Assembly (NCBI RefSeq): GCF_000003815.2
Contig: NC_049989.1
Coordinates: 18,134,684 to 18,198,683, forward strand
Length of the DNA stretch: 64,000 bases
Direction: 5' to 3'
Origin: Branchiostoma floridae
Taxonomy: Eukaryota; Chordata; Leptocardii; Amphioxiformes; Branchiostomatidae
The stretch's first letter is position 1. The number at the start of each line of letters is the position of its first letter. Made by a program: the position numbers and the translations under genes. Below, in pieces: positions 1 to 64,000 of this stretch. The notes beneath the pieces were generated by a model, which was not told the origin of the DNA, did not search any database, and saw only the letters and a program-made list of their open reading frames with translations.

Positions 1-197
1 GATCCTTCGTCCTGGGATGTAGATTTGCCTGTTGGGGCAGAAGTTTTTTTTTTTGGGACAGAAAGAAAACCTGTCATTTAAAAAACATCTGAACTACATT
101 ACATGAAATTAGAAGCAGTATTCAGTGTTAAATAAGGAATATGTTATGAATTTGGAGTGGAGAGGTCACCATGAAAAAACATGAGAATAAAACCTTA

Positions 198-1097
198 TGC
201 CTAGGTTACACATAGCCGACTTTGGTTCCCGAACACTAGCCGACCCTTAGCCGACCCAAGTCGGCAGTAGTTCGGGAGTAGTCTGAACAGTTTAGGCCAC
301 GCCTATTTTTTAGCGCCGAACATATCCCGAACACCTCCCGACCAGTAAATGACTTACTCCCGACTGTGTCCCAAATGCTAACTAACCTATCACCAACCAT
401 CCCGACCTCTAGCCGCAGACTGGCGAATCACTCCTGACTGATCCCCAACCGATTGCCGACCCTTTTTCGACTTGAAATAGACATAATGAGCGATTTTCAA
501 AAGAGTGCTCATTTTCGTTTTTAATCAAGAAGGTCCTTTGTTCTATTTGTAAACATAACCAAGAGATCAAATTTAGATCACATATAGCTCCAGTGCGGCA
601 TTTATGGGTCTTTTGTTTTTGGCTGGATGTCGGTCGTGTGAAGTTCGGGAGTGATTCGTCTACGTTCTGGCAATAGTCTTTTTGCTTGGGAATGAGTTAG
701 CAGAGATTTGTCTAAGGTCTTGGGGTGAATCATTGGTAAGTTGGAAACAAGCTGGGAGTAAATCAGCAATGTTTATGGCGTGGTTAAGATTTAATTTGAC
801 TGCTGACTTACTCCCGAACACCAACCGAACACTAGCCGACCGTGCCGAACACCAGCCGACCACCAACCGACCCATTCCAGAGTTGCCGTTCAGAGCCGAA
901 TGTTTTGAACATTTCAAAACATTCGGATGGAGCAGCCGAACACCAGCCGACTCAGCCGAACGCCAGTCGAACGCCAGTCGAACGCCATCCGACTCAGCCG
1001 AACGCCAGCCGACTACAGCCGACTAGCTCCCGAATCACTCCTAAACCATAGTCGGGAGAGAGTCGGGAGCCAAATTCGGCTATGTGTAACCTAGGCA
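198..1097. mobile_element. Harbinger-like non-autonomous DNA transposon (MITE)
   Basis: The ends are inverted repeats of about 36 bp starting TGCCTAGGTTACACATAGCC, with the matching complement ending at 1097. They are flanked by TTA at 195-197 and 1098-1100, the 3-bp TWA duplication typical of PIF/Harbinger elements. The 900-bp interior has no credible transposase; it is filled with short degenerate units of the AGCCGAACACC / CAGCCGACC type (250-470 and 800-1030) and a hairpin of 13-bp arms around 895-927. Open frames inside only read through these units and are not called as genes. Confidence 0.8.
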
Positions 1098-1100
1098 TTA

Positions 1101-2879
1101 ACAAACATTTTAAGATTTACAGTAATGTTAGTTAGTAATACTAAGAATTTAAAAACCATCCAGAAAACGAAAGGAAATGCATATCAAATTTGACCAATGA
1201 AAATTAAAACCCTGAATTGTGAACACAATTGGACCTGCCAGGAAACTGTGGGAGTACTGGTTGCCCCAAGCCTTGCTTTGTTTCATGTCCGTCCTTCCTT
1301 GTTAAGCCCTAGAGGGTACCACATACTTTAATCTTGTTAAGTTGTTATCTTAATGGGATAAGTTACAATGCCAATCAATAAGGATGGTGGGGGTAGGGCT
1401 GATATGTCTTAAGGGGTTACTTCTGATGTTTGTTTTTCTCTTGTTTCAGTCATAACACAATTTTGATATTTCTAGGCCATGACTATATATGACATTGTAT
1501 GGGTCAATTGGTTTATTTCCACTCTTTCTATAACAGCATCGAATGAAATGCAAGAGGGCCGCATCGAATGAAATGCAAGAGGGCCCAAACCTATGTCACT
1601 TCTCCCTGACTGTAAGAGCTATCTAGTAAACAAAAATTGTGACCATAGCCTGCCTAGAACACAAGATACCTGGTTGAAGACCAAACTCTGCAGCGGTACC
1701 AAGAAAGTCGCCAAAGGCAACCAAGTTTCATGACAATTTACCAGCAACGATTTTGAGTTGATTTGAGTTATGCTGCTAGACGACAAACATACAATGTCAT
1801 GTACATACAAACATGCATGTATGTAATGTACTACCAAAAACATGGCCTTCTTGGAGAAGGTAATAATGATTCATCCCTATTGTGCAGTTTTTCCCATCAT
1901 GTACAATGTATTAGTTGCAGGTGTAACTTTGCCACCATCTTAAACAAGCAAGGTAAAGGTCATAGATGTAACCCGATCTACCTTCTGGCATGTTGTTGCA
2001 AGAGACGTGTATTTGAACATGGTGCTCTGCTTTCTTCTTAGTGTACACTCAGGGTCTTACCGGGTTAGTCTGTTTTGATTTAGCCAGCTTATGTTGACTT
2101 CTCACTCTCCATGGACTGAGGTTGCTGTGATTCAAGGAGTTTTGAACAAGATGTGCTTTAAGTAAGTGATTGATGGTAGCTTGCTTGACTTGTCTTGATA
2201 ATCTTGGGTAGAGGATCGCCTTTTTACCCTCGCCAAAAAGATTATGTGTTTTTTGTTACATTTGTATCTCTTTGTATATGTATGTTTTTGGCTGAATGGC
2301 ATTACTCACTGATGATCTTGAAATGATTATAAATTGTGCCTCCTAGCAGATTTCTTGTATACTGCAGGAACTTGCAGTTTTGATACCTTTTATACCATTA
2401 CATTTTGTGCATTTTTTTTTATAAATTGTTCTTAGGTGCGAGCTTCATGTTATTGATGGGTTGTTTAGTTATTCTATCCAATAGAATTAAAATTAAAGCT
2501 TGTTGATTAATCAAAAAGCGATAATTATAGAATTTTTATTAGTACTTACAATAAGATATCAAAGCAAGTATTTGTTACAAAAACACTGTGACAAAGATAA
2601 GTTATAAATGTCTGACTTATACCTCCATGTTATTGTCACAATTGTGAACTTGTCAGCCATGACCTAGAATAACTCAATCTGTAGTTTTCCAAAAACTCTT
2701 TCAAATAGAACGTGGATCTGAGATTTGAATCAGTACTCTATTTTGGTTCCATCCCTGTCCCTACTAATTGCATATATTTCAGACTCTATATCGTTAGCAT
2801 TGACGTACAACAGACAATGTGATTACGGAAATGTCTACCTTGTTATTGTTGACGTCAGTTCCGTGTGAAGACTGGAAGT
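1101..2879. other. Gene-free stretch
   Basis: No coding signal is visible on either strand. The only structure noted is a perfect 25-26 bp tandem duplication around 1536-1586 (unit begins GCATCGAATGAAATGCAAG). Confidence 0.6.
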
Positions 2880-2884
2880 TAGCT

Positions 2885-2930
2885 GAAATCGGATCAGGAT
2901 TCGAACCTATGGCTCGACCCAGTGACATTT
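2885..2930 (-). repeat. tRNA-derived SINE fragment
   Basis: On the minus strand the segment reads GGTTCGAATCC preceded by a CGAGCC-type stem, matching a tRNA T-arm / pol III B box. No complete element is recognised around it. Confidence 0.4.
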
Positions 2931-3101
2931 TAATTCCTTATTAATATATTATGATGAAAGAAATCTTGAGCTTGTTTTGTCATGCAAAGTTTATTTGCAT
3001 GAAAGGGTAAGGTTTTTGGGGCCATAGAGGTAGTGGCTAATGTTGTCCACTGTGTCTAGGGTATGGTATTGGAAGGCAGAGCCCATCCCACTCCTTCCAT
3101 A

Positions 3102-3498
3102 CACCTTTCTCACGCGGCGGCTATGATAGATCTAAAACGAGTTCAATGAGGCAAACAAAAGACTGTCCATCATAATTAGCAGTTCAACCAATGATAGCCG
3201 ATCAATTAGGAAAACGACCAATAAGAGATTTTGCTGCATGTCTGTCAAATATTTGCATTATTATGTTTTTATTTTGCATCTCTTAAGGGACTATGGGGTC
3301 AGTCTACACTACTCTAATTTGCTACATTTTTAGGTGCATAACACTAGTTATAATATTAATTATTTGATCTTAATATATTGTGAAGATTTGTGTGGTTTGG
3401 GGGAAATCTAAATGGCAGCTGATTTTAGAGATAAGTTTTGTCTGTTTGCCTCATTGACCTCGTCTTCGAACTATCATGGCCGCCGCGTGAGAAAGGTG
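3102..3498. mobile_element. TA-flanked MITE with long terminal inverted repeats
   Basis: The left end (CACCTTTCTCACGCGGCGG...) and right end (...CCGCCGCGTGAGAAAGGTG) are inverted repeats of about 65 bp with few mismatches. TA dinucleotides at 3100-3101 and 3499-3500 flank them. The interior is AT-rich with no frame. Confidence 0.75.
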
Positions 3499-3554
3499 TA
3501 TTGCCTCCAACTCCCCAACCAAAGTCAGGAAACCCATTTTTCCACCTGGGTGGT

Positions 3555-3645
3555 GTAAGGAAAGTCATGTTAAATGCCTTTCCCAAAGACACACCTTATA
3601 GCCAGGAATGGTAGGAATCAAACCCACAACCTCTGGCTTTCCTTG
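3555..3645 (-). repeat. tRNA-derived SINE fragment
   Basis: The minus strand holds GGTTGTGGGTTTGATTCC, a degenerate pol III B box, near 3625-3642. The body is short and degenerate. Confidence 0.35.
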
Positions 3646-3727
3646 TGATCACGATTTTCATGATCACCAAGAGAGGATCCAATAAAAAAGTGGAATTGTC
3701 CAGGAATTGGCTTCATCGCTATGAAGA

Positions 3728-3870
3728 TAGCCTGGTCTCCAGCCATATCATAGCTCCCAAGTCTCTTCTGTCCTCTCCACAAAAGAAGAGACTCTGGAGC
3801 TATAATACAGCTGGATACCAGGCTATGACAGAAGAGATTTGAGAGCTATATAATACGGCTGGATACCAGG
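3728..3870. repeat. Hairpin MITE with a second copy of its right arm
   Basis: Inverted arms start TAGCCTGGT.TCCAGC and end GCTGGATACCAGGCTA at 3825. A further partial right arm, AGAGCTATATAATACGGC then TGGATACCAGG, follows to 3870. The TAGCCTGG end sequence also appears in the element at 18085-18314. Confidence 0.6.
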
Positions 3871-4255
3871 ATAGTCTGATTCTGAAGATGGACCAATGAG
3901 TCCCTGGAAAGTGTCAGTTCTGGGGAAACTGGAATGTTTTGCTGCCCTGAAACTGTCACTTCTGTTTATTGATCATCGGTAGTGACGATGACAGGCCTGT
4001 AGCAGGTCACATTTTGTTTATGACAAATACTGAATGTATAACGAGAAAGGGCACATTTTTGACAAATATGCAGGATGTTTCTGAAGGGGAGAAAAGAAGA
4101 AAAGTAGGCAGAAAATTGATAGAAAAGCATGTTTAAGCTTTTGACGTCATTAGCCGTGCTGATTTTTTATTGGCTGATGATGGTAAAAAGAAAATTAATG
4201 CAGGCCAGTATGCCAGCGAAAACAGAATTATTACTGTCTGAAATATACATGTCAC

Positions 4256-4470
4256 AGTCTCCAGGACCTGTCCTAACTTCCGTACAGTGGAAATTTGCTT
4301 GTTAGGATGGACAAAATTTGGATGAGCTTTTTGACATGAAATGGGTGAAAATGTATTTTTGTTAGCTTAAGATAATTGTCAGTGATTTGATAAGGAACAT
4401 CAACAACATGGGCTCCCAAAAATGACTGGGACAGAAAAATATTAAAGCACAGAGACAACCCTGTTACTAT
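4256..4470. mobile_element. Dispersed ~215-bp repeat, copy 1
   Basis: This copy shares blocks with three others in the window (5163-5393, 7810-7982, 14475-14662): GGAAATTTGCTTGTT, a CATGAAATGG-type block, GGCTCCCAAAA then TGACTGGGACAG, and a GAGACAACCCTG end. The better-preserved copies begin CAGGCTGTCTC and end AACAGCCCTG, so the family looks like a hAT-type MITE with CAGGGCTGTCTC termini. Confidence 0.55.
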
Positions 4471-4495
4471 GTACAATCTCTATGATAATAAAAGA

Positions 4496-4843
4496 CAGGG
4501 TTCTAGCCAGGATTTTATTTTAGCGTAGTGGGAATGGCATGGTAGCAAAGCAACCACGATTAGGAAATTTGTCTGGAAGGGGGTCATTTTGAAAATGTAG
4601 AGTTAAAAGTTGGCACTCTGTTAACATCACATGTAATTTGAAGGATTTTTTGGTCAGTTTTGAGTGCCTTATCATTATTTTTCATTTTTCAGACATTGAT
4701 TAGACATTGTTGAACAACCAAATGACAGCAAAGCACCTCTACACTAGTTAAGAAAATGAGCGTAGTGGCCCTTATTTTAGCGTAGTGGCTACAAATTTTA
4801 GCGTAGTGGCCCACTATGCTAAAATGCACTAGCTAGAACCCTG
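4496..4843. mobile_element. hAT-like non-autonomous element
   Basis: Termini are CAGGGTTCTAGC at the left and GCTAGAACCCTG at the right, followed inward by TTTTAGCGTAGTGG units in both orientations. The flanking octamers (ATAAAAGA and ATTAAAGT) agree at six of eight positions, compatible with a decayed 8-bp hAT duplication. The repeated TTAGCGTAGTGG motif occurs near both ends. Confidence 0.65.
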
Positions 4844-5162
4844 ATTAAAGTTTGAGCTCCGTATAATTCCCCTCTCAATCACCCTATGTCATTTCTCCCC
4901 GGCAATAATTCATGCAGAAGAAAATGGATGGAGGTAAACGGAGGAAGCCCCACATGTACTTTGTATGAAATCAATCTGATAAATTATGGATAACTCGTTA
5001 TGGTCTGTGTGCATGCCAGATCCCCTCCAAATAAGGATATATTTTTCTGTCTCTCTGGGTAATTGATGCTGTATGTGCATGTTTCTTTAATTTAATGTAC
5101 TCGAGAACGAAGTCTTAGGTATGTAGTAAGTTGATACACTTACTTTTATTTGCACGGTAATT

Positions 5163-5393
5163 TTGTGTTTGTTACAGGCTGTCTCAGAATGGAAATTTGC
5201 TTGTTGGGAAGGACAAACATTTTACCTCGTCCATCCAAAAAACTTCATGACATGGAATTGTATTTATATAAGCTTGAAATAACAGATTTAACAAAGAAAA
5301 TGAGCAATTATATGCATTCAATTTGGCTCCCAAACAACAAGACTGGGATCACGAAAAAAAAAGAATTAAAGCTGGAAACAGCCCTGGCTTTTT
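5163..5393. mobile_element. Dispersed ~215-bp repeat, copy 2
   Basis: This is the best-preserved copy of the family: the left end is CAGGCTGTCTCA and the right end is GGAAACAGCCCTG, with an AT-rich interior carrying the shared GGAAATTTGCTTGTTGGGA and TTGGCTCCCAAACAACAAG blocks. The 81-residue frame that spans it is a by-product of AT-rich sequence. Confidence 0.6.
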
Positions 5394-5889
5394 AGATGTC
5401 ACCAACAAAGAAATAGAAAAAATTGAAAAGTAAAAATTAAAAGAGTTATCATTTTAAAAATCCAGAAAACAAATCTTTTTGTGCTTTGGGTGTAATTTTT
5501 TGCCTTTTTAGTCATATTCTTATATTTTGTATGATATCAAATCAAGGATTACACTTACACATATCAGATTTATGATGTCTACTGGAATATGTGCCTTAGC
5601 AAACGTCACTGATGGAGTCTACAGCTATAATTTGATAATAGCATTGTGTAGACAAGTTTACCATATGTAGACTTTCCCACAAGAACCTTTTATGCAAATG
5701 AGTTTGAAGCTTTAATATCATAATCCCAAAAATCAAGACAGATGAAACACATAAAAATGGAATGGGAAGCTCTTTTAAATTCTAGATGCAGTTATCATTA
5801 TAGCTTGATGCCATATAATAAGTATTGATTTGTGGCCATTATGAAATTTGGCATCAAATATATGATAGGATTTCTAAGCCCTTGGGATA

Positions 5890-6040
5890 CTGTAAAGGCA
5901 TTTAAGTTCGTAGGGATTTACTTTCACGGTAGCGGGAAGATGGAGTGTTCGCGATGGGTTTAGTTCGTGGTAGCACCATAGATTGCAGTCTCCTACTATA
6001 ATTGAAAAATTTCTGCATTAAATTTTGTAGTATTCCATAG
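5890..6040. mobile_element. TACTGTAAATGCA-type MITE, decayed copy
   Basis: Begins CTGTAAAGGCATTTAAGTTCG after a TA and ends near TTTCTGCATT. It aligns with the better copies at 7163-7371, 60625-60832 and 61823-62030 but lacks the right-hand GGTGGTTTT section. Confidence 0.6.
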
Positions 6041-6188
6041 AATGTTTGACTTATACAAACCTCTAGTACGTTATCAAATTGGTCCTGCTAACTCCATTGG
6101 TATTCAATTTTATTCTTCTTGAAAAGTCATAACTGCTTCCACATTTTGTTCCTTTTTGACACACCCCTTAGCCATCCTGCACTCCCTA

Positions 6189-6355
6189 CTCTCCAAGCAG
6201 AGGTTGGTGGGAAAAATCGTGACCTTTTCCTTTCATCCGTTTTCTTTTGATCGGCCATCCCACCAAGGTCATCTGTATTTTTTTTCGATCGGCTGAAAAA
6301 GAAAACAAATGAAAGCAAAAGGTCACTATTTTGCCCACCAAACTCTGTTGGAGAG
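6189..6355. mobile_element. TA-flanked MITE, near-hairpin
   Basis: About 70-bp inverted arms: CTCTCCAAGCAGAGGTTGG at the left, with the complement of CTCTCCAACAGAGTTTGG at the right. A GATCGGC centre lies between them. TA flanks lie at 6187-6188 and 6356-6357. Confidence 0.75.
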
Positions 6356-6699
6356 TAGCACCCCCCTCTATACACAAGTGGACTGGTCCTGTTTATGATG
6401 CTCTCAGTAGGTGTCATCAGTTAGTATTGATGCAGTAAAGGGGGATGGGAAGGGGAGTATGGTCACTGCATACTGCCTGCATCCCATGCATACCTCTGGT
6501 TATCTGATCTAATACAGACACATACAGGACACCCATACGCTGTAGTTTGGCCAGTATAGAGGGACTCCTGGTGCATGTCTGCTGTGCTGTATATGGTAAG
6601 AGCATAGTTGTATCATATCTGTTGTTATGATGTTGTTTCCTTTTGGAAGGAAATGGGGGTGAACCTCGTCCGGAAGTGATATCAATATTTTTATGGGTG

Positions 6700-7043
6700 T
6701 AGACTAGGAAGATAACGTAGAATGATCTGTCATATATTTAACGCTGTACAATGTTTTGTATTTTTGTACTTCAAGCACTAGTTAATTGTCACTGATAATT
6801 CTGAGGATATTATAACATTTGGTTAAGGAGTAACATAAGAACTCGTATTTCAGATTGACCAGGAAGATTAGAATGATAATCTGTGCATACACGTTACTGT
6901 ACAAATTAACAATATTTTGTTGTACCACATAATGTACACTTTAACAAGGGGCTAGTTAATTGTCACCGATAATCCTGATGGTATCATAACATTTGGTTAA
7001 GGAGTATTATGAGAACTCGTATTTCAGATTGTATAGGAACCTC
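6700..7043. repeat. Diverged tandem duplication, ~175-bp unit
   Basis: Two consecutive copies share CTAGTTAATTGTCAC, then GATAAT, then ATAACATTTGGTTAAGGAGT and GAACTCGTATTTCAGATTG. Copy 1 ends near 6858 and copy 2 near 7030. No coding potential. Confidence 0.7.
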
Positions 7044-7162
7044 ATTATGTGGAAAGAATAAGACAAAAATCAAAGATCACACTAGAATCTTCATGTTTTA
7101 AAAAGACAAACACTGCATTGACGACTGTTGACAAAAAGTGAAAGGCAGAAATCAGATACTTA

Positions 7163-7371
7163 CTGTAAATGCATTTAAGTTTGCGGGGATTTAATTTTGC
7201 GGTAGCGGGAAAAGGGACTTTTTCGCGGTGGATTTAAGTTCACGGTAACACCATACACTGCAGTCTAATACCATGATAGAAAAATGTTTGCGGTGGTTTT
7301 AAGTTCACGCTGAAGTGGTCACCGCGAAAACCACGAACATTTTACCACCGCGAACATTTCTGCATTTACAG
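7163..7371. mobile_element. TACTGTAAATGCA-type MITE, full copy
   Basis: Flanked by TA (7161-7162, 7372-7373) with termini CTGTAAATGCA and TGCATTTACAG. The interior carries recurring GCGGT / GCGGTGG motifs in both orientations. Three relatives lie in the window. Confidence 0.8.
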
Positions 7372-7809
7372 TATGTTATCTGAAGCTTCTAAAATTTAAA
7401 AAGGACAAGGTTGTGTGAGGACAGACCCAGTCAGGATATAATACCCTAGTCGGATATTACCTCCCACCAGTTAGGATTATGAACAGGAAGGATATGATTA
7501 AGGTTGTGGCAGTCTTGACTTTATTTGTCAGAGATATCTTGCACATCTAAATCCAAGGATTATGCAGCTTGGATATTTTTATACTGTCATGGTGACCTCC
7601 GGAGTATGTTTTGATATGTGCTAAAGGCTGTTTATTTTATTGCTTTTTTCATTTTGCTGATTGGCTTGTGAACAGGTCAACACAATCTTACTATGTAGAT
7701 ATTTCAATCTGTTTCTTTATGTGTTATGCACTTGAGACCTCGGCCTCTAAGAAACTGAACAGTTTGATAGGGAGAGAATCTGAATCTGCAGCTCTCCAGA
7801 ACACGCCCT

Positions 7810-7982
7810 TTGGTTCCGTGACGAAAATGTGTTGAAAAATATGGCACATGACAGAAAGCAGATGAAAATTTATTTTTGCGTAAATTGAAAATGACACTGT
7901 TTAACAACAAATTTAAAGAACACTGGCTGCCAAACAATGACTGGGAGGGAAAAACATCTAAAAGCTCAGTCACAGCCCTCAT
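7810..7982. mobile_element. Dispersed ~215-bp repeat, copy 3
   Basis: Shares GGCTGCCAAACAATGACTGG and the closing CACAGCCCT with copies 1, 2 and 4. The left half is diverged and the left end is not certain. Confidence 0.45.
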
Positions 7983-8073
7983 TATGATCTGAATCCTAAT
8001 TTTAGTGATTCATCCCCAATGAAAAGATGTAATATATAAAGTGTAAATGATGGGTATCACCTGTGATAATTTA

Positions 8074-9246
8074 GACCCCGTTCACATGGGAAAAAAGCAA
8101 GTGAGTTAAACGAGGAATCCGATTAAAATGACCAATCCAAAGCCATGTGAACAGAACTAATCCGATTGGATTGCCCATTTTGGATTGGATTGACTTGGAT
8201 TGCAATCCACCTCGCGAGGTGGATTCAGCGCGCGCAATCCGATTGACCACAATCGGCCATGTGAACACATTTGGATTGGATTCGGGCTTGTTTCATGGTT
8301 TTGACGTCATACATACGGGTACAGTGGACATTAGATATACAACCATACCTACAACATGGCAAAAAAAGGATGATACACGGATTAGTAAAGAAGTTTATGG
8401 GAAAGTTTGCTTGCAAAATCATCTTACCGCTATGGTTAACAACCGGACGCCGCAAGGTTCGCCGGAACATGTGCACCGGTTCTTTCCAAAAATCGGCAGT
8501 GTGGCAGAAGACCAACTGGTTGATTTGGGCAATATTGCCCATGAAAATAACATGTATGGTTTTGTTTCTCTCCTGTTGTTGGAGTCAATGTCCCAAAACC
8601 ACTAAAAAAGCAAATATTCTACGAGAAAAACAGTCGGAAGCGTGTCTAAACAGAAATTTCGAGCTTGGGTCACTTCACTGCATGCAAGCATGGGCGAGCA
8701 GTTTTTTTAAACGAAACACAGACTTTTATTTCAGATAAATACGTGATGAAATCAAATTTTTTGGTAGAAGTTTGCCTTATTCATGCAACTTCTGCAACAG
8801 ATACATTTTATATAGTTAAATGTAGAGTATAATCACACCGCGCGTATCATTTCCACCCCCAGTCTAATAGACTATCCCAATGACCCCGTATGACCTAGAA
8901 GCCGCCACTTTCGTCAGTGTGTGTTGCGGACCATCGACGCGTCAAAATCTGACCAAAGCCGGCCGATTTCTCAACAGTTATAATCAATATCGATGTCGCT
9001 ACATCCTTCAAAATTATGAGGTAGTCTGGCAACATTTTGGAAAAACTACGCGTGCCCGCGGTGGTCGTTGGAAACACGACGCGTGCCGTGGTAAAGAGTT
9101 TAATCCGATTGTGTGGTCGCGGTCGCAAGTTTGAGTTTAATCCGATTGTATAAAACTCATGTGAACACATTCTTTTTAATCCGATAGAAAATTTCAATCG
9201 GATTCCTTGTTTAACTCACTTGCAATTTTTTCATGTGAACAGGGTC
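8074..9246. mobile_element. TA-flanked 1.17-kb non-autonomous DNA transposon
   Basis: About 52-bp terminal inverted repeats run from GACCCCGTTCACATGGG through GCAAGTGAGTTAAAC to GGAATCCGATT, with the complement at 9190-9246. TA flanks at 8072-8073 and 9247-9248. CATGTGAAC and AATCCGATT recur inside the ends (for example 8150, 8260, 9160), and 8207-8222 holds the palindrome CCACCTCGCGAGGTGG. Frames of 150 residues inside overlap each other and show no transposase motif, so no gene is called. Confidence 0.75.
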
Positions 9247-9248
9247 TA

Positions 9249-11100
9249 AGTGTCAATATTGACAAAGCAAAGAGAATTGTTTTCTCCATGTTTATAAACA
9301 AAGTAATCCCTACTTGTATCTCAGGAGGATTCATTTTCCTCAAGGAGCTTCTCACATCTGGAAGTCATTAGGCTAAGAAATCCCTGGAGTTCCTCCTGAA
9401 GCTTTGCTTAGATTAGAAATAAGATATCTGACCTCATTTTGAGGGAGCAGTAGGGAGCTTGGATGGTCTGAAATCTAAAGGTATGAAATTTCTTCTCTCT
9501 AAGGGCTGATTTACACATTAATTGCTGAAGGAAGATTGCTGGATGTACGATAAGGGTGTATGATAAGGATGTACATCTGTGGGTCGCATAACGCCTTTAG
9601 TTTCAATGTGTAAAAAGGGCCCACAGTGTCATACGAATAACGGCAAAAATTGTGTGACACTGCGATTCCATTTATACACAGCAATAAGAGGAGCCTGATA
9701 GAGAAATGACATATGGATGTAGATGTGCAACATTATTGCAACTTGTATGCCATTTTTGAGTATATTTAGCAATTTTAAATCAGACCTCGATATGATCACG
9801 TTGTCCTCATAGGATGAACTCCAGTGACATTATCTGTGGTGTTATTTGATCCGAGGAGGCCATGATAAGAAATGTTTTCCATTTTGATTGACAGGCCTAT
9901 CCCCAGAGGACCCTCATCTGACAGGATCAAGCATTATCTTATCTAGTTTATGAGAACAGAGCAGAGCTTGGTTATCGATATGATACAGTGTTATGATATA
10001 TCCTGCATACATTAATTCATTCATGAATAAATGAATAATCTTTAACCTTGTAATCTAAAATACTGTACACAGTCGTAGAAATTTACTCACACAATATTTT
10101 TTCATTAGTCATGGACTCATGGTGATAACTGTGTATGTGAAATGTTTTATTTCTATACGTTTGGCTGTTTAACTGACATTTATCTGGGTGCCAGTGGTTA
10201 TAGGTTCTAAACTTGATTCAGGTTGCGACAAGAACAATACATTGTGGACACTAGGCAGCAGGCTGGTATTGTGACCACAGACATATACATATACAATACA
10301 AAAATGGACATACATGTATATTGTGTAGAATAAAATAGCTGAACACTTTATTAAAGACCATTACAAATAGAACATGACGTGCATGATCTAAGAAAATACA
10401 CTAGACAGTGCAGCAGCTGGANNNNNNNNNNNNNNNNNNNNNNNNNNNNNNNNNNNNNNNNNNNNNNNNNNNNNNNNNNNNNNNNNNNNNNNNNNNNNNN
10501 NNNNNNNNNNNNNNNNNNNNNTAGGGTAAAGCCTGAAAGTTAAAGACCTCTGAGAGTATCACTACTCTTGACAGGTGGATCTGGGCATCATTGGTCTTTA
10601 TTCTATTTTCAGTCATGTCTAATTTAATCCTGTCCTTTTCACTTCTGCGTGACAGTTGGCAAGACAACAGAGATATCAAGGTTATCGGTGGCAGTGATCT
10701 GTTTATCAACTTCTTTTATCCACAGTATGGTTGTATTAATGAATTAAATATAACATGCATTGGCATAATACCGGTAGTAAGACTTATACCGGTAGATTAA
10801 AAATACTGGAACTTAAAGAGTTCTACACATGCAACAATAGTTATTTCTGAGCTGTGCACACTTCAGACATCTAGGTGTCCAATACACCATTTACAAAGCA
10901 TCGATAACAATGCATTCGAAGACAACAAGGCCAAAAGTTTTCAGTATCTTTTTCGGGGTAGGCAGCTCGTCGTGGGACGAACACACTGTCACATTCATTG
11001 CCAAATTTATAGGTCATAATTACACATGCTCACGGCACAAGACGAACATGATTCAACAACAATCTTAAATTTCTGTTGGTGACCTACAACTCATGTAAAA
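9249..11100. other. Gene-free stretch with assembly gap
   Basis: No gene is supported. The stretch is AT-rich and includes the run of unknown bases at 10422-10521. Confidence 0.6.
10422..10521. other. Assembly gap (100 N)
   Basis: Exactly 100 unknown bases, the usual placeholder for a scaffold gap of unestimated size. Confidence 0.98.
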
Positions 11101-11480
11101 GTGTGAAGAACCGTTGCATAATAGCCCGGATCTACGACTGAATGGGCAAAATTGAACGTACGCAGCCATTTTCCCGCCATTTTTATATCTACGCTAGCAG
11201 TGAAGCGTTACGTCATAGCGGTTGTGACGGACAGAAGTTAAATGAAAATTCTTGACAGTATACGTCCGTTTTCTCATGACATTTTGTATGCTCATGCAGG
11301 TTTATGTTTTATGCATTTACTGACACTAAAGGAAGGAACATCAGAGGATGTATAAATGTACATAGCGGCAGTTAATTGTGCCGTGTTTCTTCCTACCGGT
11401 ATTTTTTTACCCCCTCCCAACCACGCGCCCGTTCGCCGTGTAATTCCGCGGCGTGTTACAATTACAATATTACGCTTTTA
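11100..11480 (+). promoter_or_regulatory. CpG-rich, candidate promoter region of gene 1
   Basis: CpG is clearly more frequent here than in the AT-rich surroundings. The stretch holds an E2F-like TTTTCCCGCC at 11169-11178, GCCATTTT blocks on both sides of it, a TTTTTATAT run and a CRE-like TTACGTCA at 11208-11215. It lies about 2.2 kb upstream of the exon with the gene 1 start codon, which has an acceptor site and so needs a non-coding first exon upstream. The assignment is inference from position and composition. Confidence 0.3.
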
Positions 11481-12639
11481 GCAGGACAAGAGTGGCAGAA
11501 AAGTTACACAGAAGAAGTGGCAAGGGTAACCTATAACAGCAACATGTAACTGGAGAAAATGATGCGTTGACAATTTGTCAATTCAGTGTGGCTAGAGAAA
11601 TCGTCGTAAACGTACCGGTATTATGATAATAGATGTTATAATTGCTCCTGTCTTTTCTGTAGAGGGGAAAAATGGTGCTGCACTCTCATGGCCAAACTCT
11701 TATGATTTCTTTAATGAAGGACATGATCCTACCACATACCGGTGTTTATGAGTGACAATCTGTTCATAAATTACTAGCTTCATAAGTTGTCCTGTTCAAC
11801 CACATACAAACATTGTAACATACAAATACAAAAAAACTGTCGGCTGTCTCGGCAAGGGTAGAAAGTTACCCGATTAGCTGCTAAAGAATCAATTGATTTG
11901 TCATCATTCAATCATGCAGATATGCATGGGTTAAATAAATAATAAGATGTAAGTATTATGGTTGATAATTGGCATGATGTAGTGATTTCAGAACATTTTT
12001 AGGTGAAAATGTTGGCTTGTTCACTATGTTCACTCACAAAACTGATCACAGCAACACAGTAAAGGAGAGGTAACCTAAAGTTATACAACTGTAACGTTAT
12101 GTACCCTTGACTGTGAATATTATTGCAATAGTTGAATAGCAAGCTGAGTCAGAAGGAAAAGGCGACTAAAAGTTTTGTGTACATTACAACACAACCCTTT
12201 GATTTAGAAGTATCTTTGTGTATCGACCAATGAGGAGCCATCGCTGCAGGGCAGGGTGCACCAAATCAAAGACAACTTACTGTAGACTTGTCATTCTTTT
12301 TGTTCACTCACTCTTGAAATCTGACCGACTAGACCGGTCTAACCAGAGCCCTGTTGTGACAATGATGAGCAGAGGGGTTGCTGAAACTAGAAGGGGGCAA
12401 TCTTGCGACCTTTCTCACATATTACAGTGACCTTGAATTGTCTGGACAATGCGGTGTAGGGATTTTTGCCGTCTTGGTGCTTCTTCTGGTACTGCTGCTA
12501 GTTCAGTTTGTAAGTATGATTGCTGAAAATACTTGATGTATTTCAGGTAGTCTGAAGGACTAAGCCTTTTTTCTCATGAGGGTGCGTCATAGTTGTTTTT
12601 ACTTTGCCGCCATTTTGTAATGGATAAGCAGTAGTCTCC

Positions 12640-12900
12640 CGAATTGTAGTGCAGTGGTTAGTGACCCTACCTCTGGAGTCTAGACCGAGAAGCTGTGAGT
12701 TTGAGTCCCGACTGTTGTCACTCACTATCATGCAGGCTACTGGAAAGGGTTGCAGTCCTTAGGACTGGATGATTGTTGTTAAACTGTGGTCTACTAGTCT
12801 AGTACATTCGTTGTGCTTGCCGAAAAGTCAGCCAGGGAAATTCTCCTGGTACAATGACCTGTAAATACTGTGTACAGTAATCTGTCTTCTTTGTCCTGAT
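12640..12900 (+). repeat. tRNA-derived SINE
   Basis: A box: TAGTGCAGTGGTTAGTGACC (12647-12666). B box-like: GAGTTTGAGTCCC about 40 bases downstream. This is the layout of a tRNA-derived pol III promoter. The body continues to roughly 12900 with no clear tail. Confidence 0.65.
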
Positions 12901-12945
12901 CAGTGGAGGAATAACTGGTTCAAGATCACTTTCAAATATAGGACA

Positions 12946-13042
12946 TGAACATTTTGGTCATTTGTCTCTTCAGGAACTACAATTGTAGCATTTTGTGGAC
13001 ATTTTGGTTCCTGAAAAGACAAATGACCAAAACATTTTTTAA
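12946..13042. repeat. Inverted repeat, ~30-bp arms
   Basis: The arms AACATTTTGGTCATTTGTC and its complement GACAAATGACCAAAACATT enclose a loop containing ACAATTGT. It could fold into a long hairpin, and is probably a MITE remnant. Confidence 0.6.
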
Positions 13043-13636
13043 CATTATATTCTGATCATTTTATGTCTGAAGGTTTGAAGGTCATGACATCTTGACTATG
13101 TTTTCATTCTGGTCTAGATGTATCTGATTTGTTTTCTACCCTGTGTTCTATATAAAGTAATGATAGGTTTATGAATAGTTGAGCAATCAACCTACACATT
13201 TTACTACATTGCATGGCAGGCTGGCTTTTGTCCATTCTTGTTATTGTTTAGTAGCCAGTGATATTAATTTCTCTAAAAAATAATTCTAGGTTTTATATCA
13301 AAATACATTTTGATCAATTTCATGTCTGGAAGATCAGATTCTTAATGCAGGCTTAAACATTGAGTTTTAGACTATTTAGTTTAAATTGGGTATTTAATGG
13401 GCTGTAAAATGGGTCACAGTTGAATACAGTAGTAGTAGTAGCATCTCTGGTCAGTCAGTTTGCCTTAGTAACAGGATCCATGGTTAAAGCATGGGGGTCC
13501 TTGTTCCCCTCTAAAGAAAAACGCTGCTAATGTAAGGTCCTAAAAGATCACTGGTAAAATGTTTGACTTGATGTTAAATGTTGGGAATGTTGTGCACCGT
13601 TATGTCTAAACTTTAACTTTTGTACGTCCTCTCCAG

Positions 13637-13719
13637 GTCTAGTTTCCACATATGGTGTAACACAGTAGAGGAGGATGTCATCCCCAGAGAAAGAAGAGTA
13701 CCTGGTCATTGAGAAAGGG
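13637..13719 (+). CDS. Gene 1 exon with start codon (first coding exon)
   Basis: The start codon is at 13675, giving MSSPEKEEYLVIEKG. An in-frame TAG at 13666-13668 lies just upstream, so translation cannot begin earlier in this exon. A pyrimidine-rich acceptor (GTCCTCTCCAG) ends at 13636, so a non-coding exon should precede it. The donor is GGG|GTGAGT, phase 0, and 15 codons are coded. The reading continues into the phase-0 exons at 16191, 18776, 19290, 21580 and 22225, which together make one acidic N-terminal leader before the giant exon. The peptide matches no family I know. The exon is supported by splice signals and frame only. Confidence 0.75.
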
Positions 13720-13845
13720 GTGAGTCATGTTTTCTTGTTAGTCCTTGATTCCATGAAATCAAAACAAAGTTTGCTGTATACAGATAAGGCCACTGCAAAC
13801 AAGCTGCAAAATGAGAAAATATATGCTGTAGATTAAAACGATACA

Positions 13846-14024
13846 ATGTTAGTTCACCTTTATCCGTGGGGTAACCTATATCTGTTGTGTTGCTAAACAG
13901 GGTATCCAGGGATATCAAGTCGACAGACTGAAGTTTCAAATTGTAATATTTTCAGAATATTGCAGTTTGAAACCACCATCTGTATACTTGATATCCCTAA
14001 ATACATTGTTCTTAAAAAGCGTTA
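13846..14024. mobile_element. TAACGCTAG-type MITE in intron 1, decayed copy
   Basis: TTAGTTCACCTTTATCCG, then GGGTAACCTATATCTG, near the left; GATATCAAGTCGACAG inside; a GCGTTA end at 14024. The right arm is truncated relative to the complete copy at 57921-58145. Confidence 0.7.
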
Positions 14025-14474
14025 GTAAAATGGTCAATTGAGTGAAGCCCTCCCAGGTAAAAAAAAGATGTGCTAGGACAATGATAGAAAATTTATGGTG
14101 GGCTATGTGTGACAGGCTATAACTTTTAACCGTGGAAAACAGTTCTTATATTTGTGAACTTGGTAGAATTTTTTTCATCATAACAAAAAGATAAAATGTA
14201 AGTTAAAAAAGAAGGAAAATACCCCATGTACAATCCTCTGGCACAGGTGGATTTCATTCGAGCTCCATTCATTGGTACCCAGTAATAGATCTATCACAGG
14301 TGGAATAAAAGACATCTCTCTCCATTTTAACCACATCATGAATGTTTGACACTGAGCAATGATAGGGCCATGGCAGAAGGAGGTCACAGTTGAGAAATAG
14401 ATCAGATAAAGAAAAATGATGACTTCCTTACCACACATTTTTTAGCCATCATCTCATGCATATCTTTCACATAC

Positions 14475-14662
14475 CTGTGAAATTTGCTTGTTCAGACGGA
14501 AAAATATTTCACTCCAGTCACGAAGATCTGAACTTCATGACGTGAAACTGATGCAAAGTATTTTCGTAAGCTAAAAATGACAGATTCTACGATGACAATC
14601 ATTGGCTCCAAATATTGAGTAGGACAGAAAACAAATTAAAACTGGAGACAGCACTAGTTAGC
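14475..14662. mobile_element. Dispersed ~215-bp repeat, copy 4 (intron 1)
   Basis: Shares GAAATTTGCTTGTTCAGA, the CTTCATGACGTGAAACTGATG block, TAAGCTAAAAATGACAGATT and the GGAGACAGCACT end with copies at 4256, 5163 and 7810. Confidence 0.6.
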
Positions 14663-15836
14663 ATATTTCATTGATAAAATCCTATGAAATGGCCAATACA
14701 TGATTGTATATCCTTCAAGAAGAACTTGGTTGATAACTATAAACTAAAACTAAAGGAGACATATATGATGGATCATTTTTATATGTATTTCTTTCTCGAC
14801 CCTACTTGGTTTGCAGCATAATTACTCCATTCTTCAATCTGCCTGCTAGAGTCCTCTAGGGTTCATTTTGACATGGAATAAAACAGAGGACAAAGATGAA
14901 AATAGAAATTTTCTCAGAAAGACTTGATGAGTACAGGAATGTATACATAGTGGAAGAATTGAGACATTTGTCTCTGTTTCCGTAGCCTTGTTGTCTCCAA
15001 AAAGATTAATTTCCCAAGCTTACAGGCCCCAGAGCATGTCGTCTGTTACTCAGGCCTAGGAAAAAAGTAGTTGTGTTTCCGGGAACCTGACCAACCCTAT
15101 TAGAAATCTTCTGTTTTTTTTGTCAGCTGTAGGCAAGGGAAATATTTTCAATCTGACATCTATGTAGTGAAATTCAAAGCAGAATTCTTGTATTTTGAAC
15201 GCTGTTAACAGATTAAGGCTTTGAACACATGTAAGAACTTGTAAAAATTGAACGTCTTTGTTAGATTTTATCCATATGTTTGTGCTTGTATCTATGTGGT
15301 TACAGTATGGCGTTGAAAATATCAGAGCCATGTATTTCAATTTTATATTCATTTGGTGAACTGTACTTGTTCACTTCATCCAAAATCTGAAAAACAAACA
15401 CAAAGAGAATCCCTACCTACCATTACCCTATTTTTTTCTGGACTGTAACCAGAAACACAAATTCTTTTCCCGAGGCCTTAGTACAACAATATATAGCTTG
15501 TGAGGAGGAAATCTATTGATCTAGACTACTCCTTTTAATCCCAGCAACAAATTAAATGTTCACCAGCTCTGCTGTGTGCTTCATTAGCTGACTCATGATG
15601 AGTCTCTGTGTGAAAAAAAAGGTGTCTCAATAAGTAGGTCTCATTTCCGGATTGAAGCTGGAAAAATGAGTCATCAAATTGCACCAACATTGATGGAGGT
15701 TGTAGACATCCAGGTAATGTTAATGAAATGTTCAATACAAAAATTTCTTAAGCAACTGGAAAAGTTTTGAAGCGTTTTTCATCAGTAACTTGAGTTATTA
15801 ACTTAATTAATTAATGATGTGGGCAGTCTTAAGCTG

Positions 15837-16148
15837 TAACGCTATTTCACCTTTATTCGCGGAGTGACCTATATCTGTTGTAGTTAAAAACAGGATCTTT
15901 GGGGATGCCATGTCGACGGACGGTGGTTTCAAGCTGCAATTTTTGATTTTGACCTTTATATTAACCATTAGCATTGATACATCTTCAGCCTAAGTTGTTT
16001 TTTTAAGATTCCAAAACATTTTGAAAATATTTTGAGAATATTGCAATTTTAAGCCCCGTCTATGGACCTTGCATAGGTAAATACCCTGTTTTTGATGATA
16101 TGGATATGGTCACACCCCCACACCCCTGATAAAGGTGAACTAGCGTTA
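15837..16148. mobile_element. TAACGCTAG-type MITE immediately upstream of gene 1 exon 2
   Basis: Left end TAACGCTATTTCACCTTTAT and right end GATAAAGGTGAACTAGCGTTA (split here: GATAAAGGTG, AACTAGCGTTA). The interior shares the GTCGACGGACGGTGG block. It ends only 42 bases before the exon acceptor at 16190, so it sits in the polypyrimidine/branch region of that intron. Confidence 0.75.
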
Positions 16149-16190
16149 AATCTTGAATGTGACCATTGTGACCTTTGACATTTTGTGCAG

Positions 16191-16271
16191 GCCATGGGCG
16201 ATGAGTCATCATCGAGGCTGGGGCAGCGTGTGGTTGGTGAACAGGTGGTTGTCAACGAGGATGGGTCCAGG
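16191..16271 (+). CDS. Gene 1 coding exon 2
   Basis: Acceptor TTTTGTGCAG|GCC and donor AGG|GTACGT enclose 81 bases, 27 codons with no stop, phase 0 on both sides. It encodes AMGDESSSRLGQRVVGEQ followed by VVVNEDGSR. The valine-rich VVGEQVVVNEDGSRTV reading across into exon 3 suggests a short beta-hairpin-like segment with alternating hydrophobic residues. Because the exon is symmetric (length a multiple of three, phase 0) it could be skipped without frame loss. Confidence 0.8.
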
Positions 16272-17221
16272 GTACGTGCAGAACTTGTGTTTCTCGCAAG
16301 CATGAAATTTATAGAATGTGTGAAGAAATTGTTTTAGTTCTTTGTCATGATAAGAACTATTGTTCGAGCTGGACAGCACAAATCTTCAACATCTTTCTTT
16401 CTCTATTCACAATTATGATACAACTCATTACATGGGTCAGCCTAAGTAGCTTGCGCTTGTAACGGCTGACTCACAAAAATGCAGACGGACATCCACAGAG
16501 TTCGTTCAATAAGCATTACAATAACAATACAATATAAAATAATCAATAACCATAAAATGTGTCTTACATCACCATAGCAAAGATTCTCCCTGTTTTCAAC
16601 ATTACTTACAGTACATGAATTCAATATAGGGGAAGTATTACAATGTTGAAAAATCTTTTTGAAAGTTACTTAGCCCATACAAGGATCCAGACGTGTTGTA
16701 AAATGTGACCATTCATTCTTAATGCTGAGACCCCATTTAACTCCTAGAAATCAAGTTGTAACTTTTTGAATAACCTAGTCAACAAACAAACAAACAAAAG
16801 TAAATGATAATAGATGAAAGTGCAAACACATTGTGCAGTTAACACAAGTTATATTTTGGAAAGAGGAATGATCATGAATGATGATAATCAGCTTTTTTGG
16901 TGCTGAGAAAGTTGGTAGACTGGGACATGTCCTTGGTGCTGAAAACGTGATCCTTTGGAAGTTCTTTTCCCAGACTGACTCAGGAGCACAAATTTGGTTT
17001 AAAAAAGCATGGATAGAGACAAATGTTTGGGCATAGACCCTGCAAATTTCCCCAAGGATTATCAATTGCTTTCTTCTTCGTCTTCTTCTCTTGACATTGG
17101 AGGAGTAACTCTGGAAGCCACTGAGATCTTCTTCCCTCTAGCATGTCCAAAAAATGTCTTTAGTCCAATAGTAAGAAGTGCCATCTTTACTTGGGTTGTT
17201 ATTATTTTGCTCATTCCACGT

Positions 17222-17304
17222 AGATAGACTCTTGCTTCAAACTGCAATATTTTCAAAATTTTTGTAAATTCCCCTTGGATAAAGGTACGTGTAAACTAGC
17301 GTTA
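17222..17304. mobile_element. TAACGCTAG-type MITE fragment (right end)
   Basis: Holds the TTCAAACTGCAATATTTTC block and ends GGATAAAGGTACGTG then AAACTAGCGTTA, matching the right half of the family. Confidence 0.55.
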
Positions 17305-17370
17305 CAGGCCCAGACCTGTAACATTCCCAAAACCTGTACTTGATTTTGATGGTACCTTTGAATACACAGA

Positions 17371-17842
17371 ACAGAATGTTGGCCAGTCTCCAAATGGACA
17401 CCTCTATTTGTTCCCTGCAAAGTTTTGGAACCTTATTACATCTGTTCCACTGACACATTAGTCTCCTGCAGCATCTGACCTAATTCTATATGATTATGAT
17501 GTTGTTACAATTTTTTAGTTGAGGACAAGAAATTTTCTCAACTTCTTGGGCATTTCACATTGAAATCATGTGTTTTTTTTTTCTGTTGGGTTTGACGTTA
17601 CATAAGATACAACACAGTGTATTCAGTATCACCAGAGGCCACAGGCTTCTTGTCAAACTGTTCAGATCCGGACAGATACGTTTTACTTGTAGTTGATGTT
17701 ACATGTAGATTCACAACCTAGGACAGAATGTTGGCCTGTTTCCAAATGGACACCTCTATTTGTTCCCTGCAAGCAAAGTTTTGGAACCTGATTACACTGT
17801 TCCACTGACATTAGTCTCCTGCTGCGTCTGGACCAGTCCTAT
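17371..17842. repeat. Direct repeat pair in intron 2
   Basis: Copy 1 (17371-17491) and copy 2 (17723-17842) share ACAGAATGTTGGCC, TCCAAATGGACACCTCTATT, TGTTCCCTGCAA and TTAGTCTCCTGC. They are separated by about 230 bases of unrelated sequence. No frame is conserved between them. Confidence 0.75.
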
Positions 17843-18084
17843 AACTCAGTCTCGTCTGGCTGAAATGAGGACCGGCCAGACACATTTTTCCTTCATGTCG
17901 ATGCTAGTTTAGATATGTACATCTCTGTTATACTGGCTGTAAGCCAAGGGCTTTGTATGGTTGCCTCTTTGTCATTGAGCAAGTGTGATGGAGGAACCCT
18001 TTGTGGTTAAGCCCAGGATTCACCCAGACTCTGTAGTTACTGTGTGACTATCATTGATCATGTACATGAATAATATCAATCATA

Positions 18085-18314
18085 GCCTGGGTGCTATACA
18101 ATTTATTTTACCAGTGTTCCCATATTTGCTTCCTCAAAAAAAAAAAAATACTCTGTTAAGTTTGCTATTGCTCCCATACTTGCTTCCTCACAAAAAATGC
18201 CATCTTATCTTATTTTACATTGCAGTTTATTGGGGCTCAAATACATGTTCCCTTGAAATGTTGCAAGGGAGCAAGCATGGGAGCCTTGGAAAACTAAATA
18301 GACAGCACCCAGGC
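18085..18314. mobile_element. TA-flanked MITE (TAGCCTGGGTGCT ends)
   Basis: Termini GCCTGGGTGCT and AGCACCCAGGC are exact inverted repeats flanked by TA at 18083-18084 and 18315-18316. Internal TTGCTTCCTCA is repeated twice and its complement-like GGGAGCAAGCATGGGAGC lies on the right. Confidence 0.7.
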
Positions 18315-18775
18315 TAATTGATTTGTTTTCAATGTTATAAAATATAATCATTTCTACTAGTATTAAAACCTCTGGGCTATATATACAACGCCATGCTTCC
18401 TCCTTGAAAGAATGGAATTACATTAACCTGAAGTTTTGTTCTTAAAGTCTAAAGTCTATATAAAAGTCTATATGGGCTGTAACCTAACCGAAGCATCTAT
18501 AATAATTGTTAGCATACCTTTTTACGATCCTTTTTCAGCCACCCTTTACGCTTTGTGGCACATAGATATAAACATTAATGTTGCTTGGCAGAAGTACATG
18601 TATTAGACACAATGATTGTGCATGATGTGTTTTTCGCATGGGTGTGGTTAGTGCAGGACATGCAATATTTTCACGACGTGTGTTTTTTTGCACATGTAAC
18701 GTTATGGCTTGTGATCATGAGTTTTGCACGATGTATTGTTTTTGCATGACGTGTGGTTTGCCCTCTCTCACACAG

Positions 18776-18823
18776 ACGGTCATAAGAACTGTGGAGGAGA
18801 CCTTTGAAGAGGAGGTGGAGGAG
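18776..18823 (+). CDS. Gene 1 coding exon 3
   Basis: Acceptor CTCTCACACAG|ACG and donor GAG|GTCAGT enclose 48 bases (16 codons, phase 0): TVIRTVEETFEEEVEE. This is strongly acidic and could be helical. It is one of four micro-exons of 48-111 bases, all of symmetric phase. No similarity is recognised. Confidence 0.75.
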
Positions 18824-19289
18824 GTCAGTGCTAACCTGTTCTGTGTGGGTTGATTGACATGCTAACCGTTAACCTAAGACAGCACATGTTAATGACATGG
18901 GAACAACGATGTTCAGAACTTCTATCAGGTTTTTGGAAGGGGTTTACACATGTTCAACAATTACACATAATCAAGGTCTCAATATGAAGGATTGATACTA
19001 GATATTGTCAGACTGAGTACTGCCAACAAAAATTATAGATTTTCTCTAATTTTGTTTAGAAGTTATAGTTGCAGTACTGGAAAATTCTATCCATATTTCC
19101 CCTATAGTATGAAACTGGTCACAAAGAAGGGTTTTGAATGAGGCACAAAATGTTCAGCTGCTGAAAAGTTGCCATCGCAAAACATGTGATAATATGACAG
19201 ATTGCTCAGTGGCTAAGCTTATTGACTGAATTTGTTACAATGTTGAATTCAGACAACTTCTCCTAAACTGTGTATGTTGTGCTTCACAG

Positions 19290-19340
19290 GAGTTTCACAG
19301 TAGTGCGTCATCTGCCACATCTACCGACAGCTCTCCAGCT
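19290..19340 (+). CDS. Gene 1 coding exon 4
   Basis: Acceptor TGTGCTTCACAG|GAG and donor GCT|GTAAGT enclose 51 bases (17 codons, phase 0): EFHSSASSATSTDSSPA. It is a serine/threonine-rich linker with several potential phosphosites. It is symmetric like its neighbours. Confidence 0.78.
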
Positions 19341-19375
19341 GTAAGTACTTCATTTATGGTTACAAATGGCCACAG

Positions 19376-19545
19376 ATGTATGAAGAATATGCACACAATC
19401 ATCTGCAGATGTTTGTTGATGCACACCATCAGCAGCTGCAGATCTGCTGCAGCTGTCTGCAGAATATGCACACAATCAGCTGCATATCCCTGCAGAATAT
19501 ACACAAAATCAGCTGCAGATGTATGCAGATCCAACACATTATGCT
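19376..19545. repeat. Minisatellite in intron 4
   Basis: Degenerate units of roughly 27-30 bp built on GCAGAATATGCACACAATCA and GCTGCAGAT recur about five times just after exon 4. The apparent frames here come from this repeat. Confidence 0.65.
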
Positions 19546-20124
19546 GCATGGTTCAGACACATACATGTACATACAATGTGTGGTAATAATTAGCACATTC
19601 ACACTTCACTGCACATATGAATTACGATTGTGATTCACCCCCCAAAAAATGCATATTACCTGCTACGATGACACCAACAAATACCCATCTGTGTTTGGAA
19701 TTGAAATTAGGAACTCTAGACCAATAAGCCAGGTCATGATTTCAACAGCACATGCACAAGGTGAAAGGTAAAGGCTCCTAACTTGTTAACAGATCTTGTC
19801 TATACATCATGTATGTCTCAAGGGCCTTCAACTTGACATATTACTCACAATGCATTATAACATGCATGCATAGTTCAAATTATGAACTACTGGTTACAAG
19901 TCATTATTCAGTAATTAGCGACCTCTTTGCACGTCTTGAAAGTACACAAGAAAACAATTTGTGTTCAATAGATATAAAAGGTTTAGACGTCTTTCATTCA
20001 TAAATAAGCAACTTTATTCCTCATCAAGTGAATCTAAAGCCGTAATGGTTGAACATCTGCAGAGATGAGTTCATGTAGTTTTGATAGGGAAGAGTAGCAT
20101 TTGTGCAAATTTGGTAACATAATG

Positions 20125-20370
20125 GGGATGTCCCTGTAGCTCAACTGGTAGTAGCCTCACAGTTGAGCTCCTGGTTCTTGTTATAGTTTGTCTTTCCGAA
20201 GGGACATAAAATGGGATTGAAGTGCCTCAAGCATGTTAATGGGGAAGGGCTAGCAACCCCTCCATGTGAAATACACCATGCTAATGGAACAGCAAGGAAA
20301 CTAATGCTACCCTATATAGCTATGTGCCACTATGGACTAAAAGGGTCCCAAGGAGTGATAATGTATTGAT
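20125..20370 (+). repeat. tRNA-derived SINE, degenerate
   Basis: A box-like CTGTAGCTCAACTGGTAGTAG at 20133-20153 (written in two parts: CTGTAGCTCAAC, TGGTAGTAG), then CTCCTGGTTCTTG in the B-box position. The body contains GGAAGGGCTAGCAACCCCTCC. The limits are approximate. Confidence 0.5.
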
Positions 20371-21579
20371 CTAATTGATGATAAGAATCCAAAATTTATG
20401 TAGTTTGTGGGATCTCTGGGGTCTACTTAGTCTGTGTAACGCAAACTCCACTGTCCAGGGCTGTAACTGGCCCCGGATGTTGGTCGGGCTGCTATAAGCG
20501 AGATTAAATCAGGCTAGGGTCTATTATGTTGCAGATAAAGCTTTATGATATTGACACTTTTTACAGATTTAATTAAAGCACTCTTTGGTCTTGTAAGACA
20601 CTTTTGTTGGATCTTCGTTCTGTAAGGTTTCACAGTAGCGTCACAAATTACGTTTTTTTAGGACCATGGTGTAGATACATAGTAATGTAATGCCTTGCGA
20701 TACTATATATTTAGTTATTCAGAATGTGATGTTTTGGTGTCCTACTGTTCTTCACTGAACCCAGATGTGACTTCTAACTATGTTTTATTCTGGTGGTGGT
20801 CTTGGTGTTGGCATCATCCTAAGGTATGCTGTCCATGGGTATAATACCGTACATTTTGTATTCATATGGTTTCACTTCAACACGGGGTGATGATTCAATA
20901 CTTTCACAGTTTAGTCCATAAGTTTCCTATAATGGATAAACTACACATTGAGGCATGTTGAATCATAATGTTGTCATGATCCCAGTATGCCAGACACACC
21001 CACTATTGTTACGTTATAACACAAACTCACTTAGATTTTTTTCTTTACATTCTGTACAGACTGCCAATTTGAAAATATTTCTTTAGCTGGGGATTAGTTC
21101 TAATAACAATGTAAAAAGAATACTGAACAGGATACCACAATCTCCGGAGTAGGACAAAATAGACAAAGCAAAAATGTCACTGTCTAGTGTGTCTATGTGT
21201 GTGGAAAAATTACTTTGGCAAAAACATTCAACTTTGAGATGGTATCTTAAATGCATTGCAAATTGCAAACAAAGCAGAAGCAGAACAATTGCATAGTACA
21301 CGAAGAATCAAAGGCATGCTTAGATACATTAAGGATCAAATAACAGCTGTTTCTACTGATAAGGTATCTTAAGTCTTGTGCAAGTATGGATAATGTCAGG
21401 TGTTGTTAACAGCATCAAACTCTTCCTTGAAAATACATTCAATCATCACTTATTATATAACTTATAACGTTAATCATTTTCTCCGTCATGTTAACTCATA
21501 CTAATCCTTCCATGTCCCTGTTCATACATTCCATTCCCCCCTTCTCACCACGTGTCATCCCTGGTCCCCACCCTCACAG

Positions 21580-21690
21580 ATCAGGGCACGGGGCGGGCCC
21601 ATGCGCATCTATATCAAGAAGGGCTTCCGACTCTTCGGCTCTCCTGATAGGGGAAAGCGCAAAATTAAACGCAAGGTCAAACGTACCAAG
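21580..21690 (+). CDS. Gene 1 coding exon 5 (basic)
   Basis: Acceptor CCCACCCTCACAG|ATC and donor AAG|GTACTT enclose 111 bases (37 codons, phase 0). The peptide starts IRARGGPMRIYIKKGFRLFG and ends SPDRGKRKIKRKVKRTK. It is strongly basic, in contrast to the acidic exons 2-3, and its tail (KRKIKRKVKRTK) resembles a nuclear-localisation or acidic-lipid-binding stretch; neither role is proven. It joins in frame to LRTESFTERYEGED at the start of the giant exon. Confidence 0.8.
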
Positions 21691-22224
21691 GTACTTTAAC
21701 ACCTTCGTGGACGTGGCTCTTCTTTCATTGTCTGGTGCACTGGTGGCTGATGCTGCCCTTTGTCGTTATCTTCAATCATTGCTTTGACATTGTAATCGGT
21801 GCACGTGGTCAAGGTTGGATTTTCGGTGGTTTAACTGCACTCTGTCCTGTCTTTTCCTCTTCTAATGCATCATCTATCCATCGATGTGTCTTGTGATAAA
21901 GTCTATACTTTCTGCCAGATTGTTAGAGACTTTAGGCTTAGTTGAACAGCATGGTAGAAACCTGTTAGCTTAATGTTGAATGCTTTGAATTATTCAATCT
22001 ATATTGTGAATTTACTTTGTTGTAAGAATGGATGCTTCCCTTTGTGGGCATTTAGGTTTTTGATGAAGCTTTTGCTCTGGAAGGTGAGCTGCTTCTAGAT
22101 AGTTATCAGGAATGTTGAAAGGGTGCTTTGTAGATGGTTATAGATACATCTGATGGCTAAAGCGGCTTTTAGAATATATTGTGTTTTTGACTGATAATCG
22201 TTTCCTCCCATGCCAATGTCACAG

Positions 22225-25200
22225 CTCAGAACAGAGTCGTTCACTGAAAGATATGAGGGTGAGGATGCTGATTCTGGAATCGAAAATGCCACCCCGGCAA
22301 AGTCTTCCAGGGTAACACGCAAAGACTCCATCAAAGAATTTGTAACCAAAAAGATGGTCGAGAACCATCCAACCGATGAGCCGCCGCGACCCCAACAACA
22401 TCCTTCCCCCATCATCGGTCGGACGGGCAAGCTTTACAAACGGAAGCGAACAAGAGAGCCGTGTCCATATTGCGAATACACCAGGCAGGTACTGACCATG
22501 ATGGGCCATGACATGGATGAGACTGAAAAACTGGTATTAAACGTGGGGAAGGTCAAAAAATGTCTGATTCAGGAGATGGCAAACATCGAAGAAAGGCAAA
22601 GGATCCTGAGAGAGCGCATCGTTTACGAGGAGCAACATAGGAGACAGAGGAGGCTCCAAGAACAGTACCAGAAACTTAAGAAATTGAAGAAGAGGAAAAG
22701 AAGGCGGCACATGAAGCCTGTCGAACAGCCGAGTCCCAAGAAAGCAGTTGCCATAGCGATGCGCATCGGTCCCGAACAGACTGAAACTGAGAACAAACAG
22801 GTTGGTCTGTACAGGTTGTACAAGCCGCCAAAGCCGATGGCAGCAAGGCCATCTAGACTGGAGGAAGGCCATCCGATTCACCACGAGTTAGACGTGTCAA
22901 AGCCACACAAGCCAAAATGCCGCTCTCACCATCATACCGACCTGTACCCAGAAGACGATGGTAGGTACCACTGCCATGGTGATGTAAGGATCCACAGGGG
23001 GGACATGTATTACACAATTCCCTCCAAGGACCTGCTGTTCAGGAGCTACGCCCAGGAGAGGGAAGTCGATCCGGTCACGATAGAGAAAATTATGGACAAG
23101 ATCCCTCAGATTCGAAAGCAGCAGGGTGACCACGTCATCGTCTTGGATGAGGACATCCTGACTTTTGGAAACTGGGAGGAGGTCAAAAGTGAGGTCATCA
23201 TTCCCCATCACGTGTTACGAATGGACGAAGCTCCCGCTATGCCTATGGAGAGAGAGGGTCGGGTGTCCCCGATAACGCTCGAGATGGGCACCTGGGATGA
23301 AGTCCTAGACGACGTCTTCCACATTGCCATTGACAAGGAGCAGGTGTCAAGGCAACCGCGGTACCTACAAGGACAAAACAAGAGCGCTTGGGCATCTGTG
23401 GAGGAAACGGATGAGGTACCTAGGGTACGGTATCAGGCTGCACAGATCGATGTTGTTGAGCAGGAGGTGTTCAAACCGCAGACAGAGGAGATAGAGGTAG
23501 AGGAGGCAGAGTACCTAAATGGTGTCCTCCGGTCCATCTACACCAACCTGGAGCAGGTGAATGGTGAGTTTCCGGGGTACTGTGACTCCTGCGCACACGC
23601 CAAGCTTCACGATGTCATGCAGGAGGTTTTCGAAGCCGAGATGTCGCAGGTCGTGTTCGAAGAGCCTAAGTATCTGGAAGGAGAAGAAGGCAAGACACAT
23701 GTCAAGTTGGAGGAGGCTAAAGAGGAACTTCCTCCCTTACCGTTCCACATGCTGGCATATGGCCAAGCTGTTATGGACATGTATAGACCAAATGCCAAGA
23801 AAGTCAGGTCTGAGTCGCCGCGATACCTACAATCCGTGGAAGACCTGGAGTTTCTCCACGAGGAGGATTATGATGAGGACAGGGACAGAATTGAACTGGA
23901 AAGGTTGATGGGAGAACAAGTCAAACAGGTTCTGTGGCAGCACAGCACTGGTGGGCTTCGTTCCAGCAGTCCTGAGTATCTGAAGGCCATAGTTTCGGAA
24001 GGCTACGTCACAGAAGAAGGTGAAGACGGACGTATCAGCCCAACCCCCTCTCTGCAGTCTTTGGTAATTGGTGAAACACTGATGGATATTTTCCGGGCAG
24101 AAGCTGGAGCTGTTGAAACTGAAGATCCACGTTACCATCAAGGCATTGTGTTGAGGGAGTATGCTGCAGAAGAGGAAATCGACGGCACCGTTAGACAGGA
24201 ACGATATGACAAAGCTGCAGTGGAGTTGTTGAGACAAGAATCTTTCAAATCAAAGTCTGGTGTCAGGAGGTCAGAACACGCTCGTTACTTTGCGAAAGAA
24301 AATCACTCAGATCTTCCAGAAGAGTCCACAGGTAAATTCTCACCCGTCTCGTTTGACAACGCTCTACTTGGACAAGTCTTTGTCGACCAATGGAAGGCTG
24401 ACTTGCAAACTATAGAAGCAGAGACGGCGAGGTATCACCAAGGGATTGTCCACCACGAAATTATCAGTGGTGAATCCATTGATGGAAAAGTCTCCCCTCC
24501 TCCAAATCCTCAGAATGTGGTAGTTGGACAGGCGCTGATGGATATATTCAAAGCAAATGTAGAGGAAGTCCCTCTGGAGAGGCCGCGTTATCATGCCACA
24601 GAAAATGAGCTCCAGCACGAGTCCACGGGGAAGATTTCCCCCTTATCTTTCGAAAATCCTGACTTTGGAGAGGTCTTTATGAAAAAGTGGAAAGCAATCA
24701 TGAAGCAAGAGGAGGTAAGGGTGCCGAGGTATCACCATGGCATTTTGTCTGATGAGTACATTGGTGATGAATGGATAGACGGAAGGATTTCACCTAGGCC
24801 AACTGCTGAAAACCTTCTCGTAGCCCAGGTATTAATGGAGACGTTTAAGGCAACATCTGAGCAAGTCAGGGCAGAGATCCCGAGATACATGGCTAAGGAA
24901 GATCAAACGTCTCACGATGAGGAATCGACAGGCAAAGTTTCCCCCGTTTCATTTGAGAGTGCAATGTTGGGAGAGATCTTTATGGAGAGATGGAAAACAA
25001 ACATTGATCTTGTCAAAGCAAGCTCACCCAGATATCACCATGCTGTCATAGGAGATGAGTACGTTGGCAGAGAAGAGGCTGATGGGAGATTGTCTCCTCA
25101 GCCAACATTTAAGAATCTTCTCTCTGCCCAGGTCCTTATGGAAACCTTTAGGGCAACTTCAGACAAAGTAAGAACAGAGGTGCCACAACACTTTGCCAGG

Positions 25201-28200
25201 GAGGGGCAAACATCGTCAGAGGACTCCACTGGTAACATTTCACCTGTTTCATTTGAAAATACAACTTTTGGTGAGATCTGTATGGAGAAGGTCAAAGCGA
25301 TTGCAAACGAGGAGAAGGCTCAACTCCCACGATATCACCACGCCTTCATCTCAGATGAATTTGTCGGGGAGGAAGAGATAGACGGGCGAATACCGCCCAG
25401 ACGGCAAACTGAGAACCTGCTGGCAGCTCAAGTACTTATGGAAACATTCAGGGCAACGTCACAGCATGTTAAAGCAGAGGTACCACGATACAATGTAAGG
25501 GAAGGTTACACATCAGACAGAGAGGAATCAACTGGCACAATTTCTCCTGTCTCTTTTGAAAGTGTTGCCTTGGGTGAAGTGTTCATGGAGAAATGGAAAA
25601 CAAACCTTGAAGAAGTGAAGGCACAAACCCCAAGGTACCACCACGGCTATGTTATGGATGACTTTGTCGGCGAAGAAGGGATAGATGGACGAATTTCACC
25701 CCTGCCAAATGTTGAAAAGCTGCTGACAGCACAAGTACTGCTAGAGGCACACAAGGCCTCTTCTGAAAAAGTTAGACCGGAGGCAGCCCGCTACTTTGCC
25801 ACAGAGGGTCAAACTTCAGAGGACTCTACTGGGAAAATTTCACCTGTTTCTTTTGAAAATGCTGACTTTGGAGATATCGTTATGAAGAAGTTCAAAGCAG
25901 TTACAAAGGAGCAGAAGACTCAAGTCCCGCGGTATCTCAGTGCCTATGTCTCAGATGAATTTGTTGGGGTGGAGGAGATAGACGGAAGAATCTCTCCGAG
26001 GCCAACTCTTGACAATCTGATGACAGCCCAGGTACTGATGGAAACCTTCAAGGCAACCTCAGAGCAAGTAAGAGAAGAGCTTCCACGATACACCGCTACA
26101 GAGGGCCAGCTGTCACAGAGACAAGAATCAACTGGAAGGGTGTCCCCTGTTTCGTTTGAGAGAGCTGAGTTGGGAGAGATCTTCATGGAACTGTGGAAAA
26201 CGAACATTGATTTGGTAAAAGCCAGTTCACCCAGATATCACCAAGCCATCTTGTCAGATGAATACGTTGGGGAGGAGAAAGCGGATGGCAGGTTGTCGCC
26301 TATACCAACCCTCCAAAATCTCTTTGCAGCACAAACCCTGATGGAAACATTCAGGGCAACCTCGGACCAAGTTCGAGCGGAGGTGCCATGTTTCTTTGCC
26401 ACTGAAGGGCAAATTTTCCGGGATCCAGAATCAGCTGGTAAAATGTCTCCAGTATCTTTTGAAAGCGTCACCTTCGATCATGTCTTCATGGAGGAGTGGA
26501 AAACCAACATCGACAGAGTAAAGGCACAAAAACCAAGATACCACCAGGCCATCACCTCAAACGAGTTCATGCACAGGGAAGAAGTAGACGGTAGAATTTC
26601 ACCCCATCCAACCTTTAAGAACCTGGTGACAGCACAGGTCCTGATGGAGACTTTCCGCGCAGCTTCCAAAGAAGTCAGGGAAGAAGTACCAAGACATATT
26701 GCATTGGAGGGTGAAGTTTCACTGAAAGATGAGTCAACTGGGAAAGTCTCTCCTGTGTCGTTTGAAAGGGCTGCGGTAGGAGAGATCCTCATGCACAAGT
26801 GGAAAGCACAGCTTGATCTTGTCAGGGGCTCCTCACCAAGGTACCTGCATGCCATCTTGTCTGACGAATATGTTGGAGAAGAAAAGGTGGATGGTAGGCT
26901 GTCCCCAGAGCCGTCGTACGACAACCTTGTAGCAGCGCAGACACTCATGGAAACGTTCAAGGCTACTACAAAACATATCAGAGCAGAGGCACCGAGGCAC
27001 TATGCCACAGAGGGGCGAACGTCGCAACCCGAGGAATCTACCGGAAGAATCTCACCATTCACACTAGAAGGTGCCATGATGGGAGAGATCATGCTGCAAA
27101 AGATGAGTGCAGACTTGTCTGTGATCGAGTCATGGAAACCGAGGTACCTCCAAGGTGTCGTCTACAACGAATACATGAGATCTGAAGTGATAGATGGGAG
27201 GCTGTCACCAGGACCCTCTCCAGAGAAGCTTGTGTTGGGCGAGGCGTTCATGGAGACGTTCAAAGCCACAGCAAATGAAGTTAGGGAAGAAGTCCCACGA
27301 CATTGGGCTAGGGAGGGCCATGCATCATTGCTGGAGGAACAAACAGGCAGAGTGTCTCCTGTAGCGTTTGAAGCTGCATCTTTGGGGCACATTTTCATGG
27401 AAAAGTGGAAGGCAAACTTGGAGAAGATTCAGACTGAAGAAGCCAGGTTCCACCAGGCAATGGTCCAAGAGCAGCTGACGTGGGAGGAGAGGACTGAGGG
27501 GGAGATTCCCCCAAATCCAAACCTCCAGAATCTAGTGCTTGGGCAAGCTCTGATGGACACATTCCGAGCCACTGAACATCACGTCAAAGCACAGGCCCCA
27601 CAGTACAGAGCCACCGAAAATTATGAATCACTGAAAGAGGGATCTACCGGTAGGATATCTCCTCTCTCATACAAATCTGGAGTGTTTGGGGAGATTTTCT
27701 TGGACAAGTGGAAGGCCAGCCTGGAACAGGTGGTAGCCGAAGCTCCCAGGTTCCACCAGGCAATTGTAAAAGATCAGTTCATTCCAGAACACAGAATTGG
27801 AGGAAATCTCTCGCGTGCTCCTTCCTTCAGGAAAGCAGAAGTGGACAGGGTGGCCATGGACACACACAGAGCTAATGCCATGAGAGTCATGGCACAGTTG
27901 CCACAGTATCAAGCCACGGTGAATCACACATCTTTAGAAGAAGGTACCACAGGAAAGGTGTCTCCAGTTTCCTTCGAGAAGGTTACCTTTGGAGAGATCC
28001 TCATGGACAGGTGGAAGGCCAATCTTGAACAGGTGTTGACCGAAAGCCCTCGGTACAACCAGGCCATAATGAAAGATCAGTACATCCCAGAGGATCAAAC
28101 TGATGGACAGCTGTCACGTGCTCCGTCCCTCAGGAAGGCAGCTGTCGACAGGATAGCAGTCGACACATTCAGAGCAAATGCAGAAAAAGTCAGAGCGCAA

Positions 28201-31200
28201 GCTGCTCAATACCGCGCTGCTGAAAATTACGAGTCAGTAGAGGAGGGCGCTACAGGAAAAGTGTCGCCCGTCTCCTTCGACTCTGTCAAGTATGGAAAGA
28301 TCGTCATGGAAAAGTCGAGGGCCAGTCTTGAGCAAATTAAGGCACAAAAAGCCAGGTATCACCAGGCCATAGTAAAAAATAAGTTCATCCAAGAGGGTCA
28401 TGCCACAGCTACTCCACCCCTACCAAACTTCGACAGTCCCGTATTTCAAGCTGTGAAGCAGAATCTACATCGGCATGAGACAAATTGGGAGAGGTCGGAG
28501 AAGCCACTGTACCTGCGGGTGCGGGAACAGGAGGCTAGGATGATTTTCGAACAAGAGGACGAACTTCCTCCCCTTACCTTCCACCAAAGTGTCCATGGAC
28601 AGGTGATGCTGAACATGTACCGGGCAAGCCACGAGGAGCTCGAACTAGAAATGCCTCGCTACCACCAGCCCATTCAGCGTCAAGTCCACGTTAATTACGA
28701 AGAGGTGGTGGAGGAAATACCAGTTGTCGACATGGAGGAGGTGGAATACGCACCAGTTGAACCGGCGTTTTTCAGGGCAGCACTGGATATGGTGGAGCCA
28801 GACATGGATTTGATTGAAGCAGAGCTAAAGAAAGCCAATTCCCATCCAGAGTCGTATGAAGATTTGCCAGGGTTTTCCACAGATAGGGCAAAAGCAGTGC
28901 CCCTGGAGAAAGCAGATGTGCGCAGTGCCGACCAAAGACTCCAGAGAAGCGAGAGTCCATCATACCTGAAGTATGTTCAAAACACAGCATACGTCCATGA
29001 ATCAGATGCAGACGACAACATATCAGTTGTGGAGTTTGACAGCACTCAACCTGAGCTCATACCAGCTGACAGGGTACAAACCATCTACATCAACTCTCCC
29101 CAAGTTGTCCCAGTTCCTAAGAAACCTGTTCACAAGGCTGAGGAAGTCAAATTGGACAAATTGAGGGAAACCAAGGACCTCAAGGTGCCAAAGGTGAAAC
29201 TCAACAAAGCCAAACCAAGCGTAGCCCTTGGACAACTCAACAAGGCCAGAGCAAGTACGACCAAGATAGAGGGACCCTTTCAACCAATGCAGATGCAGAA
29301 TGTAGAACCAGCAAGACAAATGTGCTCTGCACCTCCCGTAAATCGCGCTCCACGATTCAAGCTCAAAGAAAAAGTCATCGACCTCTCTCTTGAAGAAACA
29401 GATGAATTGCCTAAAATCCTTAAGAGGGCAGCCAAACTTGGCCTCATTCCAAAGCTGCCAAAGCAAGCTCTCAGCGCAGAGAAGATCCGGAGCTTGAAGA
29501 TGGATGTCAAGTTTGCTCAGGAGCTTCAGGAGGAACTTGCAAGTGACCATGCAAGTGACGTGAGTGAGCTGGACCTGGAAATGGCGGATCTTGGCTTTAT
29601 TGACCAAACAAGGTTCAACACAGTGGATGTCTTTGCAGCAGAGCTGCTTCATCTAAAACTCCCCAAGTTAGAAGTATATGAGGAAAGAAAAGACGAAGTC
29701 ATGTTCGAAGAGGCATTAGATCTGTCCCCGTTAGTCATGAAATCTGCTGACAAGAAGCCGATGCCTAAGGAACTGTTTCTGAATGTTACTGCAGAGAAAG
29801 TAGTTGAAGAGGATACAGAGGTAGCCATAGATTTGCCAGCAGTGCCTCAACCAGTGGACAGAGCCATGCGATTGACCATTGCTGAGGAACGGAAACACAA
29901 GGCTGCATTGACCGAAACTGGAAGATCACACCAGTCTCTCCACAAAGCCAGACACGGAGTCATTGAGGTCAAGGAACATGGGTACAAAAAGGTAGCACCA
30001 CTGGTGACTCAAGTGGCACACGTACGGAGCGAACCGGATGAAGTATTCCAACAGGCTCAAATCAACGAAATGGTGGAGATTTGGGTGCATGCAGCACCTC
30101 CGAAACTGCACATTGGTAAAGAAGGGACGGTGGATGTGGTGGAATATCACGCCAGTGATATTGAGCCATTTTTACCATCTTCCGCAAGTCAAAGCACAGA
30201 AGAGGTCAGGATGGAGGAGGCAAAAGCTACAAGATCTGTAGTCATGAATCAAGGAAGGGAAGGTGTAGAAAGTATGAAGGAGGAAGCAGTTCCGCTCGTG
30301 CCACCAATGCCTAAAAGACATACCCTGAAGTCAAGCACTGTGCCCACAGAATCCATGCAGACTGCAGAGGCAGGGCATGTAGAGACAGAGCTTGGTCTTC
30401 ACGGTGCCAGCGAGACCATCCTTGACATGATCAGCATGGAGGTCATGTCCGACCTATCCCCCCTCTCAACAGAGATGGCGCAGGGCTTCGACATCCCTCT
30501 GGAAGTGTACCAGAAAGTCACCAAGCAGGCACAGAAGCAGATGTTTGTGTACGTCCCCCCTCCAAAGTACGGGAAAGAAGGCAACATCCTAACTAAAGAG
30601 GAGGAAGTGAAAACTATTCCCAGTGTGTCAAGTGAAACTGGTAAGCAGAGCCTTGAGCCAGAGGAACATTGGCAGCAGGTCCTCCTGCAATGGGTGAAGA
30701 CTGAGATTCAGCCATACTATGCTGAGGAGATTGTTCTTGACACAAAACAGTTGTCTTCGCAGGAAATACCGCCCATTGCAAGGAGTGATTTGGCAAGTGT
30801 GGGCTCCATACCATCAGAAAGAATGGAAAAAGCACAGTCTCAACATATCAGAACACAACTGCATCCTCACTTTGCTGAAGAACATGTCATTGACGAAAGG
30901 CAAGTGTCTCCTGAAGTGATACCGCCGGGTCCAGGAAGAGATTCAGCACATGTTGGCTCCATACCTTCAGAAGCAATGGCAACAGCACAGTCTCAACATG
31001 TCAGCACCCAACTACATCCGCACTTTGCTCAAGAACACATCATTGACGAAAAGCAAGAGGAGTATGTCTACTTGTACACTGTTACCCCTCAACACACAAA
31101 GACGGCAGAATCAACTGAAGTGCCTGTCCTTCGTCTTCAGAAAGTCAGAGCAGATGAGTTCAGGTCCATGCTGCATCCTCATTTTGCTGAAGAGGGTAGC

Positions 31201-34200
31201 ATCGATACAAGGCATGAATATGTGTACTTTATTCCACCCGGTGCTCCTCAAGGAGCGGCAAGACTCATCAAGGTCCCATCAGCAAAGCTCAGTCAAGCAC
31301 AAGCAGACCTGGCACAAATACGTCAGCTTCCAAGAGAAGACACCATGCAAACTGTAGAGGAGCACGTCCACACTATTCCTGGAGTGCCAGCTTGGGAGAC
31401 TGGTAGGCAGAGCCTGGCGGCAGAGGAGCACTGGGAAAAGGCTCTTCTGCAGTTTGTGAAGACTGAGCTGCAACCTTACTATGCTGAGGAGATTGTTCTG
31501 GACACAAAGCATGAGTCTTCTTATGAAATACCACCCGTTGCAAGGGGCGATTTGGCAAGCGTCGGTGCCATACCTTCACATTCAATGGAAACGGCACAGT
31601 CCCAACACATCAGGACCCAACTGCATCCTCACTTTGCTCAAGAACAAGTGGTAGGAGAAAGGCAGTTGTCTGCTCAAGAAATCCCACCTTTAACTAGAGG
31701 CGATTCAGCAAATGTTGGTTCAATTCCTTCAGAAGCAATGGAAACTGCACAGTCCCAGCATTTCAGGACGCAGCTGCATCCTCACTTTGCTCAAGAACAA
31801 GTGGTTGGCACGAGGCAGTTGTCTGCTCAAGAAATTCCTCCCTTAACTAGAGGTGATTCAGCAAATGTTGGTTCGATACCTTCAGAAGCAATGGCAACAG
31901 CGCAGTCACAGCATTTAAGGACTCAATTGCATCCGTACTTTGGCCAAGAACAAGTTATTAATGAAAAGCAACAGTATGTCTACTTGTATACCGTTGACCC
32001 CCAACACACCACAACAGCAGAATCTTCCGAAGTGCCCGTTCTTCGTCTTCATAAAATCAGAGCAGAGGAGTTTCGGTCCATGCTACAAGCTGAGGAGGGA
32101 AGCATGGATACGAGGCATGAATATGTGTACTTTATCCCTCCGGGTGCTCCTAAAGAGGCAGCAAGAATCATTCAGGTTCCTTCGGCAAAGCTCAGCCAAG
32201 CACAAATAGACAGGGCTCAAACAGAGCTGCGCCCACACTATGGCAGGGAGTCTAGCGTACTGGAAGAGCCAAGGGTGGGTGTGACGGAATTTGATGGACC
32301 GAGGACTGATGTAGCAAGAGGGGAAGCTCTCCCTCACGAGCACTACAGAAATGTGGTGCCTGCACCACAAACCCAGACCTGGGTTCACGTGCCCCCACCT
32401 AAAATGAGACACGCGATGGACAGCAGCATACAGACCAGGGATGAGGTCGTGTACACCATTCCACCCATTCCCATGCCTGACCACAAAGTTAGGATGGTAC
32501 CGTTGGAAAGGGCACAACAGGAAAGGGCCTTGAGGCAGGTCATTCCCACACAAACTCGCGAGATCCGCATGGAAATACCCGAAGAGACAGTGCATGGCAT
32601 GCCCACAGTGGTAAATGAACAGTCTGCAAGACAGCAACGTGTACAATCGGAAAGGTATCAGAAGGTGGAACCGCCAAGAACACAGACTTGGATCAAAGTC
32701 GAGCCGCCCAAGATGGTAGCCGGTCATGAGGGATCCATGTCGGATGTGGTGGCTGAGGTGGTATCAGCCGTTGCCCCTATTCCCACGCAAGCTGCGAGCG
32801 AGGGCATCGTACCCGCTGAAGTCATGGAAAAGGTGCATGCAGCACAGCTGAAAACGCAGCAAATGCCCAGCGAAGGCTCCTTGCGCGAACAGATTGAAAT
32901 CATATCGACCATTCCACCTCTGTCTTCCAATGCCGCAAAGGAGTCCTTAACACCAGCCGGGGTCTTCCGCCAGATCCATGCTCAGCATGTGCAGAGTCAC
33001 AAACTGCATGCGGGCCAGGAGACCGTCTTCAGGGAAAACCTTGAGATCCAAAGGGAAGTCCCGCCCCTGATGCCAAAAACCACCATGTGGCGTCTGCTCC
33101 CGCAGGATAAGACGCCCAAACTGCACAGGCAGCAACATGACTCCCATCACGCGTATTCAGCAACTGAAAGCCATATGTCAAAATCAAGGCTCGAGTCTGT
33201 AACTGAACTACCCGACGTCAGGCCTAAAGTAGCAAGAGAGGTGCTAACCCATGAGGAGATCCACCAGGCTATTAGCAGGATGCAAAGATCCTCCAGATCA
33301 AGAGACCCTGCATGTGAGATCCAAGAGGTCGTTGCGCAGCTGGTAGAAAATTCGGACGGATCGGTGGCCTTCATAGAAGGCGAAAACCTGCCGTCAATGC
33401 CAGACTGTCCTTTCTGTGATGTACAAGAGGGCATGATACATTTCGGTCCATCGTACGAGCTCAAAAAGCTCCAGACCACGCAGGTGTTTCAAGTGGGCGA
33501 TGGGCCGCAGCTGAGGAACATATATGTACGACAAGTGCAGGATGCACGCGGCAAGGCCCCACTCGAGCAAACAGGACGCCTTTCACCTACACAGCGACGG
33601 GTAGCGTCCACTGGAACCGTGATTTCTGACGAGTATCAGAGGGCAGATATCGATACCCTGTACAGTAACTGGGTTCCAGCAGAGCTACAGGTCGCAGGGG
33701 AACTGGAATCCCTGATGCAGCAGGGGATAATCAGATACAACCCCTTGCATTCAACTGTGGAAGAGGAGGAAGGAGATGTGTACGATTACGGTGACGTCTT
33801 CCAGATGAAGCAGAAAAGTGGCCGCAGGAGGGCGCAAAGAGCGGGAGCAGCTGTCGGAAATATTCCTAATGTTGGGTATCCCACCAAGCAGTGGACCTCA
33901 GCTAGGAATATGACAAGGGAACAGATAGAACGAGAGGGCGACGAAAGTCTTGACAGCGAGTTGATCATGGAGCTGACATCAGGAGGTCTTCATCAGGAGA
34001 AAATTGTCCAGAAGGACGGGTGGACGTACATCTACATCCCAGGTCCACCGGAGTCTCCAATAATGCAAAGGCCTCGTACCACCACAAAGATCTCCTACAG
34101 GGAGGACAAGCCCCCGTTTGCCTTTGACTTCAGTAGGTTGATGCACTGGACTATCGGCCGGAGAAACGAGGTGGAGAAGAAAGCGAGGGTGCCAGAAGAG

Positions 34201-36045
34201 CCGCACTACATCCCCTTTGACTTCTCAAGGGTTGCAACCTGGACAGTGCACGAGTATCAGCCGGGGTCCAACACCCCCGTAGAGAAGACGTACATCAGCG
34301 CTGCCCTGCCTGTGCAGGTTCGCAACACTTACTTCGTGAAGGGCAGTAATGCTAGCCAAGAGGACGCAGTGCGGCAATCACCCAGGGTAACGGTCCCCCA
34401 AGAAGTCCGGTCAGCACCCCAAGAAGTCCGGTCAGCACCCCAAGAAGTCCGGTCAGCACCCCAAGTAGCCAGGTCAGTACCGCAAGAAACTATGGATTGG
34501 ACTCAGGCAAAGTCTGTAGCTCCTCAAGCACCCAGGATAATGCCTCAAGAAATCACAGACTGGACTAAGGCAAGCAGGCCAGAGATGACCAAGGCAAGCA
34601 GGCCTGAAAGGAAAGACTTTGACTTCAGTCGAGTGCAAGATTGGACAGTCATAAAGAAGGAGACAGTCGGCGGAAACTCTGCCGTCGGACCAGACGAGAT
34701 GCGAATATCGTACCTCGAAGACGGGAAGTTGAAGCAGAGGTATTACCGACGACCTCATTTGTCCAGAGGATCATCAGTATTGGTCGGTGAACATCCCCCG
34801 GATCTTTCCGACTTTAGATTCCTCAGAGCAGACGAGATTCCTCTTCCAGAGCAAGATGGAAGAGTCCAACATACCAGTGCTATCCTGCCAGGCGAGATGT
34901 ACCTCACCTATGTCGAAAATGGCGAGGTCAAAAAGCTGTACATGTCAAAAACTGGGCAAAGCATGCCTGGAGAAGTTGTTGATGCCACCTCACGACAGGC
35001 ATACTTCCAGCCCGGTTCTCGACAGTCAAGTGAGGAGGACAATGAGAGAGCTACCTCCATCTCTGGTATCTCTGGTGTGGGCAGGCCAGCAATGCAGTTC
35101 CCTTCAACGCATTACGAAAGGGAAGGCTCAGGTGCCAAGCCTCCATCCCCTACGGATGACCTGGACACACCAAAGACACTGGAGATGACGTCAGGAGGAA
35201 GACACGAACCTTCCGTCAGACCAGACATCCAATCCATCCCACAAGACATCCAGTGGACCCACGCTAACGGGACCCATGAGGTCGTGCCTTTACACTCGGA
35301 GGATCGCAGGCCCTCCCAGGTGATCGTGAAGTCCGGCAGCAGGCCATCCACACCTGCGGAGTCAGTGGGCAGCAGGCGTTCCGACCGGGTCATCCACTAC
35401 AAGTACGACAACGGGCGAAGCAGCGATGACGTTAGTTTGGTTGTTGACGGTTCCAGGCCTAGCTCACAGTCAGATAGCAGCACAGGTGCCCCGATTTACG
35501 CGACATCCAGCCACGCCCGACCCAAGTCTCCAACTCCAGACAGCATGGCACGTCAGCCTCCTCGTCCTGTCTTCCTTCCTCCTCCACCTTCAGGACCATC
35601 TCCGTCCTCCCCTGTTGCTCCTCCACGCAGGAGACGGTCAAGTGCAAGTAGCTCCGGTAGCAATCCATATTCAAACTTGCATCCTCCCCTCAGTCCTAAG
35701 AAAACACCGCCGACTTCAAACTCTCGACCACCAGAGCCAATGGACACGTCAGGGCCAGCAGTGAGTGGTCGTTACCATAATGGCCATCCCCAACGAGACT
35801 ATTCGCAAGATCATGAACAACCGCTTACATTCGCAGACCACGACATCCGGGAGGATGACTCAGGAAAGCCGAAAAAGGTCGGTAAACTGAAGAAGAGTCG
35901 GTTCTTTCCATTCCTGAAGGGTGATAAGAAAGGAAAGAAGACGAAACACGCCAATGGATTTGCACCTGTAGGAGTGGTGGAACCCACACAAGAAAACAGA
36001 GAAAGGCTAGAGGTAGAACATAGCTCACACTTGTACCTATGGTGA
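22225..36045 (+). CDS. Gene 1 giant terminal exon: repeat protein of unknown family
   Basis: One uninterrupted exon of 13,821 bases (4,606 codons plus stop) begins after the acceptor CCAATGTCACAG and ends at TGA 36043-36045; with the five small exons the protein is about 4,718 residues. Order: a basic, partly coiled-coil N-terminus with a CPYC motif (22462-22473) and a KLKKLKKRKRRR run; array 1 of about 36 units of ~50 residues (about 23250-28700); a less regular middle; array 2 of ~50-residue IPP units (about 30600-33270); a CPFC motif (33406-33417); FDFSR..WT and PGEM..TYVE motifs (34110-34960); a Pro/Ser-rich tail; a basic-aromatic KKSRFFPFLKGDKKGKK near the end. No signal peptide, membrane segment or enzyme motif is seen, so a cytoplasmic scaffold or structural role is inferred. 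AHNAK has a similar exon plan but unrelated repeats. An in-frame donor-like GAG|GTAGAA at 36013 could trim the last ten residues. Confidence 0.95.
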   Translation, partial: LRTESFTERYEGEDADSGIENATPAKSSRVTRKDSIKEFVTKKMVENHPTDEPPRPQQHPSPIIGRTGKLYKRKRTREPCPYCEYTRQVLTMMGHDMDETEKLVLNVGKVKKCLIQEMANIEERQRILRERIVYEEQHRRQRRLQEQYQKLKKLKKRKRRRHMKPVEQPSPKKAVAIAMRIGPEQTETENKQVGLYRLYKPPKPMAARPSRLEEGHPIHHELDVSKPHKPKCRSHHHTDLYPEDDGRYHCHGDVRIHRGDMYYTIPSKDLLFRSYAQEREVDPVTIEKIMDKIPQIRKQQGDHVIVLDEDILTFGNWEEVKSEVIIPHHVLRMDEAPAMPMEREGRVSPITLEMGTWDEVLDDVFHIAIDKEQVSRQPRYLQGQNKSAWASVEETDEVPRVRYQAAQIDVVEQEVFKPQTEEIEVEEAEYLNGVLRSIYTNLEQVNGEFPGYCDSCAHAKLHDVMQEVFEAEMSQVVFEEPKYLEGEEGKTHVKLEEAKEELPPLPFHMLAYGQAVMDMYRPNAKKVRSESPRYLQSVEDLEFLHEEDYDEDRDRIELERLMGEQVKQVLWQHSTGGLRSSSPEYLKAIVSEGYVTEEGEDGRISPTPSLQSLVIGETLMDIFRAEAGAVETEDPRYHQGIVLREYAAEEEIDGTVRQERYDKAAVELLRQESFKSKSGVRRSEHARYFAKENHSDLPEESTGKFSPVSFDNALLGQVFVDQWKADLQTIEAETARYHQGIVHHEIISGESIDGKVSPPPNPQNVVVGQALMDIFKANVEEVPLERPRYHATENELQHESTGKISPLSFENPDFGEVFMKKWKAIMKQEEVRVPRYHHGILSDEYIGDEWIDGRISPRPTAENLLVAQVLMETFKATSEQVRAEIPRYMAKEDQTSHDEESTGKVSPVSFESAMLGEIFMERWKTNIDLVKASSPRYHHAVIGDEYVGREEADGRLSPQPTFKNLLSAQVLMETFRATSDKVRTEVPQHFAREGQTSSEDSTGNISPVSFENTTFGEICMEKVKAIANEEKAQLPRYHHAFISDEFVGEEEIDGRIPPRRQTENLLAAQVLMETFRATSQHVKAEVPRYNVREGYTSDREESTGTISPVSFESVALGEVFMEKWKTNLEEVKAQTPRYHHGYVMDDFVGEEGIDGRISPLPNVEKLLTAQVLLEAHKASSEKVRPEAARYFATEGQTSEDSTGKISPVSFENADFGDIVMKKFKAVTKEQKTQVPRYLSAYVSDEFVGVEEIDGRISPRPTLDNLMTAQVLMETFKATSEQVREELPRYTATEGQLSQRQESTGRVSPVSFERAELGEIFMELWKTNIDLVKASSPRYHQAILSDEYVGEEKADGRLSPIPTLQNLFAAQTLMETFRATSDQVRAEVPCFFATEGQIFRDPESAGKMSPVSFESVTFDHVFMEEWKTNIDRVKAQKPRYHQAITSNEFMHREEVDGRISPHPTFKNLVTAQVLMETFRAASKEVREEVPRHIALEGEVSLKDESTGKVSPVSFERAAVGEILMHKWKAQLDLVRGSSPRYLHAILSDEYVGEEKVDGRLSPEPSYDNLVAAQTLMETFKATTKHIRAEAPRHYATEGRTSQPEESTGRISPFTLEGAMMGEIMLQKMSADLSVIESWKPRYLQGVVYNEYMRSEVIDGRLSPGPSPEKLVLGEAFMETFKATANEVREEVPRHWAREGHASLLEEQTGRVSPVAFEAASLGHIFMEKWKANLEKIQTEEARFHQAMVQEQLTWEERTEGEIPPNPNLQNLVLGQALMDTFRATEHHVKAQAPQYRATENYESLKEGSTGRISPLSYKSGVFGEIFLDKWKASLEQVVAEAPRFHQAIVKDQFIPEHRIGGNLSRAPSFRKAEVDRVAMDTHRANAMRVMAQLPQYQATVNHTSLEEGTTGKVSPVSFEKVTFGEILMDRWKANLEQVLTESPRYNQAIMKDQYIPEDQTDGQLSRAPSLRKAAVDRIAVDTFRANAEKVRAQAAQYRAAENYESVEEGATGKVSPVSFDSVKYGKIVMEKSRASLEQIKAQKARYHQAIVKNKFIQEGHATATPPLPNFDSPVFQAVKQNLHRHETNWERSEKPLYLRVREQEARMIFEQEDELPPLTFHQSVHGQVMLNMYRASHEELELEMPRYHQPIQRQVHVNYEEVVEEIPVVDMEEVEYAPVEPAFFRAALDMVEPDMDLIEAELKKANSHPESYEDLPGFSTDRAKAVPLEKADVRSADQRLQRSESPSYLKYVQNTAYVHESDADDNISVVEFDSTQPELIPADRVQTIYINSPQVVPVPKKPVHKAEEVKLDKLRETKDLKVPKVKLNKAKPSVALGQLNKARASTTKIEGPFQPMQMQNVEPARQMCSAPPVNRAPRFKLKEKVIDLSLEETDELPKILKRAAKLGLIPKLPKQALSAEKIRSLKMDVKFAQELQEELASDHASDVSELDLEMADLGFIDQTRFNTVDVFAAELLHLKLPKLEVYEERKDEVMFEEALDLSPLVMKSADKKPMPKELFLNVTAEKVVEEDTEVAIDLPAVPQPVDRAMRLTIAEERKHKAALTETGRSHQSLHKARHGVIEVKEHGYKKVAPLVTQVAHVRSEPDEVFQQAQINEMVEIWVHAAPPKLHIGKEGTVDVVEYHASDIEPFLPSSASQSTEEVRMEEAKATRSVVMNQGREGVESMKEEAVPLVPPMPKRHTLKSSTVPTESMQTAEAGHVETELGLHGASETILDMISMEVMSDLSPLSTEMAQGFDIPLEVYQKVTKQAQKQMFVYVPPPKYGKEGNILTKEEEVKTIPSVSSETGKQSLEPEEHWQQVLLQWVKTEIQPYYAEEIVLDTKQLSSQEIPPIARSDLASVGSIPSERMEKAQSQHIRTQLHPHFAEEHVIDERQVSPEVIPPGPGRDSAHVGSIPSEAMATAQSQHVSTQLHPHFAQEHIIDEKQEEYVYLYTVTPQHTKTAESTEVPVLRLQKVRADEFRSMLHPHFAEEGSIDTRHEYVYFIPPGAPQGAARLIKVPSAKLSQAQADLAQIRQLPREDTMQTVEEHVHTIPGVPAWETGRQSLAAEEHWEKALLQFVKTELQPYYAEEIVLDTKHESSYEIPPVARGDLASVGAIPSHSMETAQSQHIRTQLHPHFAQEQVVGERQLSAQEIPPLTRGDSANVGSIPSEAMETAQSQHFRTQLHPHFAQEQVVGTRQLSAQEIPPLTRGDSANVGSIPSEAMATAQSQHLRTQLHPYFGQEQVINEKQQYVYLYTVDPQHTTTAESSEVPVLRLHKIRAEEFRSMLQAEEGSMDTRHEYVYFIPPGAPKEAARIIQVPSAKLSQAQIDRAQTELRPHYGRESSVLEEPRVGVTEFDGPRTDVARGEALPHEHYRNVVPAPQTQTWVHVPPPKMRHAMDSSIQTRDEVVYTIPPIPMPDHKVRMVPLERAQQERALRQVIPTQTREIRMEIPEETVHGMPTVVNEQSARQQRVQSERYQKVEPPRTQTWIKVEPPKMVAGHEGSMSDVVAEVVSAVAPIPTQAASEGIVPAEVMEKVHAAQLKTQQMPSEGSLREQIEIISTIPPLSSNAAKESLTPAGVFRQIHAQHVQSHKLHAGQETVFRENLEIQREVPPLMPKTTMWRLLPQDKTPKLHRQQHDSHHAYSATESHMSKSRLESVTELPDVRPKVAREVLTHEEIHQAISRMQRSSRSRDPACEIQEVVAQLVENSDGSVAFIEGENLPSMPDCPFCDVQEGMIHFGPSYELKKLQTTQVFQVGDGPQLRNIYVRQVQDARGKAPLEQTGRLSPTQRRVASTGTVISDEYQRADIDTLYSNWVPAELQVAGELESLMQQGIIRYNPLHSTVEEEEGDVYDYGDVFQMKQKSGRRRAQRAGAAVGNIPNVGYPTKQWTSARNMTREQIEREGDESLDSELIMELTSGGLHQEKIVQKDGWTYIYIPGPPESPIMQRPRTTTKISYREDKPPFAFDFSRLMHWTIGRRNEVEKKARVPEEPHYIPFDFSRVATWTVHEYQPGSNTPVEKTYISAALPVQVRNTYFVKGSNASQEDAVRQSPRVTVPQEVRSAPQEVRSAPQEVRSAPQVARSVPQETMDWTQAKSVAPQAPRIMPQEITDWTKASRPEMTKASRPERKDFDFSRVQDWTVIKKETVGGNSAVGPDEMRISYLEDGKLKQRYYRRPHLSRGSSVLVGEHPPDLSDFRFLRADEIPLPEQDGRVQHTSAILPGEMYLTYVENGEVKKLYMSKTGQSMPGEVVDATSRQAYFQPGSRQSSEEDNERATSISGISGVGRPAMQFPSTHYEREGSGAKPPSPTDDLDTPKTLEMTSGGRHEPSVRPDIQSIPQDIQWTHANGTHEVVPLHSEDRRPSQVIVKSGSRPSTPAESVGSRRSDRVIHYKYDNGRSSDDVSLVVDGSRPSSQSDSSTGAPIYATSSHARPKSPTPDSMARQPPRPVFLPPPPSGPSPSSPVAPPRRRRSSASSSGSNPYSNLHPPLSPKKTPPTSNSRPPEPMDTSGPAVSGRYHNGHPQRDYSQDHEQPLTFADHDIREDDSGKPKKVGKLKKSRFFPFLKGDKKGKKTKHANGFAPVGVVEPTQENRERLEVEHSSHLYLW
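24331..28407 (+). repeat. Array 1: alternating A/B ~50-residue coding repeats
   Basis: Twenty-seven consecutive units alternate strictly between two types. A units (about 51 residues) read G[KR][VI]SPVSFE....GEIFMEKWK..., then PRYH, then DEYVGEE.D. B units (about 50) read GR[IL]SP.PT..NLL.AQVLMETF and then RATS..VRAEVPRY, ATEG, EST. A and B share the G-x-[IV]-S-P start, a phenylalanine-methionine core and PRY, so they are themselves homologous. The dimer is about 101 residues (303 bp). More degenerate units extend the array to about 23250 and 28700. Confidence 0.92.
30604..32240 (+). repeat. Array 2: block-duplicated IPP coding repeats
   Basis: Units of ~50 residues contain EIPP...., SIPSEAM.TAQSQH and RTQLHPHFA.E. 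A multi-unit block (TIP..ETG[KR]QSL, EEHW, EIPP units, YLYTV, YFIPPGAP, LSQAQ) occurs twice, at about 30604-31318 and 31366-32240. The second block has an additional EIPPLTRGD unit; the two such units start at 31678 and 31831, exactly 153 bp apart, and are nearly identical in nucleotide sequence. Confidence 0.9.
34396..34479 (+). repeat. 21-bp coding tandem repeat (PQEVRSA x4)
   Basis: Four 21-bp units encode PQEVRSA three times and then PQVARSV. The first three are identical at the nucleotide level, indicating recent expansion inside the giant exon, directly before the third FDFSR..WT motif. Confidence 0.9.
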
Positions 36046-39000
36046 AAGAAGTGGCATTGTAGCAAAATTACCCACTTTGTTCCCATGAGATCATAATGAT
36101 GATGTTTTGCACATTTTTTTTAACAAGTAAAAGCTTGATTCGGGTTAGAATGAGCACATGATATTGGGCACATTATTGTACAAATCTAACTTGAAGTTCG
36201 TAATTTTCAGTTACTAGTACCTTTAGGTACGTAATGGTTGTGGTGGCTATATGAGGTGTTTTTCTGTTGATGTGTCAGCATGTTTACATAGTGGTGTTGG
36301 ACTACTTTTATAGCTGCATGTTGGAGTTAGAGGATCGTATTTTTGTCCATACATTTTCAGCTTTTATTTCTTTGATACAAGTGGTGGGAGTTTATCATGG
36401 TCAGGTTATATGTCTTGATCATAAAGTGTGTGTTTAGGGTTTGAGATTCGTTGACATGAGTTCAGTGTGAAGTTAAGCTGTCCAACAGTTGTTTGACTAA
36501 TTGTACTTTTCTCCTTCCCATGCTGCTGTTAATATGCAGAGATGGGGCTATGGTAATACACTTGATCGCTGAACAGTTGACTTGTACGAGAAACAGGTAA
36601 CTTTCTCCTGTGCAAAGTACAAATTCTGATAATATTATATAATGCTCTCTGCACTATAATGTGACTAGTATGTAGCACATCTCTTGTAGCTTTCTTCATC
36701 TCAACCTACAGTTTAAGGCATGTTCCTGGTGCATCTCTTTCTGCACTTGTGGTGGTGACACTCTTGGCATTTCCTTGTTCTCTCACCTCTTGGTCGTATC
36801 TATGCTTTACCTGTAATTTAAAGTCAGGAGTATTTGTAGTTGTTGGTTGTGGTTGTTAAAGGGATCTTTCTCTCTCTCTCTCTCTGATGGTTTTTGTCTT
36901 ACCTGCTTTGGAAATGGTGTTTCCCATAGAAGCCCAAAGTCTTTCTCCTTTCTGAGTAGTTTTCCTTCTCTATATGCCTTTAGTTTCTCCAGTGATGATG
37001 GTGCATGTATATGTATCTATTCTATACCACCCTTTGTGAATTGTACTCTTCAGGGTGTAGGTTGGTCTTTTACTTGTAGCTAAGGTGCATGGGTAGAACA
37101 TCATGTATGGTGGTGGCTAATTTGCTATGTCTTGTTGCTGTTTTCTGACAGTTGCTTTGTGTGCTTGTCTACAGAAGGATCTGATGTTGTGGAGTGAAGA
37201 CTGCAGGCATTAGCCTAAGGGATGATTTTGACACAGTCTGAACCTACTGTCAAATAAGTAGTAGCTATGCAACAGAAAATATGCGATGATAAGTATATAT
37301 CAGAGAATGGACAGGCATGACACTATGGGAAAAACAAAGAAGAACAGAAAACCGAGGAGGGTGGAGAAAACTGGTTGCCAGATCTTCTGTTGTGCCCAAT
37401 GGTCAAATAGTCAGGATAAGAGATGATATATAATATGCAGCTCTGCTGATTGAGTTTAAGAACTACTTAAAGTAAAAGTGATCATCTGTACATAAGTTTG
37501 AAAAGAGGACGTAACTATCATAATATCAAAGTGGTTATGGGTATTGTTTTATCAAAGCAAAAAATATTGGTGCTATATTTCTAAAGGGTGATGGAAATTT
37601 AAATCAAAGTACTGTAATTTCTACACCATAGAAGTATTTTCCATGTAAGTTAGGGTCTGCACAAATAATATCTAATATTACAACAACTGTAGATAATTGT
37701 AGATTTTATAGATGCACCTTGAAGGTATATATTTGTGTGCTAGCATCTGGCATATTTTGACATTTGCATTTAAGGAGATTCACCATGTATGAAGTATATT
37801 TACTGTTACTTCTAGACTTAAGCACATCTAGTTCCTGACACAATATCACCAAGACGAATGATAAGCGCAAATTTTTTTGAACAACTTTCACCACGTTGCC
37901 ATAAGGAATATCTTAAGAATGCACAAGTTCTGACGTATGCCATGCCCTAAGAAATATCCGGTGTGCCATCTACAAACAACCACCAATGGACGACCGTCGT
38001 CATGATTATATACATCAAGTCTAATGTTACCCAAATTTGTAATTATTTGATACTATCAAATTGGCACGCATATATATTTATGTACCTTTGCGGTGGATCT
38101 TTTAGCAACTTTAATAAGTTTACTTTTGAAGATGAAATCAATGGAAATATTGTATTTGTGAAGTTTTCTTTTTGACAACCGTACTATAGTTGCCATCAAA
38201 GAATATTGCAAGCAGGTGAAGTATACTTGAAATATGAATGCTATTTTCACGTTGAAGAACAACATACTTAGCCAGTAGTATATTTAGTTAAGGGTTTTTT
38301 GGGCATGCAGATGTACATGTATGCATATCAGTTCTTGTATACTTTGTAAGATTCACAAGGACCAAAAGCCATACGATAGATATAAAACTATGTATATTTA
38401 AAGGTGTTTTATCAATCTAGATTATGAAATGTGGTGGCAGTCACATTGAATAGGAAGGACTAGTAACACAATGAAATGTGTAATTTATTGAGTTGATTAA
38501 TTCGTAATATCATCTTCATAGCAAAGAGTTAATTGTCATATTCAAAGAGTATTATATTACAATCATGGTAATAGAATTCAAAGTATGATAGAAATCTATA
38601 TGTTTTGTTGTAGAGTTCCGCTTTCTTGTTCAAGATACACTTGCTGCACTCTGTCTGATGCCAATTATCTGCATTAAAATTACCGGTAGCGTCTCAAGCT
38701 GTGGGGATCCAAAACTTTGGTTTACGTTTCTCATGAACAGGTGGAAGAATAGTAAGACTGCTCCCCCTATCACCTTGTCCAAGTACTACAGTGTACCTAT
38801 GTGTTATCAACTTTTTAGTCGAGTTCGTTGTGCAGAACAACTGAGTGCAGTACTCAACAGTGTTATGATATTATGTTTTAGAGGAATAGCCTGCAGTGAA
38901 ATCATCATAATTCATGGTGTAACATATAATTTGTAATGGCCAACTTCTGTCCTGTTTCTATTTCTGATGTGTAGGTGTTCTTTAAACATTTACTGAACAG

Positions 39001-40020
39001 TAGTCTTTGTTCCACACCCACAAGAAGCAACACCTATCCTGCAGTGCAATGCGAACCAGTCAGAATTGGCCTAAAGGAATGAGACAGACAGTCGGTGGAA
39101 TAAAGCACTTGGTTGTGTGTACAAAGAATCTTGTTCTTTAGTGACTTTATAAGGAAACTACTCAGTATTCACAGAGTGTGGACAGGTCTTTGAAGCATCA
39201 CAATACTAGACTAAGTATTTGAGGCTGTCACTGCACAACAATGAACTGTAATCCCGAGAGGGGGATAATGCTGACTGGAATGTTGTAAGACCAGGTTAGG
39301 GCATTGTAACAGTCAGGTATCTGATACCTGACAAGTCGTTCAACAGGAAAGATGCTCATTCAATAGATTTTATCTTCAGGATTTGTGCTCATTGTTCTGA
39401 GGCTTTGTAGGGAATGGGACAAACTTAAGACAGACACGTAGACAGAATTTTTCTTTTTTGACTAAGCTATACTAGAGTCCATGGAATGTTGGCTGATAAG
39501 AAAATTATAATCATTATGGTGTTGTAATGTAGGTCAAGGTTGATATTCAGGAGACTTATTGAATAAACTTTGGCCCATTCCGCATAATTTGCATGTAATG
39601 TGATAGTTTCATATACTTTTGAAATCTGTTGCTTTGCAAACGATAGCTAAACTCTATCGTATAAACATGAATTCTAATGTCTTGTCAAAGATCATGTTTC
39701 TTTGGAATTAACCCTTGAAACATAAACTCCTGTCTAATTGTCTTTATTGTCAAAACTAGAGCTGATCTTTACCGTTTGCTTTGCCACAGACTTTTTATAA
39801 AATTTCTATTTTTCGCTGCTCGAAGTCTGCCAATGAGGCTAGTCAAACTTGTACTTTTTGTATCTTCTTTATACGCAATATTACAAAAGTTACAGTACCG
39901 GTAGTATTAAAGATATCTGTGTCTCTGAGAAGTAAGAAAACATCTTGACAGACTGTAGACTATTTATTTGGTCTTTTTTTTGCTTATAATTGCAATAAAC
40001 TGCTGAAAAAAGGTGCCAGT
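36046..40020 (+). other. Probable long 3' UTR of gene 1
   Basis: No coding exon is recognised for 4 kb after the stop. Candidate polyadenylation signals are AATAAA at 39099-39104 (followed closely by GT-rich GGTTGTGTGT), 39562-39567 and 39994-39999. A TC microsatellite lies at about 36867-36885. Whether the whole stretch is transcribed is inferred. Confidence 0.4.
39099..39104 (+). terminator. Candidate polyadenylation signal of gene 1
   Basis: AATAAA with a GT-rich stretch starting about 8 bases downstream, the best-formed of three such signals between 39.0 and 40.0 kb. Confidence 0.4.
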
Positions 40021-40906
40021 GACTTGTGTATCATTGTCTTTTTAGAAAAGTTAAGGGCAAATTACAGGACAAAATATGCAAAAGAACACATTGTCAAATG
40101 TATACATGTACAGTAACTGAAAATTGCATTCTTATGCATCGGAAGGGACAACATGCTTATAAGAACTGAGCCAGCAGAAAAAAAAATGTAAAAAGCAATA
40201 AAGTTTGTTGTGGGACTAACGGCAACTGTTGTCCTAGATAGTCAGTGCAACTACTGTAACATCTGTCACAACAGCGATATCTACTACTAAAAAATCATCA
40301 GCGTAGCTTGTCCAAAACAGGAGACAAAACCAGATGGTCTGCTGCAGTACTGTGGAAAGCTGTCAGGGCGCCCAAAATCTAGTCATTTCATTCTCAAAAA
40401 CATAACCTTCTTGACGAAGGTGATTAAAAACTACCTGTTATACAAATCATGCCCAAAGGGTATGCTGCAAACAAGAGAGCTACACCCACTGACTGGGACA
40501 TGTAGAAATGCCACCATTTTTCAGGCAAAACAAGTCAAGTATTTATAAGTTACCATCACACTTTTTAGTCTTTTGAATCTCTTATACATAAGTCCACAGA
40601 CAAATGATAAGAAAAATTCATTGCGTGAGTGTGTTTGTTGATGATTTTTAAAACGTGTAAATACCCAATGCAAAAGCTACTCAACTGGAGAAGTTTTGTG
40701 TAATTACTGTTTGCAGTGCAGGAAATGTTAATTGTCTAACCCAAATTAGGTAATCAAAAGGTGTTATTAAGGAAGTCCCAGAAGAATTGGTAGATCACAA
40801 TGTGACAACATTTCAGACAACACACTGTTCTTGCATTGCCACAGGCACGATTTGATCTATTTTGTCAAGGACAAGTACGTGTGAAGGACAAGTCATGAAA
40901 AAAGGG

Positions 40907-40916
40907 GATAAAAATA
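40907..40916 (+). promoter_or_regulatory. TATA-like box of gene 2
   Basis: GATAAAAATA lies about 185 bases before the start codon at 41094. A start site about 30 bases downstream would give a 5' leader of about 150 bases. This is a weak call from one motif. Confidence 0.3.
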
Positions 40917-41093
40917 GTCTTCAACCTTCAGCAAGTGGGTCAGAAACTGATTTGCATGCTAATTATCATGGACTGAATCACAGAAAACCTGTAGAGTGAG
41001 TTTAGACAATGAAAACATTCCAGTAGTCACTGGGCCCACTACGTTCTCATCAGAAGGCCCAGGTTTTCCTGTGTTGGCTCCTGCTAAAACATC

Positions 41094-42437
41094 ATGGATA
41101 GCAGTACCACCTACATCGACACAAGGATTGCCAACAACTTCAACCCCGACATCCTACCGCCCGGGGGATGGCACACCGCGGAGGTCTGTGGGGAGAGTAA
41201 GACCACACAGCAGCCTAGCGAGAGGATCTGGAACACCGTGCTTGTCACAGAGCCACCCGGATCCAGGGCCAGCCAACCCAAACAGCAAAAACAACAGCAG
41301 AGGGCACCCACAAAACCGCCAGAGCCGCCGGTTCTTACTCATCGCAACCCTCACGACCAGTTCTCTTTCGAAAAAATTAACAACTGGACGATCAGTCAGA
41401 TTGATGACTCAATGGGGAAGAGCAGTATGCGCCGGTCTTTCCCCCAAAAGGCCATCGTAGAGCCGTCAGCTGTTCAGGCTGCTCCAAGCCCTGCCAGCTC
41501 TGCACCTTTCCCTCAAAGCCCTCCCCCATTGAATGACAAGAAATTACGCTTTTCCTTGTCCGACGAGATGAAGGAAAAGTTGTCCAGATCATACGAAAAC
41601 ATCCCTTTCGATCCCGATGATGACCGTCTGCCTGCCCCAGGTGGAATACAGGCTGTCTCCTTCAATGCCGAGAAACTGCAAGGTTGGACTATCATGAACT
41701 TAAGGGAGACTCCCCTTCCCTACGAAATGCTTGAGAAAGAGAACCAGATTCCGGGAGAAATGTTCATCACCTACGTCGAAGATGGAAAGCTGAAGATCGT
41801 CTTCCTTCAAAAGCAGACCAACATTTTGCAGAAGGAATATGAAAAAGACATCATCCGGTTAGATGAGTACAAAAACCAAAACGGGGTTCACAGCAACGGA
41901 GAAAGTGCCAACAGCAATGGGCAGAAGAGTTTCTCAGAGTCGAGTCAGTTCATTGAGGACACAAGGAGAGAGTCACAAACCATCAATGGTTATGCACCTT
42001 CTAAAGGGTTGGTAAACTATGGGGACTCAGGCAAGCTGGTCCAAACAAACAACAACCGAAGGGAGTCCCAGGTCAGCAATGCCAGCAACGATGGTCCTCC
42101 AAAGGGCTTATTAAAGCACCAGGATTCAATGATGATGATCCAACCAGCCAACAACAGGAGGGAATCCAATAATAACGTTGTGGTCACCATTGGCCCCGCG
42201 GAAAGCTCTTCAAACCGTAGGGAATCAGTCCAAATGGTCCAACCAAATGATGGCAGGAGAGATTCGCAATTGAATGGCACCACCAACGGCTTTCCAGACC
42301 AGAAAGAGCCAGTCAACAGGCCGGAATCGCACTTCAGCTTGGCAGGGAGTGTTAAGGACTGGAGCTTGGAGCCGAGGGATGGTGAGCAGACAACACAGGG
42401 TGTGCCGAGCACATCAACTGCTGGGGCAGAACAACAG
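41094..42437 (+). CDS. Gene 2 exon 1: WT/PGEM-motif protein
   Basis: Start ATG at 41094 (CATCATGG) is preceded by an in-frame TAA at 41085-41087; no phase-0 acceptor with a pyrimidine tract lies between, so this reads as a true first coding exon rather than a continuation of gene 1. The donor CAG|GTGAGT ends 448 codons, phase 0. The protein starts MDSSTTYIDTRIANNFNPD, has a Gln/Pro-rich stretch, then FSFEKINNWTI (about 41363), then a longer module FNAEKLQGWTI ... PGEMFITYVEDGKLK (41665-41800) matching gene 1. After this come four ~31-residue repeats opening RRES/RRDS (41961-42330), with R-R-x-S basophilic kinase consensus sites, and SVKDWSLE near the end. Function unknown; phosphorylated scaffold is an inference. 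Confidence 0.85.
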
Positions 42438-43481
42438 GTGAGTCACAAAGTTCAGTTCATTTCAGTTCGTCCTCGTTGCACGGTTCCACAAATGATGCTG
42501 TTCCAGAGAAACGTTATAATGCAGGTCAACTCGCCCTAAATCCAACTCGACGCCAACATCAAGTGGCCCCATATTTTCATACAGACTCACTCCTAAAGTT
42601 AAACTCAAGTATCCCACTTTTAAAGTTTTATGTACATGCTCCTAAAAGCTTAATATGTGCATTTTCCCTTGCCATTGATGCATCAAGCTTTTCATTATTA
42701 CATTGTATAGTATAGTACATGTGTATTAAGTAATATAGAGTTGCCATTAACTTGAATGGTGTGAAAGCCATTCAAAATTACATGATATTCCATAAAACTT
42801 AGTAGTATCAGCCCTAACCCCAAAGTTGAAGCAGCCTGATTCAAAGGGATACTGAGAAATTGTTTGTTGAAGCCTTCGGGCAGTTTTGTCAGTACAAAAG
42901 GAAAGGAATGAGGTCCAAGCTGGTGATAAATTATGAAAAAAAACTATAGGTGTTTATGAACCAAAACAAAATGAAACCCGTATTCAGCTACATTACATCA
43001 TATATTGTCATTGGAACAACTCTGGTTTGGAACATAGAAGCGTAAGTTGAAGTTATCCAGAAATTAAGAAGTTATTTTAGTTGTAGAGGCTCTTTTCAAA
43101 GCAGGTACACCTGGGGGGTATGTGCTGATGTCTATTGTATTTATCTATGTGACTAACTTGTTTGTCCTGAATCAAAGATTATCAGGTCATTCTTCTTTTA
43201 AAGATGTAAATGCTTAGCCTGAGTAACATACTCTGTAGTGACTGCTGGCTCAATACTTTCATTGGCTATTCTTCGAGCCAGCGAAGGTATTTAGAAAGCA
43301 GTCAGTACAAAGGAGAGTACTCAGGCCAGTAAACGCTCTTTCCGGTGTATAGCTACGAAGTACATAGTATCAATTGTCGTTATCACAAAAACATTATCAT
43401 GTAATACTATATAGTCTCAACAAGCAAGATTTAACAATGAAGCGCATTAACTAACCTTCTGGTTTTCTTTTTTTTAAATAG
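42438..43481 (+). other. Gene 2 intron
   Basis: GTGAGT to TTTTTTTTAAATAG, 1,044 bases, phase 0. An imperfect inverted repeat with CCTGAGTA ends lies at about 43216-43326. Nothing else is recognised. Confidence 0.8.
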
Positions 43482-44504
43482 GAGGAGACCCCGCCTGTGG
43501 CTACTCAAGTGTTGGTGAATGGCCAGCACTACTACGTCACAAAGGAGGACAATGCAGAGGCCCCGAGGTCTACCTTACGGAAGATCGATTCCAGCCCACC
43601 ATCCACCATTCATCCCGTCAGTGGACCAGAACAACCGACTGGACCTCCCGACCGCCCGCCACCCTCGTACGAAGTGCTAGACACAGTGCCCAAGCTGCCC
43701 CTGGAAGACAACGGCAGGAGGAGGGAGTCAGATGTCTCCAGCGTGATGTCGTCTGTACGAGCTTCCATCAGCGCCACGGATGACGTGCTGGTACAGGTAA
43801 CAAAGGGGGAGGGGAAGTCGCTCCACGTGAACGTACGACCGCCCGAGGGTATGTCGGCAGGGGACATCGAACTGGACCTAGACCTGGCTGTTCTCAGTGA
43901 CAGCGAAGAGAAAGAAGTGATCGCAGATCTGGAGGCAATAGCAGCGGAAGAATCAAAGGCGGAACACAGGAGGGAAGAACCAATAGCAGAGGAGCTTGGA
44001 GAAGGGCAAACCAGTCTGGAGTACAGAAGAGAAGAACCAATCATTGAGGAGCTAGGAGAAGAACAACTGATTGTGGCAGATAGAAGGGAAGAAGATCCTC
44101 CAAGACTTGAAGACCAGTTAAAGGAAATATTAAGGAAGGACGAAGCAGGAAGCGTTAAGAGCAGCGCGAGCAAGGAAAGCCAAAGAAAGAAGAAGAAGGC
44201 GCAGATGAAGGGATCGACAAGGAGCAATGGCGTGGAAAGTGTCACCAGCAGCATCAACAGTGAGAACCACAGGAACACAGAGAAAAAGAAGATGAGATGG
44301 AGCAATCTGTCCCGCCAACAGAGGCAACCGCAGGCGCCAGTGGAAAACGGGGCAAGAGATGCCACCTCGACGGAGACCATAGATGAAGCTTCGCAGTCTT
44401 CGGGGAAGAGGGGTTACAAGAAGTCAAACAAATCAACAAATGGCCAAAGTGGTTTGGCAAGATTAACCAGTAAGTTTAAAAAGTCACAGAAAGATCAGCG
44501 ATAG
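43482..44504 (+). CDS. Gene 2 exon 2 (C-terminal half)
   Basis: The acceptor CTTTTTTTTAAATAG|GAG joins in phase 0 to exon 1, giving about 788 residues in total; the stop is TAG 44502-44504. The sequence starts EETPPVATQVLVNGQHYYV, then a Pro-rich stretch with PPPSYEV (a PPxY WW-domain ligand motif), another R-R-E-S site, an acidic predicted helix (DIELDLDLAVLSDSEEKE), three ~20-residue repeats with RREEP.(A/I)EELGE (about 43970-44100), and a lysine-rich end ARLTSKFKKSQKDQR. The basic C-terminus parallels that of gene 1. The antisense 256-codon frame (43610-44380) is a shadow. Confidence 0.87.
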   Translation, partial: EETPPVATQVLVNGQHYYVTKEDNAEAPRSTLRKIDSSPPSTIHPVSGPEQPTGPPDRPPPSYEVLDTVPKLPLEDNGRRRESDVSSVMSSVRASISATDDVLVQVTKGEGKSLHVNVRPPEGMSAGDIELDLDLAVLSDSEEKEVIADLEAIAAEESKAEHRREEPIAEELGEGQTSLEYRREEPIIEELGEEQLIVADRREEDPPRLEDQLKEILRKDEAGSVKSSASKESQRKKKKAQMKGSTRSNGVESVTSSINSENHRNTEKKKMRWSNLSRQQRQPQAPVENGARDATSTETIDEASQSSGKRGYKKSNKSTNGQSGLARLTSKFKKSQKDQR

Positions 44505-45715
44505 TGAGGCAATGTACAACCCCACCGTAATCAGAAAAGTCAAACACAACAAAGTTAAACACAACTGTTTACAGTTGCTCCTGTGGTCTGACAGGTTTGT
44601 TTGATTCATTTTATCTTTGTAATGTGCCCTCAACAATAGACCTTGTTGATTTCCAAGGAGCCCAGTCTTACTGGAGCATCTTGAATTTTTTCAGTTATTT
44701 TACAAATAGAATAGATACATAATTTACCCATTTACATTGTATATACATAATGTACAAGTTAAAGTACAATGTACTATTACTGTTACTGTGTGTACTACTT
44801 AGTCTTCAGCATCAGTCTCAGTTACCAATGAAAAGTGATAAGTTTATTTCAAATTCTTGCCCAAGGGCTAATTGCAGGTGGATTTTCTAAACATAGTCTC
44901 AACAAAGTCTCAGGTAACACATAATTATAGAAATGCAGTGGTTAGGTCTACTCTAGCCTAAAAAGCTCCAGAACTTATTGGATTTGACTTCTTTTTCTGA
45001 GACAGTGGATTTAATTAAGACAGTGGCTGACTCTTTATTATAAAGAATTAATCCAATTGTTTGAGTGATTATGTATCACGTAATGTTCTACTGGATGTGT
45101 AACCTACATCAACAGATCAGTTAAGATGTCCCACACGTCATAACCAATGTTTGTCTGTGATGAAGCGATTGACGCTAGTTTCTGTTTAGCTGCTTATTAG
45201 TCGTATTACCCGGCAGAAACTTGAGAAAGTTAGACTTTGAATAAGTACGTAATATTTGGATATGGATTTGTAAAGATACAGAATCTGACATGTTTTGCAT
45301 GATTTAAATATCTTGTAATGTAAAAAAAACCAATTATTTCATGTAGTTCTTTTTTTTTGTAAACCAGAGATATGGACTAATCTATCCTGGAATTGAAAAA
45401 AAAAGCAAGGATGAATTGAGACTACATTTTTTTTACTATGATTTGCAAGCTAAAAGCTAACAGTCTTGCATGTGAAGTTGGCATTTTTACTTCTCATTTG
45501 AACACATCTATAATAGGACTTTCAACAAATGAGGTATTATGTACACATGGATTTGATATGTTTGTTTCACAGTATAATCCAAATTATCTGCACATTATTA
45601 TGATTTTGCCAAATCTGTTAATATCTTATCAGTACTTAAAACAGTGTTTGTATAATACTAAAATCTTATGTTTCAGGAATTGTGGGAATGAATAAATTGG
45701 TTTAACTTCAAATGT
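44505..45715 (+). other. Probable 3' UTR of gene 2
   Basis: AT-rich, non-coding. AATAAA at 45691-45696 is a plausible polyadenylation signal about 1.2 kb after the stop. Confidence 0.5.
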
Positions 45716-45723
45716 CTAAAGTT

Positions 45724-45815
45724 TGTCAATGGTGCCTGCTTAGGGATTTGAACCCAGAACCTTAAGGTTGTAAGTCAAAAACCTTAACCCAAAGGATCAT
45801 CTTGCCACCTTTGGT
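45724..45815 (-). repeat. tRNA-like SINE or tRNA pseudogene
   Basis: Read on the minus strand it has a D-arm-like GGCAAGATGATCC, an anticodon-like stem AAGGTT/AACCTT, and a T-arm GGGTTCAAATCCC, closing with GCAGGCACC. The anticodon loop is too long (about ten bases) for a working tRNA. Confidence 0.5.
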
Positions 45816-46993
45816 TGATTATAACTTCAATCTATAGAAGTCACTATCAATGATGATGGATTCTGTGGTGTCTAATGATGATATTCTATATTGTGATATA
45901 GAATTATACATAACGTTATATTGAAATGTGACTCAGAATCTTTTCGAAAAAGTCATCCTAGATCTCCAAAGTGGAACAACCTGTTATGTATGAAACCTTT
46001 CGATAGTCGCATCAATGAGCTAGATACGTATCCGTGTCTCAACACTCACTGGTCACACCAACAATGACTTGCACTTCCTGCCACCATTGCCAGAGGGGGT
46101 TTGTGTCTGTGTAACTCAACTGGAAGAGGTGTCTTATTTTCTATATAAACAACCTTTCATAGTTTTGACTGAATAGCTGGAATCTACGAAGACAAAGTGT
46201 TTGCTAAGGAATCCCTTCGTATTTCAAGTAGAATCAAGTGGGTCTATCTGACTTTCAGCAGACCAAGTTGACAAGTGCTCACCTCAGACCACCTTTAACC
46301 TAACAAATTAATGATCATAATTGAATTTTGCCAGACATTCATCAAAGACTTTATACTTTATGATTATGCCCCTAAATTTGAGTTATGCACCTTATGACTT
46401 GGTGATGCTCAAAACTTATTGATCACCCCTTGTGGAAATGTCCTTGGTCCAACTCGACAAACGCATTCTATATTGAGCGAAATGTGTATTCCCAGGGGAA
46501 GTCCTTTTGTATTGTGTTGTAATTGTAAATGATGTAATTGTTGCTGTCTGAAAGTGCAAAAAACTGACCTTGATATACAGGTTAATGGACTATGATGTGC
46601 CATTTCTTATCATATTCAGTTGTCAGTGCAGACAACCACAGGCTAAGAGGTGATGTATCATTTGTGATGACATGTGCATAATGTCAGTGTTACTTACCAG
46701 GAAATGATATAGAATCAACGAAGGCTTTTTAATGGGACAGTAGAAAAAGAAAAGAATAGTCATGTATTCAAGTTCCAATCAAGTAATCATGAACCCAGAA
46801 TTAAGATAATGTGAAAACCTTCTTTCCAGGCTCCTCCTCCTCCCCTGCAAATAAGTCCCTGCAAAAATTAATTGATTTACAGTAACAATGATATGAACTG
46901 AAATCAGAACCCAGCTTTAGAATTTTTAATCCAATCCAAATTATCTGTAAAGCTGACATAATATTAATTATGCAGTCAACCAAGTACTAGTAG
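45816..46993. other. Gene-free stretch
   Basis: No gene or clear repeat is visible. Confidence 0.6.
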
Positions 46994-46997
46994 TTAA

Positions 46998-48082
46998 CCC
47001 TCTCAGCACGAGAAGCCACTATCATGGCTTTCCCATAGGACACGAGAAGCCACGATCGTGGCTTCAGGTTTAATTCCGGCGGGAAATTCAAACTGACTAC
47101 TGTGAAATGGGAAATTTGGCATAGTCTGCCAATCAGGATGCTTGTATCTTTGACCAACCAGAAGGGATCTAGCATTTGAGCCCTGTTTCTGAGGCCTCCA
47201 GCGTGTGTTTTGGCTTCAGTTTTCTACAGGTTTATTTAGTAAATTTAGCAGAAATGGAGACAGTTTGGTGGATAATTTTGTTGGAGGCTTACAGGAGTGA
47301 TGACAGGGAAATCCTTGAGGGACAGCAAGGCAAACACCCAGCTGTTTTTGTTGAGATCAAATGAGCTGATATCACGTGTCTAATGAGTTCTACATGCATG
47401 CTTCCTTGTTGTTATTCTTGGGGCAGAAGGAGGTCCAGGTCAGGTCAGATAGGTCACTGGTCCAAATTGACATTTTATATACTCTGATACCTGTTTCTCT
47501 ACCCAAGTCATAGTAAATGGATTTATTTGACTCCCTGATATGTGGAGAACATCCAGAAAAAATAATTTGCCATTTAGCACAAGGCATATTCATTATTTTA
47601 ATAGTACAACTACAGGTGTGGGGAGGGGGGCACAACTGTTTATTGGGGTAACATTTGTTTGTCAACACTGAACTTATTTGAAATCATGCTTTGATTTTTA
47701 GTTTTTGGTCATTCTAACAGCATACCAGCGTTGTGTATATCTGGTTGAGTATTTCTACATAGTTTTATGATAAATGACACAAAAAACTCAGCCCCTAGCC
47801 AAATGTTTTCTTTTGTGAAACTTTTTTTGGGAGTGATGCAAATGTGTTTTTGAGTGGTTTCCATGACGATTGCTGTCCTCAGATTGATGGTATGATATTT
47901 ATTTTGCTTGTTTTGGAAAGGCCATTCTGTGAGCTTTCCAGCAATATATAGTTTTCCTAATCTACTCCTTACATAACAGCTGTAATAATAATACACAAAA
48001 AGTACTAATTGACACCTGTATAGACTGAAATTATATGTCGTATATGGTATACAGGAAAAAATTTTATGACGTGTTGAGAGGG
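46998..48082. mobile_element. piggyBac-like non-autonomous transposon
   Basis: Flanked by TTAA at 46994-46997 and 48083-48086, the canonical piggyBac target duplication. Termini CCCTCTCAGCACG and CGTGTTGAGAGGG are inverted repeats with one mismatch. A sub-terminal direct repeat CACGAGAAGCCAC (two copies) and the perfect palindrome GAAGCCACGATCGTGGCTTC (about 47047-47066) lie at the left end. No transposase frame remains in the 1,085 bp. Confidence 0.8.
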
Positions 48083-48087
48083 TTAAA

Positions 48088-48490
48088 AGATTAGAAAGTT
48101 TTTCGCAAACAGTAGCCTTTTGTTATAAATTTTCTTTATATTGAATGTGACAGGTTTACCTGACAAAAACAGCTTCTCGTACTCTCTAACTCAATGACAT
48201 CATGCTCATAGAAAAGAATACTTTGTTGTCATAAATCACTAATAAGGTAAACCCTTTGCACCTGAGTCATACCTGCAATTCATTCAACACTGTAGATAAA
48301 AGTTAAAAAGTTTTTTCACAAACATTTACCCTTTTGTTATGTGAATGTGACAGGTTTTCCTGTCAAAAAACAGCTTCTCTTACTCTCTTACTCAATGACA
48401 TCATGCTCATAGAAAGGAACACTTTGTTGTCATAAATCACTAATAAGGCAAGAATCTGCACCTGAGTCTTACCTGCCATTCATACCTGTC
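48088..48490. repeat. Tandem duplication, ~210-bp unit
   Basis: Two copies share GAATGTGACAGGTTT, CAATGACATCATGCTCATAG and TTGTTGTCATAAATCACTAA, then TAAGG and CACCTGAGTC, starting near 48090 and 48302. The first copy directly abuts the right end of the piggyBac-like element. Confidence 0.8.
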
Positions 48491-49498
48491 TGATGCATTG
48501 TCTGGCTTCCCTTGGGAGAACAATAGGTGGATCACCATGACAAAATACACCCCACCTGTGCCGTCTTGACTGAGCCAATCATGACCCCCTAGGCTATACA
48601 GAAAAGTCACCTGACCAGATCTTGTTGGAATCCTTTGTTCTGAGACAAGCTCTGTGTTTATGAGCTGAAAAGTTATTTGCAGCCAAACTATGGCAGGAGT
48701 GCTGTCAGCCAAAAATAAATGGCTGGGGAGTTTATTTGCTGGAAGTAAAGTAAGACAAAGGGAAACAGAAAATAAGGTAAGACTTATTATTTAGCTCATC
48801 ACTATACAGACAATTGTTTTTACTTTGGATACTAGTAAGTGCTTCAACTAAGTGGATAAGTGCTTTGCTTCTTACTGCTTACTCACATTTTGTCAAGAAG
48901 CTTTCATGAAGAGTTGTTTTGGGTACAGAAGAGGAATCTTTAATTTGCAGCTGAAAATGTAACCATTACTCTTACAGTCATAGCATAATTTTATCAAGGA
49001 GCTTTCATCAACTACTGGCTTTTATTAAACCAACAGTATTGTATAGAGTTTAGTGTGCATAGTTATATATATATTGCTTTACTAGATTTAGTTCTTTACA
49101 ATTCAATTTGGTAGATATATTATTCAACTGGCATTGTGAAGAAGTCAAATTGAATTGTCTTACAATAAACTTCTAACTTCTACTTTTTTGTACAGTATTA
49201 TAAACTTTGAATGCAATAAAGCCAAAAATAGGAAACCATGCATTTACAAACTTTAGCTTTAATTGAGTAAACTTGTGTAAACAAGTCTATTTTTCAAAAG
49301 CTGCAAACTATTGATAATAGTACCTCTTGAATCTTGAAGAGATGTGACCAATTTTGACAGCAAGTCAAAGAATTTTGTCCTTTCATTGTCTATCACGTTG
49401 ACTGTAACCACATTATGTTTATGAAATGTTTCTGGTGTTTGGTCTCTAAGTCCTATATTAGCTTATCAGGAACTCAGCCAAACCAGTCGATTACTATT
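48491..49498. other. Gene-free stretch
   Basis: No gene or transposon is recognised between the tandem duplication and the LTR. Confidence 0.55.
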
Positions 49499-49931
49499 TG
49501 TGAGCCGTGTTTATTCAACCTATGCTAAACTCAAGTAACATATAATACAATGTGTTTCACTTAGGACTACAGCAAGTTACAGTTACAGGATACAGGTCTA
49601 GGATAATGATACAGAGAGCTAAGTATATTTACAGAGAGAGTTGGTCTAACTTACTAACTAGTACACAATCCAACAGAGGGACGAAGCCCTACTTAAACAA
49701 CCTCACCTGAGTCCTTGGGGCACCGACTGACTAAATCTCTTCATACACTCTCTAAGGTTAACTAGCATGACAATAGGTTGTATAACTCCGCCCATCACAG
49801 GTAAGCTGGTTGGATGCTGTCGGCATCCAGCCAATCAGGGATTGCCTAATATGCCAATGTAAGCTCCTCCTCATATGGTCTAGACAGTCATTACCTAATT
49901 ATCTCATATGTCAAAGGTCATGGCCGTTACA
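49499..49931 (-). repeat. 3' LTR of Gypsy element
   Basis: Read on the minus strand it starts TGTAACGGCC and ends GGCTCACA, the usual TG...CA. A polypurine tract (GGTGAGGGGGAGGTAG) lies immediately before it (49932-49947 on +). Inside are an inverted CCAAT box in CTGATTGGCTGG, a hairpin around GGATGC/GCATCC and AATAAA close to the end. About 433 bp. The left boundary is by motif; no matching target duplication was found. Confidence 0.75.
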
Positions 49932-50050
49932 CTACCTCCCCCTCACCGAACATTTGTCCTCAAATGTTAAGATACCATAACATTACAAGGGAGGTGTAAC
50001 AAAAATACAACAGGTTGATATAAAATAACAAAAGTGGGTACCATCAGTCA

Positions 50051-50260
50051 TATATCATTATCTAGCTCTCTGTGACCAATCAGACTGCTCTCACCAGCCA
50101 TTGGTCGCTCACATTCCGCATATGGTCCATACAATACAAAAATTTCAGCATAGTACATACAGATATTCAACATTATCTAAATCTCTGTGACCAATCAGAC
50201 TGCTCTCACCAGCCATTGGCCACTCACATTCCGCACATGGTCAATACAATACAAAAGTTC
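50051..50260. repeat. Tandem duplication in retrotransposon 3' region
   Basis: Two copies of an ~85-bp segment (TCTCTGTGACCAATCAGACT, GCTCTCACCAGCCATTGG, CACATTCCGCA) about 119 bp apart, between the pol stop and the 3' LTR. Confidence 0.8.
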
Positions 50261-50974
50261 AGCATAATACAGATATACATATACATATTATTAAGCAATA
50301 CATACGCAATACGTCAGCAATGCATAAGCAATAATCATGTGACACAACATTGGTTTTATTACACTGTGTCTGATACAGACAAAAATTTACATGTGTGCTT
50401 CGCAAGAGACAAAATTCCAACGTGTACGGCGGTGACAGGTGCATAACAGACGACAAGGCAGCCAGACACACCAGAAGCAGAGAAGGCATGTAGAATCCCA
50501 TGTATACTACCTGGTCAATCACTTAAACTTGTCCGTCATTACCCGAATAAACACCTAAGTAACCTTAACACATACTCACTGGCATGGGGAGAGATTTACT
50601 GCTAATCACCTTTGAGATTAGATACTCAAATCCCCATCCAATTCCTCGAGAGATGGACACGCAGCACGCAGACGACACCAGCAGGAGACTTGAGCTCGCC
50701 TACATTGGCTACGGCGTGAAAACAGAAAACGTGTATACCTACCCATCCTCTCAGCTCAGCTCCGGAGTTCCATCCGTACTTAATACTAAAGAAAATCTTC
50801 ATATAACCTTAACTTCCGGGGGACCTAGCCACGGTGATTTACAGGCAAAACAGGACCCAACACACAATCTACAACAACCAATGCACCAGCACACCCAGCC
50901 GAAAGATTTGCACCATCAGAACCGCAAGACAAGAAGTGGTCTGTCTTTGCTTAGCACAACTTAACAATAACACA

Positions 50975-53900
50975 CTATGTTAAATCTATGTAATCCGAGT
51001 CAGAGTCCAACGCGAAGTCCTCCAGGTACGACGGTCTGCGGCGATGTCGTCGTGGTCTCGGGACGTCAGCAGCATGACTTGTCGAAGGCCTCTCCTCTTC
51101 GCTGTCACTGGAGACGTCCGGATTCACAGCTGGTTGTCTCTCCCTCTGCGGAACAAGTGTCTTCGGGACGGTCGCCTCGTCCTGGTCATCTTCATCGCCA
51201 GACTGCTGGTCGGAACCTGAAACGGAAGCAGAACAAGTGCCCTGGGAGGACTCTTCCCCGGACGTCACTGGATCCTCTGAAAGGGAAGGTTCTCGGCGCC
51301 GGTTACGGTTAGGGCGGGCAGGCCGACGGGGTCGGTCATTCCGCGGATTGTAATCCGGGTCGTCCTGGGTGGGAGAGAAGGGTATCATGTTCTCAAAACT
51401 CACACATACTACCTTCTGCTGTGCCCTCCCTCTCATGCCACGCACTTCGTAGACCTGATCGCTAATGCGGCGCAAGACCTCAAACGGGCCTTTAGTCTTT
51501 GGCGCCAATTTCCGCGCGAGCCCCGTTGGTACCTGTTTGTTCAGAATGAAGACGGTGTCGCCAATGTCATAGGGCTTGCCATGAATTTTCTTGTCATAGA
51601 GCTCCTTCTGTCTACATTGCTGTTGCTGAGTCTTCTCCTGTACAAGCTTGAACACCGATGGTAGGCGGTTCCGTAATACCTCCACGTGTTCATGAACCTC
51701 ACCGACGTTAGTAGGGATGCGCGCCATTACATGAATGGGAAGACGTGCCTCGCGACCGTGCATCAGGAAGTAGGGCGAGAACCCGGTTGTCGCGTGACAA
51801 CTTGTATTATACGCGTACTTGACCGCGGGCAAGTGCTCATCCCAGTCGCGCTGGGTGGGCGACACGTAGGCGCGTAAGATATTTCCCATTGTCCTGTTGA
51901 AGCGCTCAACAAGACCGTCTGACTGGGGATGATACGGCGTCGTCCGAGTCTTATGAATTTGCATTAGCCGACAAAGGTCCTTCACCAACACAGAATCGAA
52001 ATTCCTGCCTTGATCTGTGTGTAGAGACTGTGGAGGACCGTGGACGCAGATCCAACCTTTGTAGAAACATTTGGCTACAGACTCTGCCGTTTCATTCTCC
52101 ATAGGGAAAATCTCAACCCACTTCGTGAAATAGTCTGTCGCGACCAAAATGTATTTATTTCCAGCACGCGACTTAGGAAGGGGGCCGACTATGTCCATGG
52201 CGACTCGGTGGTTTGGGAAACCGACTGCGCTAGGCTGCATGGGGGCTCTCTGTTTACGCCTGCCGCTCTTGGTCCGTATGCAGGTCTCACAACCTGACAC
52301 GTGGGCAGTCACGTCGTGACGCATGCCGGGCCAGTAGAAAGCAGACCTAAGTTTATTAAGGGTCTTCTCTACGCCTAAGTGACCACCAAGCGGTTCGTCA
52401 TGGACCATCTTAAGCACGCGAGGGACGAGCGTCCTTGGGAGCAGCAGTTGGAGCTGGGGTCCCAGGCCATCTTTCCTATCACAATTTCTGTACAGGACGC
52501 CGTCCCAGAATTCTAGACATGGCCAATCAGAATAGAGCGTGCGTTGTTCCCGAGTGAGCTTTTGGAGGCCGAGATTATCGGGTTTAGTGCCTCTTTGCAT
52601 GTCCAATACAAGGCAAGCCAAAGTCGGGTCAGCACGCTGGGCTCGTCTAATCTCATTTTGAGACAAGGCAGGGATCGGGTTGAGCCCATCTGGATCAGCC
52701 TGCCGAGCTGCGAAAACCCTAACTGGCTCACTGTCCTCCAAGTCGCTTTTCTTGCACTGGGAACAGGGCCCTCTACTTAAACCGTCAGCGTTGCCATGGC
52801 TGGCTCCCGGTCTGTGCTCGATGTGGAACTTGTACGTGGCCAAACGCAATAACCAGCGCGCGTATTGACTTGATGGGTTTTTCATCTTCATCAAGTACTG
52901 TAGTGCGCTGTGATCTGTTCGCAACAAGAACTCATCATCGCCTTGCAAGTAGCACTCATGCTTTGTGATAAATTCTACCGCTGCTAGCATTTCGCGTCTA
53001 TGCACGCAGTAGCGCTGCTCAACAGGCGTTAGAGAACGGCTGTAATATGCGATTACCCTCTCAAGACCGTCCTGCTTTTGGCTCAGCACTCCTCCAATAC
53101 CAACATCAGATGCATCTGTGTCAACAATGAAGGGCTTTGAGAAGTCAGGATAGGCCAGGATAGGTGCCGACACTAAGTGCTGCTTGAGCTCGCGGAAAGC
53201 ATTGTCACATTCCTCTGTCCACTTGAAGCGAGTGTTTTTGCGCGTCAATGACGTTAGCGGTTTGGCCTTTTTGGCGAAATCTTGTATGAAACGCCTATAG
53301 TAGTTCGCAAAGCCCAGGAATTGTTGTACCTGACGCACGGTGCGCGGCGTAGGCCATTCTGCTGCAGCGCTAACCTTTTTGGGGTCGGTACGCACGCCTG
53401 TGCCTGAAATGACGTGGCCGAGGAACTCGACTTCAGTGACGAGGAACATGCACTTCTCGGGATTGAGCTTAAGGTTCGCTTCGCGATAGCGCTGGAACAC
53501 AGCCTCTAGGTTCGCAAGGTGGTTGGCAATTGCTTCATCGGAGTGAACGATATTATCATCCAAGTATGCCATACACACATGAGGCTGTAGGCCACGCAAC
53601 ACGTTCTCCATTAACCTCGCAAAAGTAGAGGGAGCCGAACAGAGGCCGAACGGAAGCCGTTTGTATTGGAACAAGCCAAACGGGGTTGTAAATGCGGTCT
53701 TTTCCCTTGCCGCTTCCTCTAGAGGAACCTGCATATACGCCGCTCTTAAGTCTAACGTGGAGAACAGTTGGGAGCCTGACAGCGCATCAAGAGTGTCGTC
53801 TATGCGCGGCAATGGCCAAGACGATTTCTTGGTGACATTGTTCAAACCTCGGTAGTCAACACACATTCGCTTTGTACCGTCTTTTTTATTGACAAGCACA

Positions 53901-55039
53901 ACAGGGGCTCCCCAAGGCGAGATTGATTCCTCTATGAAGCCTAATCGGGTCAGTTTATCCAATTCCTGACCAATTGTCTCCTTCGCCTGGGGAGAAACGC
54001 GCCGGGGCGGCAATCGAACCGGAGGGGCGTCACCAGTGTCAATTTGGTGAGTAGCTTTACTGGTCATGCCCATGTCTTCCTGGTTGCGTGAAAAGATATC
54101 CTCATACTTCACGAGGAGATCTAACAGTTGCTCTTTGTGTGACCTGTCCGAAATGTGGCTTAAATCGAAAAGGGGCTCCAGTTCGGCCCGAACTTCTTCA
54201 GGTGACCTTGCCAAAGGAGTGTCAAATGTCGAGTCAGCAACAGGGGCCTGTGACTCGATGTCAAAAGAGGTAGTTGCCGCCACAGACAACGTACCACAGG
54301 AAGGCATGCCATTTTCAATGGGATGAAAAGTCCCTATGACAGTACCCTTAGGAATGATCACTGGTTCCGGGCTTTCATTGACTAGGAACACTCGGGTTTT
54401 GTTTCGCTCATAGGGTGAGTGGGCGGAAAGTTCGCCAAGCAAGCCAAGCTGGTCGAGCGACTGTGCAGGTTGGACTATACCTTGCAGTGGACCTGTGGTC
54501 TTGTCCCGTTTTTTCAGGGTACCGGGCACCAGCTGCGCTGTCCGCCCTGCCACATAGCACGCTTTGTACGTCACAACACGCTGCACCTTATAACTCGCCT
54601 TACGCTTGATGGGAACTACCACATCACCCTCGCAACCACGTAGTGCCAAAGTCTGACGACGCATCGAAACCTCACAGTCAAACTCGGTCAGAAAATCTGT
54701 CCCTACCAATAGCCCAGTGGCCGTATTTTCACAGACTAAGAATTCAGTCGGGAACAGCTGGTCTGAAATTTCCAAAACAATCTTGGCTGTACCGGCCACT
54801 TTCAGGCAATCGCCCGCAACGCTTAGTAGAGGCTGGCCCAAATACGGTGCTAGCGCCGGCGGGTTAGACGCGAACAAATGCCCAAATGCGTCCCTGCTAA
54901 TGATCGATACATCGGCCCCAGAATCGATCAGGACATTAACAGTCTGTCCATTTGCGGACGCGCTAAAATGGAAACTACCTGTCTGTGTGTGTGTCGAGGA
55001 AACTTTATTCGTGTGTCCGTGTGTCGCATGGGTCTTCAC
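50975..55039 (-). CDS. pol: Gypsy pol polyprotein (protease-RT-RNase H-integrase)
   Basis: The frame is open for about 1,354 codons from the GTG at 55039, and remains open further upstream to the frameshift site at 55084-55090; it probably has no start codon of its own. Residues counted from that GTG: aspartic protease DSGAD (39-43); RT with LDLRAAY (~429) and the catalytic YLDDN (492-496); RNase H DTDAS (640-644) and RTDHSAL (~707); integrase zinc-binding H-H-C-C at 880, 887, 917 and 920; integrase catalytic D949, D1009 and E1045 with 35 residues between the last two; a GPF module near 1184; then an acidic/arginine-rich tail. No stop or frameshift breaks it, unusual for a copy lacking gag. 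Activity would need gag and a 5' LTR from another copy. Confidence 0.93.
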   Translation of the reverse strand: MKTHATHGHTNKVSSTHTQTGSFHFSASANGQTVNVLIDSGADVSIISRDAFGHLFASNPPALAPYLGQPLLSVAGDCLKVAGTAKIVLEISDQLFPTEFLVCENTATGLLVGTDFLTEFDCEVSMRRQTLALRGCEGDVVVPIKRKASYKVQRVVTYKACYVAGRTAQLVPGTLKKRDKTTGPLQGIVQPAQSLDQLGLLGELSAHSPYERNKTRVFLVNESPEPVIIPKGTVIGTFHPIENGMPSCGTLSVAATTSFDIESQAPVADSTFDTPLARSPEEVRAELEPLFDLSHISDRSHKEQLLDLLVKYEDIFSRNQEDMGMTSKATHQIDTGDAPPVRLPPRRVSPQAKETIGQELDKLTRLGFIEESISPWGAPVVLVNKKDGTKRMCVDYRGLNNVTKKSSWPLPRIDDTLDALSGSQLFSTLDLRAAYMQVPLEEAAREKTAFTTPFGLFQYKRLPFGLCSAPSTFARLMENVLRGLQPHVCMAYLDDNIVHSDEAIANHLANLEAVFQRYREANLKLNPEKCMFLVTEVEFLGHVISGTGVRTDPKKVSAAAEWPTPRTVRQVQQFLGFANYYRRFIQDFAKKAKPLTSLTRKNTRFKWTEECDNAFRELKQHLVSAPILAYPDFSKPFIVDTDASDVGIGGVLSQKQDGLERVIAYYSRSLTPVEQRYCVHRREMLAAVEFITKHECYLQGDDEFLLRTDHSALQYLMKMKNPSSQYARWLLRLATYKFHIEHRPGASHGNADGLSRGPCSQCKKSDLEDSEPVRVFAARQADPDGLNPIPALSQNEIRRAQRADPTLACLVLDMQRGTKPDNLGLQKLTREQRTLYSDWPCLEFWDGVLYRNCDRKDGLGPQLQLLLPRTLVPRVLKMVHDEPLGGHLGVEKTLNKLRSAFYWPGMRHDVTAHVSGCETCIRTKSGRRKQRAPMQPSAVGFPNHRVAMDIVGPLPKSRAGNKYILVATDYFTKWVEIFPMENETAESVAKCFYKGWICVHGPPQSLHTDQGRNFDSVLVKDLCRLMQIHKTRTTPYHPQSDGLVERFNRTMGNILRAYVSPTQRDWDEHLPAVKYAYNTSCHATTGFSPYFLMHGREARLPIHVMARIPTNVGEVHEHVEVLRNRLPSVFKLVQEKTQQQQCRQKELYDKKIHGKPYDIGDTVFILNKQVPTGLARKLAPKTKGPFEVLRRISDQVYEVRGMRGRAQQKVVCVSFENMIPFSPTQDDPDYNPRNDRPRRPARPNRNRRREPSLSEDPVTSGEESSQGTCSASVSGSDQQSGDEDDQDEATVPKTLVPQRERQPAVNPDVSSDSEEERPSTSHAADVPRPRRHRRRPSYLEDFALDSDSDYIDLT

Positions 55040-55047
55040 CGTTTTGG

Positions 55048-55090
55048 AGACTGGCCGACGACCCCTTAGGCCAGTCTGGGGCCGTTTCCC
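55048..55090 (-). promoter_or_regulatory. -1 ribosomal frameshift signal at gag-pol junction
   Basis: Minus-strand heptamer GGGAAAC (+ 55084-55090) sits in the gag frame as G GGA AAC, the X XXY YYZ pattern. After a 6-base spacer comes a perfect 9-bp stem, AGACTGGCC (+ 55069-55077) with GGCCAGTCT (+ 55048-55056), around a 12-base loop. Five loop bases GGGTC can pair with GACCC downstream, giving a possible H-type pseudoknot. The gag stop lies in the loop and pol is in the -1 frame. Confidence 0.8.
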
Positions 55091-55141
55091 TGACGCGCGT
55101 CGGACGCAATATTCGGGCAGCGACTTTTCATATGACCCATT
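55066..55141 (-). pseudogene. gag: Truncated gag end (half zinc knuckle)
   Basis: The last 24 codons of gag remain, with GHMKSRC giving the H-x4-C half of a CCHC nucleocapsid knuckle; the preceding C-x2-C half is gone. The gag stop is TAA at + 55066-55068. The frame is +1 relative to pol, so pol would be reached by a -1 shift. Truncation is at the LTR/gag deletion junction near 55142. Confidence 0.8.
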
Positions 55142-55185
55142 TCATTACCTAATTATCTCATATGTCAAAGGTCATGGCCGTTACA

Positions 55186-56150
55186 TTTACCTAAAGCACA
55201 CTTTGTATTGTAATATCAATCAAACTTGTCAATAGTTTGGAAGTCTTGGCTACAAACCACAGATCACAGTTTATTACATTGAGAAATTGCACTCTTGAAG
55301 TCAGGCACTAACAGTTAAGACTAATTCAGACCACGCATACTGAGATGCCATGGCTTTAGCATAGAGGCATGCTTCGAATGCCTAAACTGTACTCAGTCTG
55401 ATACTGTTACTCTATATGCCGTGAATCGAAACAGAGTATACAGGACTCTCCTTGCTTCATGCATGTCTGCCTGGCAGTGAAAAGGCTTGGAAAGAGAAAG
55501 GTCACTTCCCATCAATGGCACAAGGCTGCTCGCTCAGTACACTGTATGTACGCAGATAACTGGAGCACGGCAATTTCCCTTTGTTACGGGGCCAAAGGAA
55601 TGGATTAGTCTGTTTTTGAATCAATCAAGTTTGATTGTAATTCTATGCAAAATAAACTTAAAAGTGCTGCTAGTTTATTAATGATTGTGTGTGTATTTCT
55701 AACTAAGTCAGTTTTGCCCATATAAAGAGCTAGATGTTGGATTTCTAGGATATTCAAAGGGAAATTGTTGCCATATTATTCTTGACATACCACCAACAAA
55801 TTTCTTAAGATACTGTATCCTTTTTTCTCTCTCATTTCTTTATTATTGTACTGTTTCTTTTAAGTGTGATGATTTGTTTGATTAGCTAACAGATGAAAAG
55901 AAAAATTTAAAGAAAAAAAGACTTTCACCCCAAATCAAAACTGAATAAAATTAGAACCCTTAAAAAACCTTTGCTCTGGATGTACTATAAAACTTGATGA
56001 TAAAAACGTTCCAGAAGAATAAACTTCTCTCACCAAACGAAACCTAACCCCAAATTACCATTTAAATAATGACACATGAAAGTAAATTACCGATGAGACT
56101 GACTAGGTGATAAATAATTCATAACGGGTGATGCAAAATTGATACCAGGA
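55186..56150. other. Gene-free stretch
   Basis: AT-rich. No gene, repeat or target duplication matching the retrotransposon's other side is recognised. Confidence 0.55.
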
Positions 56151-56345
56151 ACCGCATAGCTGCCTTGCTTACGCTGGAAACAATGAGGCAAGCGGGGTGT
56201 TTGGAGGTCACCCGCGGTTGAGTGAGCGTGAGAGTGGGAGGACGGGGGTTGGATGAGGCAGGGGTAATTATTGGGTGGTGTCTCATCGTTGTCGAGGCGA
56301 ACACTGACCCGTCCAACCACTCTCCGCTCTTACCTCATCATCAAA
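56150..56345 (+). promoter_or_regulatory. Candidate promoter/5' leader of gene 3
   Basis: GC- and CpG-richer than its surroundings (GGTCACCCGCGGTTGAG and CGTTGTCGAGGCGAAC), ending directly at a strong start context CAAAATGGCC. No TATA box. The inference rests on composition and position. Confidence 0.3.
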
Positions 56346-56366
56346 ATGGCCGACCGTCTAGGACTG
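56346..56366 (+). CDS. Gene 3 candidate first coding exon
   Basis: ATGGCCGAC in near-ideal context (AAAATGG) encodes MADRLGL and then meets a good donor CTG|GTACGTAAAT, phase 0. The frame is also open upstream to about 56271, so a longer N-terminus is possible. No downstream exon is recognised in the window; the segment at 56553-56584 with splice-like edges would give an immediate stop if joined. The call rests on start context and donor only. Confidence 0.4.
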
Positions 56367-57920
56367 GTACGTAAATATATACATTGTCCCTTTTCTTGTA
56401 TACTAGGTAGATATTTGATTTACTATCCGTGCCTTTCTCTGTACTTCATCCTCAGTAAGCCAACCTCCCTGTGGGGTCAATACAGGGCAATAGTATGACG
56501 CCCGGGCTTGTTTCGCATGACCAGCGTACCCTTAATATGCTGTCTGTTTAGGTATGAGTAACATGTTGAAGACGCTACTGGAGGTATGTTTTTTTTAAAG
56601 ACTGGAGGTCTACACATTGTACAATATGATAAGTATGATAAAGACATCTAGTAGGTATGTCTGTTTGAAGTGACGGATACACGATTCTTATCGTTTCTTT
56701 CTCACTTGAGGTATATTAATTTTGTGATTACGGAAATGCCGTATGAGTTTGTGGAAAGGATACTTGTACTTTTTTTTTTTCAAACTCAGGAGGCGTACAT
56801 TATGATATGTATGTTAAAAACACCAAGTAGGCATGGCTCAGTTACATGTATCATTTCTTAATCTCCTTAAAGGTAATTTGTAATCACCTATAATGCTGTC
56901 TTTTTGCTATGACTATTCAATTGATGCCATTTCTGCATTTTTTCACACTGGAATACTTCCTTATGTTAAGTACCTTAAATATCATTTATACGTTAAATAC
57001 ACCATCAAAGCAAGCAATGTACATGTATAATGTTAAAAAATTATATAATTCTTATAGCTGTTATCTTTTGTTTGACATAATTTTGCCATCATAGAGATGC
57101 AGTGAAACATGATTGAACCCCCTTTGTTTGCCCATTTCATGCCTGTAGAGAAGGAGTCTGGCTTCCTTGTCATGTAGGTTTTGGACTGGGGGGTTGACAG
57201 ACTCCCCTATTGTAAGGAAACTGAGTTGGCGCCGACGTCTCTTTCGTAATAATTGGTTCATGTGAACTTTAACAATGTACCGGTGAGCATTCCGGTTGTC
57301 TTTTGATGAGTCAGCACTCGTCTTTCATGTTCCTTCACAATCCTATAAACCTCGATACCCTGATTGCATATCACAGTATTTTTGTAGTTGCTTGATGATA
57401 ATTAATTTATGCTCATGATAGCCCGATTTTTAACATTTACATCTGGTAATACCTGTATTTGTCTTGGATGCCAAGAAAGAAAGTTATCGATGTCGGCAAA
57501 CATAAACTGCTATTATAGCTTAGCCTAGTAAATAAAAAATGTAATTTTTTTATAACAAAAATTGACATTTATTGATTTACAGAATGATACACTTACACAT
57601 CATCTACAATAATACACATTGCAATTGATCTCAATATTCTAGTAAACTACTCATTGCAAACATTCATGAATGCTAACTGTAGATACCAATCTCTAGTTTA
57701 GCTCATTTTACATCCCATAGTCCATTTCTAATAAAGATGCTTCATTTTTGGTTTAATTAGAATGCAAATCTCTAGTGACAGATTCATCAAAAAGTGATGC
57801 ATTTCCAATCATTATTCTATGGCGGAATTAAGATGTGGTCACGCTTATCTTATGACGGCAGCCAGTTGTCGGATGGAAGTAATTTTTGAAGGAAAGGAAA
57901 AGGAAGTCAATATTTTGCTA

Positions 57921-58145
57921 TAACGCTAGTTCACCTTTATCCGTTGGGTAACCTATATCCGTTGCTTTTAAGAATAGAATAAGGGTAATTGGGGATATCA
58001 CGTTGACGGACGTTGGTTTAAAATTTCAATATTTTCAGTACATTGCAGTTTAAAACTACCACCCGCCGAATTGATGTGCCTAAATACACTGCTTTGACAA
58101 ACAACGGATATAGGTTACCCCGCGGATAAAGGTGAACTAGCGTTA
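57921..58145. mobile_element. TAACGCTAG-type MITE, complete copy
   Basis: Inverted ends of about 42 bp, TAACGCTAGTTCACCTTTAT at the left and the complement at the right, then CCG..GGGTAACCTATATCCG. TA flanks at 57919-57920 and 58146-58147. It is the best-preserved member; others are at 13846, 15837, 17222 and 61388. Confidence 0.85.
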
Positions 58146-58149
58146 TATA

Positions 58150-59525
58150 GGGTTTACATATCTAATATAACATAACCAAGTATTTTGTTGATTTGATAAT
58201 ACTCGTTTTTGTTTTCCTCATCCATTACAGCCATGATGCAATTTTTGTCCTCCACTTCCTGAAACATCCTTGATACAAAAAGTCCTCTGTCTGATACATC
58301 CGTGATACAATATATTTAGTTGCCTACTTCCTCTTTCTGATATAAGTAATAGATGATACATACTGGATACGATATTTGGCTTCCTCTTCCTTAAACAGCC
58401 TCGATACATGTACAATATTTACATGTAGTTATCTCTGTCTCGTGACCTGGTTAGTCCAGACCCATTCACTCCATTGAATGGTGGGCACCAGGCAATACTT
58501 GTTGTTGACGTCATTGCATGTTCTTCTGTGTATAGCAGTGGCATTCATACAATTTAATCTTTTCTTTGGATGAAATGTGCTTCTGACATTTAATCATGCT
58601 CATTTAAGGCTCATTTAAGGAGTTGATTATATTTCAGTACTTGTAGCATCAGGACATTATGAATTGTACTTTGAGAACCACCTGTTAATCTGTTAAAATA
58701 GCACAATTTGCCATTGATAATGGCTGCTCTAATTCAATTCTAAGCATTGACTGTGTAAGCTTAAAGATGTGCAACATTTTTACAAAAACGCAGAATGTTT
58801 TCCCTGTAGCCTTTTGTCAAGATACTCGCACACAATAATAAGCTTGGCCTATATGAAAGTAATGCCAATGGTTGGTTTTATCAAATGAGGCACAAAGGAA
58901 TATACATGTCATGTATCTTCCATCTAGCCGTTCTTACTTTGTCTTGGTCACTAACAGATAAAAGCTGATAAAAATAAACCCTCCATGACATTTCATGTTG
59001 CCTGAATCTCAGAGGATGCCCCCCAGTTCGTCTGTAATCGTACAAACTCTACATAAAGATAGGTAACCTTTTGGTTCCATTGTTGAAATCACTGTGTACT
59101 TTAGACACATGTTCACAATGTCAACACACACATAAGACAGACTACGGGTTCTGGTTTCCATGCTTCACGAAGCATGTCATACGTGAGAGAAGATCAGGAA
59201 ATTTGCGGACGTGACGTTTTCTTCATAATTGTGGGTGGATCTGTTTTTGTATACAGAGGCCTGAAAGGGGACTGTTAAAAATTGTATAAGTGAGAGAGAA
59301 ATACTGCCAACATCTGTCATGGAATGTCAAGTTTTATTATCAGATCATATTACTGATTACTTATTGATGAGTTTAGTAAGATCAAAGATGTCAGTTGTCG
59401 TTTTTCATTTGCCCCAAACTCTATGAAGTACGAAATTTGATATACGTTTAACAAAGGACAATGGAGTCTCCATCAATTCCGCCACTTAAGTCCACCGACC
59501 AGCTTCAGTTCACTTGTTGGAGTAC
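58150..59525. other. Gene-free stretch with short degenerate repeats
   Basis: 58210-58420 has about three degenerate ~65-bp units with TTCCT...CTGATACAT and GATACAATAT. Nothing else recognised. Confidence 0.5.
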
Positions 59526-59874
59526 CAGGGCTCAAAATACCACCTGCATGTACCGTATGCAGGTTAGTGCAGGTAGAATTGGAGCTGTGCAGTTATTTCT
59601 AGCATCTGCCTGCACCAAACCTGCACTGGTCCATGTACTGGGTTTTATACTAGTACATAAATGTCCAATGTGCATGTTCTTAGCTGCATTGGCTGTTACC
59701 ACATACATTTTTGTATAAAATATGAAAAAAAAATAGCAATGGTTCCTGAACAATTTTAGTATGATCCATGCTTCCTAAATTCATAGTGGTGCAGGTAAAA
59801 CTTGTCTGGTGCAGGTAATTTTCAATGTTACTTGCACCAGTGCAGGTAGGCAGAAAAAGGTATTTCGAGCCCTG
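59526..59874. mobile_element. hAT-like MITE (CAGGGCTC ends)
   Basis: Termini CAGGGCTCAAAATACC and GGTATTTCGAGCCCTG are inverted repeats with one mismatch. AGTAC flanks both sides (59521-59525, 59875-59879). Internal GTGCAGGT and its complement recur many times. The 5-bp flank is shorter than the usual 8-bp hAT duplication, so the superfamily is tentative. Confidence 0.75.
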
Positions 59875-60624
59875 AGTACACTCGTAAAACAAAGAGTGCT
59901 CTGTGGATTTATCGTGTTCACTTCCCGATGGTGTGAAAAACAGCTTAATGGTGACATGGTATCACTAGAACTGGCTGTAAAGTATGCAGCTGGAACTGTT
60001 TTCTTTATGAGAGGATCTACAAGTCAATCCTCTATGAGGTGTAGCGAGCTGTTTTAATTAACCAATAATCATAACTGGCCAGCTGTAATTCAACATTAAG
60101 CGATGTCGGTAAATTCTTCACGAAGCCTAATCGGTTGCTTTGATTCCACGCAGCACTTTATTTGTTGTCCTGAATTAATCGTTTAACATTATAGACAAAT
60201 TATTTTTTATCAGGAAGTTGTGTTGCTGGCCCTCTATTGCCAGGATGAAAACTTAAGAACTAAGCTGTTGTGCCCACTGTTGTTATATAGCCTACATTAA
60301 ATGCCGCACATTTGACCACAAATCCCCCGTGCAAAATACCTTCACTCTCGTGATAACTCCTATCGATCGCCCAGTGTTTTCATGACCATCAGGAATAGAG
60401 CTTTACCCCGCAATTTACAAGCATGGGTATCTACCTATCAGTCTTTGTGATGGCCATCCGCCCCTTCCCCCTGAAAAATATGTTGAGGGGGCATTCCCTC
60501 TGAAAAAATAAACCTTCAACTCTTGTATTTTTTAACTTGAAAATTCATCTGTGTTCACTTGGAAGAAGTCATTCTTGAAATAGTTGAACTGTATTTTTTC
60601 ACTGAACTTGATCTTACTGATTTA

Positions 60625-60832
60625 CTGTAAATGTATTCAAGTTCGCGGGGATTTAATTTCGCGGTAGCGGGAAAAGGGACTTTTCGCGGTGTATTTAAGT
60701 TTGCGGTAACACCATAGACTGCAATCTAATATCATAATAGAAAAATTTTCGTGGTGGTTTTAATTTCGCGGTGAAGTGGTCACCGCGAAAACCGCAAACA
60801 TTAATCCACCGCGAACATTTCTGCATTTATAG
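60625..60832. mobile_element. TACTGTAAATGCA-type MITE, full copy
   Basis: TA-flanked (60623-60624, 60833-60834). Ends CTGTAAATGTA and TGCATTTATAG; interior GCGGTAGCGGGAAAAGGGAC shared with 7163-7371. Confidence 0.8.
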
Positions 60833-61387
60833 TATTTGATTTGACATAGTTTGAAGTATTAGCCAAATTTGCCCCTTAAAATTAAATGCAGGAATATAAT
60901 TATCATTTTTCAGAGGGTCAGATATTTGAACAAAGATAAAATGTGCCTCACTTTGGCAGCCAATTGTTGCTAGGACATTACAATGGTTTAGAATCATATT
61001 ATAGAACAGGGTAATTTAACAGTTAAAGTATAGTTGTAGCATGTAACAGTATACTTTGTAATATTAGACATTTGAAACCAAAAAGGAGTTGACCTTGCAC
61101 CCTGTCCTCTGTCATTAATTTGACACTCTGTAATTTTAAGCAGACCCAAAGGTCAAGTTCAGGCTTGCTCCCTAAACTAATTGTACCACATTCCGCACTG
61201 TGACATAGACATCATGCCCAAGGCCATAGCGAATATTCCCACGGCTCTACTGTAGTGATGTAAGTGTATAGGAGCGGGATACTGTGAATTCAGTTATTTT
61301 CACGGGACTAAATTTCTTGGTAGAAGTAGAAAGGAGTTTCTCGCAATATTTTGAGTTCGTGGTTGAAACAATTCTGTTGTACAGTAG

Positions 61388-61602
61388 TTACGCTAGTTCA
61401 CCTTTTTCTGCAGGGTAACCTATATCTGTTTAATTTAAAGTGGGTATTCAGGGATATCAAGAAGATGGACGGTGATTTCAAGTTGCAAAATATTTCAGTC
61501 TGAAACCACCGTCTGTTAATAATAGTCTAATATCTAAAATGAATAATCTGATTCTAAATACAAAGTATTAGGTTACTCCGCCGATAATGATACACTAATA
61601 TT
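61388..61602. mobile_element. TAACGCTAG-type MITE, decayed copy
   Basis: Left end TTACGCTAGTTCACC, then GGGTAACCTATATCTG; interior GATATCAAGAAGATGGACGG. The right end, with GGTTACTCCGCCGATAATG, is diverged. Confidence 0.65.
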
Positions 61603-61822
61603 TTAGAAACATGTATTTTGTAACAGTTATAGTATTAATTTGCAGTTGAGAAGTCAGAGCCAAAATAAAACCATGGCAAAACATTAGAAGATGTACAGTA
61701 CTAAGCCTGAGGGGTGTGTTTTTGCATACTCCAAACATCAGGCATGTTTGCATCTCAGCTGACATTGTGGCCTGCATGTTTCTTTTCTTTGTCATTGTAC
61801 TGATTGACCTTTGACCTATATA

Positions 61823-62030
61823 CTGTAAATGCATGCAAGTTCGCAGGGATTTAATTTCGGGGTAGCAGGAAATAGGACTTTTAGCAGTAGTTTTAAGTTC
61901 GTGGTCGCACCATGCACTGTAGTCTCTTACTGCCATGGAAAATTGTTTGCGGCGGTTTTGAATTTGCGGTGAAGGGGCCACCACGAAAGTCACGAACATC
62001 AAACCACCGCAAAAGTTTCTGCATTTACAG
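61823..62030. mobile_element. TACTGTAAATGCA-type MITE, full copy
   Basis: TA-flanked (61821-61822, 62031-62032), ends CTGTAAATGCA and TGCATTTACAG. Internal GCGGT motifs are partly decayed. Confidence 0.8.
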
Positions 62031-62032
62031 TA

Positions 62033-63350
62033 TGAAGCCCTGGTTTGTCTAGATGAATCAATGAAGACGTCAATGTCATAGTTGTGTGAGATTTATGAAG
62101 GATCGTTAATGAGCATGATATTGCCCGTATTGGAGTCAAATGGGAAGTGAATTATTCCAATAGACCCCCTTAGGAATTTGTCAAATAGTGGGTCTGGTAT
62201 TTATTATCTGCTGGTACATATTTTCAATTGCTGATGTGGAGCTTTGCATGCTTGAACTTAACTATAAACCATTATGTATAATCAGTAAATCAACATATCA
62301 AAAGCAATGTAAACATCTAGATTTTAAAGTAAAAAATATTTTTACACAGGTGCAAGATTTTAAGTGCTTATGTCAAACTTCAACATTTCCTGATTATGTT
62401 CTGCAAATCAGGTATAACAGTATTTTTTTCGTCTATCAACATTAATGATGACTAATAAAACACTTAGTATAGCTATAGTATAGAAACAAACAAAGACATT
62501 AACGTTTTTTTGCTCATATCTTCAATGCACTTTGCAAAAGGGTTTTTTTGTCTCTCCTTTTAATTTTACAAAAAAGCAAAGCAGAAGTGGGTGCCAATAC
62601 AAAATTCTATGTCGTGTTACACCTTACAATTTTGCACAAATGTGAGTCCTCAGGATCAAGGTCATTACTTTTGAGGTCATCCGACCTTGAAGCATGTATA
62701 AGTAACCTTAAACCTTAGACCCTAGGAATGAAGGATCAAATTCAGTCTTCAAACAGTTCCTGTCCATGAGAAATCATTTCTGCGCCTGACATCTTACTGT
62801 TCATCAATAAATTCACATTACAAAGGTAAGAGGATGAACGATATCCTTGAAGGACACACCATAGGATTTTGTATGCTGATTTAAATCCCTCATTGGTTCC
62901 GCCCACCCCCCTCTTGTAGTGGTACAGCCCAGAGGTGTCGCTTCACCCTTAACTAGGGTCATGTTTCCATATACAGTTCTCAGGCTTTCATGTCATTGTG
63001 CAGCTGTTTTCTGTGATTGGTTTCCCCCGCACATAATGGGGTCATTCCGAGGGCCTCTCATACTTGTGCTGATCACTAGAGATCCAGGGCTGACCCATGC
63101 AAGGGCTACGAAATCTATAACAATTTTACTACTTATTGAACAGTACAAATTAGTTATGACCCCATATATTAGTGTATGCGTCACTCTGTTTTTCTTGCAA
63201 ATTTGAGAAAATTTGCATCACAAGCTATGAAATGATAGACTTAAATTTGCTTTTTGAATCTACCAACCCCCCCTCCCCTGATGAAAAATGGGCACCCCCC
63301 TCTATGGTGTAATGACCTGTATACATGTTGTATACCACAAACCACCAGCA
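62033..63350. other. Gene-free stretch
   Basis: AT-rich, with short frames only. No repeat or exon recognised. Confidence 0.5.
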
Positions 63351-63459
63351 GCCACTAAGGATCACCTCCGATCCCCCACACAGGGACTCTGAAGTCCCTT
63401 CCCTTCCTGGAAATAACTTTAAGAAGGTTTAAGCTGAGTGTGGTCTGACAGGGAGCATT

Positions 63460-63567
63460 ACACCATGTAAGCCGCCCCGCACGCTTTACATGTAAACAGC
63501 TGAGTCCTGGTGGCAAGTTCCCTCGTCGCTCGTTAGAGAGAGGTGGCGGCTCGTTTTCGCTCGGATC
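63460..63567 (+). promoter_or_regulatory. Candidate 5' leader/promoter of the last gene
   Basis: CpG-rich sequence (GCCGCCCCGCACGC; CCCTCGTCGCTCG) with the palindrome TTTACATGTAAA just upstream of the ATG exon. Inference from position and composition. Confidence 0.3.
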
Positions 63568-63642
63568 ATGCCTCTCAAGTACCTGAGGAAACGGGGACTT
63601 GTCTTGAAGAAGTGGACCTTCAGGCACTTTGGACGTCTTAAG
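63568..63642 (+). CDS. Candidate first coding exon, basic N-terminus
   Basis: ATG at 63568 begins MPLKYLRKRGLVLKKWTF, followed by RHFGRLK, then the donor AAG|GTATGA, 25 codons, phase 0. An in-frame TAA at 63493-63495 lies upstream, so this ATG is the first in its frame. The peptide is strongly basic and amphipathic. It could be an alternative first exon of the gene that starts at 56346, since both are on the + strand and end in phase 0, or the start of another gene running out of the window. No family recognised. Confidence 0.5.
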
Positions 63643-64000
63643 GTATGATGAACGTGTCTTCAAGAAGAGGATTTTTAAGCTTTTGCTCCATGTAGAGTAA
63701 ATCACTTTGTCTTCTCGGTACCAAATTGTCACTGTCAGAGAAAATTTAACGTGTTCTTGGAACGAAATGTTCACCGTGGCGGCAGATGCGTGTAAAAAAA
63801 GTCAGCGATTTATTCGTTATTGATAATGATAAGTTTGTGTTACAGTCGTCACCATGAAGACTGTAAATATAACAATTATACATTGAAAATCAGGAATTGC
63901 AGTACACACAGCAGTCTGTAAAACGTCTTGTCAGTGTCAGCATAGTGCCTGCCAGAGGTCGAGAAATATAGAGATGATTGGGTATAATATAGACCTTCAG

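Follow-up and report, generated by a model that had tools for sequence, protein, structure and literature searches.

Among the closest described systems are the giant ankyrins, scaffold genes with one enormous exon such as those of Drosophila Ank2-XL, Ciona ankyrin (13.3 kb) and vertebrate AnkG (7.8 kb) (available text of PMC5135030 and PMC5422562). According to the available text of PMC5135030, the giant exons of bilaterian ankyrins have a mean length of 8,103 bp, with 13,344 bp in Ciona, and a subset of them carries repeat arrays which are recognisable only between very close relatives. Drosophila Ank2-XL contains 93 repeats of 76 aa and has been postulated to act as a molecular spacer, only a fraction of the repeats being needed for axon diameter (same text). 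For B. floridae, it reports two homologous long ankyrin exons, and no death domain was found. A second comparison is offered by Futsch/MAP1B; for Futsch, 60 repeats are described and a spacer function is proposed (available text of PMC6842214). The Xin proteins, in turn, are defined by the repeat GDV(K/Q/R/S)XX(R/K/T)WLFET(Q/R/K/T)PLD, and the available text of PMC2478706 states that no Xin homologue was found in B. floridae.

Here, we present the analysis of a predicted giant repeat protein encoded in a 64,000-nucleotide stretch of the B. floridae genome, hereafter called the window. As in the giant ankyrins, its coding sequence is dominated by one enormous exon, and as in a subset of these its repeats were matched only in very close relatives in our searches. 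It is a conserved, uncharacterized amphioxus gene which is already present in public annotation, and its units form a new repeat family within a known architectural class.

Results

Gene structure

Three orthologous proteins were mapped to the window to obtain the exon structure; all exons of the gene lie on the plus strand and are in phase 0. The coding part of exon 1 (13675-13719) has a GT donor and encodes MSSPEKEEYLVIEKG, which starts at the initiator ATG and matches the N-terminus of the database model P0002 at 100%; an in-frame TAG is located immediately upstream of this ATG. Exon 2 (16191-16271, 27 aa), exon 3 (E3; 18776-18823, 16 aa, TVIRTVEETFEEEVEE), exon 4 (E4; 19290-19340, 17 aa) and exon 5 (E5; 21580-21690, 37 aa) follow, the last being strongly basic with 16 K/R and one D/E. 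The initial annotation had described five phase-0 micro-exons spliced in frame into the giant exon, and the mapping bears this out, with GT donors on all five and AG acceptors on the last four. Their inclusion differs across five database models: E3 is missing from P0002, E4 from P0009, and E5 from all models except P0002.

The giant exon (22225-36012) has a length of 13,788 bp and comprises 4,596 codons free of stops. Inclusion of all exons yields a predicted protein of 4,718 residues (4,681 without E5, 4,702 without E3), and about 4,600 of these ~4,700 aa come from the single 13.8-kb exon, in agreement with the size and architecture first proposed. The 3′-end had to be revised. It had been placed at 36045, but the coding exon stops at 36012 with a donor (CTAGAG followed by intronic gtagaa); the stop codon at 36043-36045 lies downstream of this donor and thus the earlier 3′-end differs from the database models. 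The orthologue-type C-terminus is encoded by a separate, previously overlooked short last exon (36540-36572), which reads RWGYGNTLDR followed by the stop TGA. Of the full-length orthologous models, two terminate in LERWGYGN(T/S)LDR and the third in LERLGYGA. A polybasic and aromatic tail, GKPKKVGKLKKSRFFPFLKGDKKGKKTK, is encoded at 35863-35946 (plus strand). Upstream of the gene, a run of 100 N at 10422-10521 is probably an assembly gap and could hide sequence.

Conservation of the reading frame

From stop to stop, the frame spans 22198-36045 (plus strand) with 4,615 codons. At the base composition of the window, 4,596 open codons would arise by chance with a probability of about 10^-126, and each of the other five frames of the giant exon contains 130-234 stops; the frame is therefore not a product of chance.

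A protein search of 5.77 billion sequences, in which 3,119 candidates were scored, yielded three hits with E of at most 1. They are all from Branchiostoma, named only “uncharacterized”, and have lengths of 4,732, 4,906 and 4,593 aa. The three full-length predicted orthologues, compared as predicted proteins and not as DNA, align over 4,680, 4,486 and 4,326 residues, with identities of 97.8, 86.5 and 84.7%. Across the window protein and these three, 12 of the 13 cysteines are conserved, and in the first repeat array (array 1, see below) most blocks of 100 residues are 0.70-0.93 identical, a few near indels falling to 0.41-0.63. Conserved blocks also lie at residues 401-700 and 3801-4100. Several length differences have the size of a repeat dimer (101 aa in P0003, 99 aa in P0004) or are multiples of 51 aa (51 aa, one unit, in P0002; 255 aa, five units, in P0004), and such differences are consistent with a reading frame that is being kept. 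Other indels are not unit multiples; examples are those of 144 and 308 aa in the second array, a region of uncertain alignment, and small indels of 7-14 aa.

The divergence between repeat units points in the same direction. Codon positions were compared in 24 of the 36 array 1 units (13 A, 11 B), excluding the seven units before residue 814, the last two, and a further three, divergent in sequence, close to the end; ten unit pairs of the second array were also compared. Third codon positions differ most (0.616 and 0.620, about 62%) and the first two less (0.388/0.251 and 0.337/0.214, 21-39%). Synonymous change between array 1 units is near saturation, and the median dN/dS of 0.32 (A) and 0.31 (B) refers only to pairs with dS below 1.5, which number 8 among the 78 A pairs and 7 among the 55 B pairs. 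Constraint on the reading frame, which had been claimed from the sequence of the repeats, is thus supported by three full-length predicted orthologues at the protein level and by the third-position bias of unit divergence.

Repeat arrays

Array 1 (23254-28704, plus strand; residues 456-2272) consists of 36 units of ~50 aa, mostly arranged as A/B dimers of ~101 aa. Array 2 (30670-32259, plus strand; residues ~2928-3457) is built from 51-aa units, shows weaker traces up to residue ~3727 and includes a 153-bp tandem repeat at 31570-31955. Array 1 accounts for 40% of the giant exon and both arrays together for 51-57%, the share varying with the end point chosen for array 2. The repeats described initially were recovered in two ways. 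In self-comparison, residues 1001-2250 align best at an offset of 101 aa and residues 2801-3450 at one of 51 aa. With a loose threshold, a hidden Markov model (HMM) of the unit lists 40 matches, including an unbroken run of 36 between residues 456 and 2272. When the threshold is stricter, the counts are 38 for the window protein, 38 for P0002, 39 for P0003 and 35 for P0004, a few of these matches lying outside array 1.

The consensus of unit A is TGk.SPvSFe.a..GeifmekwKa.l..vka..pRYhqaiv.de..gee and that of unit B is DGRiSP.P...NL..aQvLMETFkAts..Vr.E.Pry.A. Both follow one layout, with a GR[I/V]SP-like start, a possible helix of 18-20 residues and then P-R-Y. A loosely defined P-R-Y-like motif is present in 35 of the 36 units (500 shuffles: mean 3.8, maximum 10), and a hydrophobic-Ser-Pro start in 25 of 36 (maximum of 1 in shuffles). 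Array 1 contains 36 Ser/Thr-Pro, where its composition would predict 11.9. Among the Ser-Pro sites, 24 of 25 are conserved, with no clear excess over the other array 1 serines (81 of 96).

Between the window and B. lanceolatum (P0003), the best match of a unit is its positional counterpart for 37 of 38 HMM units; in the comparison with P0004, one-to-one order breaks down for five units among the first 36. From these protein comparisons, array 1 is probably older than these Branchiostoma species, its units being mostly conserved one by one. A shared origin of the two arrays was suggested by an iterated HMM, which ran through both, but found no support from HMMs built from single arrays. The array 2 HMM gives four matches on array 1 (best 3.3 bits) and two on the reversed array, while 100 shuffles yield a mean of 0.5 and a maximum of two matches (best 3.6 bits). 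The array 1 HMM gives two matches with negative bits on residues 2273-3800 (shuffles: mean 0.78, maximum 3).

Searches for relatives and known families

A second protein search, whose query of 1,480 residues was taken from the N-terminal portion of the giant exon, scored 5,509 candidates and listed two partial Branchiostoma models at E <=10. Neither of the two protein searches revealed a relative of the giant protein outside Branchiostoma, although distant ones may be missed since the search depends on five-residue words in common and restricts sequence length. The gene had been put forward as the best candidate for an undescribed protein. Undescribed it is: no paper was found for the gene names, and none which pairs “amphioxus” with “giant exon”. 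It is not unannotated, as NCBI LOC144874402 and its relatives are already predicted as “uncharacterized protein”.

The Pfam search of the whole giant frame gave no match up to E = 1. Seven pieces of the frame, searched up to E = 10, gave ten matches, all under the cut-offs; the best, PYRIN (E = 0.0016), scored 19 bits where the cut-off is 22.9 and was dropped. Sequences from the PDB matched the giant frame twice (E = 0.096 and 0.97) and the repeat profile once (E = 1.2), none of them significantly, and Rfam reported nothing at gathering level. With no Pfam cut-off reached and no significant PDB sequence match, the view that the repeats belong to no nameable family holds for the libraries used. 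In particular, no Pfam domain or repeat of AHNAK, plakin, titin or mucin reaches its cut-off in the giant frame, a test made with Pfam models rather than by protein-to-protein comparison.

Sequence properties and predicted structure

Array 1 is acidic, with 211 K/R and 304 D/E and a net charge of -93 over 1,817 residues, and the last 60 residues of the protein are basic (17 K/R vs 6 D/E). In a Kyte-Doolittle scan, a measure of hydropathy only and not a signal-peptide predictor, no window of 19 residues reaches a mean of 1.6 (highest 1.01), and hence the protein shows no hydrophobic stretch of the kind that would point to a signal peptide or a transmembrane segment.

Structure prediction had been envisaged for one A/B dimer and was run with AlphaFold2 on four units, from a shallow alignment of 13 rows taken from the window. 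The model shows one helix per unit, the remainder being unstructured, at a low mean pLDDT of 41.5 and with 155 of 200 residues below 50. Residues 180-619, modelled from a shallow alignment of six rows, have a mean pLDDT of 37.9, with 358 of 440 residues below 50. Within this region, a long charged helix is predicted after a CxxC motif at residues 209-274 (22513-22710, plus strand), with block pLDDT values of 73-84 over residues 230-269. An amphipathic helix in each unit was tested and is not supported (moment over an 18-residue segment 0.222, shuffles 0.216); in sub-windows of the unit, helical and strand-like periods are both above shuffles in places and below in others. A coiled coil in the N-terminal predicted helix is likewise not supported: its heptad pattern is no better than shuffled sequence, 973 of 2000 shuffles reaching the same value, and dimerisation is therefore unsupported.

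CxxC motifs are encoded on the plus strand at 22462-22473 (residues 192-195), 23581-23592 (565-568) and 33406-33417 (3840-3843), and a conserved Cys/His-rich stretch, CRSHHHTDLYPEDDGRYHC, at 22918-22974 (plus strand, residues 344-362). A metal site at these positions is possible.

The adjacent gene and the remaining window

Downstream on the plus strand lies an orthologue of LOC144874401 with two coding exons (41094-42437 and, including the stop, 43482-44504), which together encode 788 aa. It has its own start and stop as well as many RRES-type sites, and it differs from the giant protein in that no repeat arrays are seen. A search up to E = 10, in which the candidates scored were capped and numbered 7,993, gave three proteins, all from Branchiostoma. 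Both genes have a C-terminal module in common, which is encoded at 34603-34956 (plus strand) in the giant exon, is partly doubled and contains FDFSRVQDWTV, PDEM/PGEM and [SR]Y[LV]E[DN]G. Three comparisons of the two proteins over this module scored 9.5, 16.8 and 14.3 bits, against shuffle maxima of 1.5 bits for the first (n = 100) and 1.1 bits for the third (n = 30), the second being run without shuffles. LOC144874401 and LOC144874402 have probably been kept together as a pair, since their numbers are consecutive and they apparently share a contig in two gene sets.

Elsewhere in the window, an open pol frame of 1,388 codons at 50978-55141 (minus strand) belongs to an LTR-type retrotransposon. 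Pfam identifies reverse transcriptase, RNase H and integrase domains in it, together with weak aspartyl protease matches; a direct-repeat search of 46500-60000 found no terminal repeats of at least 80 nt flanking the frame. A read-through frame at 62041-62250 (plus strand) has a weak sub-cut-off match to CYYR1 (E = 0.021) and is possibly part of another gene. Two-copy direct repeats are present at 48165-48451 (86 nt, 94%) and at 50038-50285 (107 nt, 86%), the latter within a 115-bp tandem. The Pfam scan of 84 of the 347 listed neighbour frames gave one weak match, Furin-like_2 (E = 0.0059).

Discussion

The architecture of the gene raises the question of a known giant-exon family. It is conceivable, but quite improbable, that the giant exon belongs to an amphioxus ankyrin gene or to a descendant broken away from one, with upstream ankyrin exons splicing into the micro-exons and the exon 1 ATG marking a transcript start from an internal promoter. 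The published exon lengths, the arrays confined to very close relatives and the two long exons reported for B. floridae ankyrin speak for it; the exon found here, with 13,788 bp and matches within Branchiostoma only, is of the ankyrin-type length of thousands of bases, and its phase-0 micro-exons would allow such splicing. Against it stands the Pfam analysis of the plus strand of the window, the sequence left of the window lying outside this scope: the 24 ankyrin repeats and the ZU5-ZU5-UPA series typical of ankyrins were not found, and neither was a death domain. This analysis covered three-frame read-through of 1-13601, 13601-22226, 36010-41093, 42438-43482 and 44505-64000, run without a positive control and such that short split exons could escape; Pfam likewise matched no ankyrin domain in the giant frame, the first 181 residues or the adjacent gene. 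Moreover, exon 1 carries its in-frame stop before the ATG, all five database models start at this same separate ATG, and no ankyrin fusion is listed among candidates of up to 8,076 aa, a set in which P0002 represents nine member sequences, covered in part. Because the plus strand of the window shows no ankyrin domain, we do not file the gene as an ankyrin. Futsch and MAP1B resemble the giant protein in their great length and in dozens of repeats in the middle of the protein, a likeness by description and not by repeat length or sequence, and they differ in that no Pfam family reaches its cut-off here. Presuming that Pfam holds models for the MAP1 end domains, these gave no match at E <=1 in the frame and none at the cut-off in its pieces. 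As to Xin, seven units combine G-[D/E]-[V/I] with a tryptophan in position 8, but LFET, PLD and W[LMV]F are absent from the whole giant protein, the unit measures ~50 aa and Pfam gives no match; a Xin repeat protein was rejected on the missing GDVxxxxWLFETxPLD pattern.

Other explanations concern what the arrays do. If they were a passive entropic spacer, length and charge would matter, sequence would not, and the ends would do the binding; the acidic array 1 with basic ends, the low predicted order and the variable repeat number would suit this. We nevertheless regard it as unlikely, as much of array 1 is identical in four orthologues and the P-R-Y-like motif is kept in nearly every unit, both beyond what a pure spacer would need. 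Rather unlikely, too, is a molecular ruler in register with a filament, each unit or dimer matching one group of filament subunits, like nebulin on actin. Its attractions are the A/B alternation, the position-by-position conservation between the window and B. lanceolatum and unit starts spaced 48-52 aa from residue 713 onward, one false motif match aside. A strict ruler, however, would badly tolerate the one-dimer difference between species in array 1 and the larger ones in array 2; the one-to-one order of units is lost in places in P0004, and Pfam matches no filament-binding repeat. That the open frame is a gene-prediction artefact or a relic lacking a functional product would gain from the orthologues being predictions themselves, yet it is extremely improbable given the negligible chance of such a frame, the length of these orthologues and a codon-position pattern of purifying selection.

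Our tentative interpretation, which we hold at somewhat less than even confidence, is that the gene encodes a long, mostly flexible and multivalent cytoplasmic scaffold or spacer, a repeat protein without recognised domains; the cytoplasmic location is one that we infer. This role is proposed because of the long flexible chain, the dozens of conserved short units and the basic ends, of which the N-terminal one, exon 5, is part of a single database model out of five. It would resemble the spacer function put forward for the repeats of Drosophila Ank2-XL and of Futsch. Each unit of ~50 residues would supply one docking site for a partner, and ~36 such sites would line up along a single chain. 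The evenly spaced Ser-Pro sites would allow proline-directed kinases to tune binding, and the basic ends would anchor the chain at a membrane or at an acidic filament surface.

A further step, which we consider possible if doubtful, is that amphioxus has made a free-standing family of giant scaffolds. The GRISP-helix-PRY unit would then be a new docking module for a polymer or the cortex, present in ~36 copies per exon, and the adjacent gene would code for a short partner that has its C-terminal module in common with the giant protein. If true, this family would be a stand-alone counterpart of the ankyrin giant exons and of Futsch elsewhere. At ~50 aa, the unit is short enough for direct binding tests. 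A predicted protein of ~4,700 residues, open and conserved largely unit by unit in Branchiostoma and with no other relatives detected, would clearly exemplify a chordate lineage that has built a giant scaffold of its own, and giant-exon repeat scaffolds would seem to arise outside ankyrin and MAP1 too.
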